Of a DNA stretch of 41,926 nt, positions 1-41,926 are shown in pieces (the first letter of the stretch is position 1; each line of letters begins with the position of its first letter). The DNA lies in the NCBI GenBank assembly GCA_015478895.1, contig JADMKK010000007.1:1-41926 (forward strand), read 5' to 3'. The position numbers and the translations under genes are program-made. The notes under the pieces were generated by a model. That model had not been told where the DNA came from and ran no database searches. It saw only the letters and a list, made by a program, of their open reading frames with translations. This stretch comes from Comamonas sp. GTDB lineage: Bacteria > Pseudomonadota > Gammaproteobacteria > Burkholderiales > Burkholderiaceae_C.

Positions 1-87
1 TCCTTCCCATCCCGAACAGGACCGTGAAACGACTTTGCGCCGATGATAGTGCGGGTTCCCGTGTGAAAGTAGGTCATCGTCAGGCTC
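1..87 (+). rRNA. rrf: 5S ribosomal RNA, 3' part
   Basis: The first bases carry the conserved 5S core CCCGAACAGG and the 3' segment GTGTGAAAGTAGGT followed by CGTCAGGCT, as in betaproteobacterial 5S rRNA. The 5' part lies outside the window, so the window starts at the end of an rRNA operon. A strong terminator follows within 12 bases. The exact 3' end is judged from the closing CAGGCT and may be off by a few bases. Confidence 0.93.
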
Positions 88-97
88 TTACAATGAC

Positions 98-136
98 AAA
101 CCCCTGACCTCCGCAAGTGGCAGGGGTTTTGTTTTT
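98..136 (+). terminator. Rho-independent terminator of the rRNA operon
   Basis: AAACCCCTG at 98–106 pairs with CAGGGGTTT at 121–129, followed by the T-rich stretch TTTTGTTTTT. It lies directly behind the 5S rRNA and ends that operon. Confidence 0.88.
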
Positions 137-173
137 GGTGCATTTGAATCAACAAGACCAAAATTCAAGAGAC

Positions 174-208
174 CAAAAAATAAGAGCACCGTGCCGGTGC
201 TCTTATTG
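174..208 (-). terminator. Terminator of the glutamine amidotransferase gene
   Basis: Read on the minus strand, AATAAGAGCACCG and CGGTGCTCTTATT form a long stem with a 3-nt loop, followed by a T run (AAAAAA on the plus strand before 180). It sits about 60 bases behind the stop of the minus-strand gene that ends at 265. Confidence 0.8.
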
Positions 209-242
209 CATCTACGTACGAAAACTACCGAAAGTCCAATAT

Positions 243-270
243 TTACTAGGGCAGGTAGCTATCTTTATTT
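243..270 (-). repeat. Half copy of the Comamonadaceae-type hairpin repeat
   Basis: On the minus strand this reads AAATAAAGATAGCTACCTGC followed by CCTAGTAA. The 16-base core GATAGCTACCTGCCCT is identical to the complete copy at 25223–25272. The second half of the element is not recognisable, so this copy is truncated or diverged. It overlaps the last codons of the neighbouring glutamine amidotransferase gene. Confidence 0.55.
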
Positions 271-1041
271 ACCTTGGCCTAAATACAGGCGGCCATCCAC
301 AAAGACATTGACCACGCCTGGCTCGAACTGCGTCCAGCATTCATTGCTGGTCAAAGGCGCTGTCACGATGACGGCGACTTTGTCGTTGGGGGTGGTTTCG
401 CTGGAGAAATCTACGCTCAGGTCTTCATCGGCCAAGTGGGCGGCGGCAAAGGGGTGGCAGCGCTCGGTATAGAACAAATTGGTGGTGGCGTGCGACCACA
501 GCGCTTCACCGTTCGACAGCAAGAAGTTGAACGTGCCATGCGGTGAGATACGCTTGGCCAGCTCTTGCAGCGTAATGGTCAGTTCTTCGATGCTGGGCAC
601 ACCGGCGTGCGACTTCCACAACTCTTGCATGATCCAGCAAAACGCCAGTTCACTGTCGGTGGTGCCCACGGGATGAAAGTGCGTGTGCAGTTTGGGTGCG
701 AAGTTTTTCAGATCGCCGTTATGGGCAAACACCCAGTTGCGGCCCCAGAGTTCTCGCACAAAGGGGTGGCAGTTTTGCAGGCTGACCAGCCCTTGTGTGG
801 CTTTGCGAATGTGGGCAATGACGTGCTTGCTCTTGATGGGGTATTCGCGGATCAGTTTGGCAATGGGCGAATCAATGGCGCGTTCGTGGTCGACAAAGTG
901 CCGCAGGCCTTTTTCTTCAAAAAATGCGATGCCCCAGCCGTCGGTGTGATCGCCCGTATTGCCTGCGCGTTGCGCAAAGCCGCTAAAGCTAAAGCGCACA
1001 TCGGTGGGCGTGTTGCAGTTCATTCCTAAAAGCTGGCACAT
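265..1041 (-). CDS. Class II glutamine amidotransferase (YafJ-like)
   Basis: 258-residue cytoplasmic protein of the Ntn-hydrolase class II glutamine amidotransferase family, close in length to E. coli YafJ. The chosen start gives MCQLLGMNC, so that removal of Met exposes Cys2, the N-terminal nucleophile of these enzymes. An upstream in-frame start would bury this cysteine and is therefore rejected. Further family features are GNTGDHTDGWGIAFF, VIAHIRKATQG and CHPFVRELWGRNWVFAHNGDL (the ARG/HNG region). Family members release ammonia from glutamine, but the acceptor substrate of YafJ-type proteins is unknown. The gene stands alone, ends in a strong terminator, and its 3' end overlaps a hairpin-repeat half copy. 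Confidence 0.9.
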   Translation of the reverse strand: MCQLLGMNCNTPTDVRFSFSGFAQRAGNTGDHTDGWGIAFFEEKGLRHFVDHERAIDSPIAKLIREYPIKSKHVIAHIRKATQGLVSLQNCHPFVRELWGRNWVFAHNGDLKNFAPKLHTHFHPVGTTDSELAFCWIMQELWKSHAGVPSIEELTITLQELAKRISPHGTFNFLLSNGEALWSHATTNLFYTERCHPFAAAHLADEDLSVDFSSETTPNDKVAVIVTAPLTSNECWTQFEPGVVNVFVDGRLYLGQGK

Positions 1042-1119
1042 GGGCGCAAATCCGTTTTTCATAGCAAACAAGGCGCATAGCCTAACGCGGCTTGGCGCGC
1101 ATGTCTGCAATGGAGCAGC

Positions 1120-2580
1120 TCAGCGCTGGGCTTTCTTGGGTGATCGCAGCTGGGTGGCGGCCACAAAGGCCAGCAGGCACAGTACGGTGAGCATGGCAAA
1201 GCTCTCATGGAAAGCTGCCATGCGCCCCTGTACTTCTGACAACGCAGGATTGGCAGCATTGGCTGCCAGACGCCATTCGAGCACGATGCCGCACAGGCCC
1301 ACGCCAATCGCACCGCCCAGCATGCGGATGAAACTGATGGTGCTGGAGCCTTGCGAGATCAAAGCGCGGTCCAGCGGACGCAGAGCACCCAGGCTCAAAC
1401 TGGGCAGGATAAAACCCAGCCCAACACGGCCCACGATGATGAAGCCTGCCAGCAGCCACAGCGCGGTGCCCGGCCCGGCCCACAGCATCAAACCAAACGA
1501 CAGTGCCAGCAAAGCCATGCCGATGCTGACCAGCCAGTGCGTGGGCTGCGTATCGGCCATGCGGCCCACCAGCGGAATGGTGACGGCCAGCACCAGCCCG
1601 GCGGGCAGCAGCAGATTGCCCGCGTAGCTGGCCGACAGGCCCAGCCCCATCTGGATAAATACCGGAATCAGATAGGTCGAGCCAAACATGGCCGTGCCGT
1701 AGATAAAGGCCACAATGCAGCCCATCACAAAGGGGCGGTAGGCATACAGGCGCAAATCCATCAAAGGCTTGCGGCCTGTGCGCTGCAAGCGTTGCTGCCA
1801 GACGATGAAGGCGAACAGGCAGGCCACGGCGACGCCTGCTAGCAGCACTGCCTGCGTGTGGCTGTGGTGAAAGGCCACCAGCGCATTGAGTACGCTGAGC
1901 GTACCGACGCTGACCAGGGCCAGGCCCAGCAGATCGAGCCTGTTGCTGCCTGCGCCTTGGGCTGCATCGTCCGGGGTGGAAGTCGGCACATATTTCCATG
2001 CCAGCCACAGCGACAGCAGGCAGGGCGGAAGCACCATGAAGAAGGTGCTGCGCCAGCCCATCCAGTCCACCAGCAGCCCGCCCAATGCGGGTGCCAGCGC
2101 CGGTGCCAGCACCACACCCATGCCAAAGATGCCGCCTGCACGGCCCTGCTCATTGGCCATGAAGGCGCGCAGGATGATGATGGCGGGAATCGGCTGGATG
2201 ATGCCGGCAGCCAAGCCTTCGGCCATGCGCGAAAGCAGCAGCAATTCAAAGTGCTGGGCAAAGCCACCCAGCAAACCACCGGCCATCAGCAGCACCACGG
2301 CCCCCGCATAGGTACCGCGATAGCCAAAGCGCGACAGCATCCACGGCGTAACCAGCATGGCCACGGTGGAGGCCACCATGAAGCCTGAAGTGATCCACTG
2401 CGCGCGCTCCTGCCCCAGCCCGAAATATTCACTGATGGCCGGGATGGCGACGTTGACGCTGGTGGACGGGATGATGGAGGCAATCGTGCCCACCATCAGC
2501 GCCATCAGTAGCAGCCAGCGGTAACGCTCGCCGTAGCGGGTTTTCAGAACGTTGGTGGGCGAGGGCGCAAACCAGGACAT
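1120..2580 (-). CDS. DHA2-family MFS multidrug efflux transporter (EmrB/QacA-like)
   Basis: 486-residue inner membrane protein with a short cytoplasmic N-terminus and many hydrophobic helices, as expected for the 14-helix DHA2 branch of the major facilitator superfamily. Typical segments are the first helix with SIIPSTSVNVAIPAI, the QWITSGFM motif after helix 1, and GGLLVDWMGWRSTFF (the GG-W-R-x-F motif C of DHA2 exporters) in the middle. It probably exports drugs or toxic metabolites by proton antiport. No membrane-fusion partner or outer membrane channel lies nearby. The start at 2580 (MSWFAPSP) avoids overlap with the upstream small gene. A longer frame to 2709 lacks typical N-terminal sequence. 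Substrate unknown. Confidence 0.88.
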   Translation of the reverse strand: MSWFAPSPTNVLKTRYGERYRWLLLMALMVGTIASIIPSTSVNVAIPAISEYFGLGQERAQWITSGFMVASTVAMLVTPWMLSRFGYRGTYAGAVVLLMAGGLLGGFAQHFELLLLSRMAEGLAAGIIQPIPAIIILRAFMANEQGRAGGIFGMGVVLAPALAPALGGLLVDWMGWRSTFFMVLPPCLLSLWLAWKYVPTSTPDDAAQGAGSNRLDLLGLALVSVGTLSVLNALVAFHHSHTQAVLLAGVAVACLFAFIVWQQRLQRTGRKPLMDLRLYAYRPFVMGCIVAFIYGTAMFGSTYLIPVFIQMGLGLSASYAGNLLLPAGLVLAVTIPLVGRMADTQPTHWLVSIGMALLALSFGLMLWAGPGTALWLLAGFIIVGRVGLGFILPSLSLGALRPLDRALISQGSSTISFIRMLGGAIGVGLCGIVLEWRLAANAANPALSEVQGRMAAFHESFAMLTVLCLLAFVAATQLRSPKKAQR

Positions 2581-2626
2581 AGGCTTCACAGCAGCAAAAC
2601 AGGAAGCGTGCGAGGGTACGCCTGTC

Positions 2627-2845
2627 TTAAGGATTCGGGGTGCCAGTGGGCGACAGTCCTTGACCGCAAGCGGGGCAAATGCACTGCTTGCGGCGCTGTT
2701 GCGGCGCAATGCGTTCTAGCGCTGCGGGGTCGATGGACGTCTGCATGCACCAGCAGCTTTCAGGCGGCAAGCCTGCAGCGATGGCGCATTGGTTGGCTTG
2801 ACCGCACAAAGGGCAGTGTGAGGGAGTGGAGGCAAGGGACGACAT
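2627..2845 (-). CDS. Small cysteine-rich CWC-family protein
   Basis: 72-residue protein with the pattern CPLCGQANQC–x–ESCWC–x–RRKQCICPACGQG, which matches the cysteine-rich CWC family (Pfam Cys_rich_CWC), a small zinc-ribbon-like family of unknown function. The four CxxC/CWC pairs are intact. The start at 2845 (MSSLASTP) is preferred over an upstream frame start at 2890 because the extra residues do not resemble the family. It lies just upstream of the MFS transporter on the same strand, 46 bases apart, so the two may be co-transcribed, and is divergent from the serine hydrolase. Confidence 0.8.
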   Translation of the reverse strand: MSSLASTPSHCPLCGQANQCAIAAGLPPESCWCMQTSIDPAALERIAPQQRRKQCICPACGQGLSPTGTPNP

Positions 2846-2978
2846 GCGCGCAGTGTAGAAGCTCCCCACCCTTGACGCTGCTGCAAACACCCATTGGTGG
2901 CCAGCCCTTCGCTGCAGACAATGAACCGCCTTGTCTCAGCACCCTCTTCATGCGGCAAGGCAGGGAACCTACAACGAC

Positions 2979-2984
2979 AAGGAG
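2979..2984 (+). promoter_or_regulatory. Ribosome binding site fixing a GTG start
   Basis: AAGGAG at 2979–2984 lies 6 bases before GTG at 2991. This argues for the GTG rather than the upstream ATG at 2931 as the start of the serine hydrolase. Confidence 0.7.
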
Positions 2985-2990
2985 ACACAC

Positions 2991-4199
2991 GTGGCGATCA
3001 AGAAAGTGTTGCTGGGCACCCTCATCATTGCGGGTGCGGCCGCTGTGGGCGGTTGGTTCAGTCTGGACAAGGAAACACGGGGCCTGCTGGCCACCTTGCC
3101 GACCAACCGCGATCTGTTGTTCTGGACGCAGCCGCAGCGCGATGCAGCCTTTCGCGCGCTGGATCGTATTGCGTTAATGGCCAAAGCCAATGTCGTGCCC
3201 GCTAGCGGTACGCCATCTCCCCTGCCCGTGGGCCAACCGCTGCCACTGTCTACCGATACCGATGCCTTTATGGCGGCCCAGCGCAGTGCCGCGCTGCTGA
3301 TCGTGCACAAGGGGCAGTTGCGGCTAGAGCGTTATGGCCTGGACTTTGAAGGCAGCGGGCGCTGGACCAGTTTTTCCGTCGCCAAATCGTTCACCTCAAC
3401 CCTGGTGGGCGCGGCGTTGAAGGACGGTTTTATCCAGAGTCTGGACGACAAGGTCAGCGTCTATATTCCCGATCTCAAAGGCTCCGCCTATGACGATGTC
3501 AGCGTGCGGCAGTTGCTGACCATGACCTCGGGCGTGCAGTGGAATGAAGACTATGCCGACCCCAACTCGGATGTGGCCAAGTTCAACAACCACAAGCCGG
3601 AGGCCGGGCAGGAAGCGCTGGTGAGCTATATGCGCCAGTTGCCCCGCGCAGCGCCAGCAGGCACGCGCTGGCTGTACAGCACGGGGGAGACGAATCTGGT
3701 GGGCACGCTGGTGCAGCAAGCCACGAAAAAGCCTTTGGCCACCTATCTGGCGGAGAAAGTCTGGGGCCCCGCAGGTATGGAGCAGCAGGCCACGTGGCTG
3801 CTGAGTAAAACCGGGCAAGAAATTGGCGGCTGCTGCATTCAGGCCGCGCCGCGTGACTATGCACGCATGGGGCTGTTCATCCTGAATGGGGCCAAGGTCA
3901 ACGGCGAGAGCATCGTCCCCGAGGGCTGGTGGCGCGATGCCACCACCAAGCAGGCCGACATTGGCGCGCCGGGTCGGGGTTATGGCTATCAATGGTGGAC
4001 GTATGACGACGGTAGCTACGCCGCACGGGGCATTTTTGGGCAGGGCATCTTTATCGACCCACAGCGTGAGCTGGTGATTGTGAGCAATGCCAACTGGGCG
4101 GGCGGCGCACGCGACCCCAAGGCGATGCAGGCGCGGGAGGAGTTTTATCGGGAGGTGCAGGGGGCGGTGGATGGGGAGGTCAAGGGTGCGGGGCAGTGA
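2991..4199 (+). CDS. Beta-lactamase-fold serine hydrolase (class C / NylB-like)
   Basis: 402-residue protein starting at GTG behind AAGGAG. The N-terminus IKKVLLGTLIIAGAAAVGGWF is a membrane anchor or uncleaved signal, so the enzyme is probably periplasmic. The S-x-x-K active site is S129-VA-K132 in SFSVAKSFTS. A Tyr motif follows in RWLYSTGETN, and GRGYGYQWW lies near the C-terminus where beta-lactamases have KTG. The stretch CCIQAAPRDYARMG–LFILNG and the overall length resemble 6-aminohexanoate-dimer hydrolase (NylB) and related esterases more than true AmpC. It probably hydrolyses an ester or amide; the substrate is unknown. It is monocistronic, divergent from the CWC gene, and followed by a decayed gene. 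Confidence 0.87.
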   Translation: MAIKKVLLGTLIIAGAAAVGGWFSLDKETRGLLATLPTNRDLLFWTQPQRDAAFRALDRIALMAKANVVPASGTPSPLPVGQPLPLSTDTDAFMAAQRSAALLIVHKGQLRLERYGLDFEGSGRWTSFSVAKSFTSTLVGAALKDGFIQSLDDKVSVYIPDLKGSAYDDVSVRQLLTMTSGVQWNEDYADPNSDVAKFNNHKPEAGQEALVSYMRQLPRAAPAGTRWLYSTGETNLVGTLVQQATKKPLATYLAEKVWGPAGMEQQATWLLSKTGQEIGGCCIQAAPRDYARMGLFILNGAKVNGESIVPEGWWRDATTKQADIGAPGRGYGYQWWTYDDGSYAARGIFGQGIFIDPQRELVIVSNANWAGGARDPKAMQAREEFYREVQGAVDGEVKGAGQ

Positions 4200-4412
4200 T
4201 GCAACGGCTTTACAGAGATGCTGGAAGCGGCCAAGGCGCAAGGCGGAGCGTGAGTTAAATGCGCTGTTCGCAGACAAGAAGGCCACCTCAGAGACCGTCT
4301 CATCTGCGGTTGCCACTGCAGCTACTGCACAAGGAAAACTGCGCGAGACGCACCTTCGCTATCACTTATCCATGATGAAGGTGCTGACTCCTGCGCAGGT
4401 AACGGCTTACCA
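4200..4412 (+). pseudogene. Decayed 3' remnant of a Spy/CpxP-like periplasmic protein gene
   Basis: Two frames together encode recognisable pieces. One frame gives FTEMLEAAKAQGGA then a stop. The next frame continues with ERELNALFADKKATSE…LRYHLSMMKVLTPAQVTAYQ. The amphipathic helices and the LTPAQ motif resemble the Spy/CpxP/heavy-metal-sensor (CnrX/CzcI-like) family, whose members end with an LTxxQ motif. No start codon, signal peptide or 5' half is present, and a frameshift separates the pieces. It directly follows the serine hydrolase stop, so the 5' part may have been lost when the two regions were joined. The family call rests on motif memory only. Confidence 0.5.
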
Positions 4413-4449
4413 AATAGATAAAGGCACCGCGCGGTGCCTTTATCTATTT
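4412..4449. terminator. 38-bp perfect palindrome, probable bidirectional terminator
   Basis: AAATAGATAAAGGCACCGC at 4412–4430 is followed directly by its exact reverse complement at 4431–4449. As RNA it forms an 18–19 bp hairpin in either direction. The A/T-rich outer arms act as the U tract. It lies between the remnant on the plus strand and the 3' end of malate synthase on the minus strand, which fits a shared terminator. Confidence 0.7.
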
Positions 4450-4456
4450 ACAAGCC

Positions 4457-4500
4457 AAATCAGCCTTTAGCCCTTATACAGAAAGGGCTAGCAGCTATGA
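4457..4500 (-). repeat. Copy of the interspersed hairpin repeat
   Basis: On the minus strand: TCATAGCTGCTAGCCCTTTC, then TGTATAAGGGCTAAAGGCTG and ATTT. AGCCCTT pairs with AAGGGCT across a short loop. The same plan (ATAGCT, then CCCTT-loop-AAGGG, then an A/GGC tail) is present at 6865 and 25223. It lies immediately behind the malate synthase stop. Confidence 0.65.
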
Positions 4501-4507
4501 CTCTTGA

Positions 4508-6703
4508 TTAAGCCTGACCGGCTTTCACCTTCAGACGCCATGCGTGCAGCAGTGGCTCGGTGTAGCCGGAAGGTTGTTCCTTGCCCTTGAACACCAGGTC
4601 CAGCGCGGCTTGCATGGCGCCGCCGTTGGGGTTGGCTTCCAGGCTCTTGTAGCTGGCGTCACCGGCGTTTTGGCTGTCCACCACCTTGGCCATGCGGGCG
4701 AAGGAGGCACGTACCTGGTCTTCGCTGACGATGCCGTGCAGCAGCCAGTTGGCAATGTGCTGGCTGGAGATGCGCAGCGTGGCGCGGTCTTCCATCAGGC
4801 CCACGTTGTGGATGTCCAGCACCTTGGAGCAGCCCACGCCCGCATCGATCCAGCGCACCACGTAGCCGAGGATGCCTTGCACGTTGTTGTCCACTTCTTG
4901 CTGCTTTTCCGCATCCGTCCATTTGGGGTCTTTGGCCACGGGGATTTGCAGCAGATCGGCCAGGATGTTTTCACGCTCGGTGTCGGCGCTGGTTTTTTCC
5001 AGCTCCTTTTGCACTTCCGCCACGTTCACTTGGTGGTAGTGCAGGGCGTGCAGCGTAGCGCCGGTGGGCGAGGGCACCCACGCGGTGTTGGCGCCCGACT
5101 TGGGGTGGCCAATCTTTTGTTCCAGCATGGCCTTCATCAAGTCAGGCATGGCCCACATGCCCTTGCCGATCTGGGCGCGGCCACGCAGGCCCATGGTCAG
5201 GCCGACTAGCACGTTGTTGCGCTCGTACGCTGGCAACCAGGCGCTGGCCTTCATGTCGGCTTTGCGCACCATAGGGCCGGCGTGCATGGCGGTGTGCATT
5301 TCATCGCCCGTGCGGTCCAGGAAGCCGGTGTTGATGAACGCCACGCGCGCAGGGGCGGCGGCAATCGAGGCCTTCAGGTTGGCGCTGGTGCGGCGCTCTT
5401 CGTCCATGATGCCCAGTTTCACCGTGTTGGGTTGCAAGCCCAGCAGCTGCTCGACACGGCCAAACAGGATGTCGGCAAAGCCCACTTCGGCAGGGCCGTG
5501 CATTTTGGGTTTGACGATGTAGACGCTGCCGGTGCGGCTGTTGCGAATGCCGTTGGCGCCGTGGCCTTGCAGGTCGTGCATGGCGATGGCGGTGGTGACG
5601 ACGGCATCCAAAATGCCTTCAGGAATTTCCTTGCCTTCAGCGCCCCACAAGATGGCGGGGTTGGTCATCAGGTGGCCCACATTGCGCAGGAACATCAACG
5701 AGCGGCCATGCAGTTTCACCGGCTGGCCATCGGCGCCGGTGTATTCACGGTCGCTATTGAGGCCGCGGGTCACGGTCTTGCCGCCCTTGTCGAAGGACTC
5801 CGTCAGCGTGCCCTTCAAGATGCCCAGCCAGTTGCTGTAGCCCAGCACTTTGTCTTCCGCATCTACGGCGGCGACGGAGTCTTCCAGGTCCAGGATGGTC
5901 GAGACTGCGGCTTCCACCACCAAGTCGGCCACACCTGCTGCATCGCTGCTGCCAATCGGGGTGGATTTGTTGACGATGATGTCGATGTGCAAGCCGTTGT
6001 TCTGGAGCAGCACAGAGGTGGGCGCTGCAGCATCACCTTGGTAGCCAATGAACTTCTCGGCGTCTTGCAGGCCCGTGGTGCTGCCGTCCTTCAAGCGAAC
6101 GACCAGCTTGCCGCCTTCGACTTGGTAGCTGGTGGCGTCTTTGTGCGAGCCTGTGGCCAGTGGCACAGCCTGATCCAGGAAGTTGCGGGCGAACTCAATG
6201 ACCTTGGCACCGCGCACAGGGTTGTAGCCCTTGCCTTTTTCAGCGCCACCATCTTCAGGAATGGCATCGGTGCCATACAGCGCGTCATACAAAGAGCCCC
6301 AGCGTGCGTTGGCGGCGTTCAGTGCGTAGCGGGCATTCAGAATGGGCACCACCAGTTGCGGGCCGGCCATGGTGGCCAGCTCGGCATCAACGTTTTCGGT
6401 GGTGGCTTTGGCGTCTTTGGGGGACTCCACCAGATAGCCAATTTGTGTCAGAAACTTCTGGTAGCCGGCCATATTGATGATGGGGCCGGGGTTGGCCTTG
6501 TGCCAGGTGTCCAGTTCCACTTGAATGCGGTCGCGTTCAGCCAGCAGGGCGGCGTTCTTGGGGGCCAGGTCGGCTACCAGGGCATCAAAGCCTTTCCAGA
6601 ATGCCGCCGGCTCCACGCCGGTGCCGGGCAGCACTTGTTCATTAATGAAAGTGTGCAGTTGGTTGGCAACTTGCAAACCGTGGACTTGGGTGCGTACAGT
6701 CAT
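4508..6703 (-). CDS. glcB: Malate synthase G
   Basis: 731-residue cytoplasmic enzyme that condenses glyoxylate and acetyl-CoA to malate in the glyoxylate bypass and glycolate use. The length fits the G isoform (E. coli 723) rather than the shorter A form. Diagnostic stretches are [18 protein letters not shown] near residue 80, the barrel segment [45 protein letters not shown], and near the C-terminus [20 protein letters not shown], which carries the catalytic Asp of MEDRATLR. The start is supported by AAGGAG at 6713–6718 (minus strand). The gene is divergent from a LysR regulator and ends next to a hairpin repeat and a palindromic terminator. Confidence 0.97.
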
Positions 6704-6739
6704 GGAAGAAAGCTCCTTGGATCATGTGAAAACGGCTGA

Positions 6740-6754
6740 CTCCGAGCCTCGGAG
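6740..6754. repeat. Short palindrome in the glcB leader
   Basis: CTCCGAG-C-CTCGGAG, two 7-base arms around one base, 37 bases upstream of the malate synthase start. It could be an operator half or a hairpin in the leader mRNA. Its role is unknown. Confidence 0.4.
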
Positions 6755-6821
6755 CCTTGTTGACACTGTATTGCAAAGCTCAGAGTTAATAAATCGTGGA
6801 AAAAGCGTAGAACTGATGACT

Positions 6822-6849
6822 TTTATGCAAAAGTGGGTAACACTGCCAA
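6822..6849 (-). promoter_or_regulatory. Possible sigma-70 promoter of glcB
   Basis: On the minus strand TTGGCA (−35, bases 6849–6844) and CATAAA (−10, bases 6827–6822) are 16 bases apart and point to glcB. The −35 lies between the arms of the dyad at 6837–6862, so a protein bound there could control this promoter. Judged by eye only. Confidence 0.35.
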
Positions 6850-6862
6850 GTTGCTGTGTTAC
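6837..6862. promoter_or_regulatory. Candidate operator of the divergent LysR regulator
   Basis: GTAACAC at 6837–6843 and GTGTTAC at 6856–6862 form a perfect 7-base dyad with a 12-base centre. It lies between the divergent glcB and lysR genes and overlaps the putative glcB −35. Position and symmetry fit a LysR-type recognition site; binding is inferred. Confidence 0.45.
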
Positions 6863-6864
6863 TC

Positions 6865-6912
6865 AAATAAATAGCTGCTTGCCCTTTGTGCATAAGGGCT
6901 AGAGCCATATTT
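6865..6912 (+). repeat. Copy of the interspersed hairpin repeat
   Basis: AAATAAATAGCTGCTTGCCC, then TTTGTGCATAAGGGCTAGAG and CCATATTT. GCCCTT pairs with AAGGGC. Same plan as 25223–25272, including the trailing ATTTCACT. It lies between the dyad at 6837–6862 and the lysR start, inside the divergent promoter region. Confidence 0.7.
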
Positions 6913-6933
6913 CACTGTTAACTGATTAATGCC

Positions 6934-7866
6934 ATGGACAAACTCAAAGCCTTCGAGTCCTTTGTCTCTGTTGCCACCAGGGGCAGCTTGACCGCTGCCG
7001 CCAAGGCCGAAGGCGTGGCACCGGCCATCATGGGGCGCAGGCTGGATGCGCTGGAAGAGCACTTGGGCGTCAAGCTGATGGTGCGCACTACGCGCCGCAT
7101 CAGCCTCACGCACGAGGGCAGCGCGTTTCTGGAAGATTGCCAGCGCCTGCTGGCCGATGTATCGAATGCCGAGGCCAGTGTGTCCGCCGGTGGTGTGAAG
7201 GCCACCGGGCATTTGCGCCTCACCGCACCGGCCGGTTTTGGTCGTCGCCATGTGGCGCCGCTGGTGCCGCTGTTTCGTGACCTGCACCCGGACGTCACCA
7301 TCTCGCTGAATCTGAGTGACCGTGTGGTGGACTTGGCCGGTGAAGGCTATGACTGCGCGGTGCGCGTGGGGGATTTGCCCGATTCATCGCTCATTAGCGT
7401 GCGCATGGCGGACAACCGCCGCCTGTGTGTGGCCACCCCCGCGTACCTGCAGGCCCACGGAACGCCGCAGCACCCGTCGGAATTGGCGCAGCACCGGTGT
7501 TTGACCTTGTCCAGCGATGCCTCGCAAACGCGGGGCTGGGCGTTTCGCCTGCCCAGCCGCGATGGCGGCACGGAAGTGGTGCACTTCAAACCCACAGGTC
7601 CGCTGGATTGTTCGGACGGTCAAGTACTGCACGACTGGTGCCTGGGCGGCTGGGGCGTGGCGTGGCGCAGCACCTGGGAAGTGGAAGCGGAAATTGCGGC
7701 GGGTCGCCTGGTCGAGGTGTTGGCTGACTTTGCCGCCCCGCCCAATGGCATTTACTTGGTGTTTCCACAGCGCAAACACATGACGCTGCGCTTGCGGCTG
7801 TGGCTGGACTATTTGAAGGGGCAATATGAACGCCCCGAGTTTTGGAGTAAAGGGGTAGCGCGATGA
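6934..7866 (+). CDS. LysR-family transcriptional regulator
   Basis: 310-residue DNA-binding regulator. An N-terminal winged helix-turn-helix covers residues 1–60 (MDKLKAFESFVSVATRGSLTAAAKAEGVAPA with conserved RRLDALEEHLGVKLMVRTTRR), followed by a substrate-binding effector domain. It resembles the DsdC/PecT-like subgroup typical of Burkholderiales. No clear Shine–Dalgarno precedes the ATG. It is divergent from malate synthase G across a 230-bp region with a dyad symmetry, so it probably regulates glcB, itself, or both. Its stop overlaps the ATG of the next gene (ATGA), so the two are translated together. The effector is not known; glyoxylate or glycolate would be a reasonable guess. Confidence 0.92.
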   Translation: MDKLKAFESFVSVATRGSLTAAAKAEGVAPAIMGRRLDALEEHLGVKLMVRTTRRISLTHEGSAFLEDCQRLLADVSNAEASVSAGGVKATGHLRLTAPAGFGRRHVAPLVPLFRDLHPDVTISLNLSDRVVDLAGEGYDCAVRVGDLPDSSLISVRMADNRRLCVATPAYLQAHGTPQHPSELAQHRCLTLSSDASQTRGWAFRLPSRDGGTEVVHFKPTGPLDCSDGQVLHDWCLGGWGVAWRSTWEVEAEIAAGRLVEVLADFAAPPNGIYLVFPQRKHMTLRLRLWLDYLKGQYERPEFWSKGVAR

Positions 7867-8309
7867 CTTTGGAAGCTTTTCTGGCCAGTTTGCACATCGT
7901 GGCCATTCTCACGCTGGTGGTCTTTTTGTCGAGTGAAGCGGCGCTGTGCCGCTCGGAGTGGATGAACGAGGCCGTGGTGCGTCGCCTGGCCAGGCTGGAC
8001 ATGATTTACGGCATCACCGCCTTGGTGCTGCTGCTGACCGGCGTTGCACGCATTGTCTGGGGCGCGAAAGGATTGACTTGGTATGTCTCGCAGCCCTTGT
8101 TCCACTTGAAGATGCTGCTATTTTTTGTGACAGCTATTTTGTCGTTGCACCCCACCTTCACGATTCGCAAATGGCTCAAAGCGCTGAATGTGACGGGCAC
8201 CCTGCCGCAGCCGGAGTCAGTGCGCTTTGTGCGCAAGTGGATCATGGTGCAGGCTCACATCATTCCGGTGATCGCCGTGATTGCGGTGTATTGGGCGCGT
8301 GGCATGTAA
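7863..8309 (+). CDS. DUF2214 family membrane protein
   Basis: 148-residue integral membrane protein with four predicted hydrophobic helices: LASLHIVAILTLVVFLSS, GITALVLLLTGVARIVWG, HLKMLLFFVTAILSL and IIPVIAVIAVYWARG. The layout, the conserved EW after helix 1 and the HxxK of helix 3 match the DUF2214 family, whose function is unknown. The ATG overlaps the TGA of the LysR gene, so the two form an operon. A histidine at the start of helix 1 and another in HIIP could bind haem or a metal, but this is only a guess. Confidence 0.85.
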   Translation: MTLEAFLASLHIVAILTLVVFLSSEAALCRSEWMNEAVVRRLARLDMIYGITALVLLLTGVARIVWGAKGLTWYVSQPLFHLKMLLFFVTAILSLHPTFTIRKWLKALNVTGTLPQPESVRFVRKWIMVQAHIIPVIAVIAVYWARGM

Positions 8310-8365
8310 ACAGGGCTGAAGCCATCGCGCAGGCACAACGCAGGCTTGGCACGTAAAATCGCGCC

Positions 8366-10075
8366 ATGCTTTCTGTCAAACAAGAATTGCTCACCGCGCT
8401 GGCGGCTGAGCTCGAAACCCTCTCCCCTGGCGCTGGCGCACGCGCTGCGTTTGAAAACCCCAAAGTGGCAGCCCATGGCGATTTCGCTTGTACGGCAGCC
8501 ATGCAACTGGCCAAGCCCCTGAAGGCCAACCCGCGCGCATTGGGCGAGCAGCTCAAGGCCGCGCTGGAAGCCGCGCCTTCCTTCCAAAAGTGGGTGGACG
8601 CGATTGAGATTGCCGGCCCCGGCTTTTTGAACATTCGCTTGAAGCCCGCTGCCAAGCAGGAAATCATCCGCGAAGTGCTGGGACAGGCTGACAAGTTTGG
8701 CTACCAGGCCGACCGTGGTGAAAAGATACTGGTGGAGTTTGTCTCTGCCAATCCCACCGGCCCCTTGCACGTGGGCCATGGCCGACAGGCTGCGATTGGC
8801 GATGCCATCAGCAATCTGTACGCCACCCAAGGCTGGAACGTGCACCGCGAGTTCTATTACAACGATGCGGGCGTACAGATTGACACCTTGACCAAGTCCA
8901 CCCAGCTGCGCGCCAAGGGCTTCAAGCCCGGTGACGAGTGCTGGCCCATCGACAGCGAGAATCCGCTGGCCAAGAGTTTCTACAACGGTGATTACATCGC
9001 TGACATCGCTGCTGCGTTCCTCGCCAAAGAAACCATTCAGGCCGATGACCGTGTGTTTACTGCCAATGGCGATGTCGAGGACTACGACAACATCCGTCAG
9101 TTCGCCGTGGCTTATCTGCGCAATGAGCAGGACAAGGACTTGCAGGCCTTCCACCTGAAGTTTGACCAGTACTACCTCGAATCGAGCCTGTACGAAAACG
9201 GCCATGTCGAGGCAACCGTTCAACGCTTGATTGCCAATGGCAAGACCTACGAGCAGGACGGCGCGCTGTGGCTCAAGTCCACCGACTACGGTGATGACAA
9301 AGACCGTGTGATGCGCAAGACCGACGGCGGCTACACCTACTTTGTGCCTGATGTGGCCTACCACATCCAGAAATTCCAGCGTGGCTTTACCAAGGTGGTG
9401 AACATCCAGGGCACCGACCACCACGGCACCATTGCCCGCGTGCGCGCTGGCCTGCAAGCTGCCGATGTGGGCATTCCTTCAGGCTACCCTGACTATGTGC
9501 TGCACACCATGATCCGTGTGGTGCGCAATGGCGAAGAAGTCAAGATCAGCAAGCGTGCAGGTTCCTACGTCACGCTGCGCGATCTGATCGAGTGGACCAG
9601 CAAGGACGCCGTGCGCTTCTTCCTGCTGAGTCGCAAGCCCGACACCGAGTACACCTTTGACGTGGACTTGGCCGTGGCGCAGAACAACGACAACCCCGTG
9701 TTCTACGTGCAGTACGCGCACGCCCGTATCCAGTCGGTGCTGCGCGCCTGGCAAGAGGCAGGCGGCGCTGGCGTGTCTGCGCTCAAGGAGGTAGGTCTGT
9801 CCGCGCTGGAAGGCCCGCAAGCCCAGGCGTTGATGCTGCTGTTGGCCAAATACCCCGAAATGCTGACCGCTGCCGCTGCGGGCAATGCCCCGCATGACGT
9901 CACTTTCTACCTGCGTGATTTGGCTTCCGCCTACCACAGCTACTACGACGCAGAGCGTATTCTGGTGGATGACGAACCGGTGAAACTGGCACGTCTGGCA
10001 CTGGTCGCGGCGACCGCGCAAGTGCTGCACAATGGTTTGGCTGTGCTGGGTGTGGATGCACCTGAGCGCATGTAA
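8366..10075 (+). CDS. argS: Arginyl-tRNA synthetase
   Basis: 569-residue class I aminoacyl-tRNA synthetase that charges tRNA-Arg in the cytoplasm. The N-terminal Arg-tRNA recognition domain covers about 110 residues. The catalytic domain has the HIGH motif as HVGH in [17 protein letters not shown] and the KMSK-like motif as VKISKRAG, the form usual in ArgRS. The DALR anticodon-binding domain is at the C-terminus ([12 protein letters not shown], then [11 protein letters not shown] and [18 protein letters not shown]). Length matches the family. It begins a run of housekeeping genes on the plus strand. No strong Shine–Dalgarno is visible before the ATG. Confidence 0.97.
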
Positions 10076-10107
10076 AACGAACAACAAACGACGTGACAGG
10101 CGGTTTT

Positions 10108-10758
10108 ATGTACAAGCAGCAGCGCGGAGGCACTATCTTGGGCCTCATCATTGGCGTGGTTCTCGGCTTGGGGATTGCATTGGGGGTAGCGGTTTATGTG
10201 ACCAAAGTACCCGTTCCTTTTCTCAATAAGGGAGACCAACGCAACACCGAGACGACCGAGGCCGAACGCAATCGCAATTGGGATCCGAATTCGCCGCTCT
10301 ATGGCAACAGCCCCGTACGGCCTGCGCCAGCAGCGCCTGCGGAGTTGGCGCCTGTGCCTTCGGTACCAGTGGCTGAGCCTTCGGCCCCGGTTGCGCCTGC
10401 AGCTGCACAGCCAGATCCATTGGGTGATTTGGCCAACGCGAAGCTCAAAGCTGCCGAAGCCAAGGCAGCTGCTACTGCTGCTCCAACCGCGAGTGCGCCT
10501 GGCGCAAATACGGGGGCTGATGGCTTTAACTATTTTGTGCAAGCCGGTGCATTTCGCACCCAGGGTGACGCCGACGCACAGCGCGCCAAGCTGGCGATGC
10601 TGGGCTGGGAGGCGCGCATCAGTGAGCGCGAGCAAAATGGTCGCCCAGTGTTTCGTGTCCGTGTAGGCCCGTTTGCCAAGCGCGGTGATGCTGAGCAGCT
10701 CAAGCAAAAGCTCGATGGAGCTGGTGTAGATTCCGCCTTGGTCCGTGTGCAGCAGTGA
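10108..10758 (+). CDS. SPOR domain protein (FtsN-like)
   Basis: 216-residue single-pass inner membrane protein. The N-terminal basic segment YKQQRGG precedes a transmembrane helix (TILGLIIGVVLGLGIALGVAVYV). A proline/alanine-rich periplasmic linker follows (about residues 60–130), then a SPOR domain at the C-terminus (YFVQAGAFRTQGDADAQRAKL to FRVRVGPFAKRGDAEQLKQKL). SPOR domains bind denuded septal peptidoglycan, so a role in cell division is likely. I prefer ATG 10108, preceded by AGGCGG, over the in-frame GTG at 10093. The gene lies 33 bases behind argS and just before dsbA, an order I know from Burkholderiales. Confidence 0.9.
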   Translation: MYKQQRGGTILGLIIGVVLGLGIALGVAVYVTKVPVPFLNKGDQRNTETTEAERNRNWDPNSPLYGNSPVRPAPAAPAELAPVPSVPVAEPSAPVAPAAAQPDPLGDLANAKLKAAEAKAAATAAPTASAPGANTGADGFNYFVQAGAFRTQGDADAQRAKLAMLGWEARISEREQNGRPVFRVRVGPFAKRGDAEQLKQKLDGAGVDSALVRVQQ

Positions 10759-10812
10759 ACTTTTTGAGCCTTGCAGGCTCAGATCCCCATATCTCGTTAA
10801 GGAGTCTCTTTG

Positions 10813-11460
10813 ATGCAACGCCGCCAGTTTTCTTTGGCTGCAGCCACGGCTGCTAGTTCCATGGCTTTGGGCACTTCCAGTGTTTTTGCCCAAGCTGCAG
10901 CCCCGAAAGAGGGTAAAGAGTACCTGCGCCTTTCCAAGCCTGCGCCCACAGACGCTGGGGCGAGCAAGGTGGAGGTGGTGGAATTCTTCTGGTACAGCTG
11001 CCCGCATTGCAATGCGTTTGAGCCCACATTCGCTGCATGGAAGCAAAAAACGCCTGCCGACGTCGTGGTGCAGCGCGTGCCCGTGGCATTTAACGCCAGC
11101 TTTGTGCCCCAGCAAAAACTGTACTACGCCCTGCAGGCCATGGACAACTTTGACGCACTGCATGTCAAGGTGTTCCACGCCATTCATGTGGAGCGCAACA
11201 AGCTGGCCAAGGATGAAGACATCTTCAACTGGGTGGCCAAGCAAGGTGTGGATGTGAACAAGTTCAAGGAAGTCTACAACTCGTTCAGCGTCTCCAACCA
11301 GGTACGCAAGGCCACTGCGCTGCAGCAAGCCTATGACGTCGAAGGCGTTCCTTCCATGGGCGTGGCCGGCCGTTACTACACGGATGGCCCACGTGCTGGC
11401 AACATGACCAACGTGCTGCAAGTGGTGGATTACTTGGTGGCGCAGAGCCGTAAGGCCTGA
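10813..11460 (+). CDS. dsbA: Thiol:disulfide interchange protein DsbA
   Basis: 215-residue periplasmic oxidoreductase that introduces disulfide bonds into exported proteins. A signal sequence of about 26 residues (MQRRQFSLAAATAASSMALG then TSSVFA) is followed by the thioredoxin fold with the active site C63-PH-C66 in WYSCPHCNAFEP and the cis-Pro loop GVPSMGV. RRQF followed by a hydrophobic stretch is compatible with Tat as well as Sec export. AAGGAG at 10799–10804 supports ATG 10813 over the adjacent TTG. A strong terminator follows at 11501. Length fits the DsbA/DsbL family. The electron acceptor DsbB is not in the window. Confidence 0.94.
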   Translation: MQRRQFSLAAATAASSMALGTSSVFAQAAAPKEGKEYLRLSKPAPTDAGASKVEVVEFFWYSCPHCNAFEPTFAAWKQKTPADVVVQRVPVAFNASFVPQQKLYYALQAMDNFDALHVKVFHAIHVERNKLAKDEDIFNWVAKQGVDVNKFKEVYNSFSVSNQVRKATALQQAYDVEGVPSMGVAGRYYTDGPRAGNMTNVLQVVDYLVAQSRKA

Positions 11461-11500
11461 GCCAGCAGCAAGGGCTGACTTCGCCCTGAACCTGTCGCGA

Positions 11501-11526
11501 AGCCCGCTGAATGCGGGCTTTTTACA
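11501..11526 (+). terminator. Rho-independent terminator behind dsbA
   Basis: AGCCCGC, loop TGAAT, GCGGGCT, then a T run. It separates the argS–dsbA unit from the lptA–lptB–rpoN unit. Confidence 0.85.
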
Positions 11527-11547
11527 TGCTTTTGCAGGCAGCATGAC

Positions 11548-11553
11548 TACAAT
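11548..11553 (+). promoter_or_regulatory. Possible −10 box upstream of lptA
   Basis: TACAAT lies 24 bases before ATG 11578 and directly in front of the alternative ATG at 11554. If used, transcription would start near 11560, which favours 11578 as the lptA start. No good −35 at the right spacing was seen. Confidence 0.3.
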
Positions 11554-11577
11554 ATGCTGCAAGAAACGTGCCCTGCT

Positions 11578-12222
11578 ATGACACCTCAATTCATCTCCTG
11601 CCTCTTATTGACGGCCCTTTGCGGGTTTGGTGGCGTAGCGCACGCTGAGCGCGCCGACCGCGACAAGCCTATGAACATTGAGGCAGATGCTTTGCGCCAC
11701 GACGAGCTCAAGCAGACCAGCGTGTTCACCGGCAACGTGGTACTGACCAAAGGCTCCATCGTGTTGCGTGGTGCGCAGCTGGATGTGCGCCAGGATGCTG
11801 AAGGCTACCAATACGGCGTTGCCACGGAAGAAAAAGGCAAGCGAGCCTTCTTTCGCCAAAAGCGCGACACCGCACCCGGAGCCCCGGAAGAGTATGTAGA
11901 AGGCGAAGGCGAAGTCATTGAGTACAACGGCAAGACCGATGACGTGAAGCTGATTCGCCGTGGCCAGCTGCGCCGCTATACGGGTGGCAAGCTCAGTGAT
12001 GACATCATGGGCAGCGTCATTACCTATAACAACCTCACCGACGTTTTTACGGTCGATGGTGAAAAGCGCAGCAATCTGCCTTCCTCGGCGCCCGCAAGTT
12101 CCGGTGGTCGTGTGCGGGCCATCATGGCACCCAAAGCAACACCCAATGTGGCACCTGCCCCAGCAGCGGTACCTGCGCAGCCTCTACAGCCCTCGGGCGA
12201 ATTGAATTTGCAGGGCCAGTAA
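11578..12222 (+). CDS. lptA: LPS transport periplasmic protein LptA (OstA-like)
   Basis: 214-residue periplasmic protein that bridges inner and outer membrane for lipopolysaccharide export. ATG 11578 gives a clean signal peptide, [20 protein letters not shown] ending AHA. The alternative ATG at 11554 would add eight unlikely residues. The mature part has the OstA/LptA beta-jellyroll pattern ([75 protein letters not shown]), followed by a proline/alanine-rich tail of about 50 residues that is probably disordered. Eight bases separate it from lptB, so the two are co-transcribed, as in most proteobacteria. Confidence 0.93.
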
Positions 12223-12230
12223 AAGAGAGT

Positions 12231-13019
12231 ATGGGCAAGATGCAAGATACCGTCACAAGCACCCCAGCAGACGCTGCCGTCAGCAAACTGGAAGCGCGCC
12301 ATTTGGCGAAGTCCTATGGCAGCCGCAAGGTGGTCAAGGACGTGTCCATTACGGTGCGAAAAGGCGAAGTGGTGGGCTTGCTCGGCCCCAATGGCGCAGG
12401 CAAAACCACGTCGTTTTATATGATTGTGGGCCTGGTGCGCAGCGATGGTGGCGATGTGTGGATCGATGGTCAGCCCGTGGGCAATATGCCAATCCACCAG
12501 CGCTCACGCCTGGGGCTTTCGTATCTGCCGCAAGAGGCGTCGATCTTTCGCAAGCTCAATGTCGAAGACAACGTGCGTGCCGTGCTGGAATTGCAAAAGG
12601 ATGCCGCAGGCAAATCACTCACAAAAACTCAGATTGAGCAGCAACTGACCAACCTGCTGCAAGAGTTGCGGGTAGAGCATTTGCGCAAGTCGCCATCTCT
12701 GGCCTTGTCAGGTGGCGAACGCCGCCGCGTGGAAATTGCCCGAGCACTGGCAACCAACCCGCGCTTTATCTTGCTGGATGAGCCGTTTGCCGGCATCGAC
12801 CCGATTGCCGTGATCGAGATCCAGCGAATCATCGGTTTCTTGAAGGGTCGCGGCATAGGCGTGCTCATTACCGATCACAACGTACGTGAAACACTGGGTA
12901 TTTGTGACCATGCGTTCATCATTAGTGATGGCAAAGTGCTCGCAAAGGGAACCCCCGAAGAAATCGTAGAGAACGCTGATGTAAGGCGGGTCTATCTGGG
13001 TGAACATTTCAGGATGTAG
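12231..13019 (+). CDS. lptB: LPS export ABC transporter ATPase LptB
   Basis: 262-residue cytoplasmic ATPase of the LptB2FGC machine that drives lipopolysaccharide extraction. All ABC motifs are present: Walker [11 protein letters not shown]-loop in [20 protein letters not shown], signature LSGGERRR, Walker [13 protein letters not shown] and the switch histidine in [11 protein letters not shown]. The N-terminus is about 20 residues longer than E. coli LptB, with a second possible start at 12240. AAGAGAG precedes the ATG. It follows lptA by 8 bases and precedes rpoN, the classical lptA-lptB-rpoN order. Confidence 0.97.
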
Positions 13020-13062
13020 CCAGATACGCAGTAGGTTCTCACGATCAAAAACAACAAGGTTT

Positions 13063-13069
13063 GAGGGAG
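13063..13069 (+). promoter_or_regulatory. Ribosome binding site for the TTG start of rpoN
   Basis: GAGGGAG lies 7 bases before TTG at 13077. No ATG gives the conserved N-terminus of sigma-54, so the TTG is the likely start. Confidence 0.65.
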
Positions 13070-13076
13070 TACAGCG

Positions 13077-14654
13077 TTGAAGCCAGGTTTGTCTCTGCGG
13101 GTCTCACAGCATTTGGCGTTGACACCGCAACTGCAGCAATCCATTCGCCTCTTGCAGCTATCAACGCTGGAGCTTTCTCAGGAAGTCGAGCAAATGCTCG
13201 ACGACAACCCTTTTCTCGAACTCGCCACCGAAGATATTCCGCAGGACGAGCCCAGCGCTGCGGCAGACAGCTTGCTTGAGGCCGATGTCTATGCCGCGGA
13301 CGAAGCTTCATATTCCATAGCTGATAGCCCTAGTGCAGCAAGCGCTGAAGGCCAAAAAGACCAAGATTTATCCACGCCCGATGCCGATATGCCCAGCGAT
13401 TGGGAGGGTGATGGCAGTGCGGAGATGGGTGCTGACGACGGTGAGTGGGGCGGAGATGCCGCAGCGCGAGGAAGTCGCAATAATGATGACGATGCACCCA
13501 CTGCGCTGGATCTTGCGGGCGCGCACGAATCGCTGACCGACTATCTGCTGCAGCAATCCTTGTCCTTGCGCCTGTCGGAACTGGATCGCTGTGCACTGCG
13601 TTTTCTGATCGAGAACCTCAACGACGATGGCTATCTGGAAGAGTCCTTACAAGAGTTGGCGCAAGGCTTGGCAGGCACCGAAGACCTTGAACAACTGGAA
13701 GAGTTGGTACACCGCTTTACGGTGGCGCTGCGCTTGCTGCAATCGCTGGAGCCGGTCGGTGTCGGCGCGCGCGATCTGGGGGAATGTCTGCGTTTGCAGT
13801 TGCAGCACTTAACAGCGCAGCAAGGCAGTGATGAATCGCAGGCCGTGGCCCTGCAGCTGTGCGCCCAGCCCCTTGAGCTTTTGGCGCGGCGCGATGTGCG
13901 CAAACTCATGCAAGCGTGTGGCTTGCCCGAGGCGAAAGTACGTACTGCGCTGGGGGTGATTGCACGGCTCGAACCCAAGCCAGGACGGCGCTTTGTGGAT
14001 GTGGAGCGCCACATCATCGTGCCCGATGTGATCGTCAAGAAAACGCTGCGCCGTGGAGGCGATGGCATGGCTGTGTTCAATGTACAGCTCAATCCTGATG
14101 TCATGCCGAAGTTGCGGGTGCATGAAATTTACGCCGGCGCGCTGCGCGGCCATAAAGGCAGCGAAGGCCATGCGGCTCTGCAGCAACGCCTGCAGGAAGC
14201 ACGCTGGTTCATCAAAAACGTGCAGCAGCGCTTTGACACGATCTTGCGGGTGTCCAAGGCGATTGTGGAGCGGCAGAAAAACTTCTTTGTGCATGGTGAG
14301 CTGGCCATGCGCCCCTTGGTGCTGCGTGACATTGCCGATGAGCTGGGCCTGCACGAATCCACCATCAGCCGCGTGACCACGGCCAAGTACATGTCCACGC
14401 CGCAAGGCACCTATGAGCTCAAGTTTTTCTTTGGTTCGGGCCTGGGCACTGAGACCGGTGGCAATGCCTCCAGCACGGCGGTGCGGGCACTGATCAAGCA
14501 GTTTGTCAGCGCGGAAAATAGTAAAAAACCGTTGTCTGACAGCCAGATTGCCGACATGCTCAAAGAGCAGGGTATTGAGTGCGCACGCCGGACGGTGGCG
14601 AAATACCGGGAGGCGCTCAGGATCGCTCCCGCAAATTTGCGCAAAGCGTTGTAA
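13077..14654 (+). CDS. rpoN: RNA polymerase sigma-54 factor RpoN
   Basis: 525-residue alternative sigma factor for −24/−12 promoters, which need enhancer-binding ATPases. Region I is at residues 1–50 (LSLRVSQHLALTPQLQQSIR then LLQLSTLEL). Region II, residues 51–150, is acidic and variable. The core-binding domain follows, then the HTH region and the RpoN box ARRTVAKYRE near the C-terminus (GIECARRTVAKYREALRI). The start is TTG behind GAGGGAG. Unusually, codons 81–94 (IADSPSAASAEGQK) coincide with a copy of the interspersed hairpin repeat, which keeps the frame and lies in the tolerant region II. It follows lptB by 57 bases and is followed by a hairpin terminator about 100 bases downstream. 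Confidence 0.97.
   Translation: MKPGLSLRVSQHLALTPQLQQSIRLLQLSTLELSQEVEQMLDDNPFLELATEDIPQDEPSAAADSLLEADVYAADEASYSIADSPSAASAEGQKDQDLSTPDADMPSDWEGDGSAEMGADDGEWGGDAAARGSRNNDDDAPTALDLAGAHESLTDYLLQQSLSLRLSELDRCALRFLIENLNDDGYLEESLQELAQGLAGTEDLEQLEELVHRFTVALRLLQSLEPVGVGARDLGECLRLQLQHLTAQQGSDESQAVALQLCAQPLELLARRDVRKLMQACGLPEAKVRTALGVIARLEPKPGRRFVDVERHIIVPDVIVKKTLRRGGDGMAVFNVQLNPDVMPKLRVHEIYAGALRGHKGSEGHAALQQRLQEARWFIKNVQQRFDTILRVSKAIVERQKNFFVHGELAMRPLVLRDIADELGLHESTISRVTTAKYMSTPQGTYELKFFFGSGLGTETGGNASSTAVRALIKQFVSAENSKKPLSDSQIADMLKEQGIECARRTVAKYREALRIAPANLRKAL
13317..13358 (+). repeat. Hairpin repeat copy inside the rpoN coding region
   Basis: The sequence ATAGCTGATAGCCCTAGTGC followed by AGCAAGCGCTGAAGGCCAAAAA has the plan of the other copies: ATAGCTG, a (T)GCCCT arm, a short loop, an AGCGCT arm, and a GGCCAAAAA tail. 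It is read in frame as IADSPSAASAEGQK (residues 81–94 of RpoN). The arms are mismatched compared with intergenic copies, consistent with an old insertion adapted to coding. Confidence 0.5.
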
Positions 14655-14757
14655 GCGGACGGAGCAACCCACTGTATTTGTGTTGGTTTGTACTTGCTCT
14701 CCAGATAAGCTTGGCATCGCCGTTTTAGAATGCGCGCGGTATTGAAAGAAGATATAT

Positions 14758-14785
14758 GCGCTGCCTAGGCAGCGCTTTCTTTTTG
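14758..14785 (+). terminator. Rho-independent terminator between rpoN and rbsB
   Basis: The 18-base palindrome GCGCTGCCTAGGCAGCGC at 14758–14775 is followed by TTTCTTTTTG. It ends transcription from rpoN. It lies only about 57 bases before the rbsB start, so it could also act as an attenuator for a promoter placed upstream of it. Confidence 0.75.
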
Positions 14786-14842
14786 TCAGGCTGTAACCCG
14801 CTTGTAACCCAATTGGGTGCATTCAACGTCCGGAGAATTGCT

Positions 14843-15787
14843 ATGCAACAACGTCGTCACACTCTTTTGGCTATTGGTGCCGCCGCGCTGGCCGCTTTTG
14901 GTGCTTTTGCACCTGTCGCCCAGGCACAAGAAAAGCCCAAGGTGGCACTGGTGATGAAGTCGCTGGCCAATGAGTTTTTCCGCACGATGGAAGACGGTGC
15001 CAAGGCCCACAACAAAGAGCACAAAAATTATGTGTTGGTGAGCAACGGCATCAAGAACGAGACTGACACCGCAGCACAAATCAAGATGGTCGAGCAGATG
15101 GTGGCTCAGAAGGCGCAGGCCATCGTGATCGCTCCTGCCGACTCCAAGGCACTGGTGCCCGTGCTCAAGAATGCAGTGGACAAGGGCGTGATCGTCGTGA
15201 ATATCGATAACCGTCTGGATCCTGAAGCGCTCAAGGAAAAGAACCTGAACATTCCTTTTGTTGGCCCTGACAACCGCATCGGCGCCAAGCTGGTGGGCGA
15301 GCGTTTGGCGCAAGAGCTCAAGGCCGGTGACAAGGTGGGCATCATCGAAGGCGTGTCGACCACCACCAACGCACAACTGCGTACGGCTGGTTTCAAGGAT
15401 GCCATGGACGCTGCCAAGATGAACATCGTTGGCATCCAATCTGGCAATTGGGAAATCGCCAATGGCAACACCGTGGCTGCCGGCATGATGCGCGAGAACC
15501 CCGAGTTGAAGGCCTTGCTGGCTGGTAATGACTCCATGGCGCTGGGCGCGGTCGCTGCAGTGCGTGCGGCAGGCAAGACTGGCAAAGTGATTGTGGTCGG
15601 TTACGACAACATCCAGGCCATCAAGCCGATGATCAAGGATGGTCGCGTGCTGGCGACTGCTGACCAGTACGCTGCCAAGCAGGCTGCTTTTGGCATTGAA
15701 GTGGCGTTGAAGGCCATCCAAGAAAAGACGCCCCAAGCTCAGTTGCCTGCCGAAGTGAAAACGGACGTGGTACTGGTTACGAAGTAA
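14843..15787 (+). CDS. rbsB: Ribose/sugar ABC transporter periplasmic binding protein
   Basis: 314-residue periplasmic receptor of the RbsB family (periplasmic binding protein 1 fold). A signal peptide runs to about residue 30 (MQQRRHTLLAIGAAALAAFG, then AFAPVAQAQ). The mature protein shows LVMKSLANEFFRTMEDGAKAH, AIVIAPADSKALVPVLK, VVNIDNRLDPEAL, LAGNDSMALGAVAAVRAAG and VVGYDNIQAIKPMIKDGRVLATADQ, all typical of pentose/hexose binders. GGAG at 14832–14835 sets the start. It is the first gene of the operon with rbsA, rbsC, rbsK and rbsD. Ribose is inferred from rbsK and rbsD; the binding residues alone do not prove it. Confidence 0.92.
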   Translation: MQQRRHTLLAIGAAALAAFGAFAPVAQAQEKPKVALVMKSLANEFFRTMEDGAKAHNKEHKNYVLVSNGIKNETDTAAQIKMVEQMVAQKAQAIVIAPADSKALVPVLKNAVDKGVIVVNIDNRLDPEALKEKNLNIPFVGPDNRIGAKLVGERLAQELKAGDKVGIIEGVSTTTNAQLRTAGFKDAMDAAKMNIVGIQSGNWEIANGNTVAAGMMRENPELKALLAGNDSMALGAVAAVRAAGKTGKVIVVGYDNIQAIKPMIKDGRVLATADQYAAKQAAFGIEVALKAIQEKTPQAQLPAEVKTDVVLVTK

Positions 15788-15796
15788 AGGCGAGTC

Positions 15797-17368
15797 ATGG
15801 CATCCCCCACCTCTGCGAATCGCGGCAACGTGGTCATGCACCTTGAAGGCATCGGCAAAGATTACGGTGACAGTACCGTGCTGGATGGCGTAAGTCTTGA
15901 CTTGCGCGCTGGTGAAGTGCTGGCGCTCACGGGCGAAAACGGCGCGGGCAAAAGCACTTGCTCGAAGATCATGTGTGGACTGGTCACCGCTTCGCGTGGC
16001 CGTATGACGCTCATGGGCCAGTCTTTTGCTCCCGTGTCGCGTACCGATGCGGAGCAACAAGGCGTGCGCATGGTGCTGCAGGAGCTGGGGCTGGTGAATA
16101 CGCTCAGCGTGGCGGAGAACCTGCTGCTCGATCGTTTGCCACATCGCTTTGGCATGGTGGACCGCCATCGCCTGAACGAACTGGCGCGCGAGCAACTGGC
16201 CAAAATGGGTTTGAATCACATTGACCCCCGCACCCAAGTGTCCAGGCTGGGCATTGGTATGCAGCAAATGGTGGAAATTGCGCGCAATTTGCGTGACGGT
16301 AACCGTGTTTTAGTGCTCGATGAGCCCACGGCCATGCTGACCGCGAAAGAAATTGAGCACCTGTTCCAGCAGATTGACCTGATGAAAGCGCAGGGCGTGG
16401 CGCTGGTTTATGTGTCGCACCGTCTGGAGGAGTTGCAGCGCGTGTGCGAACGCGCCGCGGTGCTGCGCGATGGTCGTCTGGTGGACGTATTGCAAATGCA
16501 AGGCCTGTCTGAAGCGACGCTGGTGGAGCGCATGGTGGGTCGCCACGTGGAAACGTTGGACGAAAAGCCCCGCCGCCCAGCGGGCCCAGTGCTGATGCGC
16601 GCGCAAAACATGTCGCGCGGCGAGGCCGTAAAAGATGTGAGTTTTGAGCTGCATGCCGGTGAAGTACTGGGTGTGGCTGGCCTGGTGGGTGCTGGGCGCA
16701 CTGAACTGCTGCGCCTTTTGTATGGCGCTGACAAGGCCGAGACGGGTTTGATTGAGCTAACCGGCCAGCACCCCGACCAAAAAGCACAAACCGTATCGCC
16801 CAATTGGCGCAGTCCCATGCAGGCGGTGCGCGCAGGCATCGGGCTGATTACGGAAGACCGCAAAGCCCAAGGCTTGTTGCTGCCCCAATCCATTCGTGTG
16901 AATACCTCGCTAAGCCATTTGGGGGCGGTGTCGGGTGGCGGCTGGCTGAACCGCAACCGCGAAGCACAACTGGCCAAGCAAATGGTGCAGCGCCTGCGGG
17001 TGCGTTCGTTCAATGCCGAGCAGCCTGTAGGCACGCTCAGCGGCGGCAACCAGCAAAAAGTGATTTTTGCGCGCTGGCTGCACCGGGATTGCCCAGTGGT
17101 CTTGCTGGACGAGCCCACGCGCGGCGTAGACGTTGGGGCGCGCGCTGATCTCTATGCCGAGATCAACACCATGACCGATCAAGGCAAGGCCGTGATGGTG
17201 GTGTCCAGTGACATGCGCGAGCTGATGGAGCTGTGTGACCGCATCGCAGTCATGTACCAAGGCCGCATTGTCGCCACCTTTGAGCGTGGCCACTGGAGCC
17301 AGAAAGCCTTGCTTGCCGCCGCCTTCGGCGACGTTGGTGAAGAAGAAACCGCAGCAATTGCGGCTTAA
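15797..17368 (+). CDS. rbsA: Ribose ABC transporter ATP-binding protein
   Basis: 523-residue cytoplasmic ATPase with two fused ABC domains, as in RbsA/MglA. Domain 1 has Walker A GENGAGKST, signature LGIGMQQMVEIAR and Walker B VLVLDEPTAML. Domain 2 has the degenerate Walker A GLVGAGRTE usual for this family, signature LSGGNQQKVIFARWL and Walker B VVLLDEPTRGVD. The signature of domain 1 is degenerate (LGIG instead of LSVG). It follows rbsB by 9 bases and precedes the permease by 18 bases, so all belong to one transcript. Confidence 0.94.
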   Translation: MASPTSANRGNVVMHLEGIGKDYGDSTVLDGVSLDLRAGEVLALTGENGAGKSTCSKIMCGLVTASRGRMTLMGQSFAPVSRTDAEQQGVRMVLQELGLVNTLSVAENLLLDRLPHRFGMVDRHRLNELAREQLAKMGLNHIDPRTQVSRLGIGMQQMVEIARNLRDGNRVLVLDEPTAMLTAKEIEHLFQQIDLMKAQGVALVYVSHRLEELQRVCERAAVLRDGRLVDVLQMQGLSEATLVERMVGRHVETLDEKPRRPAGPVLMRAQNMSRGEAVKDVSFELHAGEVLGVAGLVGAGRTELLRLLYGADKAETGLIELTGQHPDQKAQTVSPNWRSPMQAVRAGIGLITEDRKAQGLLLPQSIRVNTSLSHLGAVSGGGWLNRNREAQLAKQMVQRLRVRSFNAEQPVGTLSGGNQQKVIFARWLHRDCPVVLLDEPTRGVDVGARADLYAEINTMTDQGKAVMVVSSDMRELMELCDRIAVMYQGRIVATFERGHWSQKALLAAAFGDVGEEETAAIAA

Positions 17369-17386
17369 AAAACTATCGAATTACGT

Positions 17387-18370
17387 ATGTCTTCCACTAC
17401 TTCTACCCCTGCCAAAGCGCACAGCCCGTGGCGCCAAGAATTGGGCACTTATCTCGGCCTGATCGTGGTGCTGGTCGCCATGGTGGCGCTGTTTAGCTCG
17501 CTGTCCGATTACTTTTTTACGGCAGACACCTTGCTGTCCATTGCCAATGAAATCCCTGCACTGGCCGTGATGGCTGTGGGCATGACCTTCGTCTTGATCA
17601 TTGCGGGCATTGACCTGTCAGTGGGCTCGGTGCTGGCGCTCAGCGCCGCTGCTGCAGCGGCAGCCATGCTGCAGTGGGAGTGGGGTGCCTGGGGGGCGGC
17701 GGTGCTGGGGCTGATGGTGGGCGTGGTGTGTGGCGCAATGACGGGCGGCATCTCGGTGGCCTGGCAACTGCCCAGTTTCATCGTCTCGCTGGGTATGCTG
17801 GAGGCCGTGCGCGGCGGGGCTTATCTGGTGACGGATTCGCGCACCCAGTATGTGGGTGATGCCATGGGCGGCTTGGCGGCACCGTGGGTTGGCGGTCTTT
17901 CGGCCTCGTTTTTTATCGCCATTGTGGTGGTCATCATTGGCCAGCTGATCTTGTCGCGCACCGTGTTCGGTCGCTATGTGGTGGGTATTGGTACCAATGA
18001 AGAAGCCATGCGTCTGGCCGGGGTCGATCCCAAGCCCGTGCGCATCATCGTGTTTGCCGCCATGGGCCTTTGGGCAGCGCTGGCAGGCCTGATGCAGTCG
18101 GCCCGCTTGGAAGCCGCCGACCCGAATGCTGGCTCCGGCATGGAGCTGCAAGTGATTGCTGCCGTGGTGATTGGCGGTACGAGCTTGATGGGCGGTCGCG
18201 GCTCGGTGGTGACCACCTTCTTTGGTGTGTTGATCATTGCGGTACTGGAAGCCGGCTTGGCGCAAATCGGTGCCAGCGAGCCCAGCAAACGCATCATCAC
18301 GGGCGCGGTGATCGTGATTGCTGTGATTGTGGATACCATCCGCCAGCGCCGTAGCCAAAGCAAGCACTAA
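17387..18370 (+). CDS. rbsC: Ribose ABC transporter permease
   Basis: 327-residue inner membrane permease of the BPD_transp_2 family with about ten hydrophobic segments. Diagnostic parts are VMAVGMTFVLIIAGIDLSVG near residue 70, FIVSLGMLEAVRGGAYLVTD, VFGRYVVGIGTNEEAMRLAG (the EAA-like loop contacting the ATPase) and AAVVIGGTSLMGGRGSVVTT near the C-terminus. It forms the channel for the sugar with RbsA and RbsB. It lies 18 bases behind rbsA and 10 bases before rbsK. Confidence 0.94.
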   Translation: MSSTTSTPAKAHSPWRQELGTYLGLIVVLVAMVALFSSLSDYFFTADTLLSIANEIPALAVMAVGMTFVLIIAGIDLSVGSVLALSAAAAAAAMLQWEWGAWGAAVLGLMVGVVCGAMTGGISVAWQLPSFIVSLGMLEAVRGGAYLVTDSRTQYVGDAMGGLAAPWVGGLSASFFIAIVVVIIGQLILSRTVFGRYVVGIGTNEEAMRLAGVDPKPVRIIVFAAMGLWAALAGLMQSARLEAADPNAGSGMELQVIAAVVIGGTSLMGGRGSVVTTFFGVLIIAVLEAGLAQIGASEPSKRIITGAVIVIAVIVDTIRQRRSQSKH

Positions 18371-18380
18371 GAGATTGAGC

Positions 18381-19298
18381 ATGAAAAAGCAGTCTTTCAA
18401 AACCCGCATCATTGTGCTGGGCAGTTTGAATATGGACGTGGTGCTCCGCTTGGACAGCATGCCTGCGCGCGGTGAAACCGCGCACGCCCAAAGTCTGAGC
18501 TATATCCCAGGCGGCAAGGGTGGTAACCAGGCGGTGGCCTGTGCACGCCACGGTGCCCAGGTAGCGCTGGTGGGTTGCGTGGGTCGTGATGCCCATGGCG
18601 ATGTGCTGCGCAATGCATTGGCCGCAGACGGCGTCGATGTGTCGCACGTTGCCGTGCATGACGGTGAGTCGACAGGCTCGGCCGTGGTGATGGTGGAAGC
18701 CGATGGCAGCAACCGCATTGCAGTGATTCCGGGCGCCAATGCGCTGGCTGCTTTGCCTGCCCATTTTGCGCAGATGCTGGCACAGGCCGATTATCTGGTG
18801 GTGCAGTTTGAAACGCCCTTGGACGTGCTGGATAGCGCCATTGCCATGGCACACCAAATCAATTGCAAAGTGGTGCTGAACCCATCGCCGGTCAAAGCGG
18901 TTCCCAGCCAGTGGTGGCCGCTGATAGATACCCTCGTGGTCAATGAGCACGAAGCGGCTGAGCTGTCTGGCATGGCAGTCGTGGATGCTGATACGGCCCA
19001 GCGCGCTGCGCAGCACTTCCTGGGTTTGGGTGTGCAGCAAGTGGTGGTCACCATGGGGAGCCAGGGCGCTTTGGCGTTGAATGCCTCGGGCCACAGCGTG
19101 CACCCGGCACCTGCGGTGAACGTGGTGGACACCACCTCCGCGGGCGACACCTTCCTGGGCACGATGGTTACGCGCTTGGGTGAAGGCTGCACGCTGCCGC
19201 ACGCCGTAGAGTGGGGCATCAAGGCTGCTGCTTTGTGCATTGGCCGCGCCGGTGCGCAGCCTTCTATTCCCCAGCGCAGCGAAGTAGGTGACGCATGA
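18381..19298 (+). CDS. rbsK: Ribokinase
   Basis: 305-residue PfkB-family kinase that phosphorylates ribose to ribose 5-phosphate. Family motifs are IIVLGSLNMDVVLRLDSMP at the N-terminus, GGKGGNQAVACARHGAQV (signature 1, substrate binding), VVLNPSPVK, LVVNEHEAAELSG and the C-terminal VNVVDTTSAGDTFLG. In that last motif the catalytic Asp is kept, but the anion-hole GAGD reads SAGD, a mild deviation. ATG 18381 follows GAGATTGAG; an upstream in-frame start overlapping rbsC is rejected. Its stop overlaps the ATG of rbsD (ATGA), so the two are translationally coupled. Confidence 0.92.
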   Translation: MKKQSFKTRIIVLGSLNMDVVLRLDSMPARGETAHAQSLSYIPGGKGGNQAVACARHGAQVALVGCVGRDAHGDVLRNALAADGVDVSHVAVHDGESTGSAVVMVEADGSNRIAVIPGANALAALPAHFAQMLAQADYLVVQFETPLDVLDSAIAMAHQINCKVVLNPSPVKAVPSQWWPLIDTLVVNEHEAAELSGMAVVDADTAQRAAQHFLGLGVQQVVVTMGSQGALALNASGHSVHPAPAVNVVDTTSAGDTFLGTMVTRLGEGCTLPHAVEWGIKAAALCIGRAGAQPSIPQRSEVGDA

Positions 19299-19693
19299 AA
19301 AAATCTAAACTCTTGAACGCTGCACTGTCTCATCTGGTTGCTCAGCTGGGGCACAACGATGTCGTCGTGGTAGGTGATGCGGGCCTGCCCGTGCCGCCTG
19401 GCGTGCCATGTATTGACTTGGCCATCATGCGTGGTCTTCCAAGCATTGCTCAGGTGCTGGAAGCGCTGGAGAGCGAAATGCAGGTGGAGCGCATGGTGCT
19501 GGCCAAAGAAACCTTCTTTGCCAATCAAGGCGATGCACCGGCCTGGTTGCCCGAAGCTTGGCGAGAGTTGCCCATGGAGCAGATCTCGCATGAAGTCTTC
19601 AAACAGCGCAATGCACAGGCCCGCGCCGTCATTCGCACCGGAGAATGCACGCCTTATGCCAATGTGATGCTGGTGGCAGGCGTTGCCTTTTAA
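19295..19693 (+). CDS. rbsD: D-ribose pyranase
   Basis: 132-residue enzyme that interconverts the beta-pyranose and beta-furanose forms of ribose, supplying ribokinase. The conserved N-terminal block SHLVAQLGHNDVVVVGDAGL–PVP contains the catalytic His of LGH. The C-terminal GECTPYANVMLVAGVAF matches the family's TPYxNxxLxxGV end. ATGA overlap with rbsK and a terminator right after the stop make it the last gene of the ribose operon. In E. coli rbsD is first, so the order B-A-C-K-D differs. No rbsR/LacI gene is present. Confidence 0.92.
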   Translation: MKKSKLLNAALSHLVAQLGHNDVVVVGDAGLPVPPGVPCIDLAIMRGLPSIAQVLEALESEMQVERMVLAKETFFANQGDAPAWLPEAWRELPMEQISHEVFKQRNAQARAVIRTGECTPYANVMLVAGVAF

Positions 19694-19718
19694 AATTATT
19701 CGTTCACCACGAAAGTGC

Positions 19719-19746
19719 AAACGCAGCTCTCCCGGCTGCGTTTTTG
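19719..19746 (+). terminator. Terminator of the rbs operon
   Basis: AAACGCAGC pairs with GCTGCGTTT around a 7-base loop, followed by TTTTTGC. It lies 25 bases behind the rbsD stop. Confidence 0.85.
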
Positions 19747-19813
19747 CTTTCAGCCAGAGTCAACCAACAGCCGTACAAGGGCAGGGTGACTCGCGTATGC
19801 TTGGCTCCCTGTT

Positions 19814-21097
19814 ATGAATCAACTGCATCTGTTTTTGCCCTGCGCCGCCGGCGTTGAGGGTTTTTTGGCCGACGAAGTCCGAGCCATCACTGGCGTGGGC
19901 AACGGCGACGTGCTCACTGGGCGCGGTGGCGTCAGCGTGCGCGGCATGTGGCGCGACGCCATGCTGCTCAACCTGCACAGCCGCCTGGCCCAGCGTGTAC
20001 TGGTCGAGTTGTCGTACACCGAGTACCGCAACGAGAACGACCTGTACCGCGCCGCCAGCGAGGTGGCGTGGGAAATCTGGTTCTCGCCCAAAGAGACTTT
20101 CAAGATTGAAACCACGGCCCAGCACAGCCCGCTGACCAGCTTGAACTTTGCCGCACTGCGCGTGAAAGACGCGATTGCCGACCGCTTCCGCGCCAAACGC
20201 AACGGCATTCGCCCCAGCGTGGAAACCAATCACCCCGACGTGCGCGTGCACATGCACCTGACGACCGACAGCTGCACGTTGTACATCGACACCACGGGTG
20301 AGGCGCTGTTCAAGCGCGGCTGGCGTGAAGACAAGGGCGATGCGCCTTTGAAGGAAACGCTTGCGGCCGCCATGATTGCCGCCACCGGCTGGAACCCCCA
20401 CGGCCCCAACCCCCAGCCGCTGTACGACCCCTGCTGCGGCTCGGGCACGGTGCTGATTGAGGCGGCCCAGATTGCACGCAAGATTCCTGCGGGCATCTTG
20501 CGCAAGTTCGCGTTTGAAAAGCTGGTGCCTTTCCAGCGCCACGTCTGGGAGCAAATCCTGGATGAGGCCGAAGCGAAGATTCTGGATGAAAGCCCGGTGC
20601 CAATTTTTGGCTCCGATGTTTCGCACCGCATGGTCGACTTTGCCCAGCGCAATGCCGAGCGGGCCGGTGTGTCCGAAACCGTGCAGCTGCGCGGCGGCGA
20701 TGCGCTGCAGCGCATGCCCCCGTGCGAGCAGCCCGGCATGATGCTGCTCAACCCCCCGTATGGCGAGCGTATTGCTGCAGCCGGTACCTACGGGCGCAAT
20801 GCGGCGGACCGCATGGACCAGGTAGACCGCGCAGGCCGTGAAACCGCGCAGACCGAAGACGGCGGCGAGTTCTTCAGCCAGCTGGCCAGCCACTGGAAGA
20901 AAAACTACAGCGGCTGGAGCGGCTGGATGCTCACGCCCGATCTGAAGCTGCCCGGCCAGATGCGCCTCAAAGAATCGCGCCGCACGCCCATGTGGAACGG
21001 CCCGATTGAGTGCCGCCTGTTCTGCTTTGACATGATCAAGGGCGCCGTCAAACCGCGCAAAGAAGATAGCGCGCAGCGCCCGTCTACAGAGGCCTGA
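19814..21097 (+). CDS. rlmL: THUMP-domain 23S rRNA guanine-N2 methyltransferase (RlmL-type)
   Basis: 427-residue SAM-dependent RNA methyltransferase. The N-terminal ferredoxin-like plus THUMP region (residues 1–160, with LHSRLAQRVLVELSYTEYRN and VRVHMHLTTDSCTLYIDTTG) binds RNA. The Rossmann methyltransferase domain has LYDPCCGSGTVLIEAAQIAR (SAM motif), IFGSDVSHRMVDFAQRNAER and the catalytic MLLNPPYGER. It corresponds to the RlmL half of E. coli RlmKL, which makes m2G2445 in 23S rRNA; the RlmK half is absent, as in many proteobacteria. The C-terminal stretch after NPPYGER has a charged insertion (NAADRMDQVDRAGRETAQTE). The next gene starts 3 bases after its stop. Confidence 0.9.
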   Translation: MNQLHLFLPCAAGVEGFLADEVRAITGVGNGDVLTGRGGVSVRGMWRDAMLLNLHSRLAQRVLVELSYTEYRNENDLYRAASEVAWEIWFSPKETFKIETTAQHSPLTSLNFAALRVKDAIADRFRAKRNGIRPSVETNHPDVRVHMHLTTDSCTLYIDTTGEALFKRGWREDKGDAPLKETLAAAMIAATGWNPHGPNPQPLYDPCCGSGTVLIEAAQIARKIPAGILRKFAFEKLVPFQRHVWEQILDEAEAKILDESPVPIFGSDVSHRMVDFAQRNAERAGVSETVQLRGGDALQRMPPCEQPGMMLLNPPYGERIAAAGTYGRNAADRMDQVDRAGRETAQTEDGGEFFSQLASHWKKNYSGWSGWMLTPDLKLPGQMRLKESRRTPMWNGPIECRLFCFDMIKGAVKPRKEDSAQRPSTEA

Positions 21098-21099
21098 GC

Positions 21100-21603
21100 G
21101 TGAAAATCGTGCTGAAATGGCCCGCATGCAATGCGGGCTACACCGGCCCTTTGCCGCGCCCCATGATTTTGGATACCAACGTGGTGCTGGACATGCTGAT
21201 TTTTGACGATCCGCACATTCCGCCCATTCGTGAACTGCTCGCTCAAGGCGCAGTGCGCTGGATTGCTGACGAAGCCCAGCGCATTGAGCTGGGCCGTGTG
21301 CTGCACTACAGCCAGATTGCTCCGCGTGTGTCGTTCTACGGCAAGACGCCGGACGGCGTGATGGCCGCGTTTGATGCGGCGGTGGAGTATGTGGCGGAAG
21401 CGCCCAAGATCCGCTTCACCTGCACCGATCCGGACGACCAGCACTTTCTGGACTTGGCCAGCCAGCACCAAGCGCTGTTGGTCAGCAAAGACAAAGCCGT
21501 GCTCAAACAGCGCAAGCGCGTGGCGCAAAACTACGGTGCCACGATTGGCAATCTCTTGGTCATGGAGACTGCGCAAACGATGGATATGGCGGTTGCTGCG
21601 TAG
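21100..21603 (+). CDS. PIN-domain protein (putative RNase, COG1569-like)
   Basis: 167-residue protein with a PIN-type metal-dependent nuclease fold. The acidic positions are in MILDTNVVLDML (first Asp), DEAQRIELGRVL, CTDPDDQHFLDLA and LVSKDKAVLKQ. The family is annotated as the toxin component of toxin–antitoxin systems, but no antitoxin-like gene lies upstream or downstream. The GTG start at 21100 is preceded by AGAGG with 7 bases spacing. ATG 21163 would give MILDTNVV directly at the N-terminus and remains possible. It begins 3 bases after rlmL and ends 20 bases before the Gre-like gene, so it is probably co-transcribed with RNA-related genes. A housekeeping RNase role is as likely as a toxin role. 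Confidence 0.82.
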   Translation: MKIVLKWPACNAGYTGPLPRPMILDTNVVLDMLIFDDPHIPPIRELLAQGAVRWIADEAQRIELGRVLHYSQIAPRVSFYGKTPDGVMAAFDAAVEYVAEAPKIRFTCTDPDDQHFLDLASQHQALLVSKDKAVLKQRKRVAQNYGATIGNLLVMETAQTMDMAVAA

Positions 21604-21623
21604 CTGGGCGATGCGCGTTCATC

Positions 21624-22106
21624 ATGGATAAATTGTTATTGCGGCAGCGGGTACTGGAGCGGTTGGCTGCAGACCTGCTGCGAGCCGAACAGGCTGCGCG
21701 CGAGGCCCATGCTTCGGCTACGCACGAGGAAAATATCGCTGAGAACAAGTACGACACTTTGGGGCTGGAAGCCGCCTATCTAGCCACCGGCCAAGCACGT
21801 CGTGCGCAAGCGATTCGGCAGGCCATTGCCAATTGGCGCAACTTCCACCCCCGTTCCTACCACTCCAGCGAAGGTATCGGGCTGGGTGCATTGGTACGGC
21901 TCGAGGGGCATGACGGCAAGCAGCAACTGTTGTTGCTCGGCCCTGATGGCGGCAGCATGAAGCTGCCCTGCGGTGCAGAGTTCGTGCAGGTGATTAGCTG
22001 CGAAACGCCATGGGGCAAGGCTTTGCAGGGCAAGTGTGAGGGCGATGAAGTGTCTATTCAGATCGCCCAGCACCGACAGTCATTAGAGGTGCTGGCGGTG
22101 AACTAG
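21624..22106 (+). CDS. GreA/GreB-like transcription elongation factor
   Basis: 160-residue protein with the two-part plan of Gre factors. The N-terminus is a helical coiled coil (MDKLLLRQRVLERLAADLLR to AQAIRQAIANW) with acidic residues around THEENIAENKYDT at the probable hairpin tip. The C-terminus is an FKBP-like domain (GALVRLEGHDGKQQLLLLGP, ISCETPWGKALQGKCEGDEV). In GreA the acidic tip enters the RNA polymerase secondary channel. Here AENKYDTLGLEAAYLATGQA recalls GreA sequence but overall similarity is low, so it is a paralogue and not GreA itself. It follows the PIN gene by 20 bases. Confidence 0.8.
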   Translation: MDKLLLRQRVLERLAADLLRAEQAAREAHASATHEENIAENKYDTLGLEAAYLATGQARRAQAIRQAIANWRNFHPRSYHSSEGIGLGALVRLEGHDGKQQLLLLGPDGGSMKLPCGAEFVQVISCETPWGKALQGKCEGDEVSIQIAQHRQSLEVLAVN

Positions 22107-22258
22107 GCGCGGCAAATCACGCTGTGAGATGCCTGCGCGGTCGCGATGCCAACGGCATCGACAAACCATCGGCTGTGCTTGGCAGGAACGTGAATATGTC
22201 CAGGCCTTCCTGGCAGAAGGACTTCATTGCGGTCATTGCTGGAGATGCGTCGCCAGGA

Positions 22259-23125
22259 TCACTTGTACTTATGCTCTAGGGAATCCCACAGTTCCTTCTG
22301 GACTAAACGCTGACGTTCGCTGAAAGGTGCGACCAGTAGAGGGTCTTCCTGCAGGTTACGGTCCTTTTGCAGCACGCCCAGCGCGCGCTGCATGCCGGCC
22401 ACTGCGCCTTGCAGGGCCGCGTTGGCATACAGCACGATGCTGAAGCCCATGTTGGCCAGCTCATCGGTGTCGGTGATGGGCGTCTTGCCTCCAATTACCA
22501 TGTTCATCAACTGGGGCTGCTTCAGGCGCTGGGGCAGCGCACGGATGTGCTCGACGCTGGTCACCGCTTCAACAAACAGGATGTCTGCACCGGCCTCAGC
22601 ATAAGCCTGTGCACGCTCAACGGCAGCGTCGAAACCGTGCACGGCAGCGGCATCGGTACGGGCCATGATGAGCGTGCCTTCGCTGCGGCGGCCATCCACG
22701 GCGGCCTTGATCTTGCCGATCATCTCGCTGGCTTCAATGACGTCCTTGCCGTTGAAGTGACCACAGCGTTTGGGGCTGATCTGGTCTTCCAGTTGGATAC
22801 AGTCTGCGCCTGCGCGCTCCAATGTGCGTACGGTGTGGTAAGTGTTGACCGCGTTGCCGAAGCCCGTGTCGGCATCGACGATCAGCGGCACATCCACGGC
22901 ATCCCGGATGCGGGCCGTGTGGTCCGCAATATCGGTCAAACCCATGAAGCCCTGATCCGGCATGCCGAACCACATATTAGTGACGCCTGCGCCGGTCACA
23001 TAGATGGCTTCAAACCCCATGTCGGCCACCACGCGCGCCGAGAGTGCATTGAAGGCGCCGGGTACGATCAGGCCCCGGCGTGCATCGACCAGTGCCCGGA
23101 GTTTTTGTTGTGTAGTCATGTTCAT
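22259..23125 (-). CDS. Isocitrate lyase/PEP mutase family lyase (2-methylisocitrate- or 2,3-dimethylmalate-lyase-like)
   Basis: 288-residue TIM-barrel enzyme of the isocitrate lyase/PEP mutase superfamily. Key segments are IYVTGAGVTNMWFG, the metal site VDADTGFGNAVNT, QLEDQISPKRCGHFNGKDV and MARTDA. The K-R-C-G-H loop with its cysteine is the mark of C–C bond lyases (isocitrate, methylisocitrate, dimethylmalate lyase) and not of PEP mutase. The likely reaction is retro-aldol cleavage of a hydroxy-carboxylate to pyruvate, glyoxylate or a similar product plus a second acid. Its start ATG overlaps the stop of the TctC gene upstream (GAATGA); a second ATG lies two codons later at 23119. It is the last gene of the minus-strand flavoprotein–ETF–TctC unit. 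Confidence 0.88.
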   Translation of the reverse strand: MNMTTQQKLRALVDARRGLIVPGAFNALSARVVADMGFEAIYVTGAGVTNMWFGMPDQGFMGLTDIADHTARIRDAVDVPLIVDADTGFGNAVNTYHTVRTLERAGADCIQLEDQISPKRCGHFNGKDVIEASEMIGKIKAAVDGRRSEGTLIMARTDAAAVHGFDAAVERAQAYAEAGADILFVEAVTSVEHIRALPQRLKQPQLMNMVIGGKTPITDTDELANMGFSIVLYANAALQGAVAGMQRALGVLQKDRNLQEDPLLVAPFSERQRLVQKELWDSLEHKYK

Positions 23126-24111
23126 TCAACTTTGATATTGGCGGAGTCGATCACTTCTTTCCATTTGCGCGCTTCGTCCTTGAAGAACTTGTCGAAATCT
23201 TCGGAAGAGGTGGCCACAGGCTCGGCGCCCATCTGCAGCAGCTTCTCGTTGACCTGAGGGTCGCGTACTGCTGCATTCAGGCTCTGGTTGAGTTTGGTCA
23301 CCACACTGGCAGGTACACCGGCTGGCGCAAAAATCCCGAACCAGGCCGAAGCATCAAATCCCTTGATGCCGCTTTCGCTCAGCGTCGGAATATCTGGGGC
23401 CGCTTTGGAGCGGGTCGCTGTGCTCACGGCCAGCGGTTTGAGCTTGCCTGCCTGCACCATGGGCAGCGTGGTCATGATGTTGTCGAACGTCACGGGGACT
23501 TGGTTGCCCAGCACATCGTTCATGGCGGGTGCCGCACCCCTGTAGGGCACATGGGTCATCGACACGCCAGACATCTTTAAGAACATCTCCATGAACAGGT
23601 GCGAACCCGAACCGTTGCCAGCCGTGGCGTAATTGATCTCTCGCGGGCTCTGGCGAGCCTTGCTCATGAGCTCCTTAAGGTCTTTGTAAGGCGTAGCAGG
23701 GTTGGTGACCAGTATGAAGGGCGTCGAGGACACCATCGCCACGGGCTGGAGGTCGTGGATCGCGCTGTAACTCAGCTTCGGGTACAAACTGCCGTTGACC
23801 GCCAGCGCAATGGTGCCGAACAGCAGCGTATATCCATCAGCAGGAGCCTTGGCCACGGCATCTGCACCGATGTTGCTGGCACTGCCGGGCTTGTTGTCGA
23901 TGATCACGGGCTGGCCAATGACCTCCGAAAGTTTGTTGCCCACCAGACGGGCCGCCACATCGGTAGCGCCACCGGCAGGAAAGCCGACGACGAGCCGGAT
24001 GGGCTTTTGGGGATAGGGCGCACTTTGTGCATGCGCACCCATGACGCACAGCGCAGGCAGGCCCAGCACCAGCAGCTTCAGGGTCTGCCTAAAAGTTGGA
24101 TGAAATTTCAA
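23122..24111 (-). CDS. TctC/Bug-family periplasmic solute-binding protein (1 of 4)
   Basis: 329-residue extracytoplasmic receptor of the tripartite tricarboxylate transporter (TTT) family. A signal peptide to about residue 30 (…LLVLGLPALCVMGAHAQ) is followed by the family start YPQKPIRLVVGFPAGGATDV, then NKPGSASNIGADAVAKAPADG and the ligand-loop region SGVSMTHVPYRGAAPAMNDV. These receptors bind carboxylates or related small molecules. The start is TTG at 24111 behind AGGAGA (5 bases spacing); no suitable ATG gives the signal peptide. Its stop overlaps the start of the lyase gene. No TctA or TctB membrane subunit is in the window. Confidence 0.9.
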   Translation of the reverse strand: MKFHPTFRQTLKLLVLGLPALCVMGAHAQSAPYPQKPIRLVVGFPAGGATDVAARLVGNKLSEVIGQPVIIDNKPGSASNIGADAVAKAPADGYTLLFGTIALAVNGSLYPKLSYSAIHDLQPVAMVSSTPFILVTNPATPYKDLKELMSKARQSPREINYATAGNGSGSHLFMEMFLKMSGVSMTHVPYRGAAPAMNDVLGNQVPVTFDNIMTTLPMVQAGKLKPLAVSTATRSKAAPDIPTLSESGIKGFDASAWFGIFAPAGVPASVVTKLNQSLNAAVRDPQVNEKLLQMGAEPVATSSEDFDKFFKDEARKWKEVIDSANIKVE

Positions 24112-24179
24112 TTTTGTCTCCTGTCAGTCAGTGATTGGTCTAATTTTTTCGTTTCACCGACAGAGCTCCATTCTGTGCA

Positions 24180-24198
24180 AAAGCACTATCGTGCTCCT
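24180..24198 (-). terminator. Weak hairpin behind etfA
   Basis: On the minus strand AGCAC-GAT-AGTGCTTTT forms a short stem with a few U residues, 30–45 bases behind the etfA stop. It may reduce read-through into the TctC and lyase genes. Weak evidence. Confidence 0.25.
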
Positions 24199-24225
24199 GC
24201 CCCCGCAGGCTCTGCCACCATGTCT

Positions 24226-25158
24226 TTACAGCACCCCTGCCATCTCCGGAACGGCGCTAAAAAGATCCGCTTCCAGACCGTAGTCAGCCACCGAGAAGAT
24301 CGGCGCTTCTGCGTCCTTGTTGATCGCCACGATCACCTTGGAGTCCTTCATACCGGCCAAGTGCTGGATCGCACCGGAGATGCCCGCAGCGATGTACAGC
24401 TGAGGCGCCACGATCTTGCCGGTCTGGCCCACTTGCAGATCGTTGGGGGCATAGCCCGCATCGACCGCAGCGCGGGACGCGCCAATGGCTGCGCCCAGCT
24501 TGTCGGCCAAAGGCGTGATGACTTCGTTGAACTTCTCGGCAGAGCCCAAAGCGCGGCCACCGGAGACGATGATCTTGGCAGCAGTCAGTTCAGGGCGGTC
24601 GTTCTTGGTCACTTCTCGGCCCACAAAGGCGCTCTTGCCCGAGTCGGCCACAGCAGCCACAGTTTCCACAGCAGCGGAGCCGCCAGTCGCAGCCGCTGCA
24701 TCAAAGCCCGTACCGCGCACGGTGATGACCTTGGTTGCATCGGCAGACTGCACGGTGGCTACGGCGTTGCCGGCATAGATGGGGCGCTCAAAGGTATCGG
24801 CAGACACCACAGCAGTAATGTCGCTGATCTGGCCTACGTCGAGCTTGGCTGCCACGCGAGGGGCCGCGTTCTTGCCCGAAGCGGTGGCAGGGAACAGGAT
24901 GTGGCTGTAGTTGCCAGCACTGGACAGCACTTGGGCGGCCAAGTTTTCAGCCAAGCCGTCTTTCAAAGATGCGCCATCGGCGTGGATCACTTTGGAAACA
25001 CCTGCGATTTGCGCAGCGGCGGCGGCGGCAGCGGCGGCGTTTTCACCAGCGACCAGCACGTGCACATCACCACCAATGGCAGCAGCGGCAGTGACGGTAT
25101 TCAGGGTTGCGCCCTTGATGGAGGCGTTGTCGTGTTCAGCGATGACGAGAGAAGTCAT
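24226..25158 (-). CDS. etfA: Electron transfer flavoprotein alpha subunit (pair 1)
   Basis: 310-residue FAD-binding subunit that accepts electrons from flavoprotein dehydrogenases and passes them to ETF:ubiquinone oxidoreductase. The C-terminal FAD domain is intact: [40 protein letters not shown], and the family signature [20 protein letters not shown] with [17 protein letters not shown] 25158 ([11 protein letters not shown]) behind GGAG is the normal start of betaproteobacterial EtfA. The sequence is of the housekeeping type. It is downstream of etfB; a hairpin repeat sits between them. Co-transcription with the TcuA-like gene upstream is likely. Confidence 0.95.
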
Positions 25159-25222
25159 TTCAACTCCAAAAATTCTTTGAGGTGGCCTGTTTGCACCATG
25201 CACAACGGCATCCTGCAATCAC

Positions 25223-25272
25223 AAAATAGATAGCTACCTGCCCTTGATAGATAAGGGCTACAGGCCAATTTC
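25223..25272 (+). repeat. Complete copy of the interspersed hairpin repeat
   Basis: AAAATAGATAGCTACCTGCC, then CTTGATAGATAAGGGCTACA and GGCCAATTTC. TGCCCTT and AAGGGC(T)A form the stem. It lies in the 134-bp gap between etfB and etfA, inside a transcription unit. The best-preserved copy in the window. Confidence 0.75.
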
Positions 25273-25292
25273 ACTTAAAACTTGGGAAAAGC

Positions 25293-26042
25293 TCAGATTA
25301 CCTTGGCTTCGTTCTTGAGTTTCTCGACCAGCGTTGCCACGTCCGGAACCTTCACGCCAGCGCCGCGCTTGGCAGGCTCTGCCACCTTCAAAGTCTTGAT
25401 GCGGGGAGCAACGTCCACGCCCAGATCTTCAGGCTTGACCACGTCCAGCTGCTTTTTCTTGGCCTTCATGATGTTGGGCAAGGTCACGTAGCGGGGCTCG
25501 TTCAGGCGCAGGTCGGTGGTGATGATGGCGGGAGTGCTCAGGCTCAGGGTTTCCAGTCCACCGTCGACTTCGCGGGTCACGCTCACTTTGTCGCCAGCCA
25601 GCTCAACCTTGGAAGCAAATGTGGCTTGGGGCAGGTCAGCCAGCGCAGCCAGCATCTGGCCAGTTTGGTTGTTGTCGCCGTCAATGGCTTGCTTGCCCAA
25701 GATCACCAGACCGGGCTGCTCTTTGGCAACCAGTGCGTTGAGCAGCTTGGCAATGGCCAGAGGTTGCAGGTCAGCGTCCGTCTCGACCAAGATAGCGCGG
25801 GCAGCACCAATGGCCATGGCTGTGCGCAGAGTTTCCTGGCATTGGGTCACGCCGCAGGACACAGCGATCACTTCAGTCACAACGCCCTTTTCTTTCAAAC
25901 GCACCGCTTCTTCCACGGCGATTTCGTCAAAGGGGTTCATGCTCATCTTGACGTTGGCGATGTCTACGCCTGTACCGTCGGACTTCACACGGACTTTGAC
26001 GTTGTAATCCACCACGCGTTTGACAGGGACGAGAACTTTCAT
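25293..26042 (-). CDS. etfB: Electron transfer flavoprotein beta subunit (pair 1)
   Basis: 249-residue AMP-binding subunit of ETF. It starts [20 protein letters not shown] and contains the ETF-beta signature [20 protein letters not shown] followed by [20 protein letters not shown] and KKKQL. The last part ([10 protein letters not shown]) is the recognition loop that docks onto acyl-CoA-type dehydrogenases, here in its standard form. The protein is of the housekeeping type of Burkholderiales. It lies downstream of the TcuA-like flavoprotein by 105 bases and upstream of etfA. A hairpin (CCCGC-CTT-GCGGG at 26063–26075) is present in its leader. It could have its own promoter in that gap. Confidence 0.95.
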
Positions 26043-26147
26043 AAGAGGACTTTCAGGTCTGCCCCGCCTTGCGGGACGGACATCATGGAGAGAACTGCAG
26101 GCAGGCCCCAAAAGCACTGCCTGCGCAAAATGCAATGGATAGAGCGA

Positions 26148-27644
26148 TCAGACCGCAGCCAAACGGGCGGCTTCCTGCCCAGCAATGCGGCCGAACACCG
26201 AGCCGGAGGTCAGGCCTGCGCCACCCGGATACTTGGTGAAGTACAGGCCGCCCACCATCTCACCGGCGGCATACAAGCCGGGCATGGGGAAGCCTTCCTC
26301 GTCCAGCACTTCACCCTTGGGGGTGATTGCCAGACCGGCATAGGTGCAGGTGATGCCGCAGCTGACCTCATAGGCCACAAATGGCCCCTGCTTCAGTGGC
26401 AGTGCCCAATTACTCTTGTTGATTGCCAAGCCCTTGGTGGAGCGACCATCCAGCACGGCGGGGTTGAATGGCACGCTGCGGTCGACGGCCTGGTTGAAAT
26501 CCTTGAGTGTCTGCAGCAAGCGCGGTGCATCGACTCCATCAAACTGCGCCACCAGCGCTTCCAGTGTGTCCGCCTGATAGCGGGTGGCATGGCGCACACG
26601 ATATTCGTCTGGCAGCAGCTTGGCGCCCACAGCATCAAAGATCTGCCAGCCGCGTGCATTGGGTTGCTGCAACATGGCGGCGCCCATGCGCGAGTAGGTG
26701 TAGTTGCGGAAGTTTTCGCCTTCGTCCACAAACCGCTCACCCAAGGTGTTGACCACCACGCCCAGGTTGAAATAGTTCTTCTGCTGGTTGAGCAGATTGG
26801 GTTGGCCAAACTCGGGGGCATTTGCGTCATAGAACACGCTGTGGCAGGCCGTCCAGTGACCGGCCGCACGCGCACCCTTGTCCAGAGCCGCCTGAATGGC
26901 CAGCCCCGTGTTGTAGCGAGAGCCACGCACCTTGGCCAGATCCCAGTTCTTGCCCAGATAGCTGGCACGCCACTGTGCATTGGCGTGGTAGCCACCAGCG
27001 GCCAAAATCACCGCACCGGCACGCAACTGCAGCATCTGCCCTTGGTGGGAAGCCACCACACCGCAGACCTTGCCGTTCTCCACGATCAGCTCCGTCATCT
27101 TGTGGTCGTAGGCGATGCGAATGCCCATCTTCTCGGCTTTAGTAAACAGTGACTGCACCAGGCCCGCCCCACCGCCTGAGACTTCCACCGTCAGGCCGCC
27201 CCAGAACTTGTTCTTGCCATCGACCACAAAGGATTGCCGGCCATGGATGGGAATGAAGCGCACGCCATGGCTGCGCATCCATTGCAGGGTTTCGAAGCTG
27301 CGGTTGACCAGCACTTCCACCAGATCACCGTCGGCACGCATGCCGCTCATTTCAATCAGCTCATCGAAATACTGGGAAGCGGGGTAGGCGCCGAAATCGG
27401 ATTTCGCCAGTTCGTCTTCCGACAGATCCGGCACCAGCTTCTGAATATCTTCCACGCCGTCATAGGCGACGCGGAACGCACCGCCGGTATAGGCCGAATT
27501 GCCGCCACGGGCACTTTCCGGTGCACGTTCGAGCACCAGCACGCTGGCACCCTGCTCAGCAGCGGCAATAGCAGAACACAGGGCGGCATTACCAGCGCCG
27601 ACCACCAGAACATCCACCGATGTGGCTAAGTTGGAATCACTCAC
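26148..27644 (-). CDS. TcuA-like FAD-dependent dehydrogenase (flavoprotein 1 of 3)
   Basis: 498-residue flavoprotein of the fumarate reductase/succinate dehydrogenase fold, most like tricarballylate dehydrogenase TcuA. The dinucleotide-binding motif VDVLVVGAGNAALCSAIAAA is at residues 10–30 and is followed by LVLERAPESARGGNSAYTGG. VVNTLGERFVDEGENFRNYT lies in the cap domain. The C-terminal FAD-closing segment is EEGFPMPGLYAAGEMVGGLY and FTKYPGGAGLTSGSVFGRIA. The active-site Arg of true fumarate reductases (NR-x-GG) is not present in that last segment. The start is GTG 27644 behind TGGAGG. It probably desaturates a tri- or dicarboxylate. The gene is followed by etfB and etfA rather than by a TcuB partner, so ETF is the likely electron acceptor. 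Confidence 0.87.
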   Translation of the reverse strand: MSDSNLATSVDVLVVGAGNAALCSAIAAAEQGASVLVLERAPESARGGNSAYTGGAFRVAYDGVEDIQKLVPDLSEDELAKSDFGAYPASQYFDELIEMSGMRADGDLVEVLVNRSFETLQWMRSHGVRFIPIHGRQSFVVDGKNKFWGGLTVEVSGGGAGLVQSLFTKAEKMGIRIAYDHKMTELIVENGKVCGVVASHQGQMLQLRAGAVILAAGGYHANAQWRASYLGKNWDLAKVRGSRYNTGLAIQAALDKGARAAGHWTACHSVFYDANAPEFGQPNLLNQQKNYFNLGVVVNTLGERFVDEGENFRNYTYSRMGAAMLQQPNARGWQIFDAVGAKLLPDEYRVRHATRYQADTLEALVAQFDGVDAPRLLQTLKDFNQAVDRSVPFNPAVLDGRSTKGLAINKSNWALPLKQGPFVAYEVSCGITCTYAGLAITPKGEVLDEEGFPMPGLYAAGEMVGGLYFTKYPGGAGLTSGSVFGRIAGQEAARLAAV

Positions 27645-27942
27645 AAGACCTCCAGAAACAAGCACCTGCCCGCAGGACGGCACACCCGGCCTGCTGAAGA
27701 ACACCGAAGCATTGGCTGCTTCAAACTGGCCGCAGTCTATGAAGAGGTCTCGGGATTGCACAGACTGCAGCGGCGAAAGAAGAATTCGGGAAGTCCGAAC
27801 ACGCAGCCCCTAGCAAAGGAAAATCCAGCGCTGGTGCGATCTACTGGTCTGGTCGAAATGATTATTCGGCCATGCACGCTTGGTCACCTTCGGCTGCGCG
27901 ATGAAACTCGCGGCTATTGAAGCCTCCTCTTGCACCATTTCA
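27645..27942. promoter_or_regulatory. Divergent regulatory region between the TcuA-like gene and ETF pair 2
   Basis: 298 bases without a convincing gene separate the minus-strand flavoprotein and the plus-strand ETF pair, so both promoters should lie here. A dyad GCAGTCT (27732–27738) / AGACTGC (27762–27768) with partial extension to GCCGC/GCGGC is the best symmetric element. A frame continues upstream of the flavoprotein start to 27761, but it lacks a ribosome binding site and family similarity. Confidence 0.45.
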
Positions 27943-28734
27943 ATGAACGTACTGATCATTCTTTCGGGCATTGCAGACGCCAAGCTGCAGCTTCCTCGGC
28001 CAGTCAGCGCCGAAACCCTGCAGGCCTTGCGTGCCAGCCATGCTTTGCTGAGCCCCTTTGACGAAGCCGCGCTGGAGCTGGGGCTGAAGCTGCGTGATGC
28101 CGACCCGACCGTGCAGCTCACAGCGCTGGTGGCTGCCAGCACCGCCCAAGACAAGCTGCTGCAGCATGTGGCCAGCTTCCGTCTAGATGCCGTGCTGGCT
28201 TACCCCGTGCAACAAATCCCTGCGTGGAACAGCCACACATTGGCCAGCGGTTTGAGCAGTTTTGTGCAGGCCCAAACTGGCAGCCCCCCGGACCTGGTGC
28301 TGATGGGCCGCGAGTTCGGCGATGAGGACGATGGCGGCGTGCCTACAGCCACTGCTCACGCGCTGGGCTGGCCACTGGTGTCGCAGGCCATGCATGTGCA
28401 GCATGCCGCCCCTGGCCTGCTGCACATCCTGCGCCAGTTCGGCACGGTGCAGGAAGTGCTGTCACAGGCCACACCTGCCGTGGCAGCCGTCACCAACCAT
28501 GCTCGTAACAAGCTGCGCCATCCGCTGCTCAAGAACGTGATGGCCGCCAAGAAGATGCAGTTCACGTTGCAACCGCTGCCGCAAGACACCGCTGCGCATA
28601 CGCTGACTTTGGCCAGCGTGGATCAGGCCAGCGCCCCTGAACGCACCGAGCAGTGCCAGATGATCGCCGGGGATGTGAGCACTCAGGCGCGCGCACTGGC
28701 GCAGCTGCTTTTGACTTTCGGAGAGACACCATGA
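27943..28734 (+). CDS. Electron transfer flavoprotein beta subunit-like (pair 2)
   Basis: 263-residue divergent ETF-beta homologue. It begins MNVLIILSGIADAKLQLPRP and keeps the adenine-nucleotide alpha-hydrolase-like fold (LSPFDEAALELGLKLRDADP, LVLMGREFGDEDDGGVPTAT). The DGGLE and DLRLNEPRY signature blocks of pair 1 are missing. The docking loop reads KNVMAAKKMQF instead of [10 protein letters not shown]. So it should have a different partner from housekeeping ETF. No clear ribosome binding site precedes ATG 27943; an in-frame ATG at 27901 is an alternative. The stop overlaps the start of the alpha subunit (ATGA). It is divergent from the TcuA-like gene. Confidence 0.82.
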   Translation: MNVLIILSGIADAKLQLPRPVSAETLQALRASHALLSPFDEAALELGLKLRDADPTVQLTALVAASTAQDKLLQHVASFRLDAVLAYPVQQIPAWNSHTLASGLSSFVQAQTGSPPDLVLMGREFGDEDDGGVPTATAHALGWPLVSQAMHVQHAAPGLLHILRQFGTVQEVLSQATPAVAAVTNHARNKLRHPLLKNVMAAKKMQFTLQPLPQDTAAHTLTLASVDQASAPERTEQCQMIAGDVSTQARALAQLLLTFGETP

Positions 28735-29705
28735 CTCAGCCCCGCCAGATCGTTCTAGTTCTACCCCCAGCTGACAGCTGCGACGCTCCCGATGCCCTGC
28801 TGCAGGCCGCAGCGTCACTGGCCCGCGGCAGCACACTGACGGTGCTGGCGCTGGCCGGCGCAGACAGCCCTTCCATTGCTCCACGCGATCTGCCGGAGCC
28901 TGCCCACTGGTGGCAGTGCCAGCATCCGGCGCTGCAACGCTTGGATGCAGCGAGTCTGCTGCCCTGCATGCAGGAAGCCTTGCAGCACGCAGTCGCAGCA
29001 GCGCAGTCGCTGATCCTAATGCCGCCCGGCCCGCTGTCCGAAGAGTGTGCAGCGCTGCTGGCAGCGCGCCTGCATGGCGACCATCTGGGCCGCTGCGTGC
29101 AATTGCAGCTCACGGCAGAAGGCGTCCACGCAGAGCGCCATGCATTTGGTGGACGTGTGGCCCTGCAATTGGACAGCCGCAGCAATGTCTGTACCGCCAC
29201 CTGGCGTCCTGCACCTGCAGCCACAAAGGATGCGGGTATCGCTCCTGAAATCCATGAACTCCAGCTGCAGGCCGTGCTGCCCGCAGCGGTGCAGACTTCT
29301 GTGGTGGAGTCAACCGACCGGCTGCCCCCGCTGGAGAATGCACGGCTGGTGGTCAGCGGTGGCCGTGGCATGCAGGGTGAGACAGGTTTTGCCCTGCTGG
29401 CCGACATTGCCCAGCAGCTTGGAGCCTCGCTGGGCGGCAGTCTGCCTACTGTGGATGCAGGCTGGGTGCCTGTGGCGCGGCAGATCGGCCAGTCCGGTAA
29501 GTTCGTCAACCCCAAGATTTATTTCACGGTCGGTATCTCCGGCACGCCCCAGCACCTTGCGGGCGTATCGCAGGACAGCCGCATCATTGCCGTGAACAAG
29601 GACCCGGATGCGCCCATCTTCCAACGCGCGCAATACGGGGTGGTGGCGGAATGGCAGAACCTGCTGCCAGCGCTGCTGCAGGAGTTGCAGGCAGCCCCCG
29701 TTTGA
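28731..29705 (+). CDS. Electron transfer flavoprotein alpha subunit-like (pair 2)
   Basis: 324-residue ETF-alpha homologue. The N-terminal domain is poorly conserved (RQIVLVLPPADSCDAPDALL). The C-terminal FAD domain is well conserved: LVVSGGRGMQGETGFALLAD, TVDAGWVPVARQIGQSGKFV, and the signature IYFTVGISGTPQHLAGVSQD with IIAVNKDPDAPIFQRAQYG. It should bind FAD and form a heterodimer with the beta-like protein, with which it overlaps by ATGA. GGAGAG precedes the ATG. It differs strongly from the etfA of pair 1, so this is a separately acquired ETF and not a recent duplicate. Confidence 0.88.
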   Translation: MTQPRQIVLVLPPADSCDAPDALLQAAASLARGSTLTVLALAGADSPSIAPRDLPEPAHWWQCQHPALQRLDAASLLPCMQEALQHAVAAAQSLILMPPGPLSEECAALLAARLHGDHLGRCVQLQLTAEGVHAERHAFGGRVALQLDSRSNVCTATWRPAPAATKDAGIAPEIHELQLQAVLPAAVQTSVVESTDRLPPLENARLVVSGGRGMQGETGFALLADIAQQLGASLGGSLPTVDAGWVPVARQIGQSGKFVNPKIYFTVGISGTPQHLAGVSQDSRIIAVNKDPDAPIFQRAQYGVVAEWQNLLPALLQELQAAPV

Positions 29706-29718
29706 AGCACTGAAAGCA

Positions 29719-29792
29719 CAATGCCCCGTAGCACCAACGTGCTGCGGGGCATTGCTGTATCAAGAGGCATGCCGCACAGACTACGGCATGCC
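29719..29792. terminator. Two inverted repeats between convergent genes
   Basis: CAATGCCCCG (29719–29728) pairs with CGGGGCATTG (29745–29754), with further pairing of TAGCAC with GTGCTG inside. GGCATGCCG (29766–29774) pairs with CGGCATGCC (29784–29792). Neither has a strong T run. They lie between the convergent ends of ETF pair 2 and a TctC gene and probably stop transcription from both sides. Confidence 0.6.
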
Positions 29793-29800
29793 CTGCGCAA

Positions 29801-30781
29801 TTACTTGGCAACCTCGATGTGGGACATCAGCTCCTTCCAGCGCTGCACATCGTTGCGGATATAGGTGGCGAACGTAGCAGGATCTTCCACCAGCAGATCG
29901 GCACCTTGCTCTTCAAACTGCTTGCGCAACTCGGGGCTGGCTGCAGCCTTCTTCACTGCGGCATACAGCTTGTCGATGATGGGCTGGGGTGTTTTTGCCG
30001 GTGCCAGCAGGCCGTTCATGGTGCCCATTTCCAGGCCCTTCATGCCGTATTCGCTGAAAGTAAGCAGCTGCGGCAGCGAAGGCAGGCGGCGATCATGCGC
30101 TACCGCCAGTGCACCGATCTTGTCGGTCTTGAGCAGTGCCTGTGCCGATGAGAAGGTGGTGAAAGTTAGCTGCACGCGCCCGGCGGCCACATCGTTCAGC
30201 GCGGGACCTGCGCCGTTGTAGGGTACGTGATCCATCTCCAGCTTGCCCAGGGACTTGAACAGCTCACCCGCCATGTGCGGAGCACCGCCCACACCGCTAG
30301 AAGAGAAGTTGTACTTGCCCGGGTGGTTACGGATGTCACTGACCAGGTCCGGCACGGTCTTGGCCTGCACGGTGGAGGATTTGATCAACACCAGTGGCAA
30401 AAAAGCTACGCGCGAAATCGGTGCAAAGTCGCGCACCACGTCATAGCTCACGGGCATCTGTGCGGGGTTGGCCGTCAGGTTGGTGGACGTGTACAGCAGC
30501 GTATAGCCATCAGCCGGTGCGCGGGCCACGGCATCTGCACCGATGTTGCCGCTCGCGCCCGGGCGGTTGTCCACCAGCACGGTTTGCCCCAATTCCTTGG
30601 TCAGCGCATTGGCCAGCGTGCGCGCCATGATGTCGGTACTACCTGCAGCAGCGAAGGGTACGATCAGTTTGATGGGCTTGTTGGGGTAATCGGTCTGCGC
30701 CATGGCCGTGCCACTCAATGTGGCCGTAGCTATCGCAACGGCAGCAGCCACAGTCCGCGGAGGGGGGATGATTTTTTTCAT
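29801..30781 (-). CDS. TctC/Bug-family periplasmic solute-binding protein (2 of 4)
   Basis: 326-residue TTT-type receptor. A signal peptide MKKIIPPPRTVAAAVAIATA…AMA is followed by YPNKPIKLIVPFAAAGSTDI, DNRPGASGNIGADAVARAPA and LEMDHVPYNGAGPALNDVAA. AAGGAGA before ATG 30781 supports this start against an in-frame start at 30805. It is 24 bases behind the MmgE/PrpD gene and is the last gene of the minus-strand unit TctC–MmgE/PrpD–TctC. The ligand is unknown; context suggests the carboxylate handled by the flavoproteins or its product. Confidence 0.92.
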   Translation of the reverse strand: MKKIIPPPRTVAAAVAIATATLSGTAMAQTDYPNKPIKLIVPFAAAGSTDIMARTLANALTKELGQTVLVDNRPGASGNIGADAVARAPADGYTLLYTSTNLTANPAQMPVSYDVVRDFAPISRVAFLPLVLIKSSTVQAKTVPDLVSDIRNHPGKYNFSSSGVGGAPHMAGELFKSLGKLEMDHVPYNGAGPALNDVAAGRVQLTFTTFSSAQALLKTDKIGALAVAHDRRLPSLPQLLTFSEYGMKGLEMGTMNGLLAPAKTPQPIIDKLYAAVKKAAASPELRKQFEEQGADLLVEDPATFATYIRNDVQRWKELMSHIEVAK

Positions 30782-30805
30782 GCTTGGTCTCCTTATTAAA
30801 GTCAC

Positions 30806-32215
30806 TTACTTCGGCTGGCTTCGCTGCCCCAGAGATAGCGCCAGCGCCGGATTCATCAACAGTGCTACATCTGGCAAGTTGTCGGCGTTGAGCAGTGCCT
30901 GCCATGCAGCCGATGCACAGTCCTGTAGCCCGGCCTGTGCCAGGCACTGCATGAACTTGGCTTGAATGCCTGACTCATCCAGATCGAAATCCATCGGGGT
31001 ATGGATCTGCAACTCGCGCCCGGAAGTCGTGATGGCGCGCAGCTGGGCAGGTGGATGACCGGGGCCGTCCGGCAAGGTTTCGGCAATGCTGATACGGTCC
31101 GTCAATGCCCAGACATCGAGGTTGGACAGCGCTTCCAGTCGCAGCCCTTCCAGATCCACTTGCCCATGCACCAGCGCGTAGGCCGTCATGTAGGGCACGC
31201 TGTATTTGGCATCCTGCAGTGTTTGTGGTTTACGGCGCTCAGGCAGCGGGTGGCACAGCTTGGCGGCCGAACCATTGACCGCCACTTCCAGGTGCTTTAG
31301 ACCTTCGCCCTGTAGCTGTTGGCGCAGAGCCAATCCCGCCGCTACATAAGGGTGTGAGAGCCGACAGCTGGGCCAAGGCTTGATGCAGGTGGCCGAGAAC
31401 TCCCAGCGCAGCGGATCCAGCAGCTCGGCTTGCTGCGCTTCGCTCGGATCGCCTTGTAGATAGATGCGAAACAGATTGGCTGCACCATCAAGCGCTGAAG
31501 CAGGGCCAGTCAGCCCGCCTTGGCTGAGCTGCGCCGCCATGACACCGCCCATGGCGGCAAAAGCCGGGTAGATGCTGCGGCCGGTGCAACCCACACCAAA
31601 TCCGGCTTCCTTACCGCCGGCAGCTTGCATGTAAGCAAAACCAAAGGCTGCGACCAATTGGTCCTCGGTCTGCTCCATCACCACACCAGCTGCCAGTGCA
31701 GCGCCAAAGTAGCCAAAAAGCTGCGTGAGGAACCAGTCGGAACCTGGCCCCCTGCCTTGGGGGCGCAGCATCGTGCCCAACCGGCACATCAGTTCGCTCC
31801 CCAGCGCCACGGCATCTACCACGCGGGACATTGGCGCCTGTGTCAATTGCGCAGCGGCCATCGCTGCAGGCAGCGTCACCGCCGTCGGATGCAGGCGGGA
31901 AATATCATGAATATCATCAAAATCCAGTGTATGAATCAGCGCTGCATTCGTGAAAGCAGCCAGTGCAGGAGGCAGCTGCCGGTGGCTACCAAATACCTGG
32001 CACGCACCGCCTTGAACGCCCAGACACATGGCGTCCAGGAGTTGCTGTGCCAGCGGTGGGCTGGTGGTCGCAGCCCAGCCAATGGCCATGGCATCGCTCA
32101 CATGCAGCAGCACCTTGCGCCGCAGTGCACCAGAAATCTCGCCGTGTTCGCGGCGTTGCAGCAGCATACGGATCAGCTGCCTGCTCAGTCCCACCATAGA
32201 AGGGGTATTAGTCAT
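30806..32215 (-). CDS. MmgE/PrpD family protein (2-methylcitrate dehydratase-like)
   Basis: 469-residue protein of the MmgE/PrpD family, which includes 2-methylcitrate dehydratase, aconitate decarboxylase and iminodisuccinate epimerase. Family features are VSDAMAIGWAATTSPP, GACQVFGSHRQLPPALAAFT, NAALIHTLDFDDIHDISRLH (the conserved D-D…H stretch) and GSELMCRLGTML in the helical domain. A possible GTG start lies at 32227; ATG 32215 is preferred. It sits between two TctC genes in one unit. With the methylisocitrate-lyase-like enzyme nearby, a hydratase/dehydratase step on a tri- or dicarboxylate is a reasonable guess. Confidence 0.87.
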   Translation of the reverse strand: MTNTPSMVGLSRQLIRMLLQRREHGEISGALRRKVLLHVSDAMAIGWAATTSPPLAQQLLDAMCLGVQGGACQVFGSHRQLPPALAAFTNAALIHTLDFDDIHDISRLHPTAVTLPAAMAAAQLTQAPMSRVVDAVALGSELMCRLGTMLRPQGRGPGSDWFLTQLFGYFGAALAAGVVMEQTEDQLVAAFGFAYMQAAGGKEAGFGVGCTGRSIYPAFAAMGGVMAAQLSQGGLTGPASALDGAANLFRIYLQGDPSEAQQAELLDPLRWEFSATCIKPWPSCRLSHPYVAAGLALRQQLQGEGLKHLEVAVNGSAAKLCHPLPERRKPQTLQDAKYSVPYMTAYALVHGQVDLEGLRLEALSNLDVWALTDRISIAETLPDGPGHPPAQLRAITTSGRELQIHTPMDFDLDESGIQAKFMQCLAQAGLQDCASAAWQALLNADNLPDVALLMNPALALSLGQRSQPK

Positions 32216-32290
32216 TGTGGAATTCACCAGAACATAAAAGACTGGCTGCCCTCAGGCAGCCAAGTGCTTTGGTGCATTGAAAAGGCGGCC

Positions 32291-33271
32291 TCAGTCCAGC
32301 TGAATGCCAGCCGTTTTGATGACGTTGCTCCATCGTGACGACTCTTCGTTGATGCGACGCTGCACGGCGTCCGGCGCCATGGTCAGAGGCTCGACGCCCA
32401 GGCTGATCAGTGTGTTCTGCAGGTCTTTGTTGGCCAGCGCTGCTTCTACCGACTGATTCACCTTCTCCACGATGGCCGGGCTCACACCGGCAGGGCCCAT
32501 GACGGCCAGCCATGTGCCGCCTTCCACGGGGAAACCCTGCTCGGTCAAGGTCGGCAGATTGGGGGCCGCGGGCAGACGCTGGGCGGAGGCCAGTGCGAGC
32601 ATCTTCAGACGGCCACCCTGTTCCTGGGGCATGGCCACCGACAGCGGCACCATCAGCACGTCCACCTGGTTCGAGGCAATGGCAGTGATCGCCGGTGCGG
32701 CGCCTTGGAATGGTACGTGCAGGAAGTCCACATTGGCAGCTTGCTTGAACATTTCAAAGGCGATCTGCGACGAGCTGCCAATACCCCAGGAGGCATAGGT
32801 CAGCTTGCCGGATTCCTTTTTGGCCAGTGCCACCAGCGATGCCACATCCTTTACTGGAAGATCGGGGCGCACCACCATGGCATAGGGGAACTGTCCCACC
32901 CATGCCATGGGCGTGAAGTCCTTTTGCGGGTTGTAGTTCACGCGCTTGTAGACGTGCGGATTGATGGCGTGGGTTTCCACTGACGCAATGCCCAGCGTGT
33001 AGCCATTGGGTTGTGCGCGTGACACCTGCTCGGTGCCTAGCATGCCGTTGGCACCGGGGCGGTTGTCGATCACCAGTTGCTGCTTGAGCTGGTTGCCCAT
33101 GGCCGCGGCCACGTGGCGCGATACCGCATCGGTGCCACCGCCAGCAGGCCATGGAACAACCAGCTTAATAGGCTGGTTGGGGTAGTTGGCAGCCGCACCT
33201 GCGGACTGAGCGTGTGCTGTGCCGGTGATGGTCATCAGCGCGGAAAAAATCAATGTGCAAATTTTTTTCAT
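32291..33271 (-). CDS. TctC/Bug-family periplasmic solute-binding protein (3 of 4)
   Basis: 326-residue TTT-type receptor with signal peptide MKKICTLIFSALMTITGTAH–AQ, then YPNQPIKLVVPWPAGGGTDA, DNRPGANGMLGTEQVSRAQP and VDFLHVPFQGAAPAITAIAS. It is the first gene of a minus-strand unit followed by the MmgE/PrpD gene and another TctC. It is divergent from flavoprotein 2. No clear ribosome binding site lies directly before ATG 33271; an AGGAGA occurs about 35 bases upstream. Membrane subunits are lacking nearby. Confidence 0.9.
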   Translation of the reverse strand: MKKICTLIFSALMTITGTAHAQSAGAAANYPNQPIKLVVPWPAGGGTDAVSRHVAAAMGNQLKQQLVIDNRPGANGMLGTEQVSRAQPNGYTLGIASVETHAINPHVYKRVNYNPQKDFTPMAWVGQFPYAMVVRPDLPVKDVASLVALAKKESGKLTYASWGIGSSSQIAFEMFKQAANVDFLHVPFQGAAPAITAIASNQVDVLMVPLSVAMPQEQGGRLKMLALASAQRLPAAPNLPTLTEQGFPVEGGTWLAVMGPAGVSPAIVEKVNQSVEAALANKDLQNTLISLGVEPLTMAPDAVQRRINEESSRWSNVIKTAGIQLD

Positions 33272-33568
33272 AGTGCATGACGCCGCAAGGGCGCTCTGTT
33301 GTCTCCTGGCGCAGAAACGATGTCATCGCTCCGCACAGACACGTGCATTCAATGCCGTGTTGCTGGAAATCATGCGGAGGAAGACTGCGTACCAACAGTC
33401 ACATGCAGCGAATTGGCTTTTCGCTAAAACCGAAAAATCACGGTTGCATCCATGTCCATCGATCCAATCAAAAACTGTGTTCGCTTGCAGACGCTGTTCA
33501 CCATGCCTTGGCTTGGGAATGATTGCTTCAGGCCGCAAAAAACGCGGCACAGATTTCAGGAGCAAAGC
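33272..33568. promoter_or_regulatory. Divergent regulatory region between TctC 3 and flavoprotein 2
   Basis: 297 bases with no convincing gene. AACCG (33428–33432) and CGGTT (33441–33445) form a dyad with 8 bases between, roughly mid-way. A small hairpin GCCGC/GCGGC (33532–33548) lies just before the ribosome binding site AGGAGC at 33558–33563 of flavoprotein 2. A regulator, perhaps the LysR protein at 38827–39765, could act here. Confidence 0.4.
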
Positions 33569-35014
33569 ATGCAAAACAATTTCGATGTGGTGGTAGCAGG
33601 ATGTGGCGTGGCCGGTCTGTCGGCAGCGGTTTCGGCGGCAGAGAACGGAGCCAAGGTGGTCGTGCTGGAACGCGCACCTGAGTCCGACCGTGGCGGTCAG
33701 AGCCGCTACACCGAGGCGTATCTGCGCATGAAGAGTCTGACCGAGGTCAGCGACGACTTTGAAGTGCACCTGGCCGAAAACGGTGCCGGCAGCATCGATC
33801 CCGATTTGGTAGAGCAAGCAGCGACAGACCCTCAAGGCACATCGCTGACACGTAGCCTGAGCCTGGCAGACCCCAACCTGATCGAACGCTTCGCCAATGC
33901 AGCCCCTGGCACTATCGCTTGGCTGCAAGGTCTGGGCGCACGCTTTGACTTTCTGCCCACGCAGTTTCTGACCGCATCGCAGCCACGTATGCTGCCTGTT
34001 GGCGGTGGTCAGGCGCTGGTCGATGTACTGGCCGCTCGTGCCGAAGCGCTGGGCGTGACGTTCATGTACGAAACTGCAGCCCAGTCGCTGCTGCAGGACG
34101 ACGAAGGCCAAGTCATTGGCCTGCGCGCCAATGTGCGCGGCAAGCAGATCAAGCTGCACGGCAAGGTGGTGCTGGCCTGCGGTGGTTTTGAAGGTAATAC
34201 CGAAATGATGACGCGCTATGTCGGTCCACGTTCGGTCTACCTGCGCCCTGTGTGCAAAGGCGCTTACTACAACCGTGGTGAAGGCATTCGCATGGGCATC
34301 GACATTGGTGCTGCAGCTTCCGGTGAATTTGGCAGCTACCACGCAGAGCCCGTGGACCCTCGCTCAGGTATCGCCGAGCCATCGATCTTCATTTTCCCCT
34401 ATGGCATTCTGGTCAACAAGGAAGGCGAGCGCTTCACCGATGAAGCCCCTACCACCGTGGATGCCTGCTACGAACCCGTGACGCGCCGTATCTTTGAACA
34501 ACGTGACGGTATGGCCTGGACCATTCTGGATGCCCGCCATACCCGCATCCCTAACTATCGCTTGGGCATTCGCACGGACCAGCCACCTGTCTCGGCCAAC
34601 ACCATCGGTGAACTGGCTGCCAAGATCGGTGTACCCACAGAACGTCTGGAAAAGACGGTGCAGGCCTACAACGCAGCTTGCAGCGGCGCAGACTGGACAC
34701 CGCTGAAGGTGGATGGTGTAGCGACCGAGGGCCTGTGCCCACCCAAGTCGAATTGGGCCTGTCCACTGACTGAAGGTCCTTTCCACGCCTACCCCATCAT
34801 TTCGGCCAATGTATTCACCTTCGGCGGTCTGAAGATCAACCTCGAAGCCAATGTCCTCAACAGCGATGGCGATGCCATCCCCGGCCTGTTCGCAGCCGGG
34901 GAAACCGTGGGCATCTACTACGGCAACTACACCGGCGCAACCTCCGTGCTCAAGGGCTTGGTGTTTGGCCGCATTGCCGGCACCACGGCTGCCCGTGAGA
35001 CGGCCGCTGCTTGA
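33569..35014 (+). CDS. FAD-dependent oxidoreductase, TcuA/fumarate-reductase-like (flavoprotein 2 of 3)
   Basis: 481-residue flavoprotein. MQNNFDVVVAGCGVAGLSAA holds the FAD-binding GxGxxG motif, followed by VVVLERAPESDRGGQSRYTE, very like the start of flavoprotein 1. The C-terminal closing segment is GDAIPGLFAAGETVGIYYGN and YTGATSVLKGLVFGRIAGTT. As in flavoprotein 1 the fumarate-reductase Arg of NR-x-GG is missing. ATG 33569 is set by AGGAGC; an in-frame start at 33452 is rejected. It opens the plus-strand unit with an SDR, an isochorismatase-like, a racemase-like and a third flavoprotein gene. Likely a dehydrogenase of an organic acid using ETF as acceptor. Confidence 0.86.
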   Translation: MQNNFDVVVAGCGVAGLSAAVSAAENGAKVVVLERAPESDRGGQSRYTEAYLRMKSLTEVSDDFEVHLAENGAGSIDPDLVEQAATDPQGTSLTRSLSLADPNLIERFANAAPGTIAWLQGLGARFDFLPTQFLTASQPRMLPVGGGQALVDVLAARAEALGVTFMYETAAQSLLQDDEGQVIGLRANVRGKQIKLHGKVVLACGGFEGNTEMMTRYVGPRSVYLRPVCKGAYYNRGEGIRMGIDIGAAASGEFGSYHAEPVDPRSGIAEPSIFIFPYGILVNKEGERFTDEAPTTVDACYEPVTRRIFEQRDGMAWTILDARHTRIPNYRLGIRTDQPPVSANTIGELAAKIGVPTERLEKTVQAYNAACSGADWTPLKVDGVATEGLCPPKSNWACPLTEGPFHAYPIISANVFTFGGLKINLEANVLNSDGDAIPGLFAAGETVGIYYGNYTGATSVLKGLVFGRIAGTTAARETAAA

Positions 35015-35096
35015 ACGGCTGTGGAATACATGGCGCGGCCTGTTGTCCAGACAGCGTCATGTTGCTGACTCCACACCTTCAGATCAAGGAAATGAC

Positions 35097-35858
35097 ATGA
35101 CAACAGATTTCAAAGGCCGTATTGCGCTGGTGACAGGCGCCGCAGGTGCCATCGGCAGCGCGGTGGTCACCGAACTGCGCCGCCTGGATGCCCAGGTTGT
35201 GGCAGCCGACGGTGCCAGCGGTCGCCCCTGGACCCAGGCCGATCTGCGCACCGAACATCTGGTGCGCCTCAATGTGACCGACCGTTCTTCGATTCGTGGC
35301 TTGGTCTCGCGTACCGAGGCGCAGCTAGGCCCGATCGACCTGCTGATCAACGTCGCCGGCGTGGTGTCCTTTGGCTCGGCAGAGGAACTCTCGGAACTGG
35401 AATGGGACCGGGTTATTGACATCAACCTCAAAGGCAGCTTCATGACCTGCCAGGCCGTCATTCCCGGTATGAAGCGCGCAGGCTTTGGACGGATCATCAA
35501 TCTGGGTTCGGTGGTTGGCAAAAACGCTGGCAACCCACGTCCCTGGATTGATCCCACCGAACAGCAGCGTGCCAGCAATGTGGCCTACGGCGTCTCCAAG
35601 GCGGGCATCCATGCGATGACAGGTTTCCTGGCCAAGGAACTCGCAGCACACGGCGTCACGGTCAATGCGGTGGCTCCCGGCCCGATTGCCACAGCCATGA
35701 CCACCAACTTCCCGGCCACGCTCAAAGCCTCTCTGCCTGTGGGCCGCATGGGCAACACCAGCGACGTCGTCGCCGCCATTCTGTTCCTGGCAGGCCGCGA
35801 CAACAGCTTCATCACCGGTGAAGTGCTCGACATCAACGGCGGCATGTGGTGTGACTAA
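35097..35858 (+). CDS. Short-chain dehydrogenase/reductase
   Basis: 253-residue SDR with the cofactor motif TGAAGAIG (residues 13–20), NVAG (85–88), catalytic Ser138 in NLGSVVG and Tyr164/Lys168 in YGVSK, and a C-terminal ITGEVLDINGGMW. Ser-to-Tyr spacing is about 13 residues longer than usual because of the insertion NAGNPRPWIDPTEQQ, which may shape the substrate pocket. The D-A-D region after the second strand (VVAADGASG) does not clearly decide between NAD and NADP. AAGGAA precedes the ATG at 35097. It lies 82 bases behind flavoprotein 2 and 75 bases before the isochorismatase-like gene. It probably oxidises a hydroxy-acid or reduces a keto-acid. Confidence 0.9.
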   Translation: MTTDFKGRIALVTGAAGAIGSAVVTELRRLDAQVVAADGASGRPWTQADLRTEHLVRLNVTDRSSIRGLVSRTEAQLGPIDLLINVAGVVSFGSAEELSELEWDRVIDINLKGSFMTCQAVIPGMKRAGFGRIINLGSVVGKNAGNPRPWIDPTEQQRASNVAYGVSKAGIHAMTGFLAKELAAHGVTVNAVAPGPIATAMTTNFPATLKASLPVGRMGNTSDVVAAILFLAGRDNSFITGEVLDINGGMWCD

Positions 35859-35933
35859 TCGACCAATCACAGCCCCCTGCGCCAGCTTCTTTCTTCTCTC
35901 AACGGCTTCAGACCAACACAAGGAATTTTCATC

Positions 35934-36518
35934 ATGAAGGCAATCTATCTCGTTCTCGACATGCAAAACGATCTGGTCCACGTAGACGGCCCCAATGGCA
36001 AGTCCCCCATGGGTGAACAGGTGCGTGCACGCCAGGTGATCGCCAATACTGCCACTGCACTGGCCAAGGCCCGTGCCGCAGGCGTGGCTGTGGGCTGGGT
36101 GCGCGTGGGCTTCTCCCCTGAATACCAGGAATGTCCCAAGGATTCCCCTGTCTTCGGTGGTGCGCCCAAGGGTGGCATGTTCAAGCTGGGTGGCTTCGGC
36201 ACCGAAATCCACCCTGATCTGGAGCAGCGCCCCGGTGACGTGCAGGTGGTCAAACACCGCGTCAGCCCCTTCTACTCCACCACGCTGGAAGCTCAGCTGC
36301 GCGCTGGCGGCTACACCCGCATCTACTGCTCGGGCGTATCTACACAGGCCGTAGTGCAGGCCACGGTGCGCGACGCCCACGACCGCGACTACGAAGTGAT
36401 CGTGATCGAAGATGCCTGCTGCGCACACAGCGAAGAAGAGCACCGCAATTCCATGGGCAGCATCACACGCTTTTGCAAGCAGGTGACCACTGCTGCCAAT
36501 GTGGACTTCACCGCCTGA
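35934..36518 (+). CDS. Isochorismatase-fold hydrolase lacking the catalytic cysteine
   Basis: 194-residue protein of the isochorismatase-like/cysteine hydrolase superfamily. The acidic residue Asp9 in YLVLDMQNDL and Lys107 in VVKHRVSPFY are present. At the nucleophile elbow the family has GV-A/S-T-x-x-C-V; here residues 134–141 read GVSTQAVV, so Val140 stands where Cys is expected. C132 is two residues before the loop and not in that place. So it is not a standard amidase/nicotinamidase; an isochorismatase-type reaction without the cysteine is possible. AAGGAA precedes the ATG. It lies between SDR and racemase-like genes in the flavoprotein 2 unit. Confidence 0.82.
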   Translation: MKAIYLVLDMQNDLVHVDGPNGKSPMGEQVRARQVIANTATALAKARAAGVAVGWVRVGFSPEYQECPKDSPVFGGAPKGGMFKLGGFGTEIHPDLEQRPGDVQVVKHRVSPFYSTTLEAQLRAGGYTRIYCSGVSTQAVVQATVRDAHDRDYEVIVIEDACCAHSEEEHRNSMGSITRFCKQVTTAANVDFTA

Positions 36519-36542
36519 TAGGCCAGCGCAGGGAGCAAGACA

Positions 36543-37355
36543 ATGGGAATTCGTATCTGGCACCAGAGCTTTACGGTACTGCAGGATCTGGGTGCTTATG
36601 ACGCTGCCCTCAAAGCGCATTTCAAGCGCGTGGCACGTCCTGACACCGAGATCGTCATGCACGGCATGCAACCGGGCACCTACCGCAGCAACTATCCGGG
36701 CGAGGACATCCGCCACGCCGGCTTTCAGCACCTGCACTCGCTGCAGTTCCTAGCGGCAGGTGTACAGGCTGAGGAAGACGGTTTCGACGCTTACGCCATC
36801 AGCACGCTGCCAGATCCGGGTTTGCGCGAAATCCGCTCGCTGCTGAAGATCCCGACTGTGGGTTACGGGGAGTCGGCCATGCTGACCTCCTGCCTGCTGG
36901 GCGCTAAATTCTCCATCCTGCTATTCATCAACGAGATGACCGATCTGCTGGCCGACAACGCCCGCAAGTATGGTCTGCGTGAACGCATGGTAGGTGTGTC
37001 GGATGTGGGCTTTCGCTTCACCGATGTGCTGGCTGGTTTCTCCGACCCTGCACCGCTGATCGAGCGTTTTCGCACTGCTGCGCGGGCCCAGATCGCAGCA
37101 GGTGCCGAAGTCATCATCCCTGGTGAAGCGCCGCTGTGCGTGCTGCTGGCATCGCAGGGGGTGTCGAACGTGGATGGTGTGCCTGTGCTGGACTCGCTGT
37201 CCTGCTGGATCAAGCAGGCCGAACTGCTGGTCGATCTGAAACGCAACAGCGGTATCGAACGCTGCCAGCGTGGCTACTACAACGCACCGCCCGAGCGTGA
37301 GCGCCTGCGCGAAGTGCTGGACTTCTATCAACTTAAACGATTTACTGCCCAATGA
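36543..37355 (+). CDS. Asp/Glu/hydantoin racemase-fold protein without the catalytic cysteines
   Basis: 270-residue protein with the two-domain racemase fold. FDAYAISTLPDPGLREI (81–97) aligns with the first catalytic loop, where the family has A-C-F-G-D-P-G-L; Thr88 replaces Cys. GAEVIIPGEAPL (187–198) aligns with the second loop G-C-A/T; Glu195 replaces Cys. It cannot work by the two-cysteine racemase mechanism and may act as an isomerase, lyase or hydratase, or as a binding protein. AGGGAGC precedes the ATG. It is 24 bases behind the isochorismatase-like gene, and its stop overlaps the ATG of flavoprotein 3. In nicotinate degradation (NicE/NicF) a racemase-fold isomerase and an isochorismatase-fold amidase work in sequence, which is a suggestive parallel, but those enzymes keep cysteines. 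Confidence 0.8.
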   Translation: MGIRIWHQSFTVLQDLGAYDAALKAHFKRVARPDTEIVMHGMQPGTYRSNYPGEDIRHAGFQHLHSLQFLAAGVQAEEDGFDAYAISTLPDPGLREIRSLLKIPTVGYGESAMLTSCLLGAKFSILLFINEMTDLLADNARKYGLRERMVGVSDVGFRFTDVLAGFSDPAPLIERFRTAARAQIAAGAEVIIPGEAPLCVLLASQGVSNVDGVPVLDSLSCWIKQAELLVDLKRNSGIERCQRGYYNAPPERERLREVLDFYQLKRFTAQ

Positions 37356-38737
37356 GTGCAACCCCTCCATCCCTGAGCACCGAGTTGCTGGTCATCGGCG
37401 GTGGTCTGGCGGGCTTTGCGGCCGCGCTGGAAGCCGCACAGGCTGGCACCCAGGTCATCTTGCTGGAAAAAATGCCTGAAACCGGTGGGTCCTCCGCCAT
37501 GAGCGGTGGCTGTCTGGCGTTTGCTGGTACGGATCTGCAGGCCGCCGAAGGCATTGAAGATAGTGCGGAACTGCTCCAGCGCGATCTGCTCGAAGTTGGT
37601 CAGTACGAGAACGATCCCGAACTGGTCCAAGCCTATGTAGACCACCAGTTGCAGACCTACGAATGGCTCGAGCAGCAGGGCGTGGCGTTCAGTCCGGTGA
37701 TCGAAGCGTCCTCCGGTCAATCGGTGCCCCGCGTCCACACCGTGGACCCCGCCGATACCGTGCGCTTGCTGCAGGCCCGCTGCTTGGAAACCGGGAAGGT
37801 GCAGGTTTTCACCAGCACCCGTGCACTGCGTCTGGTGCGCAGCAGCGAGGCCGCCCGCGTGCAGGGCGTGGTAGCCAACGGGCCTCATGGTAAATTCACC
37901 ATCCAGGCCAGCGTGGGCGTATTGCTGGCCAGTGGCGGTTTCGGCAAGAACGCTGAGTTGGTGCACCAGTTTGTGCCCCACTACGATAACGCGGTGTTCG
38001 TCTGCGGAGAAGGCAATGTCGGTGACGGCCTGGCCATGGCACGCAAGCTCGGTGCCGATGTGCGTGACATGATTTACATCAAGGGCACCTACGGCAAACA
38101 CCCGGTAGACACCACCAACCACCACAGTTGCCTGGCCGTCTACAAAGGTGCGATTGCGGTGAACGAAGACGGCAAGCGTTTCGTGGACGAATCCATCTCG
38201 TACAAGCTGCTGGGAGATGCCGTGATGGCACAGCCCTATCACACGTCGTTCCAGATCTTCGACCAGCCGATCTTTGAGTCGGGCGATGACCGCGTACGCA
38301 TTCTGGATTTCCAGCGCCGCATGGAAGAAGGGTTGATGATGCAGGCCGACACACTGCAAGGCTTGGCACAGCAGATCGAAGTACCTTACGAGGCACTCAA
38401 GGCCACGGTAGATAACTACAACCGTTACTGTGATGAAGGACATGACCCCGAGTTCGGTCGCAAGAAGCTGGTGCACAACCATGGTGAGCTGTGTCGTATC
38501 GAAACCGGTCCGTTCTATGCTTACCCTTCCACAGCATCGGTATTCGGTACGTACTGTGGCCTGCGCGTGAATGCATCGATGCAGGTGGTGGACGTGTTCG
38601 GGGAGGTGATCCCCGGTCTGTATGCAGCCGGTGAAGTTATGGGCGGCTTCCACGGAGGTGCCTACATGACCGGTTCCGCACTGGGCAAGGCCTGTGTGTT
38701 TGGCCGCGTGGCGGCACGCTCGGCGACTGCGACGTAG
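37352..38737 (+). CDS. FAD-dependent oxidoreductase, fumarate-reductase-like (flavoprotein 3 of 3)
   Basis: 461-residue flavoprotein. The FAD motif TELLVIGGGLAGFAAALEAA is at the N-terminus, followed by ILLEKMPETGGSSAMSGGCL, characteristic of the fumarate reductase/urocanate reductase/3-ketosteroid dehydrogenase branch. The C-terminal closing segment is VIPGLYAAGEVMGGFHGGAY then MTGSALGKACVFGRVA. The substrate Arg of NR-x-GG is replaced by AYMTGS. It lacks a haem or FMN-binding domain and a signal peptide, so it is soluble and cytoplasmic. It is more distant from flavoproteins 1 and 2 than they are from each other. It overlaps the racemase-like gene by ATGA and ends the unit before a strong terminator. 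Confidence 0.86.
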   Translation: MSATPPSLSTELLVIGGGLAGFAAALEAAQAGTQVILLEKMPETGGSSAMSGGCLAFAGTDLQAAEGIEDSAELLQRDLLEVGQYENDPELVQAYVDHQLQTYEWLEQQGVAFSPVIEASSGQSVPRVHTVDPADTVRLLQARCLETGKVQVFTSTRALRLVRSSEAARVQGVVANGPHGKFTIQASVGVLLASGGFGKNAELVHQFVPHYDNAVFVCGEGNVGDGLAMARKLGADVRDMIYIKGTYGKHPVDTTNHHSCLAVYKGAIAVNEDGKRFVDESISYKLLGDAVMAQPYHTSFQIFDQPIFESGDDRVRILDFQRRMEEGLMMQADTLQGLAQQIEVPYEALKATVDNYNRYCDEGHDPEFGRKKLVHNHGELCRIETGPFYAYPSTASVFGTYCGLRVNASMQVVDVFGEVIPGLYAAGEVMGGFHGGAYMTGSALGKACVFGRVAARSATAT

Positions 38738-38760
38738 AGCGTTTGAGGCTTCCCCCCAAA

Positions 38761-38812
38761 AAAGCCCCGAAGTCTGGCATGCATTGCCAGACTTCGGGGC
38801 TTTGTGTTCCTG
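38761..38812. terminator. Strong bidirectional terminator
   Basis: AAAGCCCCGAAGTCTGGCA (38761–38779) pairs perfectly with 38785–38803 around a 5-base loop. On the minus strand a run of six T follows, on the plus strand TTTGTGTT. It sits between the convergent ends of flavoprotein 3 and the LysR gene. Confidence 0.9.
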
Positions 38813-38826
38813 TCAGCAGCCGTGGC

Positions 38827-39765
38827 TCAACGTTTGCCCAGTGGCTTCACTTCGACCGCGCGGAAAGCACTGGGCTTGCGTTCGGAGTCGATCACTTCGC
38901 TCAGGAAGTCGGTAAAGGCGCGTACCTTGGCCGAGTCATTGCGCGCCCGCGTTGTGACAGCATAGAAAGTACGGCCGCGCGTAGTCCATTCGGTATAGAC
39001 CGGCACCAGCGTACCCTGTTCAATCGCACGCAGCACGAAGATATCCAGTACGTGGATCACGCCTGCCCCATTCAGGGCCGCGTTCACCACGGCATCGTTG
39101 CTGTTGAAGTGCAGCGTTCCACAGGGCTGTACTGCCACGTTTTCGTCTCCCCGCGTCAAGGCCCAGGGGTTGGAAGTGCGACGCTCTTCAGCCAGCACGC
39201 CCAAGCAATCGCGCGGATTGAGGTCTGCAGGGTGTTCAGGCAGGGTCGCAGCCACTTCGGGCGTGGCGCAGACCATGTAGCGGGCCTCGTAGATGGGCCT
39301 GGCAATTAGGCCCGCATCCTCCACACGGTCCATGCGAATAGCTACATCAATCGCTTTTTCAATCAGGTTATGCGGCTGGTTGGTCAAGGTGACCATGGTC
39401 GAGATACCGGGATAGCGCTCTGCAAAACCGCTGAGTGCCGGGCACAGAAATGCATGTCCGAAGGAGATTGGCGTCTCCACCACCAGCGGGCCGCGCAGCT
39501 CGCCCAACTGGCTGCGCACCTCGAGCTCTGCATCATCGACCGCACGCAGAATTTCACGCGCACTTTCCAGATATTTTTCGCCCTGCTCCGTCAGGTGCAG
39601 CCGGCGTGTATCGCGGTGAATCAGCGTCACGCCCAGGCTCTGTTCTAGGTTTCGTACGCACGCTGTCACGGTGGCATTGGCCAGATCGAGTGACTCGGCC
39701 GCACGGGAAAAGCTGGAGCATTCCGCCACGCGAACAAACACTGTCATCGCCCACAGTTTGTCCAT
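38827..39765 (-). CDS. LysR-family transcriptional regulator
   Basis: 312-residue regulator with an N-terminal winged HTH (MDKLWAMTVFVRVAECSSFS, then RAAESLDLANATVTACVRNL) and a LysR effector-binding domain. Start 39765 gives the usual MDKLWAM N-terminus. ATG 39795, ten codons upstream, is possible and would place the start 22 bases behind the motif at 39817–39836. It is the only regulator within the 19-kb carboxylate locus, so it probably controls the nearby TctC gene, the flavoprotein units, or both. The gene is on the same strand as TctC 4, which lies 175 bases upstream, and it ends at a bidirectional terminator. Confidence 0.9.
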   Translation of the reverse strand: MDKLWAMTVFVRVAECSSFSRAAESLDLANATVTACVRNLEQSLGVTLIHRDTRRLHLTEQGEKYLESAREILRAVDDAELEVRSQLGELRGPLVVETPISFGHAFLCPALSGFAERYPGISTMVTLTNQPHNLIEKAIDVAIRMDRVEDAGLIARPIYEARYMVCATPEVAATLPEHPADLNPRDCLGVLAEERRTSNPWALTRGDENVAVQPCGTLHFNSNDAVVNAALNGAGVIHVLDIFVLRAIEQGTLVPVYTEWTTRGRTFYAVTTRARNDSAKVRAFTDFLSEVIDSERKPSAFRAVEVKPLGKR

Positions 39766-39816
39766 CTTGTTTCTTTTGCTAGAAATTGTCTCCATGGCGT
39801 CTCTTTGGCTCTTCGT

Positions 39817-39836
39817 GTAGGAAGAGTAAATTCTAG
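39817..39836 (-). promoter_or_regulatory. Motif shared by the LysR and TctC 4 upstream regions (copy 1)
   Basis: Plus strand TAGGAAGAGTAAATTCTAG, 22 bases upstream of ATG 39795. A close relative, TAGGAAGTTGAATCTAG, lies 24 bases upstream of the TctC 4 start. On the minus strand both begin CTAGAAT/CTAGATT, which could be −10 boxes or a common operator. Confidence 0.4.
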
Positions 39837-39880
39837 TGCCCAGCCTTCCTGCTAGCCTACGCACTGCACCAGGAGACACC

Positions 39881-39898
39881 ACCCCGCTGCAGCGGGGT
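39881..39898. terminator. Palindrome between TctC 4 and LysR
   Basis: ACCCCGCTGCAGCGGGGT is an 18-base perfect palindrome, about 40 bases behind the TctC 4 stop. There is no T run, so termination would be partial; it may lower LysR expression from the TctC promoter. Confidence 0.45.
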
Positions 39899-39939
39899 AG
39901 CTAGACGCTGCTCGTTGCAGGCGGCAGCCTTTGGACCAC

Positions 39940-40941
39940 TCAGTCCATCGTTGCGCCGGATTCCTTGGCGACACGCGCCCAGCGCATGTTTTCCTTGGCC
40001 ACGAAGTCTGCGAACTCCTTGGAGGTGGCACTGCTTTGCGGTACGACGGCCACGCGATTCAGCTGCTCCTTGACCTTGGGGTCCTGTATCAGATGGTTCA
40101 TGGCAGCATGGATCTTGGCTACCACGGCATCCGGTGTACCGCCAGGTGCAAAGACTCCAAACCAGTTGACCGACGAGAAAGAAGGTAGGCCCTGCTCACG
40201 CGCAGTGGGCACGTCAGGCAGGAAGTCGATGCGCTGGTCGCTGGTCACCGCCATGGCCTTGAGCTTGCCATCGCGCACGAAGTTGATCACCGCTGGCAGG
40301 TCCATGGTGACGGCATTCACATGGCCAGCCAAGGTGTCTGATACCGCAGGACCAGCCCCTTTGTAAGGCACGTGCATGATCTTGTTGGTGCCTGAAGCCT
40401 GCTTGAGAAGCTCGATAGTCAGGTGCGGCAGACCGCCATTGCCCGACGAGGAAATCGTAATTTCACGCGTCTTGGCCAGTTCCATGAATTCGCGAAAGTC
40501 CTTCACATTCAGGCTGGGCCCCGTGACGATGGCTTCCGGTGTCCATCCCAGCGTCCCGATAGACACCAGGTCCTTGGTGACATCGAACGGTTTCTTGGAC
40601 ATCAGGTGCGGCGCGATCACCAGCGGGCTGGCGCTGGATAGCAGCAGGTTGTAGCCATCGGGTTCAGACTTGGAGATAAAGGTCGAAGCCATCACGCCGT
40701 TGGCGCCCGGCTTGTTTTCCACGATCACCTGCTGGCCCAGAATCTGGCTCAGAGGGACGGCCACAATGCGAGCCACGATGTCGTTGGAGCCTCCGGGTGG
40801 ATAGCCGACGATCAGGCGGATCGGTTTGCTAGGAAATACCTCCTGCGCAACGACCGATGCTGCAGGAAGTATCGACATTGTTGCAATGGATGCGGCACCC
40901 GCGATGAGCGCGTGGCGTCTTGAAATTCCAGCTATTTTCAT
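39940..40941 (-). CDS. TctC/Bug-family periplasmic solute-binding protein (4 of 4)
   Basis: 333-residue TTT-type receptor. The N-terminus MKIAGISRRHALIAGAASIA has a twin-arginine pattern (SRRHAL) before the hydrophobic stretch, so export may be by Tat, unlike the other three copies. The mature part shows FPSKPIRLIVGYPPGGSNDI, ENKPGANGVMASTFISKSEP and KIMHVPYKGAGPAVSDTLAG. AGGAGAT at 40946–40952 supports the start. It is followed on the same strand by the LysR gene. Upstream lies an AT-rich region, so this is the outer edge of the carboxylate locus. The ligand is unknown. Confidence 0.92.
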   Translation of the reverse strand: MKIAGISRRHALIAGAASIATMSILPAASVVAQEVFPSKPIRLIVGYPPGGSNDIVARIVAVPLSQILGQQVIVENKPGANGVMASTFISKSEPDGYNLLLSSASPLVIAPHLMSKKPFDVTKDLVSIGTLGWTPEAIVTGPSLNVKDFREFMELAKTREITISSSGNGGLPHLTIELLKQASGTNKIMHVPYKGAGPAVSDTLAGHVNAVTMDLPAVINFVRDGKLKAMAVTSDQRIDFLPDVPTAREQGLPSFSSVNWFGVFAPGGTPDAVVAKIHAAMNHLIQDPKVKEQLNRVAVVPQSSATSKEFADFVAKENMRWARVAKESGATMD

Positions 40942-40964
40942 GCCATCTCCTAGATTTTTAAGAA

Positions 40965-40981
40965 TAGGAAGTTGAATCTAG
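40965..40981 (-). promoter_or_regulatory. Motif shared by the LysR and TctC 4 upstream regions (copy 2)
   Basis: Plus strand TAGGAAGTTGAATCTAG; together with CTAGATT at 40950–40956 its AATCTAG end forms a 7-base dyad 18 bases apart. It lies just upstream of TctC 4 and resembles the motif at 39817–39836. Confidence 0.4.
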
Positions 40982-41368
40982 AGCTTTGATGGCTAATTTT
41001 CACTCTCTAATAAGCAAATAGTGTTTTCGTTTTAATCTAATTTAAAATATTTCTATTTGATAAATAATGAATATTGATGCTGATTTGGCGTCAATGATTT
41101 CTCGTTCTAAATAAATTTCAAGGTGTTTGGATATGCGAAATTCTCATGTAAATGCTGTCGTCATAAAATTTACTTGTTAATTTATAAATCAGCATCGTTG
41201 ATGTTAGGTCACGGGAATTTCTATTCTTTGAGAAGCCTGTGAGATCGTTTTTCAAAGGGATTGCACTGTTCGATTGAATCCATAATTCAATCCTACCTAA
41301 GTAATAGAAATTAGCCAAAGTATTTTGGAAATATCAATCCAAAAAATCGGTTAAATGGCCGTAAAAAC
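40982..41368. other. AT-rich stretch without a convincing gene
   Basis: This part is far richer in A and T than the rest of the window. A 66-codon frame on the minus strand (41118–41318) has no ribosome binding site, no family resemblance and AT-driven composition, so I do not call it a gene. The stretch may be foreign or decayed DNA between the carboxylate locus and the insertion sequence. Confidence 0.6.
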
Positions 41369-41395
41369 AAAAAGCGCTCCATTGAAGCGCTTTTT
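41369..41395. terminator. Bidirectional terminator-like hairpin
   Basis: AAAAAGCGCT, loop CCATTGA, AGCGCTTTTT. It has the A run and T run needed in both directions. No intact gene ends here now, so it may be left from lost genes. Confidence 0.7.
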
Positions 41396-41445
41396 CATGG
41401 AATTCAAAGCAATGCTGGAAAGCTCGGGACTTAGATTCTCCAGGA

Positions 41446-41650
41446 GAGTTTACTAAAATTCTTCAGAGTTTACGACTTTGCAGTTATAAACTCTGACCCT
41501 GCAAACACGCATAGATACTGAAAATGAGTTTACGACTTTAATTAGCCAATAATAATTATTCCAGCTAATTAATGTCGTAAACAGGGATGCTGCATTCATG
41601 CGGCCTGCGAGGCGCTGGACTCTACACATAGCCTAGCTAATGTCGTAAAC
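41446..41650. repeat. Array of GTTTACGAC motifs, possible transposon end
   Basis: GAGTTTACGACTTT occurs at 41466–41479 and 41526–41539, with a partial GAGTTTAC at 41446–41453. The inverse AATGTCGTAAAC occurs at 41571–41582 and 41639–41650. GTTTACGACTTTAATTAGC (41528–41546) and GCTAATTAATGTCGTAAAC (41564–41582) form an inverted repeat with 18 of 19 matches around AT-rich DNA. AGAGTTTA (41465–41472) also pairs with TAAACTCT (41487–41494). Several transposase-binding motifs in both orientations are typical for ends of Tn7/TniAB-like elements, but no such genes are in the window. Confidence 0.6.
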
Positions 41651-41721
41651 ACCTCGTCACTTTATCAAGTGCAATGTTCCACCACTCACGCCAAATAACT
41701 GAATCTGCCGCTAGAAGCGAA

Positions 41722-41759
41722 GGTAATCCCCCCATAAACCACCGCTCTGAGAAGTAGAG
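41722..41759. mobile_element. Probable end of an IS3-family element
   Basis: Starting at GGTAATCCCCCC this stretch separates the transposase stop from the flanking DNA, as expected for the 3' non-coding end and terminal inverted repeat of an IS3-family (IS407-like) element. The other end is outside the window, so the repeat and any target duplication cannot be checked. Confidence 0.5.
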
Positions 41760-41926
41760 CTATGCGGCCATGGCCAGCCGCTGTTTGGGGGTGATGCCGC
41801 CCAATGCCATATTTGGGCGTTCATGGTTATAGCGCCACATCCACTGTGTGGCGAACTCCCGAACCTCTTCGATGTTGATTTCCATCCAGAAGTGACCCAC
41901 TAGCCTCCGGTGGGGATGCGGATAAA
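41760..41926 (-). CDS. IS3-family transposase (OrfB), C-terminal part, partial
   Basis: On the minus strand the end of the frame reads INIEEVREFATQWMWRYNHE, then RPNMALGGITPKQRLAMAA and a stop. NHERPNMALGG is the typical C-terminus of IS3-family OrfB transposases of the IS407 type (DDE integrase fold, with the last catalytic Glu further upstream). The part before the Met at 41885 (PHPHRRLVGHFW) fits the family less well, so a frameshift or junction there is possible. The gene runs beyond the window edge; whether the element is intact cannot be seen. Confidence 0.8.
   Translation of the reverse strand, partial: YPHPHRRLVGHFWMEINIEEVREFATQWMWRYNHERPNMALGGITPKQRLAMAA

Follow-up and report, generated by a model that had tools for sequence, protein, structure and literature searches.

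A conserved Burkholderiales gene cluster with three flavin dehydrogenases and a divergent ETF pair, apparently an undescribed catabolic gene set

The TcuABC system acts on tricarballylate through an FAD dehydrogenase, TcuA, and an iron-sulfur protein, TcuB, under the control of the LysR regulator TcuR. In the urocanate and fumarate reductases of the flavocytochrome c superfamily, the proton is delivered by a catalytic arginine, R402 in flavocytochrome c3 and R411 in UrdA. Characterised MmgE/PrpD enzymes, as summarised in PMC12290011, act on substrates with a common 1,4-dicarboxylate backbone, and the same account puts forward H85, D88, H99, H150, K198 and K266 as their putative catalytic set. 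The nucleophile of the isochorismatase fold is described for YcaC as Cys118 (PMC4519933) and is Cys162 in TrtA (6xix), and the catalytic cysteines of Asp/Glu/hydantoin racemases are given for KpAllR as Cys79 and Cys184 (PMC12661438). Here we describe a locus that brings proteins of these families together. It is apparently a conserved, undescribed catabolic gene set, and no description of such a cluster was found in the literature searched.

The locus lies at positions 22259–40941 of a 41,926-nucleotide stretch of Comamonas sp. DNA, hereafter the window (GCA_015478895.1, contig JADMKK010000007.1, positions 1 to 41,926), and comprises 17 genes (g1–g17; Table 1) whose families were assigned with Pfam and NCBIfam. 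Every family listed there by an earlier note, made from the sequence alone, is present, including three FAD_binding_2 proteins (g5, g11, g15), two ETF pairs (g3/g4 and g6/g7), four TctC receptors (g2, g8, g10, g17) and a single LysR regulator (g16); the 4-base overlaps that it reported occur at g1/g2, g6/g7 and g14/g15. Among the core genes, Pfam revealed neither a CoA enzyme nor a ring hydroxylase or dioxygenase.

Table 1. Genes and other features of the locus, with positions in the window. Orthologue counts refer to nine other clusters.
Feature	Positions	Strand	Remarks
g1 PEP-mutase/ICL-superfamily lyase	22259..23125	-	PF13714 161 bits; not core, neighbour in this genome
g2 TctC-type solute receptor, core	23122..24111	-	PF03401; orthologues 56-64% in 8/9 clusters
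g3 EtfA, not core	24226..25158	-	95% protein identity to C9 copy; absent from 9 other clusters
g4 EtfB, not core	25293..26042	-	96% protein identity to C9 copy, 94% to C1 copy; absent from 9 other clusters
g5 TcuA-like FAD dehydrogenase (FAD1), core	26148..27644	-	NF006130 575 bits; in 9/9 clusters
g6 divergent EtfB2, core	27943..28734	+	PF01012 78 bits; orthologues 35-44% in 8/9 clusters
g7 divergent EtfA2 with FAD-binding domain, core	28731..29705	+	PF00766 104 bits; orthologues 40-49% in 8/9 clusters
g8 TctC receptor, core	29801..30781	-	PF03401; orthologues 50-67% in 7/9 clusters
g9 MmgE/PrpD-family enzyme, altered active site, core	30806..32227	-	PF03972 146 bits; 8/9 clusters, one a fragment
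g10 TctC receptor	32291..33271	-	L122 (same genus) only, 67% over contig-end fragment; none in 9 clusters
Dyad TTTTCG-N7-CGAAAA, candidate operator	33418..33436	.	between divergent g10 and g11
g11 FAD dehydrogenase FAD2, core	33569..35014	+	first gene of g11-g15; PF00890 164 bits; orthologues 64-72% in 8/9 clusters
g12 short-chain dehydrogenase (SDR), core	35094..35858	+	PF13561 159 bits; orthologues 57-83% in 9/9
g13 isochorismatase-fold enzyme without nucleophilic Cys (Iso), core	35934..36518	+	PF00857 140 bits; 8/9 clusters
g14 Asp/Glu-racemase-fold enzyme without either catalytic Cys (Rac1), core	36543..37355	+	
g15 FAD dehydrogenase FAD3, core	37352..38737	+	TIGR01813 304 bits, above cut-off 285; orthologues 67-84% in 9/9
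g16 LysR regulator, core	38827..39795	-	PF03466/PF00126; orthologues 54-85% in 9/9
g17 TctC receptor, core	39940..40941	-	PF03401; orthologues 52-72% in 8/9
Transposase/integrase-core ORF, end portion	41760..41924	-	contig edge; PF13683 rve_3 29.8 bits

The grouping of these genes is not due to chance, because 13 of the 17 (g2, g5–g9 and g11–g17) recur together, in rearranged order, in other Burkholderiales: Achromobacter, Bordetella, Cupriavidus, two Variovorax plasmids and two MAGs. The conserved catabolic neighbourhood foreseen in the earlier note is thus borne out for these core genes across the order, and is not for g1, g3 and g4, nor for g10 outside the genus. Orthologues were counted by comparing fetched stretches of nine other clusters with the window; the Comamonadaceae MAG is represented there by two short contigs of 3.8 and 11.5 kb, which makes the absence of a gene from it uninformative, and the PrpD gene of one Cupriavidus cluster is cut short by the end of its contig (23% coverage). 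Another genome of the genus also carries part of the set. The carriers of the set include several soil and water bacteria, and the scanned flanks of five of the clusters differ from one another. For 12 of the 13 core genes, the exception being g17, the copy of the Comamonadaceae MAG, wherever available, shows the greatest identity to the window, followed by those of Variovorax and then by the others. Shared gene content, recurrence and co-inheritance are evident from sequence, and the cluster is probably horizontally spread.

We consider it fairly likely that the genes form a single cluster serving one small acid, a substituted di- or tricarboxylate, which would be processed in its free form by dehydrogenations linked to ETF and by enolate or lyase chemistry of an altered kind. 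A rather unlikely alternative is that g5 with TctC, g9 with TctC and g11–g15 are separate acid-utilisation operons, two or three in number, that are neighbours by chance, since Burkholderiales gather such operons in islands. Gene order does vary among clusters, the sub-modules FAD2 plus Rac1 and FAD2-SDR-Iso (adjacent in one further genome) occur alone, and TcuA-like genes 43–52% identical on five other plasmids have other partners, namely LeuCD and PrpF, PrpD, aldolases, ABC transporters and ETF. Against this, the modules reunite in about eight lineages, in differing orders and with the same LysR and receptors, and chance neighbours would hardly be kept so. Among the observations that count against the one-pathway reading are the following: a FAD3 relative (48–49% identity) is found in only two of nine FAD2/Rac1 genomes; Iso, TctC17 and Rac2 are absent from their usual place in the Burkholderiaceae MAG; and a search for an operator common to the cluster's promoters found none. 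The one candidate operator, a perfect dyad between g10 and g11, has its sole exact match in the window at that site and is present in the corresponding interval of L122.

Co-occurrence across genomes links Rac1 and Iso. Among 399 genomes of the order, Rac1 is found in 10, Iso in 11 and both in eight (hypergeometric p 5e-13, or 1e-11 without the genome studied here), and in eight of the nine other Rac1 genomes a FAD2 gene is either adjacent to Rac1 or at most ~8 kb away. At E<=1e-30, Iso matches nine of 369 genomes of the class, the others being 37–44% identical; at E<=1e-80, g5 matches two of 150 genomes of the family, its own included. Iso relatives outside full clusters (48–74% identity) sit on a contig other than that of Rac1 in 7 of 7 genomes. 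Their neighbours, scanned in eight of the ten other genomes, are CoA-transferase III (two cases), a FAS1_DH-type protein (three), MmgE/PrpD (one) and a dienelactone-hydrolase-type gene (one). Because of these varied partners and separate contigs, the co-occurrence of Rac1 and Iso may mix functions, and given the CoA-transferase III next to some Iso relatives, the pathway may include a CoA step.

Two components of the pathway first envisaged fall outside the conserved set. The g1 translation contains KRCGH, and the protein scores 280 bits against the PrpB model TIGR02317, below the methylisocitrate lyase equivalog cut-off of 354. The sequence fetched for the nine other clusters contains no g1 orthologue, and DNA homologues lie elsewhere in at least 26 of the 30 other genomes of the genus that were listed, which speaks against a PrpB-like C–C cleavage step. 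The first ETF pair is likewise unsupported as a pathway part: absent from the other clusters, g3 and g4 are closely related (95 and 96% protein identity) to an ETF encoded beside an acyl-CoA dehydrogenase, and the pair has homologues elsewhere across the genus.

The divergent ETF pair, on sequence grounds, is a member of the gene set. EtfB2A2 carries PF01012 in both subunits and PF00766 in g7, g6 is only 26% identical to g4, and the pair recurs in eight of nine clusters; it is also the least conserved pair (35–49%), a further point against the one-pathway reading. In Bradyrhizobium, too, an ETF pair and a TcuA-like gene are divergently arranged. ETF-linked flavin dehydrogenation, as the earlier note supposed, remains plausible, since EtfB2A2 and the flavoproteins recur together and the ETF:quinone oxidoreductase family has a match in the genome. 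It is probably this pair that serves the three flavin enzymes as an electron carrier of their own.

What the flavoproteins oxidise bears on whether this is a tricarballylate/aconitate locus, with g5 a second TcuA, PrpD acting on aconitates and the rest auxiliary. The score of g5 against the TcuA model NF006130 (575 bits, cut-off 369) fits that possibility, as does the PrpD fold of cis-aconitate decarboxylase. However, g5 falls below the TIGR02485 cut-off (284 versus 372.6 bits), whereas the TcuA on contig C18 of the same genome exceeds both (765 and 719 bits). That TcuA adjoins TcuB and is 34% identical to g5; no TcuB lies next to g5, the only TIGR02484 match of the genome being on C18, outside the window. 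With six cluster orthologues, g5 forms a separate 100/100 branch, true TcuA being a long branch of unsure place. Moreover, one desaturase plus aconitase would presumably suffice for tricarballylate. We therefore regard such a locus as highly improbable, and the assignment of g5 as a tricarballylate dehydrogenase lacks support. Almost the entire third flavoprotein, g15, can be aligned with urocanate and fumarate reductases, from which it differs in having tyrosine at their catalytic arginine; this column is tyrosine in FAD1, FAD2, FAD3 and true TcuA alike.

The PrpD-like enzyme also departs from its family. PF03972 and PF19305 both score above cut-off in g9, whose nearest solved relatives include iminodisuccinate epimerase (PDB 2HP0/2HP3) and Bacillus IRG1. 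It keeps four of the six putative catalytic residues (equivalents of His85, Asp88, His99 and Lys266), while all eight aligned rows have Phe for His150 and Arg for Lys198 (IDS-epimerase numbering), and Tyr145 of the epimerase is Gly in g9. A PrpD-type active site is hard to reconcile with these replacements.

Iso and Rac1 lack the residues on which their usual assignments depend. Residue checks used the best 120 of 2579 relatives of g13 (E<=1e-20) and the best 120 of 1262 of g14 (E<=1e-30); folding alignments had 24 rows each. The predicted model of g13 has the isochorismatase/amidase fold. At the nucleophile position, 120 of 121 rows have Val and one has Ala, which speaks against a cysteine-hydrolase-type site; the wider subfamily also lacks this cysteine, while Lys107 is kept in 121/121 rows and Asp9 in at least 98%. 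In g14, which has the two-domain racemase fold, the first cysteine position is Thr (100) or Ser (21), and the second is Glu in 121/121, setting it apart from allantoin/hydantoin racemases such as KpAllR (PDB 3QVJ). In a pyridine- or pyrimidine-type route, the last enzymes would be a maleamate amidase of the isochorismatase fold and a maleate isomerase of the Asp/Glu racemase fold; the substitutions just described, and core genes devoid of a ring hydroxylase or dioxygenase, make such a route exceedingly improbable. Three database names, cysteine hydrolase/nicotinamidase-related amidase, allantoin or Asp/Glu racemase, and MmgE/PrpD, thus mislead for these conserved subfamilies.

The residues that g13 does keep, Asp9 and Lys107, invite comparison with true isochorismatases of the fold, which hydrolyse vinyl ethers and for which the account in PMC12210187 names a catalytic Asp in VibB. 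In an O2-free oxidative cleavage of an ether carboxylate, a flavoprotein would desaturate beside the ether oxygen, and Iso would hydrolyse the enol ether to a keto acid and a hydroxy acid, the latter for the SDR; the adjacency of FAD2, SDR and Iso in one genome agrees with this, and we still hold it very unlikely. Unlikely, too, is the broader proposal of O2- and CoA-independent cleavage of an ether or comparable C–heteroatom bond in a polycarboxylate, in which an ETF-linked flavodehydrogenase would form an enol ether (or enamine) opened by Iso, and the Glu-bearing Rac1 would act on what the flavoprotein yields, as a lyase or isomerase of a new kind.

Of the first interpretation of this DNA, then, the conserved, apparently undescribed catabolic cluster is supported; the PrpB-like step, the first ETF pair, the TcuA identity and the PrpD and cysteine-hydrolase sites are not. 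Returning to a single cluster for one acid, our best reading is a free-acid route that needs neither CoA nor oxygenases. TctC receptors would capture the acid, and FAD1, FAD2 and FAD3, as dehydrogenases, would oxidise it at presumably successive C–C (or C–heteroatom) positions, with electrons passing via EtfB2A2 and ETF:quinone oxidoreductase to the quinone pool. The SDR may oxidise or reduce a hydroxyl, and the PrpD-fold enzyme, with its altered pocket, may perform enolate chemistry on the acid. The FAD2 product would go to Rac1, and the FAD2 and SDR products to Iso, the two enzymes cleaving or isomerising bonds with no use of a cysteine in the customary active-site positions. The single LysR would control the whole set. 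Being compact, the gene set allows its substrate to be sought through growth and mutant tests.

Among described systems, the methylsuccinate/itaconate cluster, as presented in PMC12290011, likewise combines MmgE/PrpD with a dehydrogenase that its authors assume to use ETF, for a substituted succinate; it differs in its CoA esters and acyl-CoA dehydrogenase, and its proposed PrpD catalytic set differs from g9 at two positions. With TcuABC, the cluster shares a LysR regulator, an FAD dehydrogenase of the same family and, as we propose, free-acid oxidation of a polycarboxylate. In contrast to TcuABC, it has two extra flavoproteins, adds PrpD, SDR, Iso and Rac enzymes as well as TctC receptors, and lacks TcuB, in whose place stands the divergent ETF pair. 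ETF would here take the role that TcuB has for tricarballylate and, if so, TcuA-family dehydrogenases have an electron route besides TcuB.

The families listed in the earlier note were all located in a row of 17 genes (g1–g17, left to right) on contig C7, one of 61 contigs of the 3.2-Mb Comamonas genome. Four-base overlaps join g1/g2, g6/g7 and g14/g15, and the two longest intergenic stretches, 298 bases at g5/g6 and 297 bases at g10/g11, correspond to divergent promoters. Together with relatives in other genomes, these genes define a catabolic cluster that is real, conserved and apparently undescribed. Among the papers listed from the open PMC library, which lacks most subscription papers and all bioRxiv preprints, none describes this gene set.

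The locus nearest by g5, the TcuA-like flavoprotein FAD1, belongs to an uncultured Comamonadaceae MAG (86%). Two Variovorax plasmids, both originating from linuron-contaminated soil, carry the cluster inside about 14 kb (PBL-E5) or across about 27 kb with a large adhesin gene inserted (SRS16). A tblastn search with the 17 proteins against loci retrieved via g5, completed by wider stretches, found the same genes in another order in Achromobacter veterisilvae, A. aloeverae, Cupriavidus lacunae, two Bordetella and a Burkholderiaceae MAG. Per-gene comparison covered nine genomes, or about eight lineages if the Variovorax pair, each nearly a copy of the other, is counted once. g5, g12, g14, g15 and g16 were present in all nine; g2, g6, g7, g11, g13 and g17 in eight; g9 also in eight, one copy being a contig-end fragment; and g8 in seven. 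The conservation across Burkholderiales that the earlier note proposed to check holds for the core genes, which recur reordered, but not for g1, g3, g4 and g10 (0/9). The same-genus genome G925 contains g17-g16-g15-g14-g13-g12-g11 plus a g10 fragment. The gene set is rare: of 150 genomes sampled from the family, only 2, its own included, have g5 at E ≤ 1e-80.

Two elements of the earlier proposal drop out. The isocitrate-lyase (ICL)-type gene g1 is in none of the nine clusters, while at least 26 of 30 other same-genus genomes contain DNA homologues of it at other places. The first electron transfer flavoprotein (ETF) pair, g3/g4, equally missing from all nine, is near kin (86% DNA, 95/96% protein) of an ETF on contig C9 that adjoins an acyl-CoA dehydrogenase, with CoA-transferase III close by. 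Because the g2 orthologue directly follows TcuA in the closest MAG (Comamonadaceae), the presence of g3/g4 between g5 and g2 probably reflects an insertion or a copying event in this lineage, and the pair may still be used within this cluster. The genome has three closely related ETF genes or pairs (94–96% protein), in the window, on C9 and on C1, the last truncated by the contig end.

For 12 of the 13 core genes (g2, g5–g9, g11–g17), identity to the window ranks the Comamonadaceae MAG (where known) above Variovorax and Variovorax above the rest, a ranking consistent with the genes having been inherited together; the exception is the TctC receptor g17 (A. veterisilvae 54%, Variovorax 52%). Flanking neighbours differ among the five clusters scanned outside. 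Within the window, the stretch left of the cluster matches same-genus genomes, and the core, g1 and g3/g4 excepted, matches G925 only among the same-genus matches listed. By these comparisons, the core cluster appears to have been acquired horizontally. A dyad, CTAAT-N5-ATTAG, lies between the LysR gene and FAD2 (g11) in two Achromobacter clusters and one Bordetella cluster (L017, L020/L088, L089) and is a candidate LysR box.

Coordinates of the cluster and of associated features
Location	Position	Feature
Window	22259–40941	g1–g17
Window	18302–21580	left flank of the cluster
Window	24226–26042	ETF pair
Window	41760–41924 (−)	integrase-core (rve_3) transposase ORF, cut by right contig edge just past g17
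C1 (L102)	14767–19104	three adjacent MmgE/PrpD genes, two on one strand, one opposite; ~11 kb from acyl-CoA dehydrogenase, 3-hydroxyacyl-CoA dehydrogenase and cut EtfB
C18 (L101)	7417–10119	TcuA-TcuB tricarballylate pair, TctC receptor gene nearby
SRS16 plasmid (L029)	8805–21146	filamentous-haemagglutinin-type adhesin and ShlB-type transporter between LysR and FAD3, within cluster
PBL-E5 plasmid (L028)	30375–31883	502-aa argininosuccinate-lyase-like protein (family of the EDDS/IDS lyases) beside second racemase-fold gene flanking cluster
G203 (L053)	1481–7183	MtrB/PioB-type porin, multihaem cytochrome and cytochrome-b561-type protein between Rac1 and FAD2
Bradyrhizobium guangxiense plasmid (L096)	6288–9488	EtfAB divergent to TcuA-like gene; CoA ester lyase and CoA-transferase genes near

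Parts of the cluster also travel separately. Of 399 genomes of the order, 10 carry Rac1 (g14, racemase fold) at E ≤ 1e-40 and 11 carry Iso (g13, isochorismatase fold) at E ≤ 1e-50, both counts apparently coming from one and the same sample. The two co-occur in eight genomes (hypergeometric p = 5e-13, or 1e-11 when the own genome is left out), a p value overstated because the sampled genomes are kin. FAD2 adjoins Rac1 or lies within about 8 kb in eight of the nine other Rac1 genomes; the ninth, G385, has no FAD2 gene in the 39 kb fetched. A FAD3 (g15) relative (48–49%) occurs in two of these nine, and FAD2-SDR-Iso are contiguous in G466. When longest-contig sizes were compared between the 120 best relatives of Rac1 and the 120 best of Iso, 26 coincided, whereas shifts of 1–20 bases gave 1.7 on average and at most 4, which suggests that the two are linked in metagenomes. 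Outside full clusters, in a scan of 8 of the 10 other Iso genomes, Iso relatives stand beside CoA-transferase III in two genomes, an FAS1_DH-type protein in three, and MmgE/PrpD or a dienelactone-hydrolase-type gene in one each. These varied neighbours, and the separate contigs of Iso and Rac1 in 7/7 other genomes having both, count against a single fixed pathway.

The cluster most likely breaks down one substituted di- or tricarboxylate as the free acid, and we found no sequence evidence singling out one substrate. TctC receptors would take up the acid, FAD1–3 would carry out ETF-linked dehydrogenations, and the SDR (g12) would act as one step. The MmgE/PrpD protein g9 would perform altered enolate chemistry, while g13 and g14 would cleave or isomerise without the usual cysteines, Rac1 being supplied by FAD2. 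We infer all these reactions and their order, against an observed gene set, recurrence, residue differences and ETF:quinone oxidoreductase match. The conserved catabolic cluster stands, but the earlier pathway has to be revised: the ICL step and the first ETF pair come out, and three enzymes call for other chemistry.

Comparison with known flavoproteins bears on the dehydrogenation steps. In alignment, g15 places a Tyr opposite the Arg that serves as proton donor in urocanate reductase. The same column holds Tyr in FAD1, FAD2, FAD3 and true TcuA, so FAD1–3 all read as probable dehydrogenases. g5 itself is unlikely to be the enzyme for tricarballylate: the genome's single TcuB adjoins another TcuA, which shares 34% identity with g5 and scores 765 and 719 bits on two NCBIfam models, versus 575 and 284 for g5, the latter below the second model's cut-off. 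A tree of 22 rows groups g5 with six cluster orthologues at 100/100 support; true TcuA sits on a long branch whose position is uncertain. TcuA-like proteins at 50–52% identity occupy other catabolic settings, together with LeuCD-like and PrpF genes in Hydrogenophaga, PrpD genes in Paracoccus and aldolases in Shinella. The own genome contains a match to the ETF:quinone oxidoreductase family. In Bradyrhizobium, a fourth setting of TcuA-like proteins in this identity range, the gene neighbours a divergent EtfAB, making it possibly another ETF-linked relative and lending independent support to ETF as the partner of the g5 branch.
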